DNA of 64,000 bases, taken from NCBI GenBank assembly GCA_964036295.1, contig OZ038471.1, forward strand, positions 11,302,184-11,366,183, read 5' to 3'. This DNA comes from Plumapathes pennacea (taxonomy: Eukaryota; Cnidaria; Anthozoa; Antipatharia; Myriopathidae). Under the pieces are notes generated by a model. That model was not told the origin of the DNA. It did no database searches and worked only from the letters and a program-made list of their open reading frames with translations. A program made the translations under genes and the position numbers. Below are positions 1 to 64,000 of the stretch, in pieces. The stretch's first letter is position 1. The number at the start of each line of letters is the position of its first letter.

Positions 1-561
1 AAGTTAGAATCTATTTGATGCTCTCTTCATATTTGTTGTAAGTTCTCCGGCTACTAAAAATCACTACATGTATAATATTATTCATATATACAATTATTGT
101 TGTTTAGAAGCTTTTTCCAACAAATTTCTTTCACAATTGCCAATTTATATTGAGTCTATCTCATGAGATATTTATTATGTACATAATATTTATATTACTT
201 TGTTATACTACCTGTCATTCACCTCAATGTATATTATTATTATCATTCAAGTATCACAGATATTAAGTAAGCCCTGTTTGTATGTGTGTGTTTTTGACAC
301 TTTTCATTACCTAACCTTATTTTCAGTTTCTACTTTAATTATGTTAATGACTAATTATCTAATTGATTATTTATTTACTCTTTTGATACTCGCTTATCTT
401 TTGACCTTATTCATGTATAAATTTATTTAGTAAGCTAACTGCCCAGGCTAGCCTTATGGTTATTACAGTTAGCTTGCACCAATTAATAAGTGTAACTTCT
501 TTTGTAGTAATGTAACAAAGCTAAATGCGGTGCTAAATAAACTATTGATTGATTGATTGAT
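1..561 (+). mobile_element. 3' end of a non-LTR retrotransposon with a TGAT-repeat tail
   Basis: This AT-rich stretch has no recognisable gene and ends in a short TGAT tandem (about 545–561) preceded by ataaactat. That is the typical tail of several CR1/L2-like LINEs of marine invertebrates. Directly after the tail the sequence is in the middle of a minus-strand reading frame, so the tail looks inserted there. The open frame at 200–430 is hydrophobic and AT-driven and matches nothing I know. The 5' part lies outside the window. The family assignment is inferred from the tail only. Confidence 0.5.
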
Positions 562-789
562 TTCTCCAACATATTCTTCCAAACCATCCAACATGGCTAC
601 TGATGCAAGAATATCTCTTTTACTCGATATTTCAATTTGCATTTCTGGTTCAACTTCGGCTTCCTTTTTGTCTTGTTTTGTTCCCTTGCTTGCTCGCTTT
701 TTCGCTTTAGTTTTTGGTTCTTCTTGAGTTTGTTCTTGTTCTGCTTTCGTTTCTTCATCATTAACATAGTCTCTTACAGTTTCTGCCAT
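562..789 (-). pseudogene. Truncated charged Polinton protein of unknown function
   Basis: About 75 codons of genuine sequence remain, starting at the ATG at 789. They encode a very Lys/Glu-rich, low-complexity N-terminal half (acidic and basic clusters around residues 11–48) followed by a short predicted helix. The open frame continues to 469, but its last 30 codons are antisense to the retroelement tail at 1–561, so the original C-terminus has been lost. It lies 20 bp upstream of the packaging ATPase on the same strand. I do not recognise the family. Its place beside the capsid and ATPase genes suggests a virion or assembly role, which is inference only. Confidence 0.45.
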
Positions 790-809
790 TTATTTGTCGA
801 GATGAGATC

Positions 810-1469
810 TTAAGTTGTTTTTGGAATTTCAATATGATATGAAAATGGATGACGGAGAGAAAAACAAATCCTTGAGTGTTTTTCATTTTTTAGTATTTTA
901 CAAATAGTTTTCTTCTCATTATTATCAATTCCAGAACCAAACTTTTTGAAAAGTAAATCTGTTCCATCGGATTCTGGATTATGAAACGCAATTACACAAC
1001 CAAGATTTTCTCTGAATGGTTTCGCAATACTAGTCAATTGTTGAGTTAAAACCCAAACAGAAATTCCAATATGCCGTCCACTAAACGCGAGATCGATGAG
1101 TTTACTGCTTCTTTTCTTTACATCTGCACTCACTGCACAATCATCAAGAATTATGAGAACTTTGGTTTGTCTTCCAAGATCGCTCATTTTGTTGTCGTGA
1201 AATAGATCTGCACAAATCTCCAAACACTCTTCAACTCCTTCAGATTCGTTTGGCATCATGACGAAAAAGCATTTATCAAGGTTGGCAAATCCTTCATAAG
1301 TTTTGTTTGTTGCAAAAGTTAGGCAAATCAAAACAATAAAGTCAAAGACATGTCTAAAAGAACTTCTTAAAAGATCAACCAAGTATTGTGTTTTTCCGCA
1401 ATTAGTTGGACCAGTAATCAAACAATAAAACGGTACTTTAGATTTTAAAGATTCCATCTTTAAAATCAT
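810..1469 (-). CDS. Polinton genome-packaging ATPase (FtsK/HerA, A32-like)
   Basis: The 219-residue product is a P-loop ATPase of the A32-like packaging family, which drives DNA into jelly-roll capsids. Walker A is GPTNCGKT at residues 20–27, Walker B is VLIILDD at 104–110 with the acidic pair that activates water, and a conserved SVWVLTQQ strand (sensor region) lies at about 137–144. The length is about normal for Polinton ATPases (200–250 residues), and no stop or frameshift is visible, making this the only core gene that looks intact. It follows the capsid gene on the same strand with a 19-bp gap, the usual capsid–ATPase neighbourhood. The first ATG gives MILKMES; a second ATG four codons later could also serve as start. 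Confidence 0.9.
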   Translation of the reverse strand: MILKMESLKSKVPFYCLITGPTNCGKTQYLVDLLRSSFRHVFDFIVLICLTFATNKTYEGFANLDKCFFVMMPNESEGVEECLEICADLFHDNKMSDLGRQTKVLIILDDCAVSADVKKRSSKLIDLAFSGRHIGISVWVLTQQLTSIAKPFRENLGCVIAFHNPESDGTDLLFKKFGSGIDNNEKKTICKILKNEKHSRICFSLRHPFSYHIEIPKTT

Positions 1470-1488
1470 AATCGTATATTTTTAAATC

Positions 1489-2720
1489 TTATGAAGATGG
1501 TTGAATTCTTACATCTTTCACAACTCCATCACGAACGAAAACTGCTGCATCAGAAACGACAAACACATGACAATCTACGGTCGTAGAAGCAACTCCACCA
1601 ATATCAATAGTCAATCTAATTCCGTCATGAGACCTTCCTACCACGACTCCGTCACCATGAAGATTGTTATCTGGCGCGGATCTTAAATCAACCCATAATG
1701 CAAACTTGCCGTTATGAAAGTCTATTTCCTTGAAGTGATCCTCAACATAATCAAATCTTTTTAAAATCATTGGCCAAACATCCTCTCTTAAAATTCCGTT
1801 TGAAAATAACATGTTTGGCACGCCATTTATAGAAACTTTGACAGAATTAATTAAAGGGTTAACAAACTCCTCAGCCTTCCTTTCTCCTGAATCAAAACTC
1901 TTTAAAAAGAATAACATGATTCCTTTCATACAACTTCTTGGTGTGTTTACGTGAAGATTGATAAGTGACCCAGAACCAATGTCAATTGATGGAAGCTTTT
2001 TGAAGTAATGAACATCCTCAAAATAAAAAGTTCTGCCGCTTTGATAAACACTACTCGCCTGAAACGCCAAATTTTCATCTTCAATAGTTTAATATTCTAA
2101 TTCTATGTCATTCAACTCATAACCATGATCTTTAGTGTTATCTGAAGTGACGACTATTGCAGACGCATTAGCAAGTTTTACTTCAAACCTTAAATTTGAC
2201 TTCAGTCCTCTTTGGTAAAAAACTCCATGATCGTCTAACACTGGGTGAGATAAAGGAATGTGATAATTTTTCCATAAGTAGTGCTCGTTTGTTTCATTAA
2301 CTTAGCTTCACCAGACCCCTTCGCCATAGCCTTTCTCTTAGCTTCACTCATTATTCCTCTTTTTACATCTTCCTCACATGTTAACATGTCATGGTACCCA
2401 TGAAAAACGTCGTACCTGTCCGTATCGCAAATAGTTTTTCCATCAAAGGAAATCTTCATTTGATTCACTAAATTTCTTGACACATTTTGAACGAGATGAT
2501 TATCAGCATGTCCCGTTTCTATCTTTATTTTGAACCTCAAAAATATACTTTTTGGAACAAACACCATATTTTCATTTAATCTTGGTACATCAACATAAAG
2601 CGTTTCTCCCGGCTTAGCAGTTGATGGCGTAAAAGTAATTCTATGAAGAGTTCTCTCAGCCTTCATTGCCTTAGACAATTTAGGTTTTCTATTTGGGTTA
2701 AGTATTTCTTCAAGTGACAT
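1489..2720 (-). pseudogene. Polinton major capsid protein (double jelly-roll), broken
   Basis: Two open frames, 2235–2720 (161 codons, N-terminal part) and 1489–2070 (193 codons, C-terminal part), together with the sequence between them cover a protein of about 410 residues with the sequence character of Polinton major capsid proteins. Clues are VPRLNENMVFVPKS near the start, a strongly conserved middle stretch between the two frames, and FEDVHYFKK and FALWVDLR in the second part. Two lesions break it: a one-base shift in the T-run at about 2267–2271 and a TAA stop codon at 2089–2091. The family forms the hexagonal capsomers of the virion. The start codon lies only 28 bp from the divergent integrase start. 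Homopolymer shifts can be assembly errors, but the stop is a separate lesion. Confidence 0.85.
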
Positions 2721-2748
2721 ATTTTAAAGACGCAAACTAAATCTTTAA
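2721..2748. promoter_or_regulatory. 28-bp divergent intergenic region between capsid and integrase genes
   Basis: Only 28 bp separate the capsid ATG (2720, minus) from the integrase ATG (2749, plus). The stretch is AT-rich and contains attttaaag and tctttaaat. Any promoters must overlap coding sequence or be shared. No defined TATA or initiator motif can be assigned with confidence. Confidence 0.3.
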
Positions 2749-3732
2749 ATGAAAAAGATGGAAAAGATTTATTACTCTTCCAAAGGATATTGGAAGGGTT
2801 TATCAGCAATTAAAAAACTTTCTTTAGAAGCTGGAGTTACTAATGAAGAAGCAAAAGATTGGCTATGAAAACAGGCGCTTTGGCAAATTTATCTTCCACC
2901 GCCGAATTATGTTCCAAGACCACATTGGATTATTTCTGTGGTAAACGAAATTCATCAAGCTGATCTCCTATTTCTTCCCCACGATAAAGTTGGAAGAAAA
3001 ACTTATAAATATGCTTTAGTTGTTATTGATATTGCTTCAAGATATGTTGATGCAGAAGCTTTGACGAGTAAATCAAGTGATGAAGTGGCAAACGCTTTCA
3101 AGAAAATTTATTCAAGGAGGTTGAAGTGGCCAAAAACTTTAATCGTCGATCCAGGAAGAGAATTTATGGGATCTTTAACGGTTCTTATGAATCAAAAGAA
3201 AGTAGTTATAAAACGATCAGAAACTGCTAATCACAGAGCACAAGCATTTGTCGAAAGAGCGAACAAAACTTTAGGTGAAAAAATATTTAGCCAACAATAC
3301 GCTGACAAACTTGTTACTAACGACAGATCGACAAAGTGGGTTAATAGATTACCAAATATCATAAAAACCATAAATAATCACGTAACTAGATTAACAGGCA
3401 AGAAAGCCATCGACGCTTATCGTGAGAAAAATGTTGAACAAAAAGTTAAGAATTATTCACGGCCTGTTGGGTTCAATGAAAAAAGGCTTGATAGCGGCGT
3501 TAACGTAAGATATTTGTTATCGCCTGGTGAGGAAGAAGGCGGAAGTGTTAGGAGAGCAACTGATCCTATATGGAGTACAAAAGTTTTTGAGTTGAAAAGA
3601 TCAATAATATCTAAAAATCAACCAGTATTATATTATTTAGTAGATGGACCAAAGAGAGGATTCGTTAGAGAAGAATTACAAGTCATCCCAGAAGACACTG
3701 AGTTACCGCCAAAACTCGTATTAAAACAATAA
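2749..3732 (+). pseudogene. Polinton retroviral-type integrase (rve, DDE), one in-frame stop
   Basis: Reading from the ATG at 2749 gives a 327-codon frame interrupted once, by TGA at 2866–2868 (codon 40), between DWL and KQALWQIYLP. The open part alone begins at 2938. The catalytic triad of the RNase H-like core is present: D72 (QADLLF), D134 (LIVDPGREF) and E169 (AFVERANK), with 34 residues between the last two, as expected for a DDE integrase. The C-terminal part (about 240–327) ends in a small beta-rich, chromo- or SH3-like stretch with VDGPKRGFVREELQVI. In Polintons this enzyme inserts the linear element and makes 6-bp target duplications. The stop would remove function unless read through. 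The gene ends 2 bp from the convergent polymerase gene. Confidence 0.88.
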
Positions 3733-3734
3733 AT

Positions 3735-6700
3735 TTATTTCAACAGCTTTTTTTCTAAATTTTTCAACATCAATTTTTTAAATAAATTTGCTTCTTTCTT
3801 CGCAATCTTAAACTTTGTAGCAAAACTTTTCAACATCAATTCTTTATCAAATTTTTCATAATCAACTTTTTCATTTATTTCATTTATTTCACTTACTTCA
3901 TTTATTCTATAATGACCAATAGCTAAAGTGTCTAGTCCGTTTGGTAATATGTGCCTCTTATCATCATCGGCAGGAAGTGCAATTTTATTAACTCTTTGGG
4001 AAAACAAATTATGATTGTAGGAATGTATTCTCCCCATGTCTCTCATTTGCTCTTTTCTTGAAAATAGCACTTCTTTCATGTGATTCATTCCAATAGTTTT
4101 CTTGACTACTTCCTTGTTAACTCCTTTACACTTGATGTCTTCTCTCGACGACTCAAAATGCTCTAAAGATATTCCATACAACTTTGCCCTCAAACCAACA
4201 AACTCAAAAATCTCAACACCATTCGTCTCATCCTTAAACATTCCTAAAACTTTTTTATTCAAACCAGATGGAATACCACTCAAATGATCTTTTGGAATCT
4301 CACTAGTATCAAAATGTGTTTTCACGTCGGGCGTAATATCTTTATAGAAATCCTCTGTCTCGATTTCATAAGTCAAAGAATCTGTGTCGGTAAATAAAAG
4401 CCTTGCTTTTTCACCATAATTTTTCTTGATATAACCATAGTGAAAATCATACATGATCAATTTACTAAGATCAAGAATGGTCATTCCAAGGTAAATGGGT
4501 TTATTATAATAAGTCTTAGTTTTCCCCATGTGAACGGCCACCAAGTTTTCACTAAAAACTGTTCTCCCTCGATAATTCGACTTTTTGACTAATCCAGAAA
4601 ATTGTGATTCATCGGTCGTGAGTTTAATATTTACTCGATTTCTAATATTTTCCATCGTTTTTCCAAAAAGAGAATTATTCATAAGTTTATAAAAGTTTTT
4701 CTCAAACTTAGTCTTCCCAGCCATTCTCATCTTCGTATTAAATGAGATGTAATCTTTCATAAAATCTTCATCAAAGGTAATCATTCTGTGAATCTTTCTT
4801 ACCTTCAATCCCATCTTCACGTAGTATTTCAATAATTCATGATGTAGCACATATTTCTCCTTGTCGTAAAAAGTAGAAACTAACTTTTCTACTTTGTTAA
4901 TTTTTCTCCTCTCCGGCGCTAATGGATAATCATTATGAATATCATGTAACTCCTTTGGATATTCCAAGTCAACCTCTAGAATTGATGGAGGCACTTTCTT
5001 TAAAGATTTACCTCTTCGAACTACATCGTTCAACTCAACTAGTAATTCATTTGGTGCCCATTTAAACTTTGAATAAGGCATCTTTTTCGACATAGCTAAT
5101 CCATAAAGATTGTTCGCGTCCAAATATTTAATAAATTTATCTTTTGAATTCTTGTCATGGTGATTCATGTATTTGTTATTAGCCTTCGAATATCTCCCCG
5201 TTATCACTGATACTCCGCCTCTTATTCCTCTCTCAAACATCATAAACATATCATAATCTTTTTGGTAATTCTGGTTCGGCGGAAGTCATCTTGAAAAACG
5301 CATCCCAAGTTAACCCAGGAGACGTGAAATAATGGGCCGGATCAAGACCATATGCTTTCATGCAAACACTTCGGCTAGTAATAGAACATCAGTTTTTAGA
5401 TAAAGATCGTGATACTCTCTAAAACTTTTCATATTGAAAGTTTTCCAAACGTTTTGTGCATGTTCATAATCACTATTTGAGATATCTTTTTCACTTAATA
5501 TTGAATAAAACATCTCAATGGAAGGCAACTCTTTTTCTTCAAATCTTTCGAAAGAGTTAAAATAGTCATAAGGAAATACACCTTTCCTTTTTAAAAGATT
5601 CAACTTTTCGTCTTTAAAAAATTGTGATGTTATCTTAAAATCTTCATCTTCAAGTGTCTCAACCATTTTGTCTAGACTACTTAATAAAAATTTATAACTA
5701 TCAATAAATCTTGCTTGCATATTTATTGGGAACATCTTTAGTGAACCATCATCATTAATCATTGGTTTCCCTTCCTCATCTCTTTTGACTCTCTCATCAA
5801 CTTTAACGAGTTTAGTGAAAGAAACATATTTCTCCTCATTAAGTGGAATACAATTAACTCTCTCTCCATCTTTCGCTAATTCTTTTATAAACAAATGTGC
5901 ATCATAATTTTGTAAATTGTGAAAAATTATAGGAACAGGAACTTTTTTTCTGACTTTCAAATTACATTTAGAATGTGCTGCTCCTCTAAACATTCCTGTC
6001 AAATGACAATGATCTCTAACTTTAAACTTCGTAAAACTTGTGTCATCAAATTCGCCCTCTGAACCTTCACAAATATGACAAACATTTTGAGAATGATGCA
6101 ATTCTTTTTCTTCCACACCAAAAATCATCTTCTTTGGGGTTTTCAAATATTTTTCATAAATCTCTCTTATCTCATCATCAATCATAGAATTAAACTTTTC
6201 AACAACTTGTTTAGCCGATTCTTGTTTTGTGTAAACTACTTTCTTTGCTTTCATAATACTTTCATCAAAACAAACAATCGTATATGAAAATCCACTTGGA
6301 ATGTGTTCTTGAATGTTTGCAGTAAAAGATTTTTTATCTGATGTCTTATCTTTATTCTTGTGATTTTTCACTCCAAGTTTTATCAATCTTTGTCTTGTTT
6401 CTTCACTCATCCTAGAACCATCGTCTACTATGATTTTGTTAATAGACTCAAAATCAGCATAAATTACAAAAGGAACTTTAAATTTCTTATAATAATTTTT
6501 AAATTTACAAACTTTTTCATAAGTTGGCATTATAGTTGCCGATCCTTCGTTTGAAAAACAAACATTTTTATGTTCTTCGAAATATTGGTCGTAAAAATGA
6601 TTAAAACAATTCCTACAAACATTTACCTTATTTCTATGTTTCGTATATTGGCTTTTCAATAATCTTGACAATGAATTTATTACACAATAATGACCTTCAT

Positions 6701-7868
6701 AAAGTAACAAATCTATTACCTTAACGTTGGAGTCTTCTTTAACCGGTTTCAGTGGAAAAAAACCTCCTCTCTCTCGTTGACAATCATCATACCCAACTAT
6801 ACAAATCTTATGTCCTGGATTATTTTTCTCGAAAGTTGTTGGGCCTTTCTTAATATCAACAGGAAAGGTAATTCCTTCCCAATTAAAATCTTTAACCTTA
6901 TCTCTCAAGGATGAATCTATCCTTTCTGAATTTTTTCCCTTTGGGTTAAGTGACCTTAAAATAGACCACTTAAAACATTCGTTGTCGTTGTTCTTAATAT
7001 TAATTACCGCCTTCTTTTTAATTATCTTTTCAGGAAGGTCTTTGTAAGTTCCGCCAGATATTGGTGTAAAATCATCAACTTCAATCGTTAAGTGTTCAAC
7101 CCTCTCAAAAATCCAGCCAGACCCAAGATTTACAAATTCCTCTGACTTCTCCAATAAATATTGTGAAACTTTATCATAAAATTCTTCAATATCAGTGCTT
7201 TCATAAATCTCCTCAATTTGGCTTCTGTTATGATAAATAGATTCTTCTAAAACCCTTTGATTTTTAATCATCTTATAAGCACACGACAACACAAATTTAA
7301 CTTTAAGAGGTTTTTTCAATCCCTTAATTTTTTCAATTATCCTTCGTTTATTTTCCTTAAAAAACGAAGGAATGTCCACTTGGTTCTTACCCCTAATCCT
7401 TATATTTTTAGCCTTTCCCCTAGAATATTCTTTCACTTCTGGCTCTTGTCTTTTTTCCTTCTTAATAGACTCTTGTTCAACCAATAATTTTTCTTCATTA
7501 ATAAGACTTACTAACTTCTTTGCCATATCCTTAACCTTGCCTTCTGGAATTAAACTTAAAAGACCCTCACCAACTCTCTTCAAATTCTTAACAAACCAAT
7601 CTAACCAACTCTCCCCTTCTCTTGGTTTCGGTAACGGTTCGTTGTCCTTATTTGATGAAGTATTTCTCGGCTTAACAATAGGCCTAACTCCTTCTGGGAA
7701 AATAGTCCTTGGTTTTGGTATCGGTTTTTGCCTCTTCTCTGCGCTAACATTTCCTTGTCTTTGTACTCTTGAAATAGCTCCTTCAAGCTCTTTTTTATTC
7801 ATCTTCCACCTGCCCTTAATGTCAAGCTCCTTTGCAATTCCTTTCCTTAATTCATTTAATGTAGTCAT
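3735..7868 (-). pseudogene. Polinton protein-primed DNA polymerase B, frameshifted
   Basis: Two long frames, 5358–7868 (836 codons) and 3735–5249 (504 codons), together with the 108 bp between them encode about 1,370 residues. The first holds a SAP-like N-terminus (1–32), a Pro/Lys-rich linker, a C/H-rich stretch (415–440), exonuclease motifs YADFES (470–475) and HNLQNYDAHLF, a CxxC/CHLTG zinc site, and the ExoIII motif YHDLYLKTDVLLLAE. The second holds polymerase motif A YLDANNLYG (42–50), motif B KLMNNSLFGK and motif C FTDTDS (286–291). The catalytic acidic residues are all present. Two shifts, near 5358–5362 (apparent small deletion) and near 5250–5262, split the gene between exonuclease and polymerase domains. 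The family replicates the element's own DNA from a protein primer. Confidence 0.9.
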
Positions 7869-8164
7869 GTTTTATATCCAATTCTTTGCCCTTAAGCCTA
7901 AATTCTTTTAGCACAAGAGGTGAGGTGGGGTGAGGTATGAGCCAGAAGGTACTTTAGATAACTACTCGCCCTGTCACAATCATATTCCTCAGCACATACA
8001 ATACGAGCACGTCATTCACTAAAATGTTCCAACTGTTTTTTAATTAGGCAAATTTGGTTTGAATACATAAACAAGGTCACAAACAACAACTATTTCAAGT
8101 TCGGCATCAATACATCAAATCCTCTAGAAGTTATGGACATTTTTAGTATACCTCGCGTTATAGA
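7869..8164. other. Junction region upstream of polB, no gene seen
   Basis: There is no convincing coding sequence here. A GA-rich purine patch (gaggtgaggtggggtgaggt) lies at about 7919–7938. This may be the edge of the Polinton block or of the LINE fragment that follows; the exact boundary cannot be fixed by eye. Confidence 0.4.
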
Positions 8165-8418
8165 CAATCCTGGCCAAAAGTATGTGGGACACTCTGAAAA
8201 AATGCTATGTTTTCACCACCACTCCTTGTTGAATAACGAAAGCGGCTGCTGTTTCCGAAACTTAGTCCTCCCCCCTCCCCCCATACAATGTTGCTTAAAG
8301 GGAGTGCACTTTGAGCACATTCATTCAACATTGCAAGGGGGGAGGGGGGCGGGAAGAGGGAAAATGTCATAATTTTTAGATAAAAGGCTAAGTGTCCCAC
8401 GACTTTTGGCCAGGATTG
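8165..8418. mobile_element. 254-bp Tc1/mariner-like MITE with 29-bp TIRs
   Basis: The left end (8165–8193, starting CAATCCTGGCCAAAAG) and right end (8390–8418, ending CTTTTGGCCAGGATTG) are near-perfect inverted repeats. TA follows the right end; the matching left dinucleotide is GA, suggesting a mutated TA target duplication. Inside is a second inverted pair, a C-run with caatgttg (about 8268–8292) and caacattg with a G-run (about 8327–8352). There is no coding capacity, so it is non-autonomous. It sits inside a LINE fragment and splits the endonuclease frame. A left end of the same family occurs at 51713. Confidence 0.8.
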
Positions 8419-8745
8419 TAGTTTAGAGTCTAGAGAGCATAACACTTCTTCTAATAGATTCAGATTTTTGGATAAACTCCTAATATTGCAGTGGAAGATC
8501 GAAAGAGATGGGCTGGAGTTGTTTAGCACCTTGTTAAGATCATGAACTGAATGGTAATCAGAGCAGGGATTAGAAAGCATCAGGTCAGAGTCACACTCAT
8601 CGAATTTATCCGGATTAGAGAAAAGATCAAAGAGGTCAAAGTCGTTATTCCTCCTATCAGACCAGCTGCCAGACATTGCACTAAATTCTCTATCAGGTAA
8701 ATTAGAAAAAGGTAAATTACTTACGATTTCTTGGTAACTAGCCAT
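8419..8745 (-). pseudogene. LINE ORF2 N-terminus (start of APE endonuclease), truncated
   Basis: The frame starts at 8745. Its residues 79–108 read SPSLSIFHCNIRSLSKN and onward, the standard opening of the apurinic-type endonuclease of CR1/L2/Jockey-like LINEs, in which N in CNIRSL is an active-site residue. The frame then runs directly into the MITE at 8165–8418, and nothing clearly endonuclease-like resumes beyond it. No reverse transcriptase follows. It lies 51 bp downstream of a matching ORF1, so both come from one 5' LINE fragment. Confidence 0.65.
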
Positions 8746-8796
8746 GTTTTGGGCTGCTTTGTGGTCTCGTCACATTGTTACATGTTAACACTGAGC

Positions 8797-9306
8797 CTAT
8801 CGATCAAGGAACTCATAAAATTGCTCATGAGATACAAAACACAGTATTGGTGAGCTGTCCGATTCTCTGAGCATAAGCTTGCCGTTAGTGGTCCAGATGT
8901 ACTTGTAGTTGTGACTGCGTTTGTACTCCAACAGTCGGCTAAACAGTCGCTTTCTGTATGGCGTTAAGCTTTCATTGATGTGGATTTCGGCTTTATAGCT
9001 GATCACAGGAGACTCTGGCTGTCTGGCGACGGATGGTAGGTCCTTGGTCCGCTTGGAGTTTAGGTTTCTTCTCTTCTTATACACCTCATCTCTCTTCTGT
9101 CTTCGAGTAAATTTCACTATCAGTCGATCTTTCACTCTCTTTGTTGGTGGCAGCCGATGAGCTACTGAGATATCATTCTTGTCAAGTTGTACTCCGATTA
9201 CCTCCAACATCTCTCGAACAAGTTCCGATGGATTGTCGTCAGGCACAATCGGGATGCCAGTTATTTCAAGGCAATCGCGCCGCACTTGCATGTACATGTG
9301 AAACAT
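8797..9306 (-). pseudogene. LINE ORF1 (RNA-binding protein) fragment
   Basis: The 169-codon frame matches the conserved core of LINE ORF1 proteins: RRDCLEITGIP, then VIGVQLDKNDISVAHRLP, LIVKFTRRQKRDEVYKKRR, INESLTPYRKRLF and YIWTTNGKLMLR. This is the RRM-like/C-terminal nucleic-acid chaperone region. The usual coiled-coil N-terminus is missing, so the element is 5'-truncated near 9300 or the start lies in degraded sequence. ORF2 follows downstream on the same strand. The exact LINE clade is not certain. Confidence 0.65.
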
Positions 9307-9743
9307 CTAATAATGACTCGTGAGTCGATAAAATAGAAGAATTCGAAGAAATTATCAATGAAAGTTTGCTCTCACTCAAAGACATTTGCAAAGAAATGTG
9401 TGTGAAGTCCGCGTCTCGTTGGTAAGATGACGTCAGAGTGGTAAACCGCTGGCCCGAAATATTTATTCACGGCCAACATGGCGGATAGGCGTTTTAGCCT
9501 CCTTTGAATTAATATATCTCGGGAGTCTTACATCTGAAAAAAAGTTTTTGGGACATTTTGCTATTCATACCATACACTTTCATTTAAAGTGGTTAAAATA
9601 GTATTTCAAAGTGGTCCGATTTTGGTCAAAGTACCCCTTTAAATACTATAGACGCTTTAGACAGAACAGGCATTTGATGCTTCGCTGTATACACTCTATA
9701 AACTTTTAACTTCGGACGTATAGTAGACATCTATAGCGTATAT

Positions 9744-9822
9744 ATACATCTTATTCGATGGTTTAGCGCGTAATACGGGCCGGTATTTTACGAGTTGCTC
9801 GTATTTTTCCGAGCCCTGCCGC
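9744..9822 (+). repeat. 79-bp direct repeat, copy 1
   Basis: It begins atacatcttattcgatgg and ends ccgagccctgccgc, with few differences from 12577–12655. It contains a small hairpin, tacgagttgctcgta. The sequence to its right (atttattatatgactgg) is the reverse complement of the sequence to the left of copy 2, so each copy may be one half of a longer element with inverted ends. Confidence 0.7.
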
Positions 9823-10627
9823 GGAATTTATTATATGACTGGTTTCTTTAGCCTGTTTTCCATTCTTCTTGTGATATTTTTGCATTCATTTGCCGTGATG
9901 AACATTCGAAGGCCAGTCAGTGATGACGATTCACGCGGAAGCCAATGTACTGCCTTTAATGTGATTGGACAAAATTGACATCCGAACTTGAAAAACTGGT
10001 TTTCGCAAGCAGAAAGAGTGCACGAAATTTGTACTGACAGTGTCTAACAATGTTCTGCATAGTCCGATCGCCACCAAACGGTATTGTCTAAAGTTCTTCG
10101 TCACTATTATCAAAAGAGAGAACTCGTCTGAACCGTTTCTTCAGGTTCTCTTCAAGTTTCCTTTCATTGCCAAAACTGAAAGAACCAGTTGCTGAACGTT
10201 GCTCCCGAAAGCATGCTTGCTGCTTCGTTGTGGCTAGAGAAAGTTGGCAAGGGTTATAGAACTTTTCTGCCAGCAGAATCAGGAGCTTGTTCTCCCGTCA
10301 CGTGCTTGCTCAATGTCAAGGACATCAACATCTGCTGTTGCTCTGAATATTTGGTCTCTGCCTTTACCAGATCGGCGAAGTTGTTTTCGTTTACTTGCCA
10401 AAGCCTCACTGGCCTTCGAGAACTGTATGTCGTTCATCCAGTTTTGTTTCCCCTGTTCCCGTAGAAAGCAGTCAAAACTCCGAAAAAATGAGGTAAGTGT
10501 ATCGGCTTTAAATTCTTCGCCGCTTTGTTTACAAATTTTACCAACAAAATGCGCGAGTGATTGTTCAGCTCACTCGGTGGTACTTTTTTCAGTGGGTCTT
10601 GTCTCGTTCACTGTTTTAGCCCATTTC

Positions 10628-10770
10628 TAAAAATTATCTCCGAGCGAAGCGAGGGTAATAATCACGAGGCTAATGCACAAAATCGCCCTATTTGAAGACT
10701 CCAAGCGGGTCGCCATCTCGAAATTAGTTTGTTCGTGTGTCTGTTTGTCTGGCGTACGACCTCGTCCCCA
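10628..10770 (+). repeat. Dispersed repeat, related inversely to 51178–51327
   Basis: The stretch from tccgagcgaagcgagggta to ggcgtacgacctcgt reappears as its reverse complement near 51190–51327 (for example gaggtcgtacgccagac and ttaccctcgct), with moderate divergence. It is a dispersed element of unknown class with no coding capacity. Confidence 0.6.
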
Positions 10771-12293
10771 GGGCCATCCGCAATTGGGTATAAGGAACAC
10801 ATGTGAAAGCTCATATTAGCAAACTGTATATCAAAGAGTGTGTTCTGTTTATATTACACAATTGCAATAAACCCTAACCTCAGCATGTACATTGTTACGT
10901 TATGGGCTGATTATTAGCATGACAAGTAAACTATTGCTGTTCTGTCCGTCTGCATGTCAGATTGAAGTGTATGGTGAAATAACCTGTCAACTGGCGATGT
11001 TGCTACTGACAGCAAACAACGTGAAAGTCAACAAGTCAGCAACGACAAATGATCGATCACGTGTCCCGCTGTAGTTTTATTGATACTCTGAATAAGATTG
11101 AACGAAGCAACATTTGAAAACTGAAAAACTTGAAACACAAAAGTCTCGTGAAACTCGTCTTCAAAAGAGAAGGGAACAAGCATGGGCAAGGCGGAATCCG
11201 TCTTGACAAAAGACGACAATTCTGTTATGACTGAAAGCATCATGAACAGAAGCGTGCTGAAGAAACGACTCCGCTTGAAAGCAAATCGGGAGCTTCAGAC
11301 GCCGTTTTGATCAGATACTTATTCAGAAAGGACAAGCAGCAAAGGTCAGTCAGTGGAAATCAAACAATCACCGTGACAAATATATTCTATTCCGTATCTT
11401 GTAAGTCGATCACTTCAAGAATGTAATAAAATCTGTATGCTGATCATTTTCCCTCGAAGTATTGTTTTAATACGCTTCTGTCGCCAGTTTCGACACCATA
11501 TTCGCTCAGAGCAATCGGAAGTTGGAATCTTGAATTATTTAGTCAGATGTCTTATTTTTTCTTTCAAGACTAACTGTAACAAATGCTGTAATCTGACGCG
11601 CGGTGATTGCAGCGAGAATCGTTCACAAGCCCTGTGAAGTATGACTAGGTCTGAAGCCCGTGTATAATTTGAAGTAAACCGTTCAAGTTTTGCTTTGATT
11701 CTGGGAGAAATCATGCTGTTTTGAGCGAGTTCACATACAAAACAATTCGAGCTCATTGAATATGCATGCCTGAGTCTGGTGCATGGAGTCCAGAGCAAAA
11801 GAAATCGCACAGGAAGCCTATTTAATTGTACTGCCTATGAATACAAAAATGGAAAATCAGTGTTCCTTTTTTCCCGTACTACGGCGGCCGACCAACTTCA
11901 AATTTTAGTATTAAATTTTGAGAACGTTGCTTGGCAGACTGTATGAATTAATTTGACGTGCCGACCGCGGGAAATACGTACTTCGTCACGCGATCGACTC
12001 TTTTTTTTTCAACGCAAAAGTATAACACACACCATTCTTTTTCTCCTTCTTTTGCGTATAGCACTTGACTTCGAAGAAAAGATTGAGTCAACATTTTGGT
12101 AAAACAAAGGCTGCTCTTGTTGAACAGTACCAAAGTAGAAGTCCAATCAATGGCAGAGCGAGGGGTATCTGCGATTATCGTATTTCTAGTTTACGTCCGT
12201 TCTCGTCTTTTTTACAATGTTTTTGTTTCTGTTCTCTTATATAAATGTCGAAATGTCTCGGTCGTCACTAGTAGCGTTAAATTGGTTTTCTAG

Positions 12294-12431
12294 TTAGTTT
12301 CTGTTGTCATAATTTGAGTCTGCAGCGTCTGTAAGTAATTCGTCAAAAGTATTACCACCAAAAAGTTCGTAAAGTCCTAGCTCGTCGTCGTCAAGGAGCG
12401 GAAAGCAGTTCTCGTTGTTCTCATCGGTCAT
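12294..12431 (-). CDS. Small acidic open frame (45 residues), doubtful
   Basis: An ATG at 12431 opens a 45-codon frame that is rich in Asp, Glu and Asn, with FPLLDDDELGLYELFGG and TFDELLTDAAD. It resembles the acidic N-terminal stretch of some transposon-encoded cnidarian proteins, but no downstream domain is visible on this strand. It may be a leftover first exon of a DNA transposon or a chance frame. No function is assigned. Confidence 0.2.
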   Translation of the reverse strand: MTDENNENCFPLLDDDELGLYELFGGNTFDELLTDAADSNYDNRN

Positions 12432-12576
12432 TTTGGCTTTACGTGACAAGCATCTAAAAACTCAAGTCAAACCGGTTTTCTACAGTGTAATACGGATCTA
12501 AAGTGTAAAATATGCTCCCGTACTGGCACTCTGTTGCGACCTTATATGGTAATACTACGTCATAGTCATATAATAA

Positions 12577-12655
12577 ATACATCTTATTCGATGGTTTAGC
12601 GCGTAATACGGACCGATATTTTACGAGTTGCTCGTATTTTTCCGAGCCCCGCCGC
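12577..12655 (+). repeat. 79-bp direct repeat, copy 2
   Basis: Second copy of the repeat at 9744–9822, in the same orientation, 2,833 bp further on. It differs mainly by G/A and T/C changes (acggaccgat, gagccccgcc). Confidence 0.7.
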
Positions 12656-13722
12656 CTTTATATAAAATATATTTCAGCAAATATAAAACAGAGACTTCGA
12701 GCAAAACTGTTTTCATTCAACCCCAGGCAAAATGTGAGCACACTCATTTACACAAAGATTCACTTACAGCTTCCAATCCGGTCATCGATTTAAAAATCTT
12801 GACAGAGAAAATTAAAGACATTATGCCACCAAATGATCGAAGTTCAATTCAGATTAAATGTGCTGAGATAAATAAGCTGGAGACGAAAATGCTTGCTTCG
12901 ACAGAATAAATATTCAGCGAACAAACGTGCTTCGAGCGGTTGAAATCGATCACTTCGCTTAAACTTTTAACCATTTTTGTTCTTCAATAGCAAGTAGCTT
13001 TGTACTCAAAACAGGGTTTTTATTTTCTCGGAGTAGTTAAGGAATAAACACAAGAACAGAGCCAGCGAATGTGTACGTTGAAGGATCTGAAACTTTAACA
13101 CAACTAGGATTTTTACCGCCGACATGTTGTCAAGTTATAGATTACTAGAAATACGATAATTGCAGATACCCTCACTCCGTCCTGCACCGGCATATATTAG
13201 AAGTTTCGACGCAAAAAAATAAACATAGAAGTAATGTTATAGTATAAATCTAGCAAATCTTTCCGTAGTTTTGAAACGAAGAAATTAAGTGAATTAGAGT
13301 TCTGTTGTTGACACTCGGAAGAGCCCAAGTACCACTGCTAAGTAAACAGCCATTACTTGGTAGAAATAGATTAATCCTGCTGAACCAACATCCATTAGGT
13401 TATTTACGATAGTTAATGCTGAAGGTTCTACCTGGTCAAATACCTATCTGGGAACCATTATATCCAATTCTATGGAAGAGCAGATGTACAACTACAGCTG
13501 CGTCCTTGACCTCAGGTAGACCTTTTAGTATGAACTATCTTATATCAATAACGCAACCAGCCAAGTGTTGAGATGTCGGAGCTTCAAAAGGTCAATCAGG
13601 TCACATTGTATAATATCCAAAAACTATTACTCTACACCTGCTCCAATGTGCGAAATCCAATTAGGCCTAGCTCGGCGGACAAACACTTGGTAAGCATAAA
13701 TCTAGGGATTTCCATCTAGTTG

Positions 13723-13770
13723 AGACCACTCTTGGTACCACTCTTGGTAACACTCTTGGTGACACCACTC
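13723..13770 (+). repeat. Short tandem repeat, about 12–13 bp unit
   Basis: Three to four tandem copies of a unit built on ccactcttggta (ccactcttggta, ccactcttggta, acactcttggtga, caccactctga). It is probably a local slippage repeat. Confidence 0.65.
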
Positions 13771-14171
13771 TGAGCTAGTCCAGAATAAACGAGATCCAGT
13801 AAAGACAAAGCGAGTCCCCATAAAGTCTGCTACGACACGAAAGTGCCCCGTAACAGTAATGTGTCTATTTTATACGGCCTTTGATGTAACCAGCTTGTTG
13901 TAGTTGACGGAGGAAGCGTGTTAAAATAACGTTTTATTACTTGTACTATACCAAGTGCTGAACACTTAAAGGAGAAAAAGAGTGGTCTGAATTATAGTAG
14001 TAGTTGTATTTTGCCGCTTTTGGCACAATTATTAAAGAAAAATCCTTTTTTGGGCGATTGCAGTAGAAGAATATTATGTCACCCATTTTTTACCCGAGTG
14101 AAGTCGCAATTGATACTAAGAAAATTTGAATTTAGGCTTAAAGGATCAAGGAGTGTTCAAGGATCAAAAAG

Positions 14172-14552
14172 ATGACTTCGAATAAAACAACACAACCAAT
14201 GAATATTATGGATGAACCTGTAGAGATTAATACACCAATTCTACAACCGACTGTGGCTACTAATAAAGATAGGTTGATGTATTATTGTGAGCATGGAAAG
14301 TACAAATATTTTTGTAAGGATTGCGAAGGGACGCAGATATGTAAACATAATAAGTATAAACCATCTTGTAGAGATTGTGGCGGATCGATGGTGTGTAAAC
14401 ACAATAGAAGAAGATATTATTGTAGAGATTGTGAAGGAAAAAGTATATGTGAACATAATAGAAGAAGATATTTATGTAGAGATTGTGGTAGAAAAGGTAT
14501 TTGTTCTCATTGGAGACGAAATAGACATTGTAAGGATTGCGTTACTAATTAA
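14172..14552 (+). CDS. Protein of five tandem CxHx6CxxC zinc-binding modules
   Basis: The 126-residue product has an unstructured N-terminus (1–36) followed by five tandem modules of 18 residues, each C-x-H-x6-C-x2-C: Cys39/His41/Cys48/Cys51, then the same pattern starting at residues 57, 75, 93 and 111. One Zn ion per module would be a natural reading. Between ligands the modules are rich in Arg and Lys (HNRRRYYCRDC), suggesting nucleic-acid contact. I know similar short C/H repeats from large DNA viruses and some protists, but I do not know a function. The frame is intact and in the AT-rich style of the Polinton block. A direct repeat of aaggatcaa lies just upstream of the ATG. Confidence 0.75.
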   Translation: MTSNKTTQPMNIMDEPVEINTPILQPTVATNKDRLMYYCEHGKYKYFCKDCEGTQICKHNKYKPSCRDCGGSMVCKHNRRRYYCRDCEGKSICEHNRRRYLCRDCGRKGICSHWRRNRHCKDCVTN

Positions 14553-14790
14553 TTCATAACGAATGATGTTATGAATTTCTGCAAACAGTAAGTTGATTAC
14601 GTAATGTTTCGGGACTTTCCCTAGTCGAATAACCAATCAAAAGTTATCCCATAAATTAACCAAGTGGCTGAAAATTTGGTTTTGGTTTTCGCACGAAATT
14701 GTATTTTTAATTAGGAGGTATAAGAGAGGCTTCCGTTGGTAGAATTGATTTGAATAAAGGCTTAAAGTTAGAAACATAATACTCAAAAGA
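14553..14790. other. Intergenic, no gene seen
   Basis: AT-rich spacer between two plus-strand Polinton genes. The minus-strand frame at 14637–14855 overlaps the next gene and looks like a shadow of it. Confidence 0.4.
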
Positions 14791-15315
14791 ATGAAAATCG
14801 AAGATCTGAAAACTGAAAACTTAAGATTTACAGACTTTGAGACGAAGAAGAACAAAAATGGTGAAAATTTTCACGTCATGAAAGTTTACACAGAAGATTC
14901 TAATGGAAGGAGCAAGCCGATAATTTTAGAGAAGAAAGATGTGACAACCTTTGGTTTGAGAAAAGTTCTTAAAGAAGATGGAACACTAAGTCATTTCTAC
15001 TTTCCAATAATTTTTGGACCTTTCGTTATAGGCGAAGCCTGGATTAAGAAATTTAATGACATCACAAACTTCATAAGAATGTATGTCAACAAACCAGAAG
15101 TAAATAAACAAATTGGGAGGAAACCAGGTGGAACGAGTTTTAAAAAATTTGATCCTTTGAAAGAGGAACCAGGCGAAGATCCAATAATGTTTCTTAGGGT
15201 TGGCCATCATAATGGAAAAGTTTTTTCAAGGTTTTATGGACATGATGGAAAACAATTAAGTCCTGATTTCATGCTTGATGAGCATTTAGACGTCAATGTA
15301 AAAAATAAAGATTGA
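14791..15315 (+). CDS. Unknown Polinton accessory protein (174 residues)
   Basis: The frame is intact, with Lys/Asp/Glu-rich and Phe-rich composition and no membrane segment or signal peptide. It opens MKIEDLKTENLRFTDFETKK and contains a conserved-looking core TTFGLRKVLKEDG and FYFPIIFGPFVIG, then a Lys/Gly/Pro-rich middle and a C-terminus HGKQLSPDFML. I do not recognise a named family. The mix of short strands and a basic middle would suit a DNA-binding or virion-associated protein, which is inference. It follows the zinc-module gene on the same strand and has the same codon bias. Confidence 0.65.
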   Translation: MKIEDLKTENLRFTDFETKKNKNGENFHVMKVYTEDSNGRSKPIILEKKDVTTFGLRKVLKEDGTLSHFYFPIIFGPFVIGEAWIKKFNDITNFIRMYVNKPEVNKQIGRKPGGTSFKKFDPLKEEPGEDPIMFLRVGHHNGKVFSRFYGHDGKQLSPDFMLDEHLDVNVKNKD

Positions 15316-15651
15316 TTCCGTTTTTATTAATTCAACGAACGCGTATTTACAAGTAAGTTTGAAATAAGCTATTGTTAATGCAATGCCAAAGTTTGAAAGC
15401 GAAAGCGAACAAGAAATCTTAGTTGATGAAAGCGAAGAAGAAAATCTTAGTTTATAAAGTCGAAAGCGAAGAAGATAAAATATTTCTATTTCGACTTGGA
15501 AATAGAAATTAAGAGGTAACCAACGCCTTGGACAGAGCGGATTTTTAGTATGAGAATGTTGGAAATAGAAATTAAGTGATTTTATGGTGTCCAACGCGTT
15601 GGGCAGGCAGATTTGTGCTTTTTCGTTTATCAAAATAAATGTTTTTCATAG
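15316..15651. repeat. Intergenic region with an A-B-A-B direct repeat
   Basis: Segment A (ttggaaatagaaattaag) occurs at 15496–15513 and 15559–15576. Segment B (ccaacgcYttggRcagRc followed by gattt) occurs at about 15520–15547 and 15591–15614. A tiny frame at 15383–15457 (24 residues, Ser/Glu-rich, MPKFESESEQEILVDESEEE) is too short to support as a gene but could be a remnant. The convergent arrangement of flanking genes fits a shared 3' region. Confidence 0.5.
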
Positions 15652-15891
15652 TTACTTGATTGCCTTATTGTTGTAACGAAACCACCACCAAACTGCTCCT
15701 CCAACAACTACAACGATTGAAGCTAATTTTTCTTCATGAATTCTTGCGCTTACCGAAGGATTTAATTTGATTTTTTTTGCTCCTTGAATTTGTTTGGCGA
15801 GTTTTACTTTGGCTTTAACACCATCATTGCTATTGACGCTTCTTCCTACTCCAGTGGGGGTTAATTTCAATAATAAATTTGTCTGATACAT
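15652..15891 (-). CDS. Small single-pass membrane protein (79 residues)
   Basis: It has a basic N-terminal part (residues 25–45, many Lys) followed by one hydrophobic segment at about 56–71 (ASIVVVVGGAVWWWF) and a short basic tail. The start chosen is ATG at 15891, giving MYQTNLLLKL. It lies 8 bp downstream of the stop of the coiled-coil/hydrophobic gene and may be co-transcribed with it. Small membrane-active proteins are common in Polintons and adintoviruses, but I cannot assign this one. Confidence 0.5.
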   Translation of the reverse strand: MYQTNLLLKLTPTGVGRSVNSNDGVKAKVKLAKQIQGAKKIKLNPSVSARIHEEKLASIVVVVGGAVWWWFRYNNKAIK

Positions 15892-15899
15892 CTTTACAA

Positions 15900-17063
15900 C
15901 TATTTCTTCTTATTCTTAAATTGTTCAACAACAAAAGTCACGACGAGAAGAATTAGTAACCAAGCATATTTCGCGAGAAAACCTATAGCTTCTCCTGCAG
16001 TTTGAAACAAAAAGCTAACTATCGCTCCAACCATTCCAGGGAGAACTCCAGTTAACTTTTTTCCAATCTCTTTGAGGCCATCTCCAACACCTTTCGCAAC
16101 CTTAGACAAACCTGCCTTGAGATTTGATACTACAACACCAATTATAGTTCCCACAGCTGCTAAGACGCCAACGACTGACAAGCCATATTTCTTGAAGATG
16201 TATTTAACTTTTTCTTTGAAAGACAGTCTTTCGAAAATTTGTTCATTCTCTCCTAATCTTTCTTTTTCTTGTTCTAATTCGTTTATTCTTTCTTCAATCC
16301 TTTCCCTATGTTCTGGGTTATCGTTTATTTCTGCTCTTAGTCCTTCAATTCTTTCTTTGTTTTGTTTTATGGCGGCTTAATTTTCTCTTCTTAGCTTTGC
16401 TACTTCCGCTTATTGTATGCCTATTTCTTCTTCAAACTTTTTTTCTATCTTTGATTTTTTCAACTCAAGAGCCTTCTCAAGAGCCTTACTCGAATCGTCT
16501 CTTCTCGAAACACAATGTTTGAATGATTCATTATTATCTGTCAATTTCTTGATTGTTCTGTTCAACTTGTCGTTCTTTTCTTTTTCCTCTCTTAGTTCCT
16601 TTTCCTTTTTCTTATTCCATTCTATTTTTGATTGTTATCATCCATAATCTCTATTGTTGATTTACCTAATGCATTGAGTAGTCTCCCTGATGGTTTATTT
16701 CCTCGTTTCTCAGGTGATAATATTCCATCTTCGCTTATGAAGAATTTTGCAGAGTTTCTCGAGGTTAAGGAAACCCAATATCTTCCTAATTGATCTTGAT
16801 CATAATGAAGCTTACTTAGATCAGCGTTAGGCCATACTTTTTTAAAGAAATCCTCAGACTCTTGATTCTTTCCTGGAGTATCAGGTAACACGGATCTATT
16901 TCCGACTCACCACCACCAAAGGGTGTTTCATGAGTGTCGTGGTGGTGAAAAGGATTCAAAGGAGTTTCTGATCCTCTATCTATCATTGGGATTTCTTCTC
17001 CATCCCCATCTCCATCTCCGTCATACTAGGATCAAATGGATTTTCTGGATCTACTTCTGCCAT
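15900..17063 (-). pseudogene. Polinton coiled-coil protein with hydrophobic C-terminus, badly broken
   Basis: One gene of about 385 codons can be followed from the ATG at 17063 (MAEVDPENPFDPSM) through several frames. It has an acidic, His-rich N-terminal region, then a conserved block (16622–16891, with YWVSLTSRNSAKFFISEDG), then a long Lys/Glu coiled coil (about 16200–16620). It ends in a glycine-rich hydrophobic domain (15900–16200) with VGTIIGVVVSNLKAGLSKV and WLLILLVVTFVVEQF. I recognise this layout as a recurrent protein of cnidarian Polintons with no known function. It is possibly a membrane-interacting virion protein. Lesions are shifts near 17020, 16890 and 16640 and TAA stops at 16410–16412 and 16377–16379. 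The C-terminal frame 15900–16181 remains open. Confidence 0.65.
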
Positions 17064-17100
17064 TTTTGTATAATTTTAGTCATCATACGAAAACATTAAG

Positions 17101-17510
17101 TCAATATATTTTTGATACACCATAAGCTAAACCAGCTACAGTTAAACCTGTAAATATCATCTCCCCATTCTATTGGTCTTTGCTTGGAGTATAATAGTCG
17201 TTGAAATTAAGTTCTTTCAAATTTCCAACTGATTCGTCAGGATGTGCATCGGCGTAAGCTTCGTCTGTGCTTCGGAAATTATAAGAAGCAATGGATTTAT
17301 CTTTTTCTCTTTGTTATTGCCAAAGTTCTATTTCCCCATTTTTTCTTTTCAATCGTTGTAATCTTTTTCATATTTCTCAATCGCCAAATCATGTCTTTTT
17401 CTTTCTTTGTCTTGGTCTTTTCCTGACAAAAACTTTGCTAAGTAACTACCTCCGATGAATATCCCTGCGTTTAATATTGCACCAATAGCTGTCGTTAGTA
17501 CCATTGCCAT
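17101..17510 (-). pseudogene. Polinton accessory protein remnant with N-terminal hydrophobic helix
   Basis: From the ATG at 17510 the reading is MAMVLTTAIGAILNAGIF followed by GGSYLAKFLSGKD and a charged helix KERKRHDLAIEKYEKDY. Near the end there is FNDYYTPSKDQ and a second hydrophobic stretch FTGLTVAGLAYGV. This hydrophobic–coil–YxPS–hydrophobic order is one that I associate with a recurring Polinton protein of unknown function. At least two in-frame stops (after YEKDYND and after EKMGK) and a net shift break it (410 bp from start to stop). Confidence 0.55.
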
Positions 17511-17546
17511 TCTTTAATTTAAGAATGGTAATGGTAATCTTCTATG

Positions 17547-17753
17547 CTAATAATCCAAAAGAAAACCAATAAATGAGAAGGTGAACCCAATGGTGTCAAG
17601 TTCTTCTTCTTCCACTACTATTCCAGGTGATTTATCTTCAACTACTCCGAATTCTACATTTGAATATTTAGGAACCTTATTTCTTTTTATTGTAATATCA
17701 TTTAGTGCACTACCAAGCAAGAATCCAAATACTGATGAAGTTATATATCCCAT
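17547..17753 (-). CDS. Small intact protein with two hydrophobic ends (68 residues)
   Basis: The product has a hydrophobic N-terminal segment (residues 3–17, YITSSVFGFLLGSAL), a polar acidic middle with VVEEEELD, and a hydrophobic C-terminal segment (54–66, TIGFTFSFIGFLL). It lies 36 bp upstream of the gene remnant ending at 17101, on the same strand. The frame is intact, but at this length that is weak evidence. I do not recognise it; a small membrane or virion protein is plausible. Confidence 0.4.
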   Translation of the reverse strand: MGYITSSVFGFLLGSALNDITIKRNKVPKYSNVEFGVVEDKSPGIVVEEEELDTIGFTFSFIGFLLDY

Positions 17754-17775
17754 TTTGTTTTCTTAGTTTATTTTC

Positions 17776-17925
17776 TTAAGTCGGAATAATTTTTTGTTCA
17801 TTGAGATAATCTCTCGCGTATATGGCTCTAATCATCACTCCTGTCCATTCGACAGCATTCATCAAACTTGTAGAAGGATCTGAAGTTACTGCCTTTCTTA
17901 AAGCTTTCTTCACAGCGTAGCCAAT
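17776..17925 (-). pseudogene. C-terminal fragment of a Polinton gene cut by the satellite array
   Basis: About 48 codons read without interruption up to the array edge: GYAVKKALRKAVTSDPSTSL, then NAVEWTGVMIRAIYARDYL, ending at the TAA at 17776–17778. The N-terminal part is missing because the ribosomal-derived repeat begins at 17926. I do not recognise the family. It shows that the array interrupts the Polinton rather than lying next to its natural end. Confidence 0.5.
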
Positions 17926-18022
17926 TCGGCACCCAGGCACACGGTTCGGACCTTACAATGTGGGAGCTTGTTGAGCGAGCTCAGACCTGAAACCGCGTTG
18001 GGATCCGGGGGAGGTAGACAGT
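17926..18022 (+). repeat. Left-edge spacer fragment of the array, internally deleted
   Basis: The array starts at tcggcacccaggcacacgg. After gaaaccgcgttggg the sequence jumps to the last bases before the 18S start (gggggaggtagacagtta), so roughly 430 bp of the normal spacer is missing. The form gggggaggtagacag is shared only with the right-edge copy; inner copies have cggggtaggtaaacag. Confidence 0.8.
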
Positions 18023-18683
18023 TATCAGGTTGATTATGCAAGTAGTCATATGTTTGTATCAAAGATCCATTACTTTGTTGGAGTTCTAAACTAGAGGTGT
18101 CAGAAATGTTACCAAATGGTAAATGGTTTGTGGCAGAGAAGCGTTCATAGCGAGATTGCTTTTTGGATCTTTTGATGTCGGTTCTTTCTATGATTGGGAA
18201 GCAGAATGCGGCAAGTGTTGGATTGATCACCCATCAGTAGGGAACGAGAGCTGGGTTTAGACCGTCGTGAGACTGGACAGTTTTACCCTAGTGAAGAAAG
18301 ATTGTTGGAATAGTAACTATGCTGAATATGAGAGGAAGCGCAGATTCAGACAATTGGCATTTGTACTTGGCTGAAAAGCCAATGGTGCGAAGCTACCATC
18401 TGTTGGATTATGACTGAACGCCTCTAAGTCAAAATGCGTGCTAGAAGTAACAATTATTATCTTCAGCTGTTCTCAGGCGAACAAGGATAGAAGTTGCGGT
18501 CTCATCTTTCCCAATGTGTAAGGGGAGAGAATAGCCTCCGATGTACTATCCAGACCAAAAGCTAAAACTTCTGCAGGTAGATGTTTTGCAGACGACTTAA
18601 ATAGAGAACGGGATATTGTAAGTTGTAGGGTGGCCTTGTGGCTACAATCTTCTGAGACTTAGCCTCTGTTTTAAGATTTGTTC
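18023..18683 (+). pseudogene. Chimeric 18S/28S rRNA pseudogene, copy 1 (edge, ancestral-like)
   Basis: 18S start at 18023, then a 28S 3' segment. It keeps gctagaggtgtcag and cagtagggaacg, as in real 28S, and reads aatatgagagga at the sarcin-ricin loop (canonical agtacgagagga). Confidence 0.88.
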
Positions 18684-19509
18684 ATTTTTTGACTGACAAG
18701 ATCCTCCTTGGCTTTGGAGACTTGGAAGAAATTAGGGAAATTTTCTCAAGTGTCCAGAAGCGAGGAGGATGATGGCAAAGGAGACCGGCGCCGGTTTTGG
18801 TACTTCCCTTTGGACAGCAATGGACACTTAGAAGAAAATTGAAAAAAGGCCTGTTGGATAGGTCCGGGTACTCTTAAAAGTAGAAATGGACATCATCCAA
18901 GTCGCAGGTAAAGATATACGACAATTTAGGAAAACAATTTATTTTTCACTTATTTTGTGGATTTTGCTTCCTCGGCACCCAGGTACACGGTTCGGACCTT
19001 GTAATGTGGGAGCTTGTTGAGCGAGCTCAGACCTGAAGCCGCGTTGGGTTAGCATGGTCGGCGGCACTGTGAGAGTATGACCGTTTAACGTGGCGTACTA
19101 CGATTGCGTTCGTGCTGGCTGTGTTCTGCCGATTGAGAAAGGTCCTTTCGACCAGTGGTGAAAGGCAAAGAAGAGTTTGGTGTTGTACCTGTATATGCCT
19201 GTAAGGCAAACCAAGTGTGAGTCCGAAGGCACAGCTCGAAGTTTGTCCTGAGGTCGGTGTTGGCTGGCCGCCCGCTGTGAATGGCCCTTTGTCTGGGTCG
19301 AAGCGTGGAAGGCCAGTTCTTCCCGGCTAAGGGAATGCCAAGACGTGGCAAAGATGTCAGCCCTATCGACCGCTGGCTGCCCGTGAGGGTCGTTAGGACG
19401 GATCGGAGGGATATTGAGAGAAACTGGTGAAGAAACACTCGGGTGCTTCTGAGTATTCGCCCGGGCGTCCAGTCTGTTCCAAGAGAGCGGCCCGGGGTAG
19501 GTAAACAGT

Positions 19510-20171
19510 TATCTGGTTGATTATGCAACTAGTTATATGCTTGTATCAAAGATCCATTACTTTGTTGGAGTTCTAAGCTAGAGGTGTCAGTAAAGTTACC
19601 AAATGGTAAATGGTTTGTGGCAGAGAAGCGTTCATAGCGACGTTGCTTTTTGGATCCTTTGATGTCGGCTCTTTCTATGATTGGGAAGCAGAATGCGGCA
19701 AGTGTTGGATTGATCACCCATCAGTAGGGAACGAGAGCTGGGTTTAGACCGTCGTTAGACTGGTTAGTTTTACCCTAGTGAAGAAAGATTGTTGGAATAG
19801 TAACTATGCTGAATATGAGAAGAAGCGCAGATTCAGACAACTGGCATTTGTACTTGGCTGAAAAGCCAATGGTGCGAAGCCACCATCTGTTTGGATTATG
19901 ACTGAACGTCTCTAAGTCAATATGCGTGCTAGAAGTAATAATTATTATGTTTAGCTGTTCTCAGGCGAACAAGGATAGAGGTTACGGTCACATCTTTTCC
20001 AATGTGTAAGGGGAGAGAATAGCCTCCGATGTACTATCCAGACCAAAAGCTAAAACTTCTGCAGGTAGATGTTTTGCAGATGACTTAAATAGAGAACGGG
20101 ATACTGTAAGTTGTAGGGTAGCCTTGTTGCTACAATCTTCTGAGATTTAGCCTCTGTTTTAAGATTTGTTC
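19510..20171 (+). pseudogene. Chimeric 18S/28S rRNA pseudogene, copy 2 (near-edge, intermediate)
   Basis: It has the inner-type 18S start (caactagttatatg) but 28S features of the edge type (gctagaggtgtcag, ggatccttt). Its loop reads aatatgagaaga. Confidence 0.88.
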
Positions 20172-20322
20172 ATTTTCTAACTGATTGACAAGATCCTCCT
20201 TGGCTTTGGAGACTTGGAAGAAATTAGGGAAATTTTCTCAAGTGTCCAGAAGCGAATAGGATAATAGCAAAGGAGACCGGCGCCAGTTTTGGTACTTCCC
20301 TTTGGACAGCAATGGACACTTA

Positions 20323-21656
20323 GAAAAAAATTGAAAAAAAAAAAGCTTGTTGTAGGGGTCCGGGTACTCTTAAAAGTAGATATGGACATCTTCCAAGTCG
20401 TAGGTAAAGATATACGACCATTTGGGAAAACAATTTATTTTTCACTAATTTTGTGGCTTTTGCTTCCTCGGCACCCAGGCACACGGGTCGGACCTTATAA
20501 TGTGGTAGCTTGTTGAGCTAGCTCAGAGCTGAAATCGCGTTGGGTTAGCATGGTCGGCGGCACTGTGAAAGTATGACCGTTTAACGTGGCGTACTACGAT
20601 TGCGTTCGTGCTGGCTGTGTTCTGCCGATTGAGAAAGGTCCTTTCGACCAGTGGTGAAAGGCAAAGAAGAGTTTGGTGTTGTACCTGTATATGCCTGTAA
20701 GGCAAACCAAGTGTATGTTCGATGGCACAGCTCGAGGTTTGTTCTGAGGTCGGTGTTGGCTGGCCGCCCGCTGTGAATGGCCCTTTGTCTGGGTCGAAGC
20801 GTGGAAGGCCAGTTCTTCCCGGCTAAGGGAATGCCAAGACGTGGCAAAGATGTCAGCCCTATCGACCGCTGGCTGCCCGGGAGGGCGGATAAGACGGATC
20901 AGAGGGATATTGAGAGAAACTGGTGAAGAAACAATCGGGTGCTTCTGAGTATTCGCCCGGGCGTCTAGTGTGTTCAAAAAAAATTGAAAAAAAAAAGCTT
21001 GTTGGATGGGTCCGGGTATTCTTAAAAGTAGATATGGACATCTTCCAGGTCGTAGGGGAAGATATACGACCATTTGGGAAAACAATTTATTTTTCACTTA
21101 TTTTGTGGCTTTTGCTTCGTCGGCACCCAGGCACACGGGTCGGACCTTATAATCTGGTAGCTTGTTGAGCTAGCTCAGAGCTGAAATCGCGTTGGGTTAG
21201 CATGGTCGGCGGCACTGTGAAAGTATGACCGTTTAACGTGGCGTACTACGATTGCGTTCGTGCTGGCTGTGTTCTGCCGATTGAGAAAGGTCCTTTCGAC
21301 CAATGGTGAAAGGCAAAGAAGAGTTTGGTGTTGTACCTGTATATGCCTGTAAGGCAAACCAAGTGTATGTTCGATGGCAAAGCTCGAGGTTTGTCCTGAG
21401 GTCGGTGTTGGCTGGCCGCCCGCTGTGAATGGCCCTTTGTCTGGGTCGAAGTGTGGAAGGCCAGTTCTTCCCGGCTAAGGGAATGCCAAGACGTGGCAAA
21501 TATGTTACCCATATCGACCGCTGGCTGCCCGGGAGGGCGGTTAGGACGGATCGGAGGGATATTGAGAGAAACTGGTGAAGAAACACTCGGTTGCTTCTGA
21601 GTATTCGCCGGGCGTCCAGTCTGTTCCAAGAGAGCGGCCCGGGGTAGGTAAACAGT
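20323..21656 (+). repeat. Spacer with a 652-bp internal tandem duplication
   Basis: The segment from the A-rich tract (gaaaaaaattgaaaaaaa, 20323) to about 20974 is repeated from about 20975. The join lies within gcgtctagtgtgttcaaaaa. This makes the distance between copies 2 and 3 2147 bp instead of about 1490. Confidence 0.8.
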
Positions 21657-22318
21657 TATCTGGTTGATCATGCAACTAGTTATATGCTTGTATCAAAGAT
21701 CCATTACTTTGTTGGAGTTCTAAGCTAGTGGTGTCAGACAAGTTACCAAATGGTAAATGGTTTGTGGCAGAGAAGCGTTCATAGCGACGTTGCTTTTTGA
21801 ATCCTTTGATGTCGGCTCTTTCTATGATTGGGAAGCAGAATGCGGCAAGTGTTGGATTGATCACCCATCAGTAATGAACGGGAACTGGGTTTAGACCGTC
21901 GTGAGACCGGTCAGTTTTACCCTAGTGAAGAAAGATTGTTGGAATAGTAACTATGCTGAATATAAGAGGAAGCGCAGATTCAGGCAATTGGCATTTGTAC
22001 TTGGCTGAAAAGCCAATAGTGCGAAGCCACCATCTGTTTGGATTATGACTGAACGCCTCTAAGTCAAAATGCGTGCTAGAAGTAATAATTATTATCTTCA
22101 GCTGTTCTCAGGCGAACAAGGATAGAGGTTGCGGTTTCATCTTTTCCAATGTGTAAGGGGAGAGAATAACCTCCGATGCACTATCCAGACCAAAAGCTAA
22201 AACTTCTGCAGGTAGATGTTTTGCAGATGACTTAAATAGAGAACGGGATACTGTAAGTTGTAGGGTAGCCTTGTTGCTACAATCTTCTGAGACTTAGCCT
22301 CTGTTTTAAGATTTGTTC
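21657..22318 (+). pseudogene. Chimeric 18S/28S rRNA pseudogene, copy 3 (alpha)
   Basis: Alpha form: taactatgctgaat followed by ataagaggaagc. It shares cagacaag with copy 4 only. It is preceded by the duplicated spacer. Confidence 0.88.
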
Positions 22319-23139
22319 ATTTTTTAAGTGACTGACAAGATCCTCCTTGGCTTTGGAGACTTGGAAGAAGTTAGGGAAAATTTCTCAAGTGTCCAGAAGC
22401 GAGGAGGATGATGGCAAAGGAGAGCGGCGCCGGTTTTGGTACTTCCCTTTGGACAGCAATGGACACTTAGAAAAAATTAGAAAAAAAACTTGTTGGATAG
22501 GTCCGGGTACTCTTAAAAGTAGATATGGACATCTTCCAAGTCGTAGGTAAAGATATACGATCATTTGGGAAAACAATTTATTTTTCACTTATTTTGTGGA
22601 TTTTGCTTCCTCGGCACCCAGGCACACGGGTCGGACCTTATAATGTGGGAGTTTGTTGAGCTAGCTCAGACCTGAAAGCGCGTTGGGATAGCATGGTCGG
22701 CGGCACTGTGAGAGTATGACCGTTTAACGTGGCGTACTACGATTGCGTTCGTGCTGGCTGTGTTCTGCCGATTGAGAAACGTCCTTTCGACCAGTGGTGA
22801 AAGGCAAAGAAGTGTTTGGTGTTGTACCTGTATATGCCTGTAAGGCAAACCAAGTGTGAGTCCGAAGGCACAGCTCGAAGTTTGTCCTGAAGTCGGTGTT
22901 GGGTGGCCGCCCGCTGTGAATGGCCCTTTGTCTGGGTCGAAGCGTGGAAGGCCAGTTCTTCTCGGCTAAGGGAATGCCAAGACGTGGAAAAGATGTCAGC
23001 CCTATCGACCGCTGGCTGCCCGGGAGGGCGGTTAGGACGGATATTAAGAGAAACTGGTGAAGAAACACTGGGGTGCTTCTGAGTATTCGCCCGGGCGTCC
23101 AGTCTGTTCCAAGAGAGCGGCCCGGGGTAGGTAAACAGT

Positions 23140-23801
23140 TATCTGGTTGATCATGCAACTAGTTATATGCTTGTATCAAAGATCCATTACTTTGTTGGAG
23201 TTCTAAGCTAGTGGTGTCAGACAAGTTACCAAATGGTAAATGGTTTGTGGCAGAGAAGCGTTCATAGCGACGTTGCTTTTTGAATCCTTTGATGTCGGCT
23301 CTTTCTATGATTGGGAAGCAGAATGCGGCAAGTGTTGGATTGATCACCCATCAGTAATGAACGGGAACTGGGTTTAGACCGTCGTGAGACCGGTCAGTTT
23401 TACCCTAGTGAAGAAAGATTGTTGGAATAGTAACTATGCTGAATATAAGAGGAAGCGCAGATTCAGGCAATTGGCATTTGTACTTGGCTGAAAAGCCAAT
23501 AGTGCGAAGCCACCATCTGTTTGGATTATGACTGAACGCCTCTAAGTCAAAATGCGTGCTAGAAGTAATAATTATTATCTTCAGCTGTTCTCAGGCGAAC
23601 AAGGATAGAGGTTGCGGTCTCATCTTTTCCAATGTGTAAGGGGAGAGAATAACCTCCGATGTACTATCCAGACCAAAAGCTAAAACTTCTGCAGGTAGAT
23701 GTTTTGCAGATGACTTAAATAGAGAACGGGATACTGTAAGTTGTAGGGTAGCCTTGTTGCTACAATCTTCTGAGACTTAGCCTCTGTTTTAAGATTTGTT
23801 C
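23140..23801 (+). pseudogene. Chimeric 18S/28S rRNA pseudogene, copy 4 (alpha, reference copy)
   Basis: 18S-like part 23140–23183 matches 38 of 44 positions of the canonical 18S start with no gaps. The 28S part begins at gatcc (23181), sharing GAT with the 18S end. The peptidyl-transferase segment reads accaaatggtaaatgg against canonical accacagggataactgg, one base shorter. 28S homology ends near aagatttgttc (23801). Confidence 0.9.
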
Positions 23802-24631
23802 ATTTTTTAAGTGACTGACAAGATCCTCCTTGGCTTTGGAGACTTGGAAGAAGTTAGGGAAAATTTCTCAAGTGTCCAGAAGCGAGGAGGATGATGGCAA
23901 AGGAGAGCGGCGCCGGTTTTGGTACTTCCCTTTGGACAGCAATGGACACTTAGAAAAATTTAGAAAAAAAACTTGTTGGATAGGTCCGGGTACTCTTAAA
24001 AGTAGATATGGACATCATCCAAGTCGTAGGTAAAGATATACGACCATTAGGGAAAACAATTTACTTTTCACTTATTTTGTGGATTTTGCTTCCTCGGCAC
24101 CCAGGTACACGTTTCGGACCTTGTAATGTGGGAGCTTGTTGAGCGAGGTCAGACCTGAAACCGCGTTGGGTTAGCATGGTCGGCGGCACTGTGAGAGTAT
24201 GACCGTTTAACGTGGTGTACTACGATTGCGTTCGTGCTGGCTGTGTTCTGCCGATTGAGAAACGTCCTTTCGACCAGTGGTGAAAGGCAAAGAAGAGTTT
24301 GGTGTTGTACCTGTATATGCCTGTAAGGCAAACCAAGTGTGAGTCGGAAGGCACAGCTCGAAGTTTGTCCTGAGGTCGGTGTTGGCTGGCCGCCCCCTGT
24401 GAATGGCCCTTTGTCTGGGTCTAAGCGTGGAAGGCCAGTTCTTCTCGGCTAAGGGAATGCCAAGACGTGGAAAAGATGTCAGCCCTATCGACCGCTGGCT
24501 GCCCGGGAGGGCGGTTAGGACGGATCGGAGGGATATTGATAAAAACTGGTGAAGAAACACTCGAGTGCTTCTGAGTATTCGCCCGGGCGTCCAGTCTGTT
24601 CCAAGAGAGCGGCCCGGGGTAGGTAAACAGT
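23802..24631 (+). other. Representative spacer of the array unit (IGS/ETS-like)
   Basis: It runs from the 28S end to the next 18S start. Order: a segment around ggctttggagacttggaaga; an A-rich tract (gaaaaatttagaaaaaaaac); ggtccgggtactcttaaaag; a T-rich tract; then a GC-richer half (cggcacccagg onwards) that ends gtaggtaaacagt before 18S. By position the last part corresponds to the 5' external transcribed spacer, so the RNA polymerase I start may lie inside the unit. No promoter motif can be confirmed by eye. The minus strand carries frames of 144–163 codons in most copies. Confidence 0.6.
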
Positions 24632-25291
24632 TATCTGGTTGATCATGCAACTAGATATATGCTTGTATCAAAGATCCATTACTTTGTTGGAGTTCTAAGC
24701 TAGTGGTGTCAGAAAAGTTACGAAATGGTAAATGGTTTGTGGCAGAGAAGCGTTCATAGCGACGTTGCTTTTTGAATCCTTTGATGTCGGCTCTTTCTAT
24801 GATTGGGAAGCAGAATGCGGCAAGTGTTGGATTGATCACCCATCAGTAATGAACGGGAACTGGGTTTAGACCGTCGTGAGACGGGTCAGTTTTACCCTAG
24901 TGAAGAAAGATTGTTGGAATAGTAACTGCTGAATATAAGAGTTAGCGCAGATTCAGGCAATTGGCATTTGTACTTGGCTGAAAAGCCAATAGTGCGAAGC
25001 CACCATCTGTTTGGATTTTGACTGAACGCCTCTAAGTCAAAATGCGTGCTAGAAGTAACAATTATTATCTTCAGCTGTTCTCAGGCGAACAAGGATAGAG
25101 GTTGCGGTCTCATCTTTTCCAATATGTAAGGGGAGAGAATAGCCTGCGATGTACTATCCAGACCAAAAGCTAAAACTTCTGCAGGTAGATGTTTTGCAGA
25201 TGACTTAAAAAGAGGACGGGATACTGTAAGTTGTAGGGTAGCCTTGTTGCTACAATCTTCTGAGACTTAGCCTCTGTTTTAAGATTTGTTC
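24632..25291 (+). pseudogene. Chimeric rRNA pseudogene, copy 5 (beta, A spacer before it)
   Basis: Beta form: taactgctgaat (AT lost) and ataagagttagc. It is preceded by a type A spacer (gatcggagggatattgat). Confidence 0.88.
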
Positions 25292-26112
25292 ATTTTATAA
25301 GTGACTGACAAGATCCTCCTTGGCTTTGGAGACTTGGAAGAAATTAGGGAAATTTTCTCAAGTGTCCAGAAGCGAGGAGGATGATGGCAAAGGAGAGCGG
25401 CGCCGGTTTTGGTACTTCCCTTTGGACAGCAATGGACACTTAGAAAAAATTAGAAAAAAAACTTGTTGGATAGGTCCGGGTACTCTTAAAAGTAGATATG
25501 GACATCATCCAAGTCGTAGGTAAAGATATACGACCATTAGGGAAAACAATTTACTTTTCACTTATTTTGTGGATTTTGCTTGCTCGGCACCCAGGTACAC
25601 GTTTCGCACCTTGTAATGTGGGAGCTTGTTGAGCGAGGTCAGACCTGAAACCGCGTTGGGTTAGCATGGTCGGCGGCACTGTGAAAGTATGACCGTTTAA
25701 CGTGGCGTACTACGATTGCGTTCGTGCTGGCTGTGTTCTGCCGATTGAGAAACGTCCTTTCGACCAGTAGTGAAAGGCAAAGAAGTGTTTGGTGTTGTAC
25801 CTGTATATGCCTGTAAGGCAAACCAAGTGTGAGTCCGAAGGCACAGCTCGAAGTTTGTCCTGAAGTCGGTGTTGGCTGGCCGCCCGCTGTGAATGGCCCT
25901 TTGTCTGGGTCGAAGCGTGGAAGGCCAGTTCTTCCCGGCTAAGGGAATGCCAAGACGTGGAAAAGATGTCAGCCCTATCGACCGCTGGCTGCCCGGGAGG
26001 GCGGTTAGGACGGATATTAAGAGAAATTGGTGAAGAAACACTGGGGTGCTTCTGAGTATTCGCCCGGGCGTCCAGTCTGTTCCAAGAGAGCGGCCCGGGG
26101 TAGGTAAACAGT

Positions 26113-26774
26113 TATCTGGTTGATCATGCAACTAGTTATATGCTTGTATCAAAGATCCACTACTTTGTTGGAGTTCTAAGCTAGTGGTGTCAGAAAAGTT
26201 ACGAAATGGTAAATGGTTTGTGGCAGAGAAGCGTTCATAGCGACGTTGCTTTTTGAATCCTTTGATGTCGGCTCTTTCTATGATTGGGAAGCAGAATGCG
26301 GCAAGTGTTGGATTGATCACCCATCAGTAATGAAGGGGAACTGGGTTTAGACCGTCGTGAGACCGGTCAGTTTTACCCTAGTAAAGAAAGATTGTTGGAA
26401 TAGTAACTATGCTGAATATAAGAGGAAGCGCAGATTCAGGCAATTGGCATTTGTACTTGGCTGAAAAGCCAATAGTGCGAAGCCACCATCTGTTTGGATT
26501 ATGACTGAACGCCTCTAAGTCAAAATGCGTGCTAGAAGTAACAATTATTATCTTCAGCTGTTCTCAGGCGAACAAGGATAGAGGTTGCAGTCTCATCTTT
26601 TCCAATATGTAAGGGGAGAGAATAGCCTGCGATGTACTATCCAGACCAAAAGCTAAAACTTCTGCAGGTAGATGTTTTGCAGATGACTTAAAAAGAAGAC
26701 GGGATACTGTAAGTTGTAGGGTAGCCTTGTTGCTACAATCTTCTGAGACTTAGCCTCTGTTTTAAGATTTGTTC
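26113..26774 (+). pseudogene. Chimeric rRNA pseudogene, copy 6 (alpha, B spacer before it)
   Basis: Alpha form in the 28S part. The spacer before it is type B (ggatattaagagaaa, 9 bp shorter than A). Confidence 0.88.
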
Positions 26775-27594
26775 ATTTTATAAGTGACTGACAAGATCCT
26801 CCTTGGCTTTGGAGACTTGGAAGAAATTAGGGAAATTTTCTCAAGTGTCCAGAAGCGAGGAGGATGATGGCAAAGGAGAGCGGCGCCGGTTTTGGTACTT
26901 CCCTTTGGACAGCAATGGACACTTAGAAAAAATTAGAAAAAAAACTTGTTGGATAGGTCCGGGTACTCTTAAAAGTAGATATGGACATCATCCAAGTCGT
27001 AGGTAAAGATATACGACCATTAGGGAAAACAATTTACTTTTCACTTATTTTGTGGATTTTGCTTCCTCGGCACCCAGGTACACGTTTCGGACCTTGTAAT
27101 GTGGGAGCTTGTTGAGCGAGGTCAGACCTGAAACCGCGTTGGGTTAGCATGGTCGGCGGCACTGTGAGAGTATGACCGTTTAACGTGGCGTATACGATTG
27201 CGCTCGTGCTGGCTGTGTTCTGCCGATTGAGAAACGTCCTTTCGACCAATGGTGAAAGGCAAAGAAGTGTTTGGTGTTGTACCTGTATATGCCTGTAAGG
27301 CAAACCAAGTGTGAGTCCGAAGGCACAGCTCGAAGTTTGTCCTGAAGTCGGTGTTGGCTGGCCGCCCCCTGTGAATGGCCGTTTGTCTGGGTCGAAGCGT
27401 GGAAGGCCAGCTCTTCCCGGCTAAGGGAATGCCAAGACGTGGAAAAGATGTCAGCCCTATCGATCGCTGGCTGCCCGGGAGGGCGGTTAGGACGGATATT
27501 GAGAGAAACTGGTGAAGAAACACTGGTGTGCTTCTGAGTATTCGCCCGGGCGTCCAGTCTGTTCCAAGAGAGCGGCCCGGGGTAGGTAAACAGT

Positions 27595-28254
27595 TATCTG
27601 GTTGATCATGCAACTAGTTATATGCTTGTATCAAAGATCCATTACTTTTTTGGAGTTCTAGGCTAGTGGTGTCAGAAAAGTTACCAAATGGTAAATGGTT
27701 TGTGGCAGAGAAGCGTTCATAGCGACGTTGCTTTTTGAATCCTTTGATGTCGGCTCTTTCTATGATTGGGAAGCAGAATGCGGCAAGTGTTGGATTGATC
27801 ACCCATCAGTAATGAAGGGGAACTGGGTTTAGACCGTCGTGAGACGGGTCAGTTTTACCCTAGTGAAGAAAGATTGTTGGAATAGTAACTGCTGAATATA
27901 AGAGTTAGCGCAGATTCAGGCAATTGGCATTTGTACTTGGCTGAAAAGCCAATAGTGCGAAGCCACCATCTGTTTGGATTTTGACTGAACGCCTCTAAGT
28001 CAAAATGCGTGCTAGAAGTAACAATTATTATCTTCAGCTGTTCTCAGGCGAACAAGGATAGAGGTTGCGGTCTCATCTTTTCCAATATGTAAGGGGAGAG
28101 AATAGCCTGCGATGTACTATCCAGACCAAAAGCTAAAACTTCTGCAGGTAGATGTTTTGCAGATGACTTAAAAAGAGGACGGGATACTGTAAGTTGTAGG
28201 GTAGCCTTGTTGCTACAATCTTCTGAGACTTAGCCTCTGTTTTAAGATTTGTTC
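27595..28254 (+). pseudogene. Chimeric rRNA pseudogene, copy 7 (beta, B spacer before it)
   Basis: Beta form. The preceding spacer is a B variant with gtggcgtatacgattgcgc and cagctcttcccgg, also seen before copies 11 and 18. Confidence 0.88.
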
Positions 28255-29084
28255 ATTTTATAAGTGACTGACAAGATCCTCCTTGGCTTTGGAGACTTGG
28301 AAGAAATTAGGGAAATTTTCTCAAGTGTCCAGAAGCGAGGAGGATGATGGCAAAGGAGAGCGGCGCCGGTTTTGGTACTTCCCTTTGGACAGCAATGGAC
28401 ACTTAGAAAAAATTAGAAAAAAAACTTGTTGGATAGGTCCGGGTACTCTTAAAAGTAGATATGGACATCATCCAAGTCGTAGGTAAAGATATACGACCAT
28501 TAGGGAAAACAATTTACTTTTCACTTATTTTGTGGATTTTGCTTCCTCGGCACCCAGGTACACGTTTCGGACCTTGTAATGTGGGAGCTTGTTGAGCGAG
28601 GTCAGACCTGAAACCGCGTTGGGTTAGCATGGTCGGCGGCACTGTGAGAGTATGACCGTTTAACGTGGTGTACTACGATTGCGTTCGTGCTGGCTGTGTT
28701 CTGCCGATTGAGAAACGTCCTTTCGACCAGTGGTGAAAGGCAAAGAAGTGTTTGGTGTTGTACCTGTATATGCCTGTAAGGCAAACCAAGTGTGAGTCGG
28801 AAGGCACAGCTCGAAGTTTGTCCTGAGGTCGGTGTTGGCTGGCCGCCCCCTGTGAATGGCCCTTTGTCTGGGTCTAAGCGTGGAAGGCCAGTTCTTCTCG
28901 GCTAAGGGAATGCCAAGACGTGGAAAAGATGTCAGCCCTATCGACCGCTGGCTGCCCGGGAGGGCGGTTAGGACGGATCGGAGGGATATTGAGAAAAACT
29001 GGTGAAGAAACACTCGAGTGCTTCTGAGTATTCGCCCGGGCGTCCAGTCTGTTCCAAGAGAGCGGCCCGGGGTAGGTAAACAGT

Positions 29085-29744
29085 TATCTGGTTGATCATG
29101 CAACTAGTTATATGCTTGTATCAAAGATCCATTACTTTGTTGGAGTTCTAGGCTAGTGGTGTCAGAAAAGTTACCAAATGGTAAATGGTTTGTGGCAGAG
29201 AAGCGTTCATAGCGACGTTGCTTTTTGAATCCTTTGATGTCGGCTCTTTCTATGATTGGGAAGCAGAATGCGGCAAGTGTTGGATTGATCACCCATCAGT
29301 AATGAAGGGGAACTGGGTTTAGACCGTCGTGAGACGGGTCAGTTTTACCCTAGTGAAGAAAGATTGTTGGAATAGTAACTGCTGAATATAAGAGTTAGCG
29401 CAGATTCAGGCAATTGGCATTTGTACTTGGCTGAAAAGCCAATAGTGCGAAGCCACCATCTGTTTTGATTTTGACTGAACGCCTCTAAGTCAAAATGCGT
29501 GCTAGAAGTAACAATTATTATCTTCAGCTGTTCTCAGGCGAACAAGGATAGAGGTTGCGGTCTCATCTTTTCCAATATGTAAGGGGAGAGAATAGCCTGC
29601 GATGTACTATCCAGACCAAAAGCTAAAACTTCTGCAGGTAGATGTTTTGCAGATGACTTAAAAAGAGGACGGGATACTGTAAGTTGTAGGGTAGCCTTGT
29701 TGCTACAATCTTCTGAGACTTAGCCTCTGTTTTAAGATTTGTTC
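29085..29744 (+). pseudogene. Chimeric rRNA pseudogene, copy 8 (beta, A spacer before it)
   Basis: Beta form with the private variant ctgttttgattttgactg (29460), shared only with copy 18, 14,833 bp away. Confidence 0.88.
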
Positions 29745-30565
29745 ATTTTATAAGTGACTGACAAGATCCTCCTTGGCTTTGGAGACTTGGAAGAAATTAG
29801 GGAAATTTTCTCAAGTGTCCAGAAGCGAGGAGGATGATGGCAAAGGAGAGCGGCGCCGGTTTTGGTACTTCCCTTTGGACAGCAATGGACACTTAGAAAA
29901 AATTTGAAAAAAAACTTGTTGGATGGGTCCGGGTACTCTTAAAAGTAGATATGGACATCATCCAAGTCGTAGGTAAAGATATACGACCATTAGGGAAAAC
30001 AATTTACTTTTCACTTATTTTGTGGATTTTGCTTCCTCGGCACCCAGGTACACGTTTCGGACCTTGTAATGTGGGAGCTTGTTGAGCGAGGTCAGACCTG
30101 AAACCGCGTTGGGTTAGCATGGTCGGCGGCACTGTGAGAGTAAGACCGTTTAACGTGGCGTACTACGACTGCGTTCGTGCTGGCTGTGTTCTGCCGATTG
30201 AGAAACGTCCTTTCGACCAGTGGTGAAAGGCAAAGAAGTGTTTGGTGTTGTACCTGTATATGCCTGTAAGGCAAACCAAGTGTGAGTCCGAAGGCACAGC
30301 TCGGAGTTTGTCCTGAAGTCGGTGTTGGCTGGCCGCCCGCTGTGAATGGCCGTTTGTCTGGGTCGAAGCGTGGAAGGCCAGTTCTTCCCGGCTAAGGGAA
30401 TGCCAAGACGTGGAAAAGATGTCAGCCCTATCGACCGCTGGCTGCCCGGGAGGGCGGTTAGGACGGATATTAAGAGAAACTGGTGAAGAAACACTGGGGT
30501 GCTTCTGAGTATTCGCCCGGGCGTCCAGTCTGTTCCAAGAGAGCGGCCCGGGGTAGGTAAACAGT

Positions 30566-31227
30566 TATCTGGTTGATCATGCAACTAGTTATATGCTTGT
30601 ATCAAAGATCCATTACTTTGTTGGGGTTCTAAGCTAGTGGTGTCAGAAAAGTTACCAAATGGTAAATGGTTTGTGGCAGAGAAGCGTTCATAGCGACGTT
30701 GCTTTTTGAATCCTTTGATGTCGGCTCTTTCTAAGATTGGGAAGCAGAATGCGGCAAGTGTTGGATTGATCACCCATCAGTAATGAACGGGAACTGGGTT
30801 TAGACCGTCGTGAGACCGGTCAGTTTTACCCTAGTGAAGAAAGATTGTTGGAATAGTAACTATGCTGAATATAAGAGGAAGCGCAGATTCAGGCAATTGG
30901 CATTTGTACTTGGCTGAAAAGCCAATAGTGCGAAGCCACCATCTGTTTGGATTATGACTGAACGCCTCTAAGTCAAAATGCGTGCTAGAAGTAATAATTA
31001 TTATCTTCAGCTGTTCTCAGGCGAACAAGGATAGAGGTTGCGGTCTCATCTTTTCCAATATGTAAGGGGAGAGAATAACCTCCGATGTACTATCCAGACC
31101 AAAAGCTAAAACTTCTGCAGGTAGATGTTTTGCAGATGACTTAAAAAGAGGACGGGATACTGTAAGTTGTAGGGTAGCCTTGTTGCTACAATCTTCTGAG
31201 ACTTAGCCTCTGTTTTAAGATTTGTTC
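30566..31227 (+). pseudogene. Chimeric rRNA pseudogene, copy 9 (alpha, B spacer before it)
   Basis: Alpha form. Private changes include ttggggttctaag near its start and tttgttcgattttta at its end. Confidence 0.88.
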
Positions 31228-32057
31228 GATTTTTATGTGACTGACAAGATCCTCCTTGGCTTTGGAGACTTGGAAGAAATTAGGGAAATTTTCTCAAGTG
31301 TCCAGAAGCGAGGAGGATGATGGCAAAGGAGAGCGGCGCCGGTTTTGGTACTTCCCTTTGGACAGCAATGGACACTTAGAAAAAATTAGAAAAAAAACTT
31401 GTTGGATAGGTCCGGGTACTCTTAAAAGTAGATATGGACATCATCCAAGTCGTAGGTAAAGATATACGACCATTAGGGAAAACAATTTACTTTTCACTTA
31501 TTTTGTGGATTTTGCTTCCTCGGCACCCAGGTACACGTTTCGGACCTTGTAATGTGGGAGCTTGTTGAGCGAGGTCAGACCTGAAACCGCGTTGGGTTAG
31601 CATGGTCGGCGGCACTGTGAGAGTATGACCGTTTAACGTGGTGTACTACGATTGCGTTCGTGCTGGCTGTGTTCTGCCGATTGAGAAACGTCCTTTCGAC
31701 CAGTGGTGAAAGGCAAAGAAGAGTTTGGTGTTGTACCTGTATATGCCTGTAAGGCAAACCAAGTGTGAGTCGGAAGGCACAGCTCGAAGTTTGTCCTGAG
31801 GTCGGTGTTGGCTGGCCGCCCCCTGTGAATGGCCCTTTGTCTGGGTCTAAGCGTGGAAGGCCAGTTCTTCTCGGCTAAGGGAATGCCAAGACGTGGAAAA
31901 GATGTCAGCCCTATCGACCGCTGGCTGCCCGGGAGGGCGGTTAGGACGGATCGGAGGGATATTGATAAAAACTGGTGAAGAAACACTCGAGTGCTTCTGA
32001 GTATTCGCCCGGGCGTCCAGTCTGTTCCAAGAGAGCGGCCCGGGGTAGGTAAACAGT

Positions 32058-32717
32058 TATCTGGTTGATCATGCAACTAGATATATGCTTGTATCAAAGA
32101 TCCATTACTTTGTTGGAGTTCTAAGCTAGTGGTGTCAGAAAAGTTACCAAATGGTAAATGGTTTGTGGCAGAGAAGCGTTCATAGCGACGTTGCTTTTTG
32201 AATCCTTTGATGTCGGCTCTTTCTATGATTGGGAAGCAGAATGCGGCAAGTGTTGGATTGATCACCCATCAGTAATGAAGGGGAACTGGGTTTAGACCGT
32301 CGTGAGACGGGTCAGTTTTACCCTAGTGAAGAAAGATTGTTGGAATAGTAACTGCTGAATATAAGAGTTAGCGCAGATTCAGGCAATTGGCATTTGTACT
32401 TGGCTGAAAAGCCAATAGTGCGAAGCCACCATCTGTTTGGATTATGACTGAACGCCTCTAAGTCAAAATGCGTGCTAGAAGTAACAATTATTATCTTCAG
32501 CTGTTCTCAGGCGAACAAGGATAGAGGTTGCAGTCTCATCTTTTCCAATATGTAAGGGGAGAGAATAGCCTGCGATGTACTATCCAGACCAAAAGCTAAA
32601 ACTTCTGCAGGTAGATGTTTTGCAGATGACTTAAAAAGAGGACGGGATACTGTAAGTTGTAGGGTAGCCTTGTTGCTACAATCTTCTGAGACTTAGCCTC
32701 TGTTTTAAGATTTGTTC
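32058..32717 (+). pseudogene. Chimeric rRNA pseudogene, copy 10 (beta, A spacer before it)
   Basis: Beta form. The 18S start carries caactagatatatgc, shared with other A-preceded copies (5, 15, 17). Confidence 0.88.
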
Positions 32718-33537
32718 ATTTTATAAGTGACTGACAAGATCCTCCTTGGCTTTGGAGACTTGGAAGAAATTAGGGAAATTTTCTCAAGTGTCCAGAAGCG
32801 AGGAGGATGATGGCAAAGGAGAGCGGCGCCGGTTTTGGTACTTCCCTTTGGACAGCAATGGACACTTAGAAAAAATTAGAAAAAAAACTTGTTGGATAGG
32901 TCCGGGTACTCTTAAAAGTAGATATGGACATCATCCAAGTCGTAGGTAAAGATATACGACCATTAGGGAAAACAATTTACTTTTCACTTATTTTGTGGAT
33001 TTTGCTTCCTCGGCACCCAGGTACACGTTTCGGACCTTGTAATGTGGGAGCTTGTTGAGCGAGGTCAGACCTGAAACCGCGTTGGGTTAGCATGGTCGGC
33101 GGCACTGTGAGAGTATGACCGTTTAACGTGGCGTATACGATTGCGCTCGTGCTGGCTGTGTTCTGCCGATTGAGAAACGTCCTTTCGACCAGTGGTGAAA
33201 GGCAAAGAAGAGTTTGGTGTTGTACCTGTATATGCCTGTAAGGCAAACCAAGTGTGAGTCCGAAGGCACAGCTCGAAGTTTGTCCTGAAGTCGGTGTTGG
33301 CTGGCCGCCCCCTGTGAATGGCCGTTTGTCTGGGTCGAAGCGTGGAAGGCCAGCTCTTCCCGGCTAAGGGAATGCCAAGACGTGGAAAAGATGTCAGCCC
33401 TATCGATCGCTGGCTGCCCGGGAGGGCGGTTAGGACGGATATTGAGAGAAACTGGTGAAGAAACACTGGGGTGCTTCTGAGTATTCGCCCGGGCGTCCAG
33501 TCTGTTCCAAGAGAGCGGCTCGGGGTAGGTAAACAGT

Positions 33538-34197
33538 TATCTGGTTGATCATGCAACTAGTTATATGCTTGTATCAAAGATCCATTACTTTGTTGGAGTT
33601 CTAGGCTAGTGGTGTCAGAAAAGTTACCAAATGGTAAATGGTTTGTGGCAGAGAAGCGCTCATAGCGACGTTGCTTTTTGAATCCTTTGATGTCGGCTCT
33701 TTCTATGATTGGGAAGCAGAATGCGGCAAGTGTTGGATTGATCACCCATCAGTAATGAAGGGGAACTGGGTTTAGACCGTCGTGAGACGGGTCAGTTTTA
33801 CCCTAGTGAAGAAAGATTGTTGGAATAGTAACTGCTGAATATAAGAGTTAGCGCAGATTCAGGCAATTGGCATTTGTACTTGGCTGAAAAGCCAATAGTG
33901 CGAAGCCACCATCTGTTTGGATTTTGACTGAACGCCTCTAAGTCAAAATGCGTGCTAGAAGTAACAATTATTATCTTCAGCTGTTCTCAGGCGAACAAGG
34001 ATAGAGGTTGCGGTCTCATCTTTTCCAATATGTAAGGGGAGAGAATAGCCTGCGATGTACTATCCAGACCAAAAGCTAAAACTTCTGCAGGTAGATGTTT
34101 TGCAGATGACTTAAAAAGAGGACGGGATACTGTAAGTTGTAGGGTAGCCTTGTTGCTACAATCTTCTGAGACTTAGCCTCTGTTTTAAGATTTGTTC
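33538..34197 (+). pseudogene. Chimeric rRNA pseudogene, copy 11 (beta, B spacer before it)
   Basis: Beta form. Private change agaagcgctcatag (33653–33666). The preceding spacer is the gtggcgtatacg B variant. Confidence 0.88.
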
Positions 34198-35017
34198 ATT
34201 TTATAAGTGACTGACAAGATCCTCCTTGGCTTTGGAGACTTGGAAGAAAATAGGGAAATTTTCTCAAGTGTCCAGAAGCGAGGAGGATGATGGCAAAGGA
34301 GAGCGGCGCCGGTTTTGGTACTTCCCTTTGGACAGCAATGGACACTTAGAAAAAATTAGAAAAAAAACTTGTTGGATAGGTCCGGGTACTCTTAAAAGTA
34401 GATATGGACATCATCCAAGTCGTAGGTAAAGATATACGACCATTAGGGAAAACAATTTACTTTTCACTTATTTTGTGGATTTTGCTTGCTCGGCACCCAG
34501 GTACACGTTTCGGACCTTGTAATGTGAGAGCTTGTTGAGCGAGGTCAGACCTGAAACCGCGTTGGGTTAGCATGGTCGGCGGCACTGTGAGAGTATGACC
34601 GTTTAACGTGGCGTATACGATTGCGCTCGTGCTGGCTGTGTTCTGCCGATTGAGAAACGTCCTTTCGACCAGTGGTGAAAGGCAAAGAAGTGTTTGGTGT
34701 TGTACCTGTATATGCCTGTAAGGCAAACCAAGTGTGAGTCCGAAGGCACAGCTCGAAGTTTGTCCTGAAGTCGGTGTTGGCTGGCCGCCCGCTGTGAATG
34801 GCCCTTTGTCTGGGTCGAAGCGTGGAAGGCCAGTTCTTCCCGGCTAAGGGAATGCCAAGACGTGGAAAAGATGTCAGCCCTATCGACCGCTGGCTGCCCG
34901 GGAGGGCGGTTAGGACGGATGTTAAGAGAAACTGGTGAAGAAACACTGGGGTGCTTCTGAGTATTCGCCCGGGCGTCCAGTCTGTTCCAAGAGAGCGGCT
35001 CGGGGTAGGTAAACAGT

Positions 35018-35677
35018 TATCTGGTTGATCATGCAGCTAGTTATATGCTTGTATCAAAGATCCATTACTTTGTTGGAGTTCTAGGCTAGTGGTGTCAGAA
35101 AAGTTACCAAATGGTAAATGGTTTGTGGCAGAGAAGCGTTCATAGCGACGTTGCTTTTTGAATCCTTTGATGTCGGCTCTTTCTATGATTGGGAAGCAGA
35201 ATGCGGCAAGTGTTGGATTGATCACCCATCAGTAATGAAGGGGAACTGGGTTTAGACCGTCGTGAGACGGGTCAGTTTTACCCTAGTGAAGAAAGATTGT
35301 TGGAATAGTAACTGCTGAATATAAGAGTTAGCGCAGATTCAGGCAATTGGCATTTGTACTTGGCTGAAAAGCCAATAGTGCGAAGCCACCATCTGTTTGG
35401 ATTATGACTGAACGCCTCTAAGTCAAAATGCGTGCTAGAAGTAATAATTATTATCTTCAGCTGTTCTCAGGAGAACAAGGATAGAGGTTGCGGTCTCATC
35501 TTTTCCAATATGTAAGGGGAGAGAATAACCTCCGATGTACTATCCAGACCAAAAGCTAAAACTTCTGCAGGTAGATGTTTTGCAGATGACTTAAAAAGAG
35601 GACGGGATACTGTAAGTTGTAGGGTAGCCTTGTTGCTACAATCTTCTGAGACTTAGCCTCTGTTTTAAGATTTGTTC
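35018..35677 (+). pseudogene. Chimeric rRNA pseudogene, copy 12 (beta, B spacer before it)
   Basis: Beta form with gcagctagttatatg at the 18S start and ctcaggagaacaagg; the same block recurs in copies 13, 14 and 16. Confidence 0.88.
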
Positions 35678-36497
35678 ATTTTATAAGTGACTGACAAGAT
35701 CCTCCTTGGCTTTGGAGACTTGGAAGAAATTAGGGAAATTTTCTCAAGTGTCCAGAAGCGAGGAGGATGATGGCAAAGGAGAGCGGCGCCGGTTTTGGTA
35801 CTTCCCTTTGGACAGCAATGGACACTTAGAAAAAATTAGAAAAAAAACTTGTTGGATAGGTCCGGGTACTCTTAAAAGTAGATATGGACATCATCCAAGT
35901 CGTAGGTAAAGATATACGACCATTAGGGAAAACAATTTACTTTTCACTTATTTTGTGGATTTTGCTTGCTCGGCACCCAGGTACACGTTTCGGACCTTGT
36001 AATGTGAGAGCTTGTTGAGCGAGGTCAGACCTGAAACCGCGTTGGGTTAGCATGGTCGGCGGCACTGTGAGAGTATGACCGTTTAACGTGGCGTATACGA
36101 TTGCGCTCGTGCTGGCTGTGTTCTGCCGATTGAGAAACGTCCTTTCGACCAGTGGTGAAAGGCAAAGAAGTGTTTGGTGTTGTACCTGTATATGCCTGTA
36201 AGGCAAACCAAGTGTGAGTCCGAAGGCACAGCTCGAAGTTTGTCCTGAAGTCGGTGTTGGCTGGCCGCCCGCTGTGAATGGCCCTTTGTCTGGGTCGAAG
36301 CGTGGAAGGCCAGTTCTTCCCGGCTAAGGGAATGCCAAGACGTGGAAAAGATGTCAGCCCTATCGACCGCTGGCTGCCCGGGAGGGCGGTTAGGACGGAT
36401 GTTAAGAGAAACTGGTGAAGAAACACTGGGGTGCTTCTGAGTATTCGCCCGGGCGTCCAGTCTGTTCCAAGAGAGCGGCTCGGGGTAGGTAAACAGT

Positions 36498-37157
36498 TAT
36501 CTGGTTGATCATGCAGCTAGTTATATGCTTGTATCAAAGATCCATTACTTTGTTGGAGTTCTAGGCTAGTGGTGTCAGAAAAGTTACCAAATGGTAAATG
36601 GTTTGTGGCAGAGAAGCGTTCATAGCGACGTTGCTTTTTGAATCCTTTGATGTCGGCTCTTTCTATGATTGGGAAGCAGAATGCGGCAAGTGTTGGATTG
36701 ATCACCCATCAGTAATGAAGGGGAACTGGGTTTAGACCGTCGTGAGACGGGTCAGTTTTACCCTAGTGAAGAAAGATTGTTGGAATAGTAACTGCTGAAT
36801 ATAAGAGTTAGCGCAGATTCAGGCAATTGGCATTTGTACTTGGCTGAAAAGCCAATAGTGCGAAGCCACCATCTGTTTGGATTATGACTGAACGCCTCTA
36901 AGTCAAAATGCGTGCTAGAAGTAATAATTATTATCTTCAGCTGTTCTCAGGAGAACAAGGATAGAGGTTGCGGTCTCATCTTTTCCGATATGTAAGGGGA
37001 GAGAATAACCTCCGATGTACTATCCAGACCAAAAGCTAAAACTTCTGCAGGTAGATGTTTTGCAGATGACTTAAAAAGAGGACGGGATACTGTAAGTTGT
37101 AGGGTAGCCTTGTTGCTACAATCTTCTGAGACTTAGCCTCTGTTTTAAGATTTGTTC
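36498..37157 (+). pseudogene. Chimeric rRNA pseudogene, copy 13 (beta, B spacer before it)
   Basis: Almost identical to copy 12, 1480 bp upstream. Private change ttttccgatatgtaag (36981–36996). Confidence 0.88.
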
Positions 37158-37977
37158 ATTTTATAAGTGACTGACAAGATCCTCCTTGGCTTTGGAGACT
37201 TGGAAGAAATTAGGGAAATTTTCTCAAGTGTCCAGAAGCGAGGAGGATGATGGCAAAGGAGAGCGGCGCCGGTTTTGGTACTTCCCTTTGGACAGCAATG
37301 GACACTTAGAAAAAATTAGAAAAAAAACTTGTTGGATAGGTCCGGGTACTCTTAAAAGTAGATATGGACATCATCCAAGTCGTAGGTAAAGATATACGAC
37401 CATTAGGGAAAACAATTTACTTTTCACTTATTTTGTGGATTTTGCTTGCTCGGCACCCAGGTACACGTTTCGGACCTTGTAATGTGAGAGCTTGTTGAGC
37501 GAGGTCAGACCTGAAACCGCGTTGGGTTAGCATGGTCGGCGGCACTGTGAGAGTATGACCGTTTAACGTGGCGTATACGATTGCGCTCGTGCTGGCTGTG
37601 TTCTGCCGATTGAGAAACGTCCTTTCGACCAGTGGTGAAAGGCAAAGAAGTGTTTGGTGTTGTACCTGTATATGCCTGTAAGGCAAACCAAGTGTGAGTC
37701 CGAAGGCACAGCTCGAAGTTTGTCCTGAAGTCGGTGTTGGCTGGCCGCCCGCTGTGAATGGCCCTTTGTCTGGGTCGAAGCGTGGAAGGCCGGTTCTTCC
37801 CGGCTAAGGGAATGCCAAGACGTGGAAAAGATGTCAGCCCTATCGACCGCTGGCTGCCCGGGAGGGCGGTTAGGACGGATGTTAAGAGAAACTGGTGAAG
37901 AAACACTGGGGTGCTTCTGAGTATTCGCCCGGGCGTCCAGTCTGTTCCAAGAGAGCGGCTCGGGGTAGGTAAACAGT

Positions 37978-38637
37978 TATCTGGTTGATCATGCAGCTAG
38001 TTATATGCTTGTATCAAAGATCCATTACTTTGTTGGAGTTCTAGGCTAGTGGTGTCAGAAAAGTTACCAAATGGTAAATGGTTTGTGGCAGAGAAGCGTT
38101 CATAGCGACGTTGCTTTTTGAATCCTTTGATGTCGGCTCTTTCTATGATTGGGAAGCAGAATGCGGCAAGTGTTGGATTGATCACCCATCAGTAATGAAG
38201 GGGAACTGGGTTTAGACCGTCGTGAGACGGGTCAGTTTTACCCTAGTGAAGAAAGATTGTTGGAATAGTAACTGCTGAATATAAGAGTTAGCGCAGATTC
38301 AGGCAATTGGCATTTGTACTTGGCTGAAAAGCCAATAGTGCGAAGCCACCATCTGTTTGGATTATGACTGAACGCCTCTAAGTCAAAATGCGTGCTAGAA
38401 GTAATAATTATTATCTTCAGCTGTTCTCAGGAGAACAAGGATAGAGGTTGCGGTCTCATCTTTTCCAATATGTAAGGGGAGAGAATAACCTCCGATGTAC
38501 TATCCAGACCAAAAGCTAAAACTTCTGCAGGTAGATGTTTTGCAGATGACTTAAAAAGAGGACGGGATACTGTAAGTTGTAGGGTAGCCTTGTTGCTACA
38601 ATCTTCTGAGACTTAGCCTCTGTTTTAAGATTTGTTC
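37978..38637 (+). pseudogene. Chimeric rRNA pseudogene, copy 14 (beta, B spacer before it)
   Basis: First half of a 2,970-bp dimer. The spacers on both sides carry variants (ggccggttcttcc before, gaagttaaggaaatt after) that recur exactly 2,970 bp downstream. Confidence 0.88.
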
Positions 38638-39467
38638 ATTTTTTAAGTGACTGACAAGATCCTCCTTGGCTTTGGAGACTTGGAAGAAGTTAAGGAAATT
38701 TTCTCAAGTGTCCAGAAGCGAGGAGGATGATGGCAAAGGAGAGCGGCGCCGGTTTTGGTACTTCCCTTTGGACAGCAATGGACACTTAGAAAAAATTAGA
38801 AAAAAAACTTGTTGGATAGGTCCGGGTACTCTTAAAAGTAGATATGGACATCATCCAAGTCGTAGGTAAAGATATACGACCATTAGGGAAAACAATTTAC
38901 TTTTCACTTATTTTGTGGATTTTGCTTGCTCGGCACCCAGGTACACGTTTCGGACCTTGTAGTGTGGGAGCTTGTTGAGCGAGGTCAGACCTGAAACCGC
39001 GTTGGGTTAGCATGGTCGGCGGCACTGTGAGAGTATGACCGTTTAACGTGGTGTACTACGATTGCGTTCGTGCTGGCTGTGTTCTGCCGATTGAGAAACG
39101 TCCTTTCGACCAGTGGTGAAAGGCAAAGAAGAGTTTGGTGTTGTACCTGTATATGCCTGTAAGGCAAACCAAGTGTGAGTCGGAAGGCACAGCTCGAAGT
39201 TTGTCCTGGGGTCGGTGTTGGCTGGCCGCCCCCTGTGAATGGCCCTTTGTCTGGGTCTAAGCGTGGAAGGCCAGTTCTTCTCGGCTAAGGGAATGCCAAG
39301 ACGTGGAAAAGATGTCAGCCCTATCGACCGCTGGCTGCCCGGGAGGGCGGTTAGGACGGATCGGAGGGATATTGAGAAAAACTGGTGAAGAAACACTCGA
39401 GTGCTTCTGAGTATTCGCCCGGGCGTCCAGTCTGTTCCAAGAGAGCGGCCCGGGGTAGGTAAACAGT

Positions 39468-40127
39468 TATCTGGTTGATCATGCAACTAGATATATGCTT
39501 GTATCAAAGATCCATTACTTTGTTGGAGTTCTAAGCTAGTGGTGTCAGAAAAGTTACCAAATGGTAAATGGTTTGTGGCAGAGAAGCGTTCATAGCGACG
39601 TTGCTTTTTGAATCCTTTGATGTCGGCTCTTTCTATGATTGGGAAGCAGAATGCGGCAAGTGTTGGATTGATCACCCATCAGTAATGAAGGGGAACTGGG
39701 TTTAGACCGTCGTGAGACGGGTCAGTTTTACCCTAGTGAAGAAAGATTGTTGGAATAGTAACTGCTGAATATAAGAGTTAGCGCAGATTCAGGCAATTGG
39801 CATTTGTACTTGGCTGAAAAGCCAATAGTGCGAAGCCACCATCTGTTTGGATTTTGACTGAACGCCTCTAAGTCAAAATGCGTGCTAGAAGTAACAATTA
39901 TTATCTTCAGCTGTTCTCAGGCGAACAAGGATAGAGGTTGCGGTCTCATCTTTTCCAATATGTAAGGGGAGAGAATAGCCTGCGATGTACTATCCAGACC
40001 AAAAGCTAAAACTTCTGCAGGTAGATGTTTTGCAGATGACTTAAAAAGAGGACGGGATACTGTAAGTTGTAGGGTAGCCTTGTTGCTACAATCTTCTGAG
40101 ACTTAGCCTCTGTTTTAAGATTTGTTC
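39468..40127 (+). pseudogene. Chimeric rRNA pseudogene, copy 15 (beta, A spacer before it)
   Basis: Second half of the dimer that starts with copy 14. The preceding spacer has cttgtagtgtgggag and gtcctggggtcgg, both repeated 2,970 bp on. Confidence 0.88.
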
Positions 40128-40947
40128 ATTTTATAAGTGACTGACAAGATCCTCCTTGGCTTTGGAGACTTGGAAGAAATTAGGGAAATTTTCTCAAGTG
40201 TCCAGAAGCGAGGAGGATGATGGCAAAGGAGAGCGGCGCCGGTTTTGGTACTTCCCTTTGGACAGCAATGGACACTTAGAAAAAATTAGAAAAAAAACTT
40301 GTTGGATAGGTCCGGGTACTCTTAAAAGTAGATATGGACATCATCCAAGTCGTAGGTAAAGATATACGACCATTAGGGAAAACAATTTACTTTTCACTTA
40401 TTTTGTGGATTTTGCTTGCTCGGCACCCAGGTACACGTTTCGGACCTTGTAATGTGAGAGCTTGTTGAGCGAGGTCAGACCTGAAACCGCGTTGGGTTAG
40501 CATGGTCGGCGGCACTGTGAGAGTATGACCGTTTAACGTGGCGTATACGATTGCGCTCGTGCTGGCTGTGTTCTGCCGATTGAGAAACGTCCTTTCGACC
40601 AGTGGTGAAAGGCAAAGAAGTGTTTGGTGTTGTACCTGTATATGCCTGTAAGGCAAACCAAGTGTGAGTCCGAAGGCACAGCTCGAAGTTTGTCCTGAAG
40701 TCGGTGTTGGCTGGCCGCCCGCTGTGAATGGCCCTTTGTCTGGGTCGAAGCGTGGAAGGCCGGTTCTTCCCGGCTAAGGGAATGCCAAGACGTGGAAAAG
40801 ATGTCAGCCCTATCGACCGCTGGCTGCCCGGGAGGGCGGTTAGGACGGATGTTAAGAGAAACTGGTGAAGAAACACTGGGGTGCTTCTGAGTATTCGCCC
40901 GGGCGTCCAGTCTGTTCCAAGAGAGCGGCTCGGGGTAGGTAAACAGT

Positions 40948-41607
40948 TATCTGGTTGATCATGCAGCTAGTTATATGCTTGTATCAAAGATCCATTACTT
41001 TGTTGGAGTTCTAGGCTAGTGGTGTCAGAAAAGTTACCAAATGGTAAATGGTTTGTGGCAGAGAAGCGTTCATAGCGACGTTGCTTTTTGAATCCTTTGA
41101 TGTCGGCTCTTTCTATGATTGGGAAGCAGAATGCGGCAAGTGTTGGATTGATCACCCATCAGTAATGAAGGGGAACTGGGTTTAGACCGTCGTGAGACGG
41201 GTCAGTTTTACCCTAGTGAAGAAAGATTGTTGGAATAGTAACTGCTGAATATAAGAGTTAGCGCAGATTCAGGCAATTGGCATTTGTACTTGGCTGAAAA
41301 GCCAATAGTGCGAAGCCACCATCTGTTTGGATTATGACTGAACGCCTCTAAGTCAAAATGCGTGCTAGAAGTAATAATTATTATCTTCAGCTGTTCTCAG
41401 GAGAACAAGGATAGAGGTTGCGGTCTCATCTTTTCCAATATGTAAGGGGAGAGAATAACCTCCGATGTACTATCCAGACCAAAAGCTAAAACTTCTGCAG
41501 GTAGATGTTTTGCAGATGACTTAAAAAGAGGACGGGATACTGTAAGTTGTAGGGTAGCCTTGTTGCTACAATCTTCTGAGACTTAGCCTCTGTTTTAAGA
41601 TTTGTTC
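40948..41607 (+). pseudogene. Chimeric rRNA pseudogene, copy 16 (beta, B spacer before it)
   Basis: Counterpart of copy 14 in the next dimer, with the same private spacer variants on both sides. Confidence 0.88.
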
Positions 41608-42437
41608 ATTTTTTAAGTGACTGACAAGATCCTCCTTGGCTTTGGAGACTTGGAAGAAGTTAAGGAAATTTTCTCAAGTGTCCAGAAGCGAGGAGGATGA
41701 TGGCAAAGGAGAGCGGCGCCGGTTTTGGTACTTCCCTTTGGACAGCAATGGACACTTAGAAAAAATTAGAAAAAAAACTTGTTGGATAGGTCCGGGTACT
41801 CTTAAAAGTAGATATGGACATCATCCAAGTCGTAGGTAAAGATATACGACCATTAGGGAAAACAATTTACTTTTCACTTATTTTGTGGATTTTGCTTGCT
41901 CGGCACCCAGGTACACGTTTCGGACCTTGTAGTGTGGGAGCTTGTTGAGCGAGGTCAGACCTGAAACCGCGTTGGGTTAGCATGGTCGGCGGCACTGTGA
42001 GAGTATGACCGTTTAACGTGGTGTACTACGATTGCGTTCGTGCTGGCTGTGTTCTGCCGATTGAGAAACGTCCTTTCGACCAGTGGTGAAAGGCAAAGAA
42101 GAGTTTGGTGTTGTACCTGTATATGCCTGTAAGGCAAACCAAGTGTGAGTCGGAAGGCACAGCTCGAAGTTTGTCCTGGGGTCGGTGTTGGCTGGCCGCC
42201 CCCTGTGAATGGCCCTTTGTCTGGGTCTAAGCGTGGAAGGCCAGTTCTTCTCGGCTAAGGGAATGCCAAGACGTGGAAAAGATGTCAGCCCTATCGACCG
42301 CTGGCTGCCCGGGAGGGCGGTTAGGACGGATCGGAGGGATATTGATAAAAACTGGTGAAGAAACACTCGAGTGCTTCTGAGTATTCGCCCGGGCGTCCAG
42401 TCTGTTCCAAGAGAGCGGCCCGGGGTAGGTAAACAGT

Positions 42438-43097
42438 TATCTGGTTGATCATGCAACTAGATATATGCTTGTATCAAAGATCCATTACTTTGTTGGAGTT
42501 CTAAGCTAGTGGTGTCAGAAAAGTTACCAAATGGTAAATGGTTTGTGGCAGAGAAGCGTTCATAGCGACGTTGCTTTTTGAATCCTTTGATGTCGGCTCT
42601 TTCTATGATTGGGAAGCAGAATGCGGCAAGTGTTGGATTGATCACCCATCAGTAATGAAGGGGAACTGGGTTTAGACCGTCGTGAGACGGGTCAGTTTTA
42701 CCCTAGTGAAGAAAGATTGTTGGAATAGTAACTGCTGAATATAAGAGTTAGCGCAGATTCAGGCAATTGGCATTTGTACTTGGCTGAAAAGCCAATAGTG
42801 CGAAGCCACCATCTGTTTGGATTTTGACTGAACGCCTCTAAGTCAAAATGCGTGCTAGAAGTAACAATTATTATCTTCAGCTGTTCTCAGGCGAACAAGG
42901 ATAGAGGTTGCGGTCTCATCTTTTCCAATATGTAAGGGGAGAGAATAGCCTGCGATGTACTATCCAGACCAAAAGCTAAAACTTCTGCAGGTAGATGTTT
43001 TGCAGATGACTTAAAAAGAGGACGGGATACTGTAAGTTGTAGGGTAGCCTTGTTGCTACAATCTTCTGAGACTTAGCCTCTGTTTTAAGATTTGTTC
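42438..43097 (+). pseudogene. Chimeric rRNA pseudogene, copy 17 (beta, A spacer before it)
   Basis: Counterpart of copy 15 in the next dimer. The preceding spacer differs slightly (gatattgataaaaac instead of gatattgagaaaaac). Confidence 0.88.
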
Positions 43098-43917
43098 ATT
43101 TTATAAGTGACTGACAAGATCCTCCTTGGCTTTGGAGACTTGGAAGAAATTAGGGAAATTTTCTCAAGTGTCCAGAAGCGAGGAGGATGATGGCAAAGGA
43201 GAGCGGCGCCGGTTTTGGTACTTCCCTTTGGACAGCAATGGACACTTAGAAAAAATTAGAAAAAAAACTTGTTGGATAGGTCCGGGTACTCTTAAAAGTA
43301 GATATGGACATCATCCAAGTCGTAGGTAAAGATATACGACCATTAGGGAAAACAATTTACTTTTCACTTATTTTGTGAATTTTGCTTCCTCGGCACCCAG
43401 GTACACGTTTCGGACCTTGTAATGTGGGAGCTTGTTGAGCGAGGTCAGACCTGAAACCGCGTTGGGTTAGCATGGTCGGCGGCACTGTGAGAGTATGACC
43501 GTTTAACGTGGCGTATACGATTGCGCTCGTGCTGGCTGTGTTCTGCCGATTGAGAAACGTCCTTTCGACCAGTGGTGAAAGGCAAAGAAGAGTTTGGTGT
43601 TGTACCTGTATATGCCTGTAAGGCAAACCAAGTGTGAGTCCGAAGGCACAGCTCGAAGTTTGTCCTGAAGTCGGTGTTGGCTGGCCGCCCCCTGTGAATG
43701 GCCGTTTGTCTGGGTCGAAGCGTGGAAGGCCAGCTCTTCCCGGCTAAGGGAATGCCAAGACGTGGAAAAGATGTCAGCCCTATCGATCGCTGGCTGCCCG
43801 GGAGGGCGGTTAGGACGGATATTGAGAGAAACTGGTGAAGAAACACTGGTGTGTTTCTGAGTATTCGCCCGGGCGTCCAGTCTGTTCCAAGAGAGCGGCT
43901 CGGGGTAGGTAAACAGT

Positions 43918-44577
43918 TATCTGGTTGATCATGCAACTAGTTATATGCTTGTATCAAAGATCCATTACTTTGTTGGAGTTCTAGGCTAGTGGTGTCAGAA
44001 AAGTTACCAAATGGTAAATGGTTTGTGGCAGAGAAGCGTTCATAGCGACGTTGCTTTTTGAATCCTTTGATGTCGGCTCTTTCTATGATTGGGAAGCAGA
44101 ATGCGGCAAGTGTTGGATTGATCACCCATCAGTAATGAAGGGGAACTGGGTTTAGACCGTCGTGAGACGGGTCAGTTTTACCCTAGTGAAGAAAGATTGT
44201 TGGAATAGTAACTGCTGAATATAAGAGTTAGCGCAGATTCAGGCAATTGGCATTTGTACTTGGCTGAAAAGCCAATAGTGCGAAGCCACCATCTGTTTTG
44301 ATTTTGACTGAACGCCTCTAAGTCAAAATGCGTGCTAGAAGTAACAATTATTATCTTCAGCTGTTCTCAGGCGAACAAGGATAGAGGTTGCGGTCTCATC
44401 TTTTCCAATATGTAAGGGGAGAGAATAGCCTGCGATGTACTATCCAGACCAAAAGCTAAAACTTCTGCAGGTAGATGTTTTGCAGATGACTTAAAAAGAG
44501 GACGGGATACTGTAAGTTGTAGGGTAGCCTTGTTGCTACAATCTTCTGAGACTTAGCCTCTGTTTTAAGATTTGTTC
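43918..44577 (+). pseudogene. Chimeric rRNA pseudogene, copy 18 (beta, B spacer before it)
   Basis: It carries the ctgttttgattttgactg variant of copy 8 and is followed by the same rare spacer variant (aaatttgaaaaaaaac, ggatgggtccgg). Confidence 0.88.
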
Positions 44578-45407
44578 ATTTTATAAGTGACTGACAAGAT
44601 CCTCCTTGGCTTTGGAGACTTGGAAGAAATTAGGGAAATTTTCTCAAGTGTCCAGAAGCGAGGAGGATGATGGCAAAGGAGAGCGGCGCCGGTTTTGGTA
44701 CTTCCCTTTGGACAGCAATGGACACTTAGAAAAAATTTGAAAAAAAACTTGTTGGATGGGTCCGGGTACTCTTAAAAGTAGATATGGACATCATCCAAGT
44801 CGTAGGTAAAGATATACGACCATTAGGGAAAACAATTTACTTTTCACTTATTTTGTGGATTTTGCTTCCTCGGCACCCAGGTACACGTTTCGGACCTTGT
44901 AATGTGGGAGCTTGTTGAGCGAGGTCAGACCTGAAACCGCGTTGGGTTAGCATGGTCGGCGGCACTGTGAGAGTATGACCGTTTAACGTGGTGTACTACG
45001 ATTGCGTTCGTGCTGGCTGTGTTCTGCCGATTGAGAAACGTCCTTTCGACCAGTGGTGAAAGGCAAAGAAGTGTTTGGTGTTGTACCTGTATATGCCTGT
45101 AAGGCAAACCAAGTGTGAGTCGGAAGGCACAGCTCGAAGTTTGTCCTGAGGTCGGTGTTGGCTGGCCGCCCCCTGTGAATGGCCCTTTGTCTGGGTCTAA
45201 GCGTGGAAGGCCAGTTCTTCTCGGCTAAGGGAATGCCAAGACGTGGAAAAGATGTCAGCCCTATCGACCGCTGGCTGCCCGGGAGGGCGGTTAGGACGGA
45301 TCGGAGGGATATTGAGAAAAACTGGTGAAGAAACACTCGAGTGCTTCTGAGTATTCGCCCGGGCGTCCAGTCTGTTCCAAGAGAGCGGCCCGGGGTAGGT
45401 AAACAGT

Positions 45408-46067
45408 TATCTGGTTGATCATGCAACTAGTTATATGCTTGTATCAAAGATCCATTACTTTGTTGGAGTTCTAGGCTAGTGGTGTCAGAAAAGTTACCAA
45501 ATGGTAAATGGTTTGTGGCAGAGAAGCGTTCATAGCGACGTTGCTTTTTGAATCCTTTGATGTCGGCTCTTTCTATGATTGGGAAGCAGAATGCGGCAAG
45601 TGTTGGATTGATCACCCATCAGTAATGAAGGGGAACTGGGTTTAGACCGTCGTGAGACGGGTCAGTTTTACCCTAGTGAAGAAAGATTGTTGGAATAGTA
45701 ACTGCTGAATATAAGAGTTAGCGCAGATTCAGGCAATTGGCATTTGTACTTGGCTGAAAAGCCAATAATGCGAAGCCACCATCTGTTTGGATTTTGACTG
45801 AACGCCTCTAAGTCAAAATGCGTGCTAGAAGTAACAATTATTATCTTCAGCTGTTCTCAGGCGAACAAGGATAGAGGTTGCGGTCTCATCTTTTCCAATA
45901 TGTAAGGGGAGAGAATAGCCTGCGATGTACTATCCAGACCAAAAGCTAAAACTTCTGCAGGTAGATGTTTTGCAGATGACTTAAAAAGAGGACGGGATAC
46001 TGTAAGTTGTAGGGTAGCCTTGTTGCTACAATCTTCTGAGACTTAGCCTCTGTTTTAAGATTTGTTC
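45408..46067 (+). pseudogene. Chimeric rRNA pseudogene, copy 19 (beta, A spacer before it)
   Basis: Beta form with a private change ccaataatgcgaagcc (45763–45778). Confidence 0.88.
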
Positions 46068-46887
46068 ATTTTATAAGTGACTGACAAGATCCTCCTTGGC
46101 TTTGGAGACTTGGAAGAAATTAGGGAAATTTTCTCAAGTGTCCAGAAGCGAGGAGGATGATGGCAAAGGAGAGCGGCGCCGGTTTTGGTACTTCCCTTTG
46201 GACAGCAATGGACACTTAGAAAAAATTAGAAAAAAAACTTGTTGGATAGGTCCGGGTACTCTTAAAAGTAGATATGGACATCATCCAAGTCGTAGGTAAA
46301 GATATACGACCATTAGGGAAAACAATTTACTTTTCACTTATTTTGTGGATTTTGCTTGCTCGGCACCCAGGTACACGTTTCGGACCTTGTAATGTGAGAG
46401 CTTGTTGAGCGAGGTCAGACCTGAAACCGCGTTGGGTTAGCATGGTCGGCGGCACTGTGAGAGTATGACCGTTTAACGTGGCGTATACGATTGCGCTCGT
46501 GCTGGCTGTGTTCTGCCGATTGAGAAACGTCCTTTCGACCAGTGGTGAAAGGCAAAGAAGAGTTTGGTGTTGTACCTGTATATGCCTGTAAGGCAAACCA
46601 AGTGTGAGTCCGAAGGCACAGCTCGAAGTTTGTCCTGAAGTCGGTGTTGGCTGGCCGCCCGCTGTGAATGGCCCTTTGTCTGGGTCGAAGCGTGGAAGGC
46701 CAGTTCTTCCCGGCTAAGGGAATGCCAAGACGTGGAAAAGATGTCAGCCCTATTGACCGCTGGCTGCCCGGGAGGGCGGTTAGGACGGATATTAAGAGAA
46801 ACTGGTGAAGAAACACTGGGGTGCTTCTGAGTATTCGCCCGGGCGTCCAGTCTGTTCCAAGAGAGCGGCTCGGGGTAGGTAAACAGT

Positions 46888-47547
46888 TATCTGGTTGATC
46901 ATGCAATTAGTTATATGCTTGTATCAAAGATCCATTACTTTGTTGGAGTTCTAGGCTAGTGGTGTCAGAAAAGTTACCAAATGGTAAATGGTTTGTGGCA
47001 GAGAAGCGTTCATAGCGACGTTGCTTTTTGAATCCTTTGATGTCGGCTCTTTCTATGATTGGGAAGCAGAATGCGGCAAGTGTTGGATTGATCACCCATC
47101 AGTAATGAAGGGGAACTGGGTTTAGACCGTCGTGAGACGGGTCAGTTTTACCCTAGTGAAGAAAGATTGTTGGAATAGTAACTGCTGAATATAAGAGTTA
47201 GCGCAGATTCAGGCAATTGGCATTTGTACTTGGCTGAAAAGCCAATAGTGCGAAGCCACCATCTGTTTGGATTATGACTGAACGCCTCTAAGTCAAAATG
47301 CGTGCTAGAAGTAATAATTATTATCTTCAGCTGTTCTCAGGAGAACAAGGATAGAGGTTGCGGTCTCATCTTTTCCAATATGTAAGGGGAGAGAATAACC
47401 TCCGATGTACTATCCAGACCAAAAGCTAAAACTTCTGCAGGTAGATGTTTTGCAGATGACTTAAAAAGAGGACGGGATACTGTAAGTTGTAGGGTAGCCT
47501 TGTTGCTACAATCTTCTGAGACTTAGCCTCTGTTTTAAGATTTGTTC
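46888..47547 (+). pseudogene. Chimeric rRNA pseudogene, copy 20 (beta, B spacer before it)
   Basis: Beta form with gcaattagttatatgc at the 18S start. It is followed by a slightly diverged spacer (gtgttcaaaagcgagg), marking the approach to the array edge. Confidence 0.88.
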
Positions 47548-48376
47548 ATTTTTTAAGTGACTGACAAGATCCTCCTTGGCTTTGGAGACTTAGAAGAAGT
47601 TAGGGAAAATTTCTCAAGTGTTCAAAAGCGAGGAGGATGATGGCAAAGGAGAGCGGCGCCGGTTTTGGTACTTCCCTTTGGACAGCAATGGACACTTAGA
47701 AAAAATTAGAAAAAAAACTTGTTGGATAGGTCCGGGTACTCTTAAAAGTAGATATGGACATCATCCAAGTCGTAGGTAAAGATATACGACCATTAGGGAA
47801 AACAATTTACTTTTCACTTATTTTGTGGATTTTGCTTCCTCGGCACCCAGGTACACGTTTCGGACCTTGTAATGTGGGAGCTTGTTGAGCGAGGTCAGAC
47901 CTGAAACCGCGTTGGGTTAGCATGGTCGGCGGCACTGTGAGAGTATGACCGTTTAACGTGGTGTACTACGATTGCGTTCGTGCTGGCTGTGTTCTGCCGA
48001 TTGAGAAACGTCCTTTCGACCAGTGGTGAAAGGCAAAGAAGAGTTTGGTGTTGTACCTGTATATGCCTGTAAGGCAAACCAAGTGTGAGTCCGAGGGCAC
48101 AGGTCAAAGTTTGTCCAGCGGTCGGTGTTGGCTGGCCGCCCGCTGTGAATGGCCCTTTCTCTGGGTCGAAGCGTGGAAGGCCAGTTCTTCCCGGCTAAGG
48201 GAATGCCAAGACGTGGCAAAGATGTCAGCCTTCTCGACCGCTGGTTGCCCGTAGGTCGGTTAGGACGGATCGGAGGGATATTGAGAGAAACGGGTGAAGC
48301 CACACTCGGGTGTTTCTGAGTATTCGCCTGGTAGTCTAGTCTGTTCGAAGAGAGCGGGCCGGGGGAGGTAGACAGT

Positions 48377-49035
48377 TATCTGGTTGATCATGCAAGTAGT
48401 CATATGCTTGTATCAAAGATCCATTAGTTTGTTGGAGTTCTAAGCTAGAGGTGTCAGAAAAGTTACCAAATGGTAAATGGTTTGTGGCAGAGAAACGTTC
48501 ATAGCGACGTTGCTTTTTGGATCCTTTGATGTCAGCTCTTTCTATGATTGAGAAGCAGATTGCGGCAAGTGTTGGATTGATCACCCATCAGTAGGGAACG
48601 GGAGCTGGGTTTAGACCGTCGTGAGACCGGTCAGTTTTACCATAGTGAAGAAAGATTGTTGGAATAGTAACTATGCTGAATATAAGAGGAAGCGCAGATT
48701 CAGACAATTGGCATTTGTACTTGGCTGAAAAGCAAATTGTGCGAAGCTACCATCTGTTGGATTATGACTGAACGGCTCTAAGTCAAATTGCGTGCTAGAA
48801 GTAACAATTATTGTCCTCAGCTGTTCTCAGCCAACAAGGATAGAAGTTGCGGTCTCATGTCTCCCAATGTGTAAGGGGAGAGAATAGCCTCCGATGTACT
48901 ATCCAGACCAAAAGCTAAAACTTCTGCAGGTAGATCTTTCGCAGACGATTTAAATTGAGAATGGGATACTGTAAGTTGTAAGGTAGCCTTCTTGCTACAA
49001 TCTTTAGAGAGTTAGCCTCTGTTTTAAGATTTGTT
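48377..49035 (+). pseudogene. Chimeric rRNA pseudogene, copy 21 (right edge, ancestral-like)
   Basis: Closest to real 18S: the first 44 nt match 40 of 44 canonical positions, including gcaagtagtcatatgc. The 28S part keeps gctagaggtgtcagaaaag, ggatccttt and cagtagggaacggg. Spacer just before it reads gggggaggtagacag, as in copy 1. Confidence 0.88.
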
Positions 49036-49185
49036 CATTTTTTAACTGACTGACAAGATCCTCTATGGCTTTGGAGACTTGGAAGAAATTAGGGAAATTT
49101 TCTCAAGTGTCCAGAAGCGAGGAGGATGATGGCAAAGGGGACCGGCGCCGGTTTTGGTACTTCGCTTTGGACAGCAATGGACACT
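49036..49185 (+). repeat. Right-edge truncated spacer of the array
   Basis: The spacer runs from the 28S end to cagcaatggacactt and then breaks off just before the A-rich tract. The next bases (gagaatttggcatttgagg) belong to a LINE fragment. Confidence 0.8.
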
Positions 49186-49720
49186 TGAGAATTTGGCATT
49201 TGAGGAGGAAATGTTTTTCGTCTTCCACGTGTTGACAGTGTGGGCGTTTTATTAGGTCAGGGCTTACGTGGTTTTGTTAGAACAACCACGCTCAACTTCT
49301 AGTATGGAACCATTAATTCTCAATTTCGTTCGAGCTCTGCGGTATTCTGTATTTTGGATCTCGTTTAAGTAACTCTCAAATTCGTATTTGGTTTTGAACT
49401 CACGGTAGGTTCTTAGTTTGTTGCCTTTTACCAATCTTGATTCATCACTGAAAGGGCTTAATACCCAGTCTTGTATTTCTATATCTTCAAATGTTTGCTA
49501 ATTTATTGAGAAATCTTTTTAATTAGATGTAGCTGGAGTAATGTTTTGTTGATATTTCCATGCGTATCCAAAGCCATTTTGAAACCAAAGGGTTTTTATT
49601 TGAGCTGCTCAGCCTTTGGAATATGAGTATCCTCATATGTCTAGGTAAGCTTGTTTTGCAAGTCTAGTTTCTTCTAATGTTAGAACTCGGGCCCAGGACG
49701 CTATGACCTCCGGTTTAATT
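49186..49720 (-). pseudogene. C-terminal end of a LINE reverse transcriptase ORF, degraded
   Basis: Reading the minus strand from 49720 gives recognisable C-terminal LINE sequence with several stops: TLEETRLAKQAYLD, then FEDIEIQDWVLSPFSDESRL, then LRTYREFKTKYEFESYL and YRRARTKLRINGSILEVERG. After a frameshift comes the terminal zinc motif RPHCQHVEDEKHFLLKC. This is the post-RT region found in many cnidarian LINE ORF2 proteins. The catalytic reverse transcriptase domain is absent. The fragment starts exactly at the right edge of the array. Confidence 0.6.
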
Positions 49721-50029
49721 TCAGTAATAATAATATGGATGCAAAAATACTCTCTATTTGGATTGGCTAAGAACAGGACAGTGTGCAAAAAGGATTAGTC
49801 AGATGTGCAAAAGTAATTAGTCAGAGTTAATTGCACCGATTAACTGATTTTTGCACAATTGGTTTTCATAGCAATCACGCAAGCAAGTCGCAAGCTTCAC
49901 TTTTGCATCAAGAAAAAATGGTGGCCAAGAGCGAGAGATTAGCAAAACGTAAAGAAGGCAGCCCTAAAAGCTTAAGATGGATAAATAGGTAAGCAAATAA
50001 AGTCTTTATTTAACGAGGGCAAACCAATA

Positions 50030-50217
50030 TAGTGATTAGCAGTGGTAATTCATTGGTGTGCGAGTTCAATTGACGATTAATAGTGCGAGTAATGTTTGAA
50101 AACTCTAACAAAATATCGTGGGTCCGCAGAACAAGTGTTATTTGTAGAAGTTTCAAACATTCCGAGCACTATTAATCGTTAATTAAATGAGCACACCAAT
50201 GATTACTAGTTAACTAG
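50030..50217. repeat. Imperfect inverted repeat, possible MITE
   Basis: The arm starting attggtgtgcgagttcaatt (about 50051) is matched in reverse by an arm ending gagcacaccaatgatta (about 50206). Between them gattaatagtgcgagtaatg pairs with attccgagcactattaatc. Arms are about 60 bp with mismatches. No target duplication was resolved. Confidence 0.55.
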
Positions 50218-50571
50218 AAATAAGATAATCGCAGATATCCCCTCGCTATGTAGTGGGTTTTCGGAAAGCGGGGTTCTTGTTTATTTTCCGCTTGGAGATT
50301 ATTTTAAAATCTTTTTTACAAACCACGGGTTGTATAGCGACGTCACCAGTCGGCCGCTAAAAAAATCTTTGCCGCATTGAAGTCTGGTTTAGTTCAGACA
50401 AAGTGCACAGTCTGCAATTTTCGTAGACACTAGCTGAACTCCAAAATTCGCTGAGACAACTCACACGCAACTACAGAATACTCCCGAGACTTGAAAGCCA
50501 AGAAAAGCGCAAGTAGAATCGTGACTTGATCAGTCTTGCACAGTCAGTAAAGTCGACACCAAAATTTTTAT

Positions 50572-50575
50572 AAAA

Positions 50576-50630
<55 letters not shown>

Positions 50631-50640
50631 ATACATAAAT
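50572..50640. repeat. (AAAT)n microsatellite
   Basis: About 16 tandem AAAT units with one interruption near the end (atacataaat). Confidence 0.95.
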
Positions 50641-51177
50641 TTTAAGAAAAGCCACGATTTCTCCAGCCGACACTGTATCCTAACCAGATACGTGTATTCT
50701 TTTTCAAAGCATGAGTCGCTTGTTCACACGCTTTCGAAGTCTCGCAAACTGTGTGAATTTTGGCAAGGATTCAATTTTGAACACAACACTTTTCAAACCG
50801 CATTGACGAATTTAAAATCTTTTTTAGAAACTTGGATTCTGAAAACTACAATCCTGTTATTGTAAAAGGTGAACTTTTTCACGGTGATTGTTCGATTTCC
50901 TCCGACTGTAATTTCCTATTTGTTTGTGAAGAAGTATCTGCGTTTTAACACAATACTGGCGTCTGGGATTGTGTTCAGGTCGGCCAGTCGATGCCTTAAA
51001 GAATTCGTTTCACGGCTAGCAAGCTTACCTCCGATACACTGGCAAAATATCCGGGCAATTAACAGCCGTCCGTCGAACTGCTTGGCCTTGTATCTGCATC
51101 TTGTTGTACAAAATCACTTTCGTTCGTACTCTATCGCATGTCACCAAACACAATGGCGGTTTACAGTTCTTGCCTAA

Positions 51178-51327
51178 GAGCCTAAGAACGAGGTCGTACG
51201 CCAGACTGACAGACTGAGAGACGAACATTAAATTTCGAGGTGGCGACGCTCTTGGAGTCTCCAGATAAGGCGATACTACTGCATTAGCGTTGTGATTATT
51301 ACCCTCGCTTACGCTCGGGGATAACGT
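51178..51327 (-). repeat. Dispersed repeat, inverted relative of 10628–10770
   Basis: Its reverse complement carries the same landmarks in the same order (ttaccctcgct, gactccaag, ggcgtacgacctcgtt) with moderate divergence. Confidence 0.6.
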
Positions 51328-51712
51328 AGATGCCAAAAATATATAAGGTGAAAGAAACCATTCCAACGCAAATCTAACAGTCAACCAAAGTCAAACGCGA
51401 GACCTTTGAAAGTTTGCAGCTTCCATTTCAGGTTTGCAGAGAGAATACCTGTAATAAATGAACATGCAATTAGAACACCAGCAGATGTCCCCTTGCCCAA
51501 ATGGTCAGAACTGTGATTGCCTCACTGCTCATGCTCATGACTTTATGGGAGGATACATCATGTGCATGTAAATTATAGACACTGTGTGATGATGTAGAAT
51601 TTTTGGTCTTCATCTGTTTCATTATTATCACTGACAATAGCATCTCGTTCAAAATTTGGTGTCCGGATGTTAGCCAACGATGAAGACCGGGGTCTAGCTG
51701 TTGTTGCCTACA

Positions 51713-51757
51713 ATCCTGGCCAAAAGTATGTGGGACACTCTGAAAAAATGCTATTTT
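51713..51757 (+). mobile_element. Solo left end of the CAATCCTGGCC MITE
   Basis: From CAATCCTGGCCAAAAG to gaaaaaatgctat it matches 8165–8209 base for base, preceded by TA. No matching right end follows, so it is a truncated copy. Confidence 0.7.
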
Positions 51758-51844
51758 CAACATTACTATTATTATTATCTGTTCAACATTACTATTATCA
51801 AAATGAAGGCTTTGGTAAAGTCTAGCAAAAAAAACTGAGTTTAA

Positions 51845-52140
51845 TCATTCAATGTCCATGTTTGTTAGCCATTCAGTTGTCGAATCTAACAGAGTAGTAT
51901 TAGTAGAGTGGAATGGTCTAAAGCCACTTTGGTATTTGGACAGTAATTCATTTTTATTTAGGTAACTATACAGTTGATTAAAGACGATTCTTTCAAATAT
52001 TTTAGCTATCGACGGTAGAACTGATATTGGTCAAAGCTGTCTAGATTATCCTTGCCCTTATCCTTTGATTTACGGATGGGGATTACTTTCGTGAGTTTCA
52101 ATCCCTTTGGAAAGATACCTGTGTCAACAGTAGTGTCACC
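51845..52140 (-). pseudogene. LINE reverse transcriptase N-terminal fragment
   Basis: The minus strand reads TGIFPKGLKLTKVIPIRKSK (start of the RT domain). After a shift it reads LPSIAKIFERIVFNQLYSYL and LLSKYQSGFRPFHST, the RT1/RT2 signature of CR1/Jockey-like LINEs. It stops at 51845–51847 before the catalytic YxDD motif. It is probably the continuation of the endonuclease fragment at 52817–53548, split by an insertion. Confidence 0.7.
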
Positions 52141-52816
52141 AGTCGCTTTAAAACATTTCAGCTTTTTCATTCGCGGCATGCTGTTTCCAATAATCACTAC
52201 GATCTCGGAACAGTTTTTCAGCAATCGCAGTGATCGTAACAATCCAGCGGTTTCTGAACACTTTTCTGAGCGATCGCAGTGATTGAGTAATTGCAGTGAT
52301 TGATTGCAATCCGGCATACTTCAGCTAATTGAACGTTTGGTAAACAAACTGCTGCCCGCAATTTTGGGCGGGAAAAGCTGCCGCGGACGCACATTGTTGC
52401 GGGATATACCCGGGCCTTTCCAGCTTCCTGATTGGCTGTTTTAAATGTTTAAATGCTTAAATTAGCGTGAAAAACAACCCAAAGCGTAAAAAAATGTCGG
52501 AAAAACCTCTTCTTCGCGAGAAAGTAGATGTCCCACTGTGCAATTGGAGATAATTGACTTTCGCATTAGCCGCCATCTTGTTTTTGGTGGAACGGGGCCC
52601 GCTGACAATGTTGCAGGCTCAGAATGTCCGCTATTTCTGGCCATGTGAATGATAAGCTTCCTAAGGTTGGAGTTTATCCAAGGTGACCTTTTGTTTCTAA
52701 GTCGTTTTGTTTCAGTGGTGCAAGGTTATTAGCTACAGACAAAATCAAATCTTTCCATAGTTCCCACATGTAGCCGGGGCTATCAAAATTTGCTACTGAT
52801 TACCACGGAAGTAGTT
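52141..52816. other. Insertion between LINE endonuclease and RT fragments
   Basis: No coding sequence is recognised. The left part has repeated short blocks around gatcgcagtgatt and gcagtgattgattgc (about 52215–52310). The rest looks like intergenic or repeat DNA (gccgccatcttgtttttgg). It may be a nested element inside the LINE. Confidence 0.4.
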
Positions 52817-53548
52817 TTAGGTCACGAAGGAAATTGTTTTTGTTAGGTTTTTAAAGCTTCCCTTGGTGGTAACTCTGTGTTTAGCCTTTGTAGGGATTGC
52901 TATTTTATGTATGACATAGATCAGGCTATGGTCACTAATTCCAATATAAACAACGCCACTGTCAACTACTCGGTGAGGGGTGTTTGTGTAGATTACATCA
53001 ATCAGCGTTCTACTTACACTAGTTATTCTAGTTGCTTCGAAGATTAATTGAGTCAACTGATATAATTCACTGATAGATTTTAGACGATGAGTTGGGCGAC
53101 ATTCGACTTGAGATAGAAGATTACACCTTAGGTCACCAGTAATATACATCTCTTTCCCTTCATCATCCAATTTAGTCACTATGGCTTCATAATTGTCAAG
53201 AAAATCTATCCACGTCATTGTCAGGAGGACGGTAGCATGCTAGTACAGCATATGGTTTGCTGCGAGGTTAAGTAATTTCGATACACATAGCTTCAAATTC
53301 ATTACTTATTAAATCTGACCAATTTCTGCATCCAATGCTACTTCGAATATATACATACACACCCCTCCGCCAAAACGGCTCCTATCATTCCTAATAAGGT
53401 CATAATATTTTTTGTTTATTACTGATCTAGGAATGGAGGTGTCTAATCTTGGTTCATTTATTGCAAGGAGGTCAAGGGTTTGATTTTCGATCCAAATTCT
53501 CAATTCGTGAATATAAGCCGGAATACTGGCAACGTTTAGTGATGCCAT
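52817..53548 (-). pseudogene. LINE APE endonuclease domain, frameshifted
   Basis: Two frames cover the domain. 53309–53548 begins MASLNVASIPAYIHELR and contains LDLLAINEPRLD (the ETRL active-site box, here with EPRL) and FGGGVCMYI. 52817–53218 contains YITGDLRCNLLS (the GDxN box, here GDLR), TLIDVIYTN and IGISDHSLIYVI (the SDH catalytic motif). The asparagine of GDxN is replaced by arginine, and the frames are separated by a gap with stops, so the enzyme is dead. It lies upstream of the RT fragment at 51845–52140. Confidence 0.75.
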
Positions 53549-53654
53549 TTTGAATCCCCTAGTTTTAGGGATGGAGTTGGTTTGACGAGCAGCACTGTCG
53601 TCTAGTACAGCCCTACCTTGGGGTCACTGCTTTTATGAAAGTGTTGAGGTCACG

Positions 53655-54371
53655 TCATCCTCTAGAGTTTAGTCCGTTTTTCTGGATGTTATGAGTGATG
53701 ACGGACCAGTTTTCGACAGAAAGCTTTAAGCGACTTGTTAACTTTTTTCCTGATGGAGTCCAAGGATGTAGAGGCGCGTCCCCCAATTCAGGTAGGTTAT
53801 GCTCGATGTGTTGGCATACATTGACAATTCTGTCATTGGCCACCTTTGCTTCATCCGTTACAGCCTTATCTTTATAAGAAATGACTGTTGTCAATGACTT
53901 GAAGATTTGCAAAACTTCAAAGTGCAACATGCTTGTGACTTCTCTTAGATCCACCATAAAGTGCTGAGACTGAGGGTGAGTCGGCTTTGCTACAGTCGTC
54001 TTACCAACACCTCCCGAGCCGTACATAATCACCGTGAGTCTTCGCAAGATTTCTGAGATTTTCTTTGTTCTACCGATGGCTTCTACCACGAGCTCTCTTT
54101 TGTGAAAACTCAAACCTTTATACACAATAAGTTTCTCTGCTGTAGCTTCTTGTTTACTTGTTTGAGGTGCGAAAACCTCGTCCAGCATGGAAACTTTGTC
54201 ATCTGCGATTTGGCATATCTGTCGGAGAGAGCGCAACAACGGGTACAAATCATCAATAGGGAGGGTTTTCTTTGTCGACTAAGTGACTTGCTTCAGACGT
54301 TCTGGTGTGAAACTGCCAGTGACGTCTCGTAAAAGTTCTTTGAGCTCCCGACGAATCTCAAGGGACGCCAT
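53655..54371 (-). pseudogene. N-terminal part of an NB-ARC-like P-loop gene with an in-frame stop
   Basis: An ATG at 54371 opens MASLEIRRELKELLRDVTGS, meets TAG at 54279–54281, and continues in frame through LRSLRQICQIADDK to a P-loop VIMYGSGGVGKTTVAK (GSGGVGKTT at residues 77–85 of the second frame). A strand FMVDLREVTSM follows. The P-loop placed after a short helical region is the layout of NB-ARC/STAND ATPases of cnidarian NLR-like immune proteins. No Walker B or later motif is clear before the frame ends at 53655. The stop suggests a pseudogene or an intron inside the N-terminal region, but I see no convincing splice pair around it. Confidence 0.5.
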
Positions 54372-54810
54372 CTTCGCACAGACCGACGAGACTGGAGACT
54401 AGAACCCAGGCTTCCCATGCTAAAAAAGATGGCGCTAACTAACAGCCCAAAGTGAGAGAAGATAAAAGGCGACACTTTTTTCACTTATTCATAATATAAA
54501 ATGTATCCTTAGATGACTCAATAAAAATGAGGATATAGAAATATAGGATATAGAAATATAATATCGTTAACTATGTAAATTTCTGCGAGGTGAACCAGAT
54601 TTTGACTCATTATATAAATACAGTAGCTTCGTATTAAAGTAACACACTCCAGCCAAACAAACCTGTTTCTTGTGCTATTCAAACGGTGGTGAAATGGAAT
54701 CATGGGTAAAATTTCCTGTTGATTTTTCAGTTATATCTTTAGAGTTTTGCTCCCCTTGACGTACCACAGTCGGTCTGCATTCTGTATCTACATGCCGTGT
54801 GGCATGAAAT

Positions 54811-54898
54811 TTTCGCGGGAGTTTATTTACGCGAATTTCGTGGATTTTCCGACAATTCGCGAAAATAAAATCCCGCAAAAATAAACTCCCGCGAAAAA
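54811..54898. repeat. Hairpin-forming inverted repeat (GCGGGAGTTTATTT)
   Basis: Left arm tttcgcgggagtttattt and right arm aaataaactcccgcgaaaaa are inverted copies about 50 bp apart, with further gcgaa/ttcgc symmetry between them. It resembles dispersed fold-back elements of invertebrate genomes. Confidence 0.75.
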
Positions 54899-56090
54899 TT
54901 AATCCGCGACTGCAAACGAAATCACAGCCCTCTTCTTTGCAATTGAAACAAAATGAACATTTTCTGCGTAACAGCTGTAATAGTGTTGCTATGCACCAGT
55001 GCCGAACGTTAAATACCGGACAGAAACTTGTCTGAAATCCGCGAAAATTTGGTCCCAACAGTAAAATCTAAAATCTAAATTCTTGATTTTCAAAGATTAA
55101 AAAAAACAGCAATCTGCGAAATTAAACTCCCTCGAAATTAAGAAATTCGAAATTAAATATGCTTCACATTTTTTACACATATCATGGTCACAGCTGTGCC
55201 CTTTCTTACGTGAGCGGAGCTTATTTGCAAACGTTGTTGCTCCGTCCTGAAATGTCGTTCTAATGTGAATCTGTGTCTGTCTGCCAGATGCAGCAGTAAT
55301 GCGCGGATATGTCAGCCAGGGGACTAAAAGGGGAGCAGAATTTCCAAATACAATCATGAATCGGCAAAAGACCACAGGCCGTATAACTCACCAAGTTCGA
55401 GAGAGCCAAATATTTTTGGAAGACCCCTCCCTGAAGAGTAAATTTGGCATCTGACATTAGCACGAAAAACCAGTACCGGAAGTCTTTCTGTGCATTATTT
55501 GAGTTAAGTAGATGATAAAACACAAACTTTCTCACAGGTCCTTGTACCACGCGTGACGTCTTTTATGTGGATAACAATTGCCCTCCCCTCAGTAGTGTTT
55601 GCCACTAAGAGGGGGAACGTTTTAATGACCTGGTGAGATGTACCAGCGGCTGATTGCCCATCGCCCAAGGCGCCGACATAGAAGCTATTTGCATTTTGCA
55701 AATAGCTTCAAAAGGGCAAAACTGAGGAAAAATCTTAATGGTATCGTTATGTCCTCCCGCTACCTGTAAGACTTTTATTCTAAATAAGGGGTACCTATCT
55801 TGATCCCAGAATGCCATGGTGCATAGATTAGATTGAAAGCCTTGGTGGAGCTTCATTGTGCAAATGTCACTTGTTCCCCCTTCTTTATAGCTTGTCTCGG
55901 ACTCCTCTCTACCTACCAATCCCCGTCTCTCTTTCGCTATCATATTTTGGAAGGGATAGGGTGAGTTGACAAAAAGATGAAGTCAACATATAAAAAACCT
56001 TTTTGCTTTGATCTGTCAGCTGTAATTCAAGCATTCGCCATCTATTACTCGTAAAAACCACGATTATGTGGTGAGTAACTATTTGTATTA

Positions 56091-56224
56091 CATGAACTCT
56101 GGTGTGATACAGAGATTTCCGCCACTGAGAAATGTCGTATCTGAACAACCGCAAAAATACAATGATCTTGCTTGTGTTCGCATTTCTTATTGCAAAAATC
56201 TCTGTGTCACACCAGAGTTTATGA
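56091..56224. mobile_element. 134-bp MITE with 28-bp TIRs
   Basis: The left end (56091–56118: catgaactctggtgtgatac followed by agagattt) and right end (56197–56224) are inverted copies with two mismatches. No coding capacity. Target duplication not clear. Confidence 0.75.
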
Positions 56225-57014
56225 GATAAACAGATTAAAACATGGACGCTTGGCAATATATAATATATCTTCTCGTGTTTATTTCGATATCTCACTTGTT
56301 CGCTTTGCTTACTCGTGAGATATCGAGATGAGCACTCAATAAATTTCGTATCTCTGCGCTCCCATGTGATACTCTCTGTGTATTTCTTCACAAAGGCAGC
56401 CAATATTTCACTGACTCGTTTCAAATGTCACACAGCCGAGAAAACGTCTTTGAAAATCAAACCTATGACCACGACCATAGAACAATAAAGATAGTTCACA
56501 AAATAAAGTTGTGTCCCCACCGAAAAAGAACTAAATCAGGACGATGTTGCGTCTTTTGACAAGTGGTGCAGAACTTGCATCGCTGGCTCGCAATTGGGAC
56601 CTTTCGAAAAAGAATTAATTAATTTAATTAACACATACGTGTAGTTGTAGATTCGATTGTCTTGCAGTAAAAGTAAAATGCGAAGCCTAAATGGCTTACG
56701 CCCATTGGGAAAGCAATTCATACCAAATGTCCATCTCTAAAGTGCAATTATTTATTACTCTAGTTCACAAAATAGCCAATACAAAAAGAGGACCATTTAA
56801 TGGAACACTCAACATGATTGGCTAAAAAAGACCATGTTAGACGAGAGTACATTAAACGCTGACGCAATACACAGTTAAGAAAAGTGAGCTCTTCAGTTGA
56901 ACTTGCAAATAAGCATTTGACATAAAAACTTCATTTTGGGCATGGTGCAGAGTAAACTAGAATAATATATTGTTTGCCTCATAATCAGCAATATTGTTTT
57001 ATTTCGATACTCAC

Positions 57015-57293
57015 CTAATGCCGTGTCTGCCTGTTGTTGGCAATACTTCTGTGCCAGGCGGTCTTTACTACTTTGCGTTAGAGCTTCGGACAGTTGCACG
57101 TATGTCGAGGAAGCTCCTTTGTCGTGCCACACAATTAGCATTTGTAATGCCCTTTTCTGTGGGCTTGGGAATTGGACGTTGTTGGCAGCAATACCTTCTA
57201 TTTCTGCCTCCAAACCAAGTTGATAGCCTAGCCGATCCCAGTAAGAGCATATTTCTGTGGAGAGATCAGCGAGTTCTCGCAGAGTAGGCTCAC
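57015..57293 (-). CDS. Death-domain exon
   Basis: A 279-bp exon is bounded by an acceptor (cactgcag before 57293) and a strong donor (gtgagtatc from 57014). It encodes a complete death domain: LRELADLSTEICSYWDRLGY, then LGLEAEIEGI, FPSPQKRALQMLIVWHDKG and LSEALTQSSKDRLAQKYC, with the conserved Trp of the DD core at WDRLG. Death domains mediate homotypic assembly of apoptotic and immune signalling complexes. No lesion is visible. On the same strand, Roco exons lie 4–6 kb upstream (61.1–63.5 kb) and the P-loop gene lies downstream at 54.4 kb. Roc-COR proteins ending in a death domain are known in invertebrates, so this may be the last part of that gene. Confidence 0.75.
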
Positions 57294-57701
57294 CTGCAGT
57301 GTAGTGTTTTAAATATGAAGTTATTATTCTACAAAGCACGGGTTTTGTAACCATTTGGCCATTTCGTTTTAAGCTCTCTAAGTTTTAAGATAAAAAACAC
57401 TGGATACCTCTTGATTTCCGCGCAAGCAGGCAAACCGTCTTGAATAGTGTGTGCAAGCTAAAAACAAAACAAAGATAGTCAATAAAAAAGAAGGGCAATC
57501 TTGCCGCTGAAGTCTGTTGTACCGTGACTCACTAAACCGATTGTATTCAAACTGTAATCTATAACTAAGAAACAGTGGATTTACGAGTAGAAACGAGTCT
57601 TGCTAATTAGAAGAAGGTCATATCAGATCCGATGCCCAATTGTTGGACTAAAAAATGAGCGAGTGCTCAGACGAAGAGCTGACGTTGGAAACGTCAGGTT
57701 A
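57294..57701. other. Intronic or intergenic, no feature seen
   Basis: Sequence upstream of the death-domain exon, between its acceptor and a transposon end. No exon is recognised. Confidence 0.4.
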
Positions 57702-59076
57702 AGGTGGCTCCATAGGGTTTTCGCTGCCATTGTTTTTATTTAGCTTATGACACTAAAACTGTCATGTTTTCATTTCTTTATTTTCTTTGTTGATCAAATT
57801 TACAGGGTGGATTTTTTAAATAGTCTGTTGCGTATACGTTTTAGTTTGTCACTATGGTTTCTGTGGAAACAAAACGTCCTTTAAGGTCTCGATGAAGGTT
57901 CGCGCGTTCCTTAAAAATATTCTCGAAAAAACATCATTGTAGTGTTGCTATTTAAGATATATACACGTACAATACATCGTTGTAAAGGTCTGGACTGAAA
58001 AATGCAGATTTAGTAATACATTTTTCATACGCGTTAAAGGCAGAATGCGATCTAGGTCAGAAAGATTTTCGAAAAAGATCAGGTCTTTCGGAAAACAAAA
58101 CTCTTGTGGCGGTTTGGTCAATATTGCTCAATTTTTTCGTGAGCTGTAGGCAACATTTTCTTCTCCAATACCGTGTCAGCGATTTTTGAATTTTTGTTTC
58201 GTTCATTTTTTATTAAATAGTTTTGAAACGCTCCCTCCACTTTAAAAAAGAAAAAAATTCTTAAAACAAAACGGATCAAAATGCGCTGACACGGTATTTT
58301 AGTCAACTTCCTTGAGTATCAGAAAAAAGTTGTTTTAGCATTTTCAAATAAAACCGACAAAAGTTTTGTTTCCCGTTTCCTTTTCACAAATTAACCTCAA
58401 TCGCAACTCACCTTTAATGTGCCTGAACACATTAACACCAGATCTGTAATCCGCCGTCAAAGACCTTTACAACGATATATAATACGTGTATGTCATTTAA
58501 ATTGTAGCGATACAATGATTTTTTCAAGAATGGGGCGCGCGAACCTTTATCGAAACCTTAAGTAAGCGTCTTTTACACCATTTTCAAACTTTCTGCTTTA
58601 ATTTCTGGGGTTCTGTTTGATGAAATTTTCTGAAACTTTCAATATGTTTAGAAATTCATATCAAATAAGGTAAGCATAACTGTGAAAGGCGGACTCGAGC
58701 TAATTGACAATTTATGCTTTTGCAAATAAAATTAAATCTGCTCGATAAATTTCCATTAAAATTAAATATGACAAGACCGGATATAATCTTCGTTTGCCTG
58801 CAAAATTTAAGACGCATTTGCCGAAGCAAACTCGAGAAACAAGCAGAGAGGCCTGATATTTTACATGCGCATTGCGCCATCAAATGCAAAATAATGACTT
58901 GACAAGTTTGACAAGTGCGCATGCGCTAGCTGCAGTGTCCTTGCGCGTGAAAACGAGCTGTGCAAAATCAGCTTTTGATGTCAAGAAGACATACCCTGAT
59001 GTGCAAACAGCGGAGCGGATACATATTCGAAATGCTTTACAAACGCGCATTTGCAAACCCTTGATGGAGCCACCTC
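57702..59076. mobile_element. 1.4-kb fold-back element with nested inverted repeats
   Basis: Outer ends aaggtggctccat (57702) and atggagccacctc (59076) are inverted. Inside, arms of about 110–120 bp (57861–57990 and 58461–58583, around gaaggttcgcgcg and cgttgtaaaggtc) are inverted copies. Further in, aataccgtgtcagcg (58167) pairs with cgctgacacggtatt (58298). No transposase was found. It is a non-autonomous fold-back type DNA transposon, or nested elements. Confidence 0.7.
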
Positions 59077-59167
59077 AAACCTCTCTTTACGGAGTTAAAC
59101 TTATCCACATCAACATTAGGGTGACACATTATGCACTTAATACCTGCGCTGACGCAGGTTGAAACTA

Positions 59168-59430
59168 CAATGAGTTGCAAAATTATTGAGACTTTCTTTT
59201 AAAAATGATAAATTTCGCGCTTGTTCCTTTCGCTTTAGGTAAAATTGCGCTCAATATGATCATTTCCCCCTCTCCCTTTTCAATGTTGATCCTGTAATAC
59301 TGTGTAACAGATTTGGGCGCTCAAACAACATTGCAATAGGGGGGAGGGGAGAAGAGAAGCAAACAAGTCCAAAATCGAAAAACAGGGCAAAAATGATATA
59401 AAGTGTCTCAACTATTTTTGCAACCCGTTG
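59168..59430 (+). mobile_element. 263-bp MITE, copy 1
   Basis: TIRs of about 25 bp (caatgagttgcaaaattatt at the left, aatttttgcaac-like ending caacccgttg at the right), preceded by TA. It contains an inverted pair of C-rich and G-rich tracts flanking caatgttg/caacattg, as in the 8165 element. Confidence 0.8.
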
Positions 59431-60765
59431 TCTGAAAAGCGAGGATTGAAAAACGCAGTTTAAAAGCTAGTCTCTCTTTTTTTTCCCGGCTGAATTTTGC
59501 CCTGATTTCTTTGTACATGATTTATTTATCAGAAAAGCGCGTAAAAGAAATTTTTTGATGGCTTTTAATGTAGAAAATTTAAGTTGGTACTCGAAGGAGA
59601 TTTCCGGATATGACGCGTAAAGGTTGGTACAGTAGATCCGGTCTGTTATTAATTAATGTTCCTTTCACGGCAAAATACACCTCTACTAAAAAGCTTAAAG
59701 TCCTTATTTTTGAACATTTGTGTTCTGTTTGGTGAATTGAGACTGTTCCGATGCGGATACATTGAAATAAAAGCTGTTTTGACTTCTACGGTCAACCACG
59801 GTCAACCAATGATACTGCAAAGGAAAATGTAAACAAACCTTTTATGGCATTTTTCGCGGTTGACCGTGGTTGACCGTTGAAATGTTCATGAACATGAAAT
59901 CTACCGTACAGTCCGTTGTTTTTCTGAATGATAAACTCTACGTGACTCCCAGAATGAGAAAATCGGACAGTTTCAAGCGTTGCCGAAGATTTCTTTGTCT
60001 GCAAATACCCGCGGGTTGAAAATTAATAGCAGGCGTGTCATATTCACAATATGATTCCTTTTGTTTTCTTCGATGACGTTGTTCTTGTTGTATAAAACCT
60101 TAGCATGCTTTCCTGCCTTAAAAACCGCCATAGCTTAGCTGTGTTCAATGAATAGCGCTGAATATATTCCGTCTTACACCTCATTTGTATTGAAAAATAG
60201 CGCGAAAACGGCAAAGCAGCGTTCTTTAGCGATCAAAAATCCGTAAGAAAAATAATTTGTAAACAAGAAAACGCTTTCCTTTGTATAACTGACAAGGTGT
60301 TACAGTACAAAGACCGCACAAGCTGATGGTCATCTCATCTGTTGTAAAATGACGTGGCGATGAACATTTATGACGCCTGCGTAGTACCAGGCCTTCTCAA
60401 ACGCACGCAACATGGCAACCAAATAAAGGTCTCCGAAAAAAAATGAAAAGCATGTTAAACTACACTTGATGCTTGACAAAGTCTATTCTACAACCAGACA
60501 GCAAGACGGTATAATCCTCGTGACCGTCGCATTTATTCTGACCACAAAACATAGCGTTTAGTGGTGACAAACTCCCAAGTTAAATATTCTGTGGATTTCA
60601 AGACGCATAAGTTTTTAGGGAAATCGATCTCCATTGTTCTATGAGCAGATGTTTCGAGAATCTTGTAACATATTTCGACTTCTAATTCGAAATACCGTAC
60701 TCCCAGAAGGTTTTGCAAATATTGAACAAATATTTGCTGAAATACCTCAGTTTAACTCTCTCAGA
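59431..60765. other. Gene-free stretch with a small dyad
   Basis: No gene is supported. The only clear structure is the inverted repeat at 59789–59880. Minus-strand frames at 59792–60004 and 60533–60718 have no recognisable domain. Confidence 0.45.
59789..59880. repeat. Inverted repeat of tandem GGTCAACCAC units
   Basis: The left arm tacggtcaaccacggtcaac and right arm ggttgaccgtggttgaccgt are inverted copies. Each arm is itself a tandem dimer of a 10-bp unit. Confidence 0.8.
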
Positions 60766-61028
60766 CAATGAATTGCAAAATTATTGAGACTTTCTTTTAA
60801 AAATGATAAATTGCGCGCTTGTTCCTTTCGCTTTAAGTAAAATTGCGCTCAATCTGATCATTTCCCCCTCCCCCTTTTCAATGTTGATCCTGTAATACTG
60901 TGTAACAGATTTGTGCGCTCAAACAACATTGCAATAGGGGGGAGGGGAGAAGAGAAGCAAACAAGTCCAAAATCGAAAAACAGGGCGAAAATGATATAAA
61001 GTGTCTCAACTCTTTTTGCAACCCGTTG
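60766..61028 (+). mobile_element. 263-bp MITE, copy 2
   Basis: Same length and about 95% or better identity to 59168–59430 by eye, followed by TA. Two closely similar copies 1.6 kb apart in the same orientation suggest fairly recent activity or a local duplication. Confidence 0.8.
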
Positions 61029-61128
61029 TAGCTAGCACAGTACCTAACAGACTTGTTTCCAGAATGCGTGCGCTGATTATTGTATTTGTGCTTGAATCGT
61101 GCGTGAGCACCAGCTGTGTCACTTCACA

Positions 61129-62031
61129 TCACAGACACAAATGACTGTAACTCAAAGTAGCATAAAAAAAACAAACAAACAAACAAACAAAAACAAGAGC
61201 AGCAATAATGACGTAAAGGAAAACATATTCAACCCACCGAACCCAGGCTGCCAGGGAACCAAAACTCCAAACCAGTTGCTGAGATACGTTTATTACTGTA
61301 GTCCTCAGGACAGTGCAGCTCCTTGTTAGGTTCAACATGTAGCAGGTGGCAGTGTTTTCTTCAAGATCTGAACTTTCGCCATCGCTTTTAGCCAAATACA
61401 GAGGGCACAGCACGCTCCACTGAAAGCACACGCGATGTCTTTTCTGTTCAAAGGCAAGGTCTTCCAGCGTCTTTTGCAAGCGTTCAAGAACTTCAGATGC
61501 CACTTTACAACCGGTGCCACCACCTCTTGGCAAGGTACTGCATGCAGTTGGCTTCCTCCTCAGGACAGCCTTAATGAACTTCTTGTCGACGATAAGGATC
61601 AACTCATGACTATTTGGTTTCCCGATAAAAAATCTGCCACCGCACTGGAACAGGTTGGGTGGATGAGCAAACCCCTGTTCGGAGCACCATCGGATCAATC
61701 GCGACACGATCTGCGGGAAGAGTCCATGAGGGACAAATCCATCCGTGAAGTCGAGGTAAATTGGACAGGGATCATCCTTTCCTGGCTTAACGGTTTTTAA
61801 CCCCTCCGGTGATGACTTCAGTTGTGACGGCACGAAGTATTGCACGCTTTCTGTGTCGGTTTCCTTCACTTCATGAAACTTTGCCACCAGGCCAAACCTC
61901 TCCATCATATCCAGAAGATCGTGTTTCTGAATATCCCCCGTGTTTATTTCTGCAAACACGTGATCGACTAATTCCATTCGGATAATCCCACTCTTTTCAA
62001 GCTCTTTCCATTCCATTCTATACTTGGCATT
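61129..62031 (-). CDS. Roco protein exon: C-terminal half of the COR domain
   Basis: The acceptor ttacttacag precedes 62031, and the exon opens NAKYRMEWKELEKSGIIRME. It carries the conserved COR-B landmarks of Roc-COR proteins: HDLLDMMERFGLVAKF, YFVPSQLKSSPEGL, DPCPIYLDFTDGFVPHGLFP and SRLIRWCSEQGF. These are followed by a GGRFFIGKPNSHELILIV strand pair and a Cys-containing tail VLCPLYLAK. COR mediates dimerisation of Roco GTPases. Homology fades after about 61320, and the hydrophobic end of the open frame (61129–61250) is probably intron; the donor site could not be fixed. No lesion is visible in the conserved part. Confidence 0.75.
   Translation of the reverse strand, partial: NAKYRMEWKELEKSGIIRMELVDHVFAEINTGDIQKHDLLDMMERFGLVAKFHEVKETDTESVQYFVPSQLKSSPEGLKTVKPGKDDPCPIYLDFTDGFVPHGLFPQIVSRLIRWCSEQGFAHPPNLFQCGGRFFIGKPNSHELILIVDKKFIKAVLRRKPTACSTLPRGGGTGCKVASEVLERLQKTLEDLAFEQKRHRVCFQWSVLCPLYLAKSDGESSDLEENTATCYMLNLTRSCTVLRTTVINVSQQLVWSFGSLAAWVRWVEYVFLYVIIAALVFVCLFVCFFYATLSYSHLCL
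61166..61197. repeat. (CAAA)n microsatellite
   Basis: A run of aaacaaacaaacaaacaaac embedded in an A-rich stretch. Confidence 0.9.
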
Positions 62032-62499
62032 CTGTAAGTAAGAAAACGAGGAAAATAGACATACTGAAGTTGATCTATTGTAACAACATACACCGGTTCG
62101 TGCAGTCTAATGTAACACCCTTTCTCAGTCCTTCGCTGTTAAGTCCAGTCATGGCACGAAATTGTCAATCACAGTGACATATATTCATGTCGAAATGGAC
62201 GATGGTTGGGGACAATTGCTATGACAATGAAATGGCCAATACTGGGACCACTACAGCGACAGAAAATATTAGGGGCAAGTGCCGTAACACTTGCAATGGC
62301 AAAGACCAACACCACTGACAATAACAACGACAATAGTAAGAACAATTAGGGATAAATGATAAATAGTAAAAATGACAATTACAATGAGACAAAAGGACAG
62401 CAATAGTAACAGCGACAATATCACTAACGGTAACATTAATGGTAGGACAATGACTTAAGCATGACGATGAAAATGACGTTAGTAGACCAGGGTTCTCAC
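62032..62499 (-). other. Intron between the two Roco exons
   Basis: Donor gtgagaacc starts at 62499 and acceptor ttacttacag ends at 62032. The interior is a degenerate low-complexity stretch rich in gacaat and aacaat (about 62220–62460). Confidence 0.65.
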
Positions 62500-63533
62500 C
62501 GGCTGCTCATTAGAAGGAGTAACTGTGATGACTTTTCGGAACAAATCAATCAGCCATGTCATCTGCAACACAACGGTTTCTTCGTATTTCACGATTTCAC
62601 CTAAACTATGATAGAACTCCAGCATCTCGTTCATTTCATCGACGTCATCGATGAAGCAAACTTCTCTAGCGATTTCAGCAAGCTCTTTAACGCTGCGGTG
62701 ACGAATGTCGTTTTCAATCAAAACTTGGATGATCTTCTCGAAGTTGAACCACTTCGTAGGCACATATTTCCCCATGTAAGGCTCCAGTTTCAAGATTTCA
62801 CATATCTTCTCTTTAATTCCCTTTACTCCTTCGTCATCACTCGAGCAAGTGTTGTCTACCCTGAAGAGTGGACCATCAACCACGTGTTTCCTATACGGTT
62901 TATCGGATATGCTCTTCTGGATACATCTTTCCGCGTCTTCTTGTTCTTTGGTCGACGTTTTGTCGGCATGTGTACCAACTACAAGGACAGGAGGTCCAAT
63001 ATACTTCTTGGTCTCTTCAGTACGACCTTCCGAGTCTACCGGGCGAGAACCATGTATGGATACCAGCCACGACAGCAGGTTATCGAGATTTGTTTCGTCA
63101 TTCGGGTTTTCAAGGCGTATTTTGTGGACCCCCTGTTTCGCAAATGGCTCGGCCTATGCGTTTAGATCTTTACTAAGATTGTAAACCAGGGCGTACACTG
63201 CTTGGGGCGACAAGAATACAGAGTGAGATGCGTAATACAACTGTTGTCCAGCAAAGTCCCAGATGCTCATTACGGTCTCCTTGGCCTTTGTGTCTTTTTT
63301 CAACATACAGGTTCTTCAAGTACTGAATGAGAGGGCCTCTAACATCTTCACCAAAGGAGGTATCGATTCCGAGCCACTTCGACTCTTCGGTTGTTGCGGC
63401 TTGCTTTGCAACTTGAATCACTTCTGGAAAAGCTTTACCGACATTGAAGACTTGATCAGTAGGTAGTCGGTTGGTCTCAGCTGGCGGCTCCTCGTCCTCG
63501 TCTTCCTCATCCTCGTCATCTTCTTCATTATCC
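62500..63533 (-). pseudogene. Roco protein exon: Roc GTPase C-terminal part and COR-A, with stop and frameshift
   Basis: The acceptor ttttctgcag precedes 63533. The exon opens with an acidic tract (DNEEDDEDEEDEDEE), then Roc sequence SFGEDVRGPLIQYLKNLYVEK. The reading continues in another frame with SIWDFAGQQLYYASHSVF (G3 motif DFAGQ) and VLVVGTHADK (G4-like THAD), then COR-A YVPTKWFNFEKIIQVLIEN and MLEFYHSLGEIV. It ends at the donor at 62499. Two lesions are visible: a shift in the T-run 63295–63300 and TAG at 63154–63156. The P-loop (G1) must lie in an upstream exon outside the window. The homopolymer shift could be an assembly error; the TAG is harder to explain that way. Confidence 0.7.
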
Positions 63534-64000
63534 TGCAGAAAATGATTGAGTAATATCACAAAATCGTGCCATACATGCGAATTTGAAAACTTTGTTTTAG
63601 TTGCGCAGTATAAATAAAGAATATTAGTAAAAATCATCTAATGGTCTAACTGCCAGAGTAAACTAACGCAACATGTTGGCGCAACATCGCCCAACATAGT
63701 GCACCGAATACTTCATGTGACGGTAAGAGCAACAATTTCGATGCATTTTAACGTTTTCCATCGTCTATTTTTATCGGATTCATAGTTGCGAACTTCAACA
63801 ACACTGTACAATTTCGCAAAGAGTTTTTGGGTAACACTGTTGAGCTATGTTATGCCAACGTGTTGCATTCGTTTTCACGGGCCTTAACGCTAATCCTGTC
63901 GTCTGATTGGCAACGCTACTCGCTCTCTATCAGCCGACATATGTCGATTAACGAAAAGCTGGTTTTCACTTGGCCGCCGCTTCACGTCTTCGCGAAGTTT
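63534..64000. other. Upstream intron of the Roco gene or intergenic, no exon seen
   Basis: A polypyrimidine/ttctgcag acceptor lies next to the exon. Beyond it the sequence contains short repeats of caacatgttggcgcaacat and cccaacat character but no coding segment with a P-loop. Confidence 0.45.

Follow-up and report, generated by a model that had tools for sequence, protein, structure and literature searches.

A tandem array of internally deleted 18S-28S rDNA units between a cut Polinton-like element and a cut dispersed repeat in Plumapathes pennacea

The locus and its features

The window, the whole 64,000-nucleotide stretch of Plumapathes pennacea DNA analyzed here, lies on contig C10, contains no N letters, and carries a head-to-tail array of mini-rDNA units between two cut repeats. 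The look of the 18S and of Death and COR genes would suit a cnidarian host. The first-pass annotation proposed a tandem array of 21 units of 1480-1492 bp ending at 49185. The 21 junction-bearing units are borne out, with the end at 49186, and the unit length holds for 19 of the 20 inter-unit spacings. The remaining spacing is 2147 bp because unit 2 (u2) holds an additional partial spacer copy at its end. The features of the window are as follows.

810-7871, no strand assigned: Polinton-like gene region
810-1481, minus strand: A32-type packaging ATPase
2235-2723, minus strand: capsid-like frame, under the Pfam cut-off
2869-3732, plus strand: rve integrase
5358-7871, minus strand: endonuclease-VII-like frame, under the Pfam cut-off
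14901-17927, no strand assigned: left flank, fragment of a Polinton-like element cut by the array
17926-49186, plus strand: mini-rDNA array of 21 junction-bearing units, from spacings and junction search
17926-18002, plus strand: left-edge fragment of 5' external transcribed spacer (ETS) and spacer; about 430 bp of ETS are missing before unit 1
18023-18066, plus strand: first 44 nt of 18S in unit 1, degenerate
18064-18679, plus strand: last 616 nt of 28S in unit 1, degenerate; GAT at 18064-18066 is common to the 18S part
20977-21629, plus strand: partial spacer/ETS duplication of about 652 bp at the end of unit 2, matching unit positions 825-1479 only
24632-24675, plus strand: 18S part of u5, an inner unit typical of the homogenized center
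48408-49186, plus strand: u21, the last unit, counted from its junction anchor; mostly ancestral bases, ending within the spacer
49191-49732, minus strand: right flank, dispersed-repeat fragment truncated by the array; the six other copies examined continue past the border

Anatomy of the unit

Each unit passes from the first 44 nt of 18S into the last ~616 nt of 28S, then into a shortened spacer and the ETS. Naming of the ETS and promoter follows what is generally accepted for rDNA, as do the order of its parts and the R2 insertion-site sequence. The 18S and 28S parts meet on a 3-nt overlap, GAT, confirming the earlier reading of an 18S start joined to roughly the last 600 nt of 28S. In seven units the Rfam eukaryotic LSU model (3401 positions) is matched over 2827-2984 and 3004-3399 (14 matches in total, best E 2.7e-44), while the other 14 of the 21 fall below the Rfam threshold. 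The 44-nt 18S piece has no Rfam match and is identified by alignment, in which it is colinear with the genome's own ETS-18S region. Alignment to native sequence thus finds homology at both gene segments, and the ETS/intergenic spacer (IGS) and 28S parts are homologous to native-type loci on contig C7, as in an rDNA-derived satellite. Functional rDNA has complete 18S, 5.8S, and 28S, whereas each unit retains only 44 nt and ~616 nt of gene sequence.

The array was first described as the product of one internal deletion. A single junction common to all 21 units and to a solo copy elsewhere on the contig agrees with this for the gene body, but the spacer is shortened as well, its ~190-bp subrepeat block being reduced to about one copy, so more than one deletion is needed. 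A coding role for the long minus-strand open frames of the units was rejected because native ETS and the solo copy have similar open stretches. The head-to-tail, non-coding repeat has the tandem form of satellite DNA, but not the abundance of a satellite found at many loci: one 31-kb array and one solo unit are recovered by a junction pattern allowing up to 3 mismatches, which could miss more diverged copies.

Divergence from native rDNA

The C7 rDNA loci hold long N runs, and no complete native 18S-5.8S-28S unit is readable in them. Among themselves, four native-type 28S pieces share 99.7-100% identity. Against one of these, L012, the 28S part of the eight units compared (of 21) is 86.0-88.0% identical, and that of the solo copy 86.7%. 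ETS identity to native is 83%, much like the 86% of 28S overall; decay is nevertheless uneven in detail, since spacer/ETS identity ranges from 50 to 96% across 50-column alignment windows. Where spacer and ETS meet, one block is well conserved in native rDNA, the array, the solo copy, and a relic on contig C8. Two core motifs of L012 28S, presumably the sarcin-ricin and peptidyl-transferase motifs, have no exact match within the window. Judged by sequence, the array is not collapsed normal rDNA, because its 28S part is only 86-88% identical to native in the eight units compared and the two core motifs are gone.

The solo copy and the distribution of rDNA

A 30-nt pattern for the junction, allowed up to 3 mismatches, has 22 matches in 290 Mb and none when reversed as a control. 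The array accounts for 21 of these, and the solo unit, 2 Mb away on C10, is the only further junction-bearing copy that the pattern finds. Across 636 sites of 28S, 114 are changed: 53 are shared by the solo copy and u5 against native, 30 are confined to u5 and 25 to the solo copy, and at 6 all three differ. The solo copy is 90.0-92.1% identical in 28S to the eight units compared. With 53 of the 114 changes in common, the solo copy and the array stem from one already degenerate unit. The ends of the solo copy overlap by 37 nt, and inspection of its flanks by eye reveals no target-site duplication. Within 10 kb around it, only a common repeat matches the window apart from the unit itself.

The first-pass annotation proposed amplification away from normal rDNA; amplification, and a place away from most other rDNA, are supported. 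Among the 40 best-scoring rDNA-like matches, an incomplete list from which the array itself is absent, 36 lie on C7, two on C8, and two on C10, both of the latter being the solo copy. The array thus lies on a different contig from 36 of these 40 and may lie outside the nucleolar organizer.

Homogenization of the array

Units u3-u19 have a mean mutual identity of 98.4%, compared with 90-92% between solo copy and array in 28S, the pattern of concerted evolution. In a native-rooted tree the array forms a clade (support 97) in which u21 and u1 are outermost, followed by u2, u3, and u4 in their spatial order (supports 76, 100, 100, and 96). The ancestral base was scored at 56 sites that vary within the array but are the same in native and solo. 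It is kept at 31 of 33 sites in u1, 46 of 56 in u2, 38 of 56 in u3, 32 of 56 in u4, 22-30 of 56 in u5-u20, and 50 of 56 in u21. The ancestral base is therefore kept more often at the edges, as unequal crossing-over predicts. In an earlier test at 43 sites the low counts of u5-u19 were partly built in because sites were picked by the u5-u19 majority; the repeat at 56 sites, made without that choice, kept the edge pattern. Identity rises moderately from edge to center over the entire array (Spearman 0.52, p 0.017, permutation 0.008), and u20, adjoining the right edge, resembles an inner unit. A two-unit higher-order repeat, suggested by alternating spacings of 1480 and 1490 bp, was dropped, as identity has no clear dependence on unit distance (Spearman -0.15, p 0.08).

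The flanks

The array was initially placed inside a Polinton, which the borders contradict. The left flank belongs to a Polinton-like element and is cut at 17927, the first 2 nt of the array (TC) being common to array and flank. A 96% identical copy of this element at C10:9.37 Mb continues for 1.3 kb without the array, and six further copies (L046-L050 and L052), read from among many more, contain no array sequence in the 1.25-1.5 kb readable past the cut. Only one 94-nt repeat matches between the left-flank copies and the sequence right of the array. On the right, u21 is followed by a 4-nt filler, GAGA, and by a different dispersed repeat cut at ~49191. This repeat is LINE-like by eye from the look of its frames, a name not confirmed when a fuller copy was searched against Pfam and PDB. 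Polinton-like sequence is thus found on one side of the array only, and no Polinton-like genes occur to the right among 8 of the 14 frames of at least 120 aa.

The best other copies of the two flanks lie at C10:9.37 Mb (left) and C10:9.02 Mb (right), near the region of the solo copy and in the same order and orientation, a proximity that independent insertion does not explain.

Origin of the array

The array is probably a satellite founded by one rDNA unit that was internally deleted, transposed, and amplified. In a first step, one rDNA copy would have lost everything from 18S nt 44 to the last ~616 nt of 28S, the deletion ends meeting on the shared GAT, perhaps through end-joining, and the ~190-bp subrepeat block would have shrunk too, to about one copy. 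The small unit then came to stand, as this assembly shows, on a contig other than the one that holds most rDNA. The most likely route appears to be the joining of an excised piece or circle of rDNA to broken, TE-rich DNA, because the borders cut unrelated elements with only a 2-nt overlap or a 4-nt filler. The case for a circle is weak: integrated circles should begin and end in the same phase, and despite the 37-nt overlap of the solo ends, the array starts and ends ~145 nt out of phase. Freed from rRNA selection, the unit decayed as a whole, and the solo copy separated after much of that decay. Unequal crossing-over may then have amplified and homogenized the center, leaving old units stranded at the edges. 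The array most likely has no function.

A former small nucleolar organizer, in which an rDNA cluster on C10 died in place and shrank to a deletion variant, is possible but unlikely. The founder was a stretch that contained both spacer and gene, since spacer, ETS, 18S start, and 28S end stand in their native order; the solo relative on the same contig and other rDNA relics on C7 and C8 also suit a cluster that died where it stood. A full-length rDNA relic is nonetheless absent from the window and from 10 kb around the solo copy (flanks L021 and L022 lie outside the Rfam scan), and the borders cut two unrelated elements almost without overlap, as expected of inserted DNA.

A reading of the collapsed unit as selfish mini-rDNA is improbable. 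On this view it would have kept the spacer, promoter region, and both gene ends, shed the gene body, and so become a small replicon-like circle able to spread to new sites and still transcribable, in the way that small deletion mutants win out over full genomes elsewhere. Quite improbable, too, is that the units still work, yielding a short chimeric RNA from RNA polymerase I or serving a nucleolar or pairing role. Most retain the ETS, and the conserved border block would suit such activity, but the 28S part has diverged about as far as the ETS (86% and 83% identity to native) and u1 is without most of its ETS.

An assembly artefact, through collapse of normal rDNA or a spurious array built up from chimeric reads, is highly improbable. 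rDNA is difficult to assemble, and several C7 loci have long N runs, but the window is N-free, the units differ from one another and by 12-14% from native 28S, degenerate changes are common to the units and a solo copy 2 Mb off, and the tree matches spatial order on the left side. Carriage as Polinton cargo is barely credible: in its favor are the Polinton-like left flank and the ATPase and integrase genes there, but the right flank is a different repeat, the copies read past the left cut are without the array, and the surroundings of the solo copy match the window only in a common repeat.

Relation to other rDNA-derived repeats

Many satellites have no traceable birth. Here the 18S-28S junction acts as a barcode and so fixes the founding event to the base, the solo sister copy puts the steps of the proposed history in relative order, and the graded edge units form a natural test case for unequal crossing-over. 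Because native rRNA is a nearly unchanging ancestor, most changes in the satellite 28S can be polarized. rDNA-related repeats are also reported from potato.

Satellites derived from rDNA, and truncated rDNA units in tandem, have been published before, in tomato (PMC2679016). There, recombination multiplied seven degenerate units in tandem, with 18S 92-94% and 25S 89-91% identical to typical rDNA, and segmental duplication and a TE were involved (Jo et al., 2009; PMC2679016). As in P. pennacea, these are degenerate rDNA in tandem, but the tomato units essentially retain 18S, 5.8S, and 25S, carry an LTR retrotransposon and extra IGS, and the amplified satellite is a 52-53-bp IGS subrepeat (PMC2679016). 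The repeat here is a 1.48-kb chimera with the gene nearly all deleted. Reports on plants and Lepidoptera describe IGS-derived or IGS-associated satellites, possibly outside rDNA clusters, and likewise indicate that rDNA spacer sequence can seed a satellite (PMC5615363; PMC10257491). Those satellites involve spacer, whereas the present unit has both gene ends, marking the exact deletion. In the titles and abstract openings of open-licence literature, no description of a chimeric 18S-28S or gene-body rDNA satellite was found. The process is a known one, of which the array is an unusually clear variant.

Degenerate rDNA pieces also occur elsewhere in the genome as relics (L014-L019) on C7 and C8. 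They differ from the array in that none shows tandem amplification within the surrounding 9-10 kb of sequence. The C8 relics L018 and L019 are closer to native rDNA than to the array, and a sibling relationship with the array was rejected on that ground. L014 and L015 are, like the array units, internally deleted, and carry a second 18S-to-28S deletion present in two genome copies by pattern.

Unit structure and array layout

By repeat spacing and alignment, 21 units of the mini-rDNA satellite (u1-u21, left to right) span 17926-49186 of the window, which is C10:11302184-11366183 in the 290-Mb, 24-contig assembly. The first-pass annotation had the number of units right and gave their period as 1480-1492 bp, which fits 19 of the 20 unit intervals; the remaining interval measures 2147 bp, and the array ends at 49186 rather than 49185. 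Tandem Repeats Finder does not report the array because the tool's maximum period is 500. The Rfam eukaryotic LSU model matches 7 of the 21 units at model positions 2827-3399 of 3401 (14 matches, two stretches per matched unit; best E 2.7e-44). The other 14 fall below the Rfam threshold, and all units align to the query unit at 92-96% identity.

Each unit is a fusion in which the 18S start runs up to CAAAGAT, continues as 28S from GATCC through its 3' end (616 nt in u1) and passes into a short spacer. Alignment to native rDNA pieces bears out the earlier reading that the 18S start is joined directly to the 28S end, ahead of a spacer. The native sequences at the break sites, CAAAGATTAAGCC in 18S and CTATCGATCCTTTAG in 28S, both contain GAT, and the fusion therefore shares GAT. 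Spacer has been lost: subrepeats of ~190 bp, of which native spacers hold many (L005, L009, L011), number about one in the mini-unit. From the external transcribed spacer (ETS) into the beginning of 18S, the unit is colinear with native rDNA (unit 879-1480 then 7-74 against L009 4239-4892 then 4900-4967). One native ETS stretch is missing from the unit, from the solo copy on the same contig and from a relic on C8 (L019), so native rDNA may have gained it after these three departed. Minus-strand open frames of 128-163 aa span the ETS in many units (e.g. 24207-24650); they are probably a composition effect, with similar frames in the native ETS and the solo copy.

Divergence and the solo copy

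The native yardsticks are L009 and L023 for ETS-18S (100% alike) and L012, L011, L009 and L010 for 28S (99.7-100% alike), a reference pieced together from fragments, with long N runs in several C7 loci and no complete unit readable. The rDNA loci at about 6-9 Mb of C7 (L009, L011, L012, L013, L023, L024) are broken by such runs, and in several the readable sequence comes in blocks of exactly 2500 or 5000 bp.

Against L012, the 28S part has decayed to 86.0-88.0% identity over ~640 sites in the array (8 of 21 units compared) and to 86.7% in the solo copy. Exact searches for two core motifs of L012 find neither in the window. Of 636 comparable 28S sites, 53 have a base common to the solo copy and u5 but unlike native rDNA; differences confined to u5 number 30 and those confined to the solo copy 25, and at 6 sites all three differ. 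The common differences therefore indicate a shared, already degenerate ancestor of both loci. Judged by its sequence, the array is neither normal rDNA nor an artefact.

Allowing up to 3 mismatches, the 30-nt junction occurs 22 times in the genome: the array accounts for 21, and the remaining one is that of the solo copy at C10:9346594 (-), where two of the three mismatches are identical to native sequence. The solo copy is one unit long, and its ends directly overlap by 37 nt. Among the 40 best listed matches to a unit, an incomplete set in which the array itself is missing, 36 lie on C7, two on C8 and two on C10; the array thus sits on another contig than most of the rDNA found.

Old edges and a uniform centre

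In a tree of the 21 units, the solo copy and native rDNA, the array forms a clade (support 97) in which u21 and u1 are outermost and u2, u3 and u4 then branch off successively (supports 76, 100, 100, 96). Ancestral bases were counted at 56 array-variable sites where native rDNA and the solo copy have the same base: u1 retains them at 31 of its 33 readable sites, u2, u3 and u4 at 46, 38 and 32 of 56, u5-u20 at 22-30 and u21 at 50. The edges are old, graded on the left and abrupt on the right; mean identity among u3-u19 is 98.4%. An earlier 43-site count gives the same picture (u1 20/30, u21 27/42, u20 1/42), with sites picked by inner-unit majority, a selection that itself favours the edge pattern.

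Flanks and borders

The left flank is a Polinton-like element whose last stretch ends at 17927. Its Pfam matches are:

Left of array: A32-type ATPase, E 6.4e-16
Left of array: rve integrase, E 6.1e-8
Left of array: capsid match, E 0.0011, below cut-off
Left of array: endonuclease VII match, E 0.00013, below cut-off

The Pfam scan covered 12 of 15 frames of at least 120 aa left of the array, and no polymerase domain was found. Seven of many copies of the element were examined (40 of 147 candidates scored). Six are readable for 1.25-1.5 kb beyond the cut and lack array sequence. Of these, L047 and L049 continue into sequence resembling window 563-2151. A 96%-alike copy at C10:9.367 Mb likewise runs 1.3 kb beyond the cut without the array. 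Window 1-17927 and L021 show two Polinton-like copies in series: window 15775-17927 has a look-alike at L021 852-3229, in the solo flank, and elsewhere copies of this stretch lead on into sequence resembling the left end of the window.

From ~49191, the right flank is a fragment of a different dispersed repeat, six other copies of which (L054-L059) extend past the border point. By eye, its frames resemble the final part of a LINE reverse transcriptase, an identity that Pfam and PDB searches do not confirm. The left border reads GCCAATTC then GGCACCC, with 2 nt shared, and the right border GGACACTT, GAGA, ATTTGGC. From these sequences and the cut flanks, the array connects two elements that are both broken and unrelated to each other. 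The first-pass placement inside a Polinton does not hold: the right side is another repeat, with no Polinton-like gene in the 8 of 14 right-hand frames scanned. Polinton-like copies match the right side only in one 94-nt stretch, which occurs on both sides of the array. Further right, 53655-63153 (-) holds host-like frames with a Death-domain match (E 5.9e-8), a weak NTPase match and a below-cut-off COR match.

Outside the window, the best copies of the two flanks are at 9.37 and 9.02 Mb of C10 with the solo copy between them (C10:9020565-9371889), in the window's order and orientation but spread over 351 kb, an arrangement that an independent insertion does not explain. In the 10 kb around the solo copy, only the unit and a common repeat match the window.

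Comparison with known satellites

Satellites derived from rDNA are already known and come mainly from spacers (PMC5615363, PMC10257491). The nearest known case is tomato, with truncated rDNA units in tandem at 89-94% of normal (PMC2679016). No satellite of the present design was found among the open-licence papers listed. Unlike in these cases, the repeat unit here is itself a collapsed gene, its founding deletion defined to single-base precision.

Proposed origin and R2 elements

The deletion and the insertion were each probably sealed by end-joining. The unit probably reached its present site as a piece of rDNA that had been excised, linear or circular, and the array was probably shaped by unequal crossing-over. 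Circumstantially, R2 breakage is a possible cause of the founding deletion. By protein similarity, the genome carries R2 elements: the 28S of L015 holds an insertion with an open stretch that resembles R2 retrotransposon proteins of known structure (E 2.7e-29 and 3.6e-14) and has no Pfam match, and L014 has a similar insertion in its 28S.

C7:6025001-6035000 (L015): degenerate rDNA unit, R2 retrotransposon 3' end inserted in 28S
C7:6036001-6046000 (L014): degenerate rDNA unit, R2 retrotransposon 3' end inserted in 28S

Both carry another internal fusion, from about nt 700 of 18S to about model position 1930 of 28S, a pattern that a genome search finds in 2 copies. The 28S of L011 (C7:8258001-8268000) lacks roughly 400 nt across the R2 site; the gap lies further up than its final 644 compared sites, which are identical to L012.
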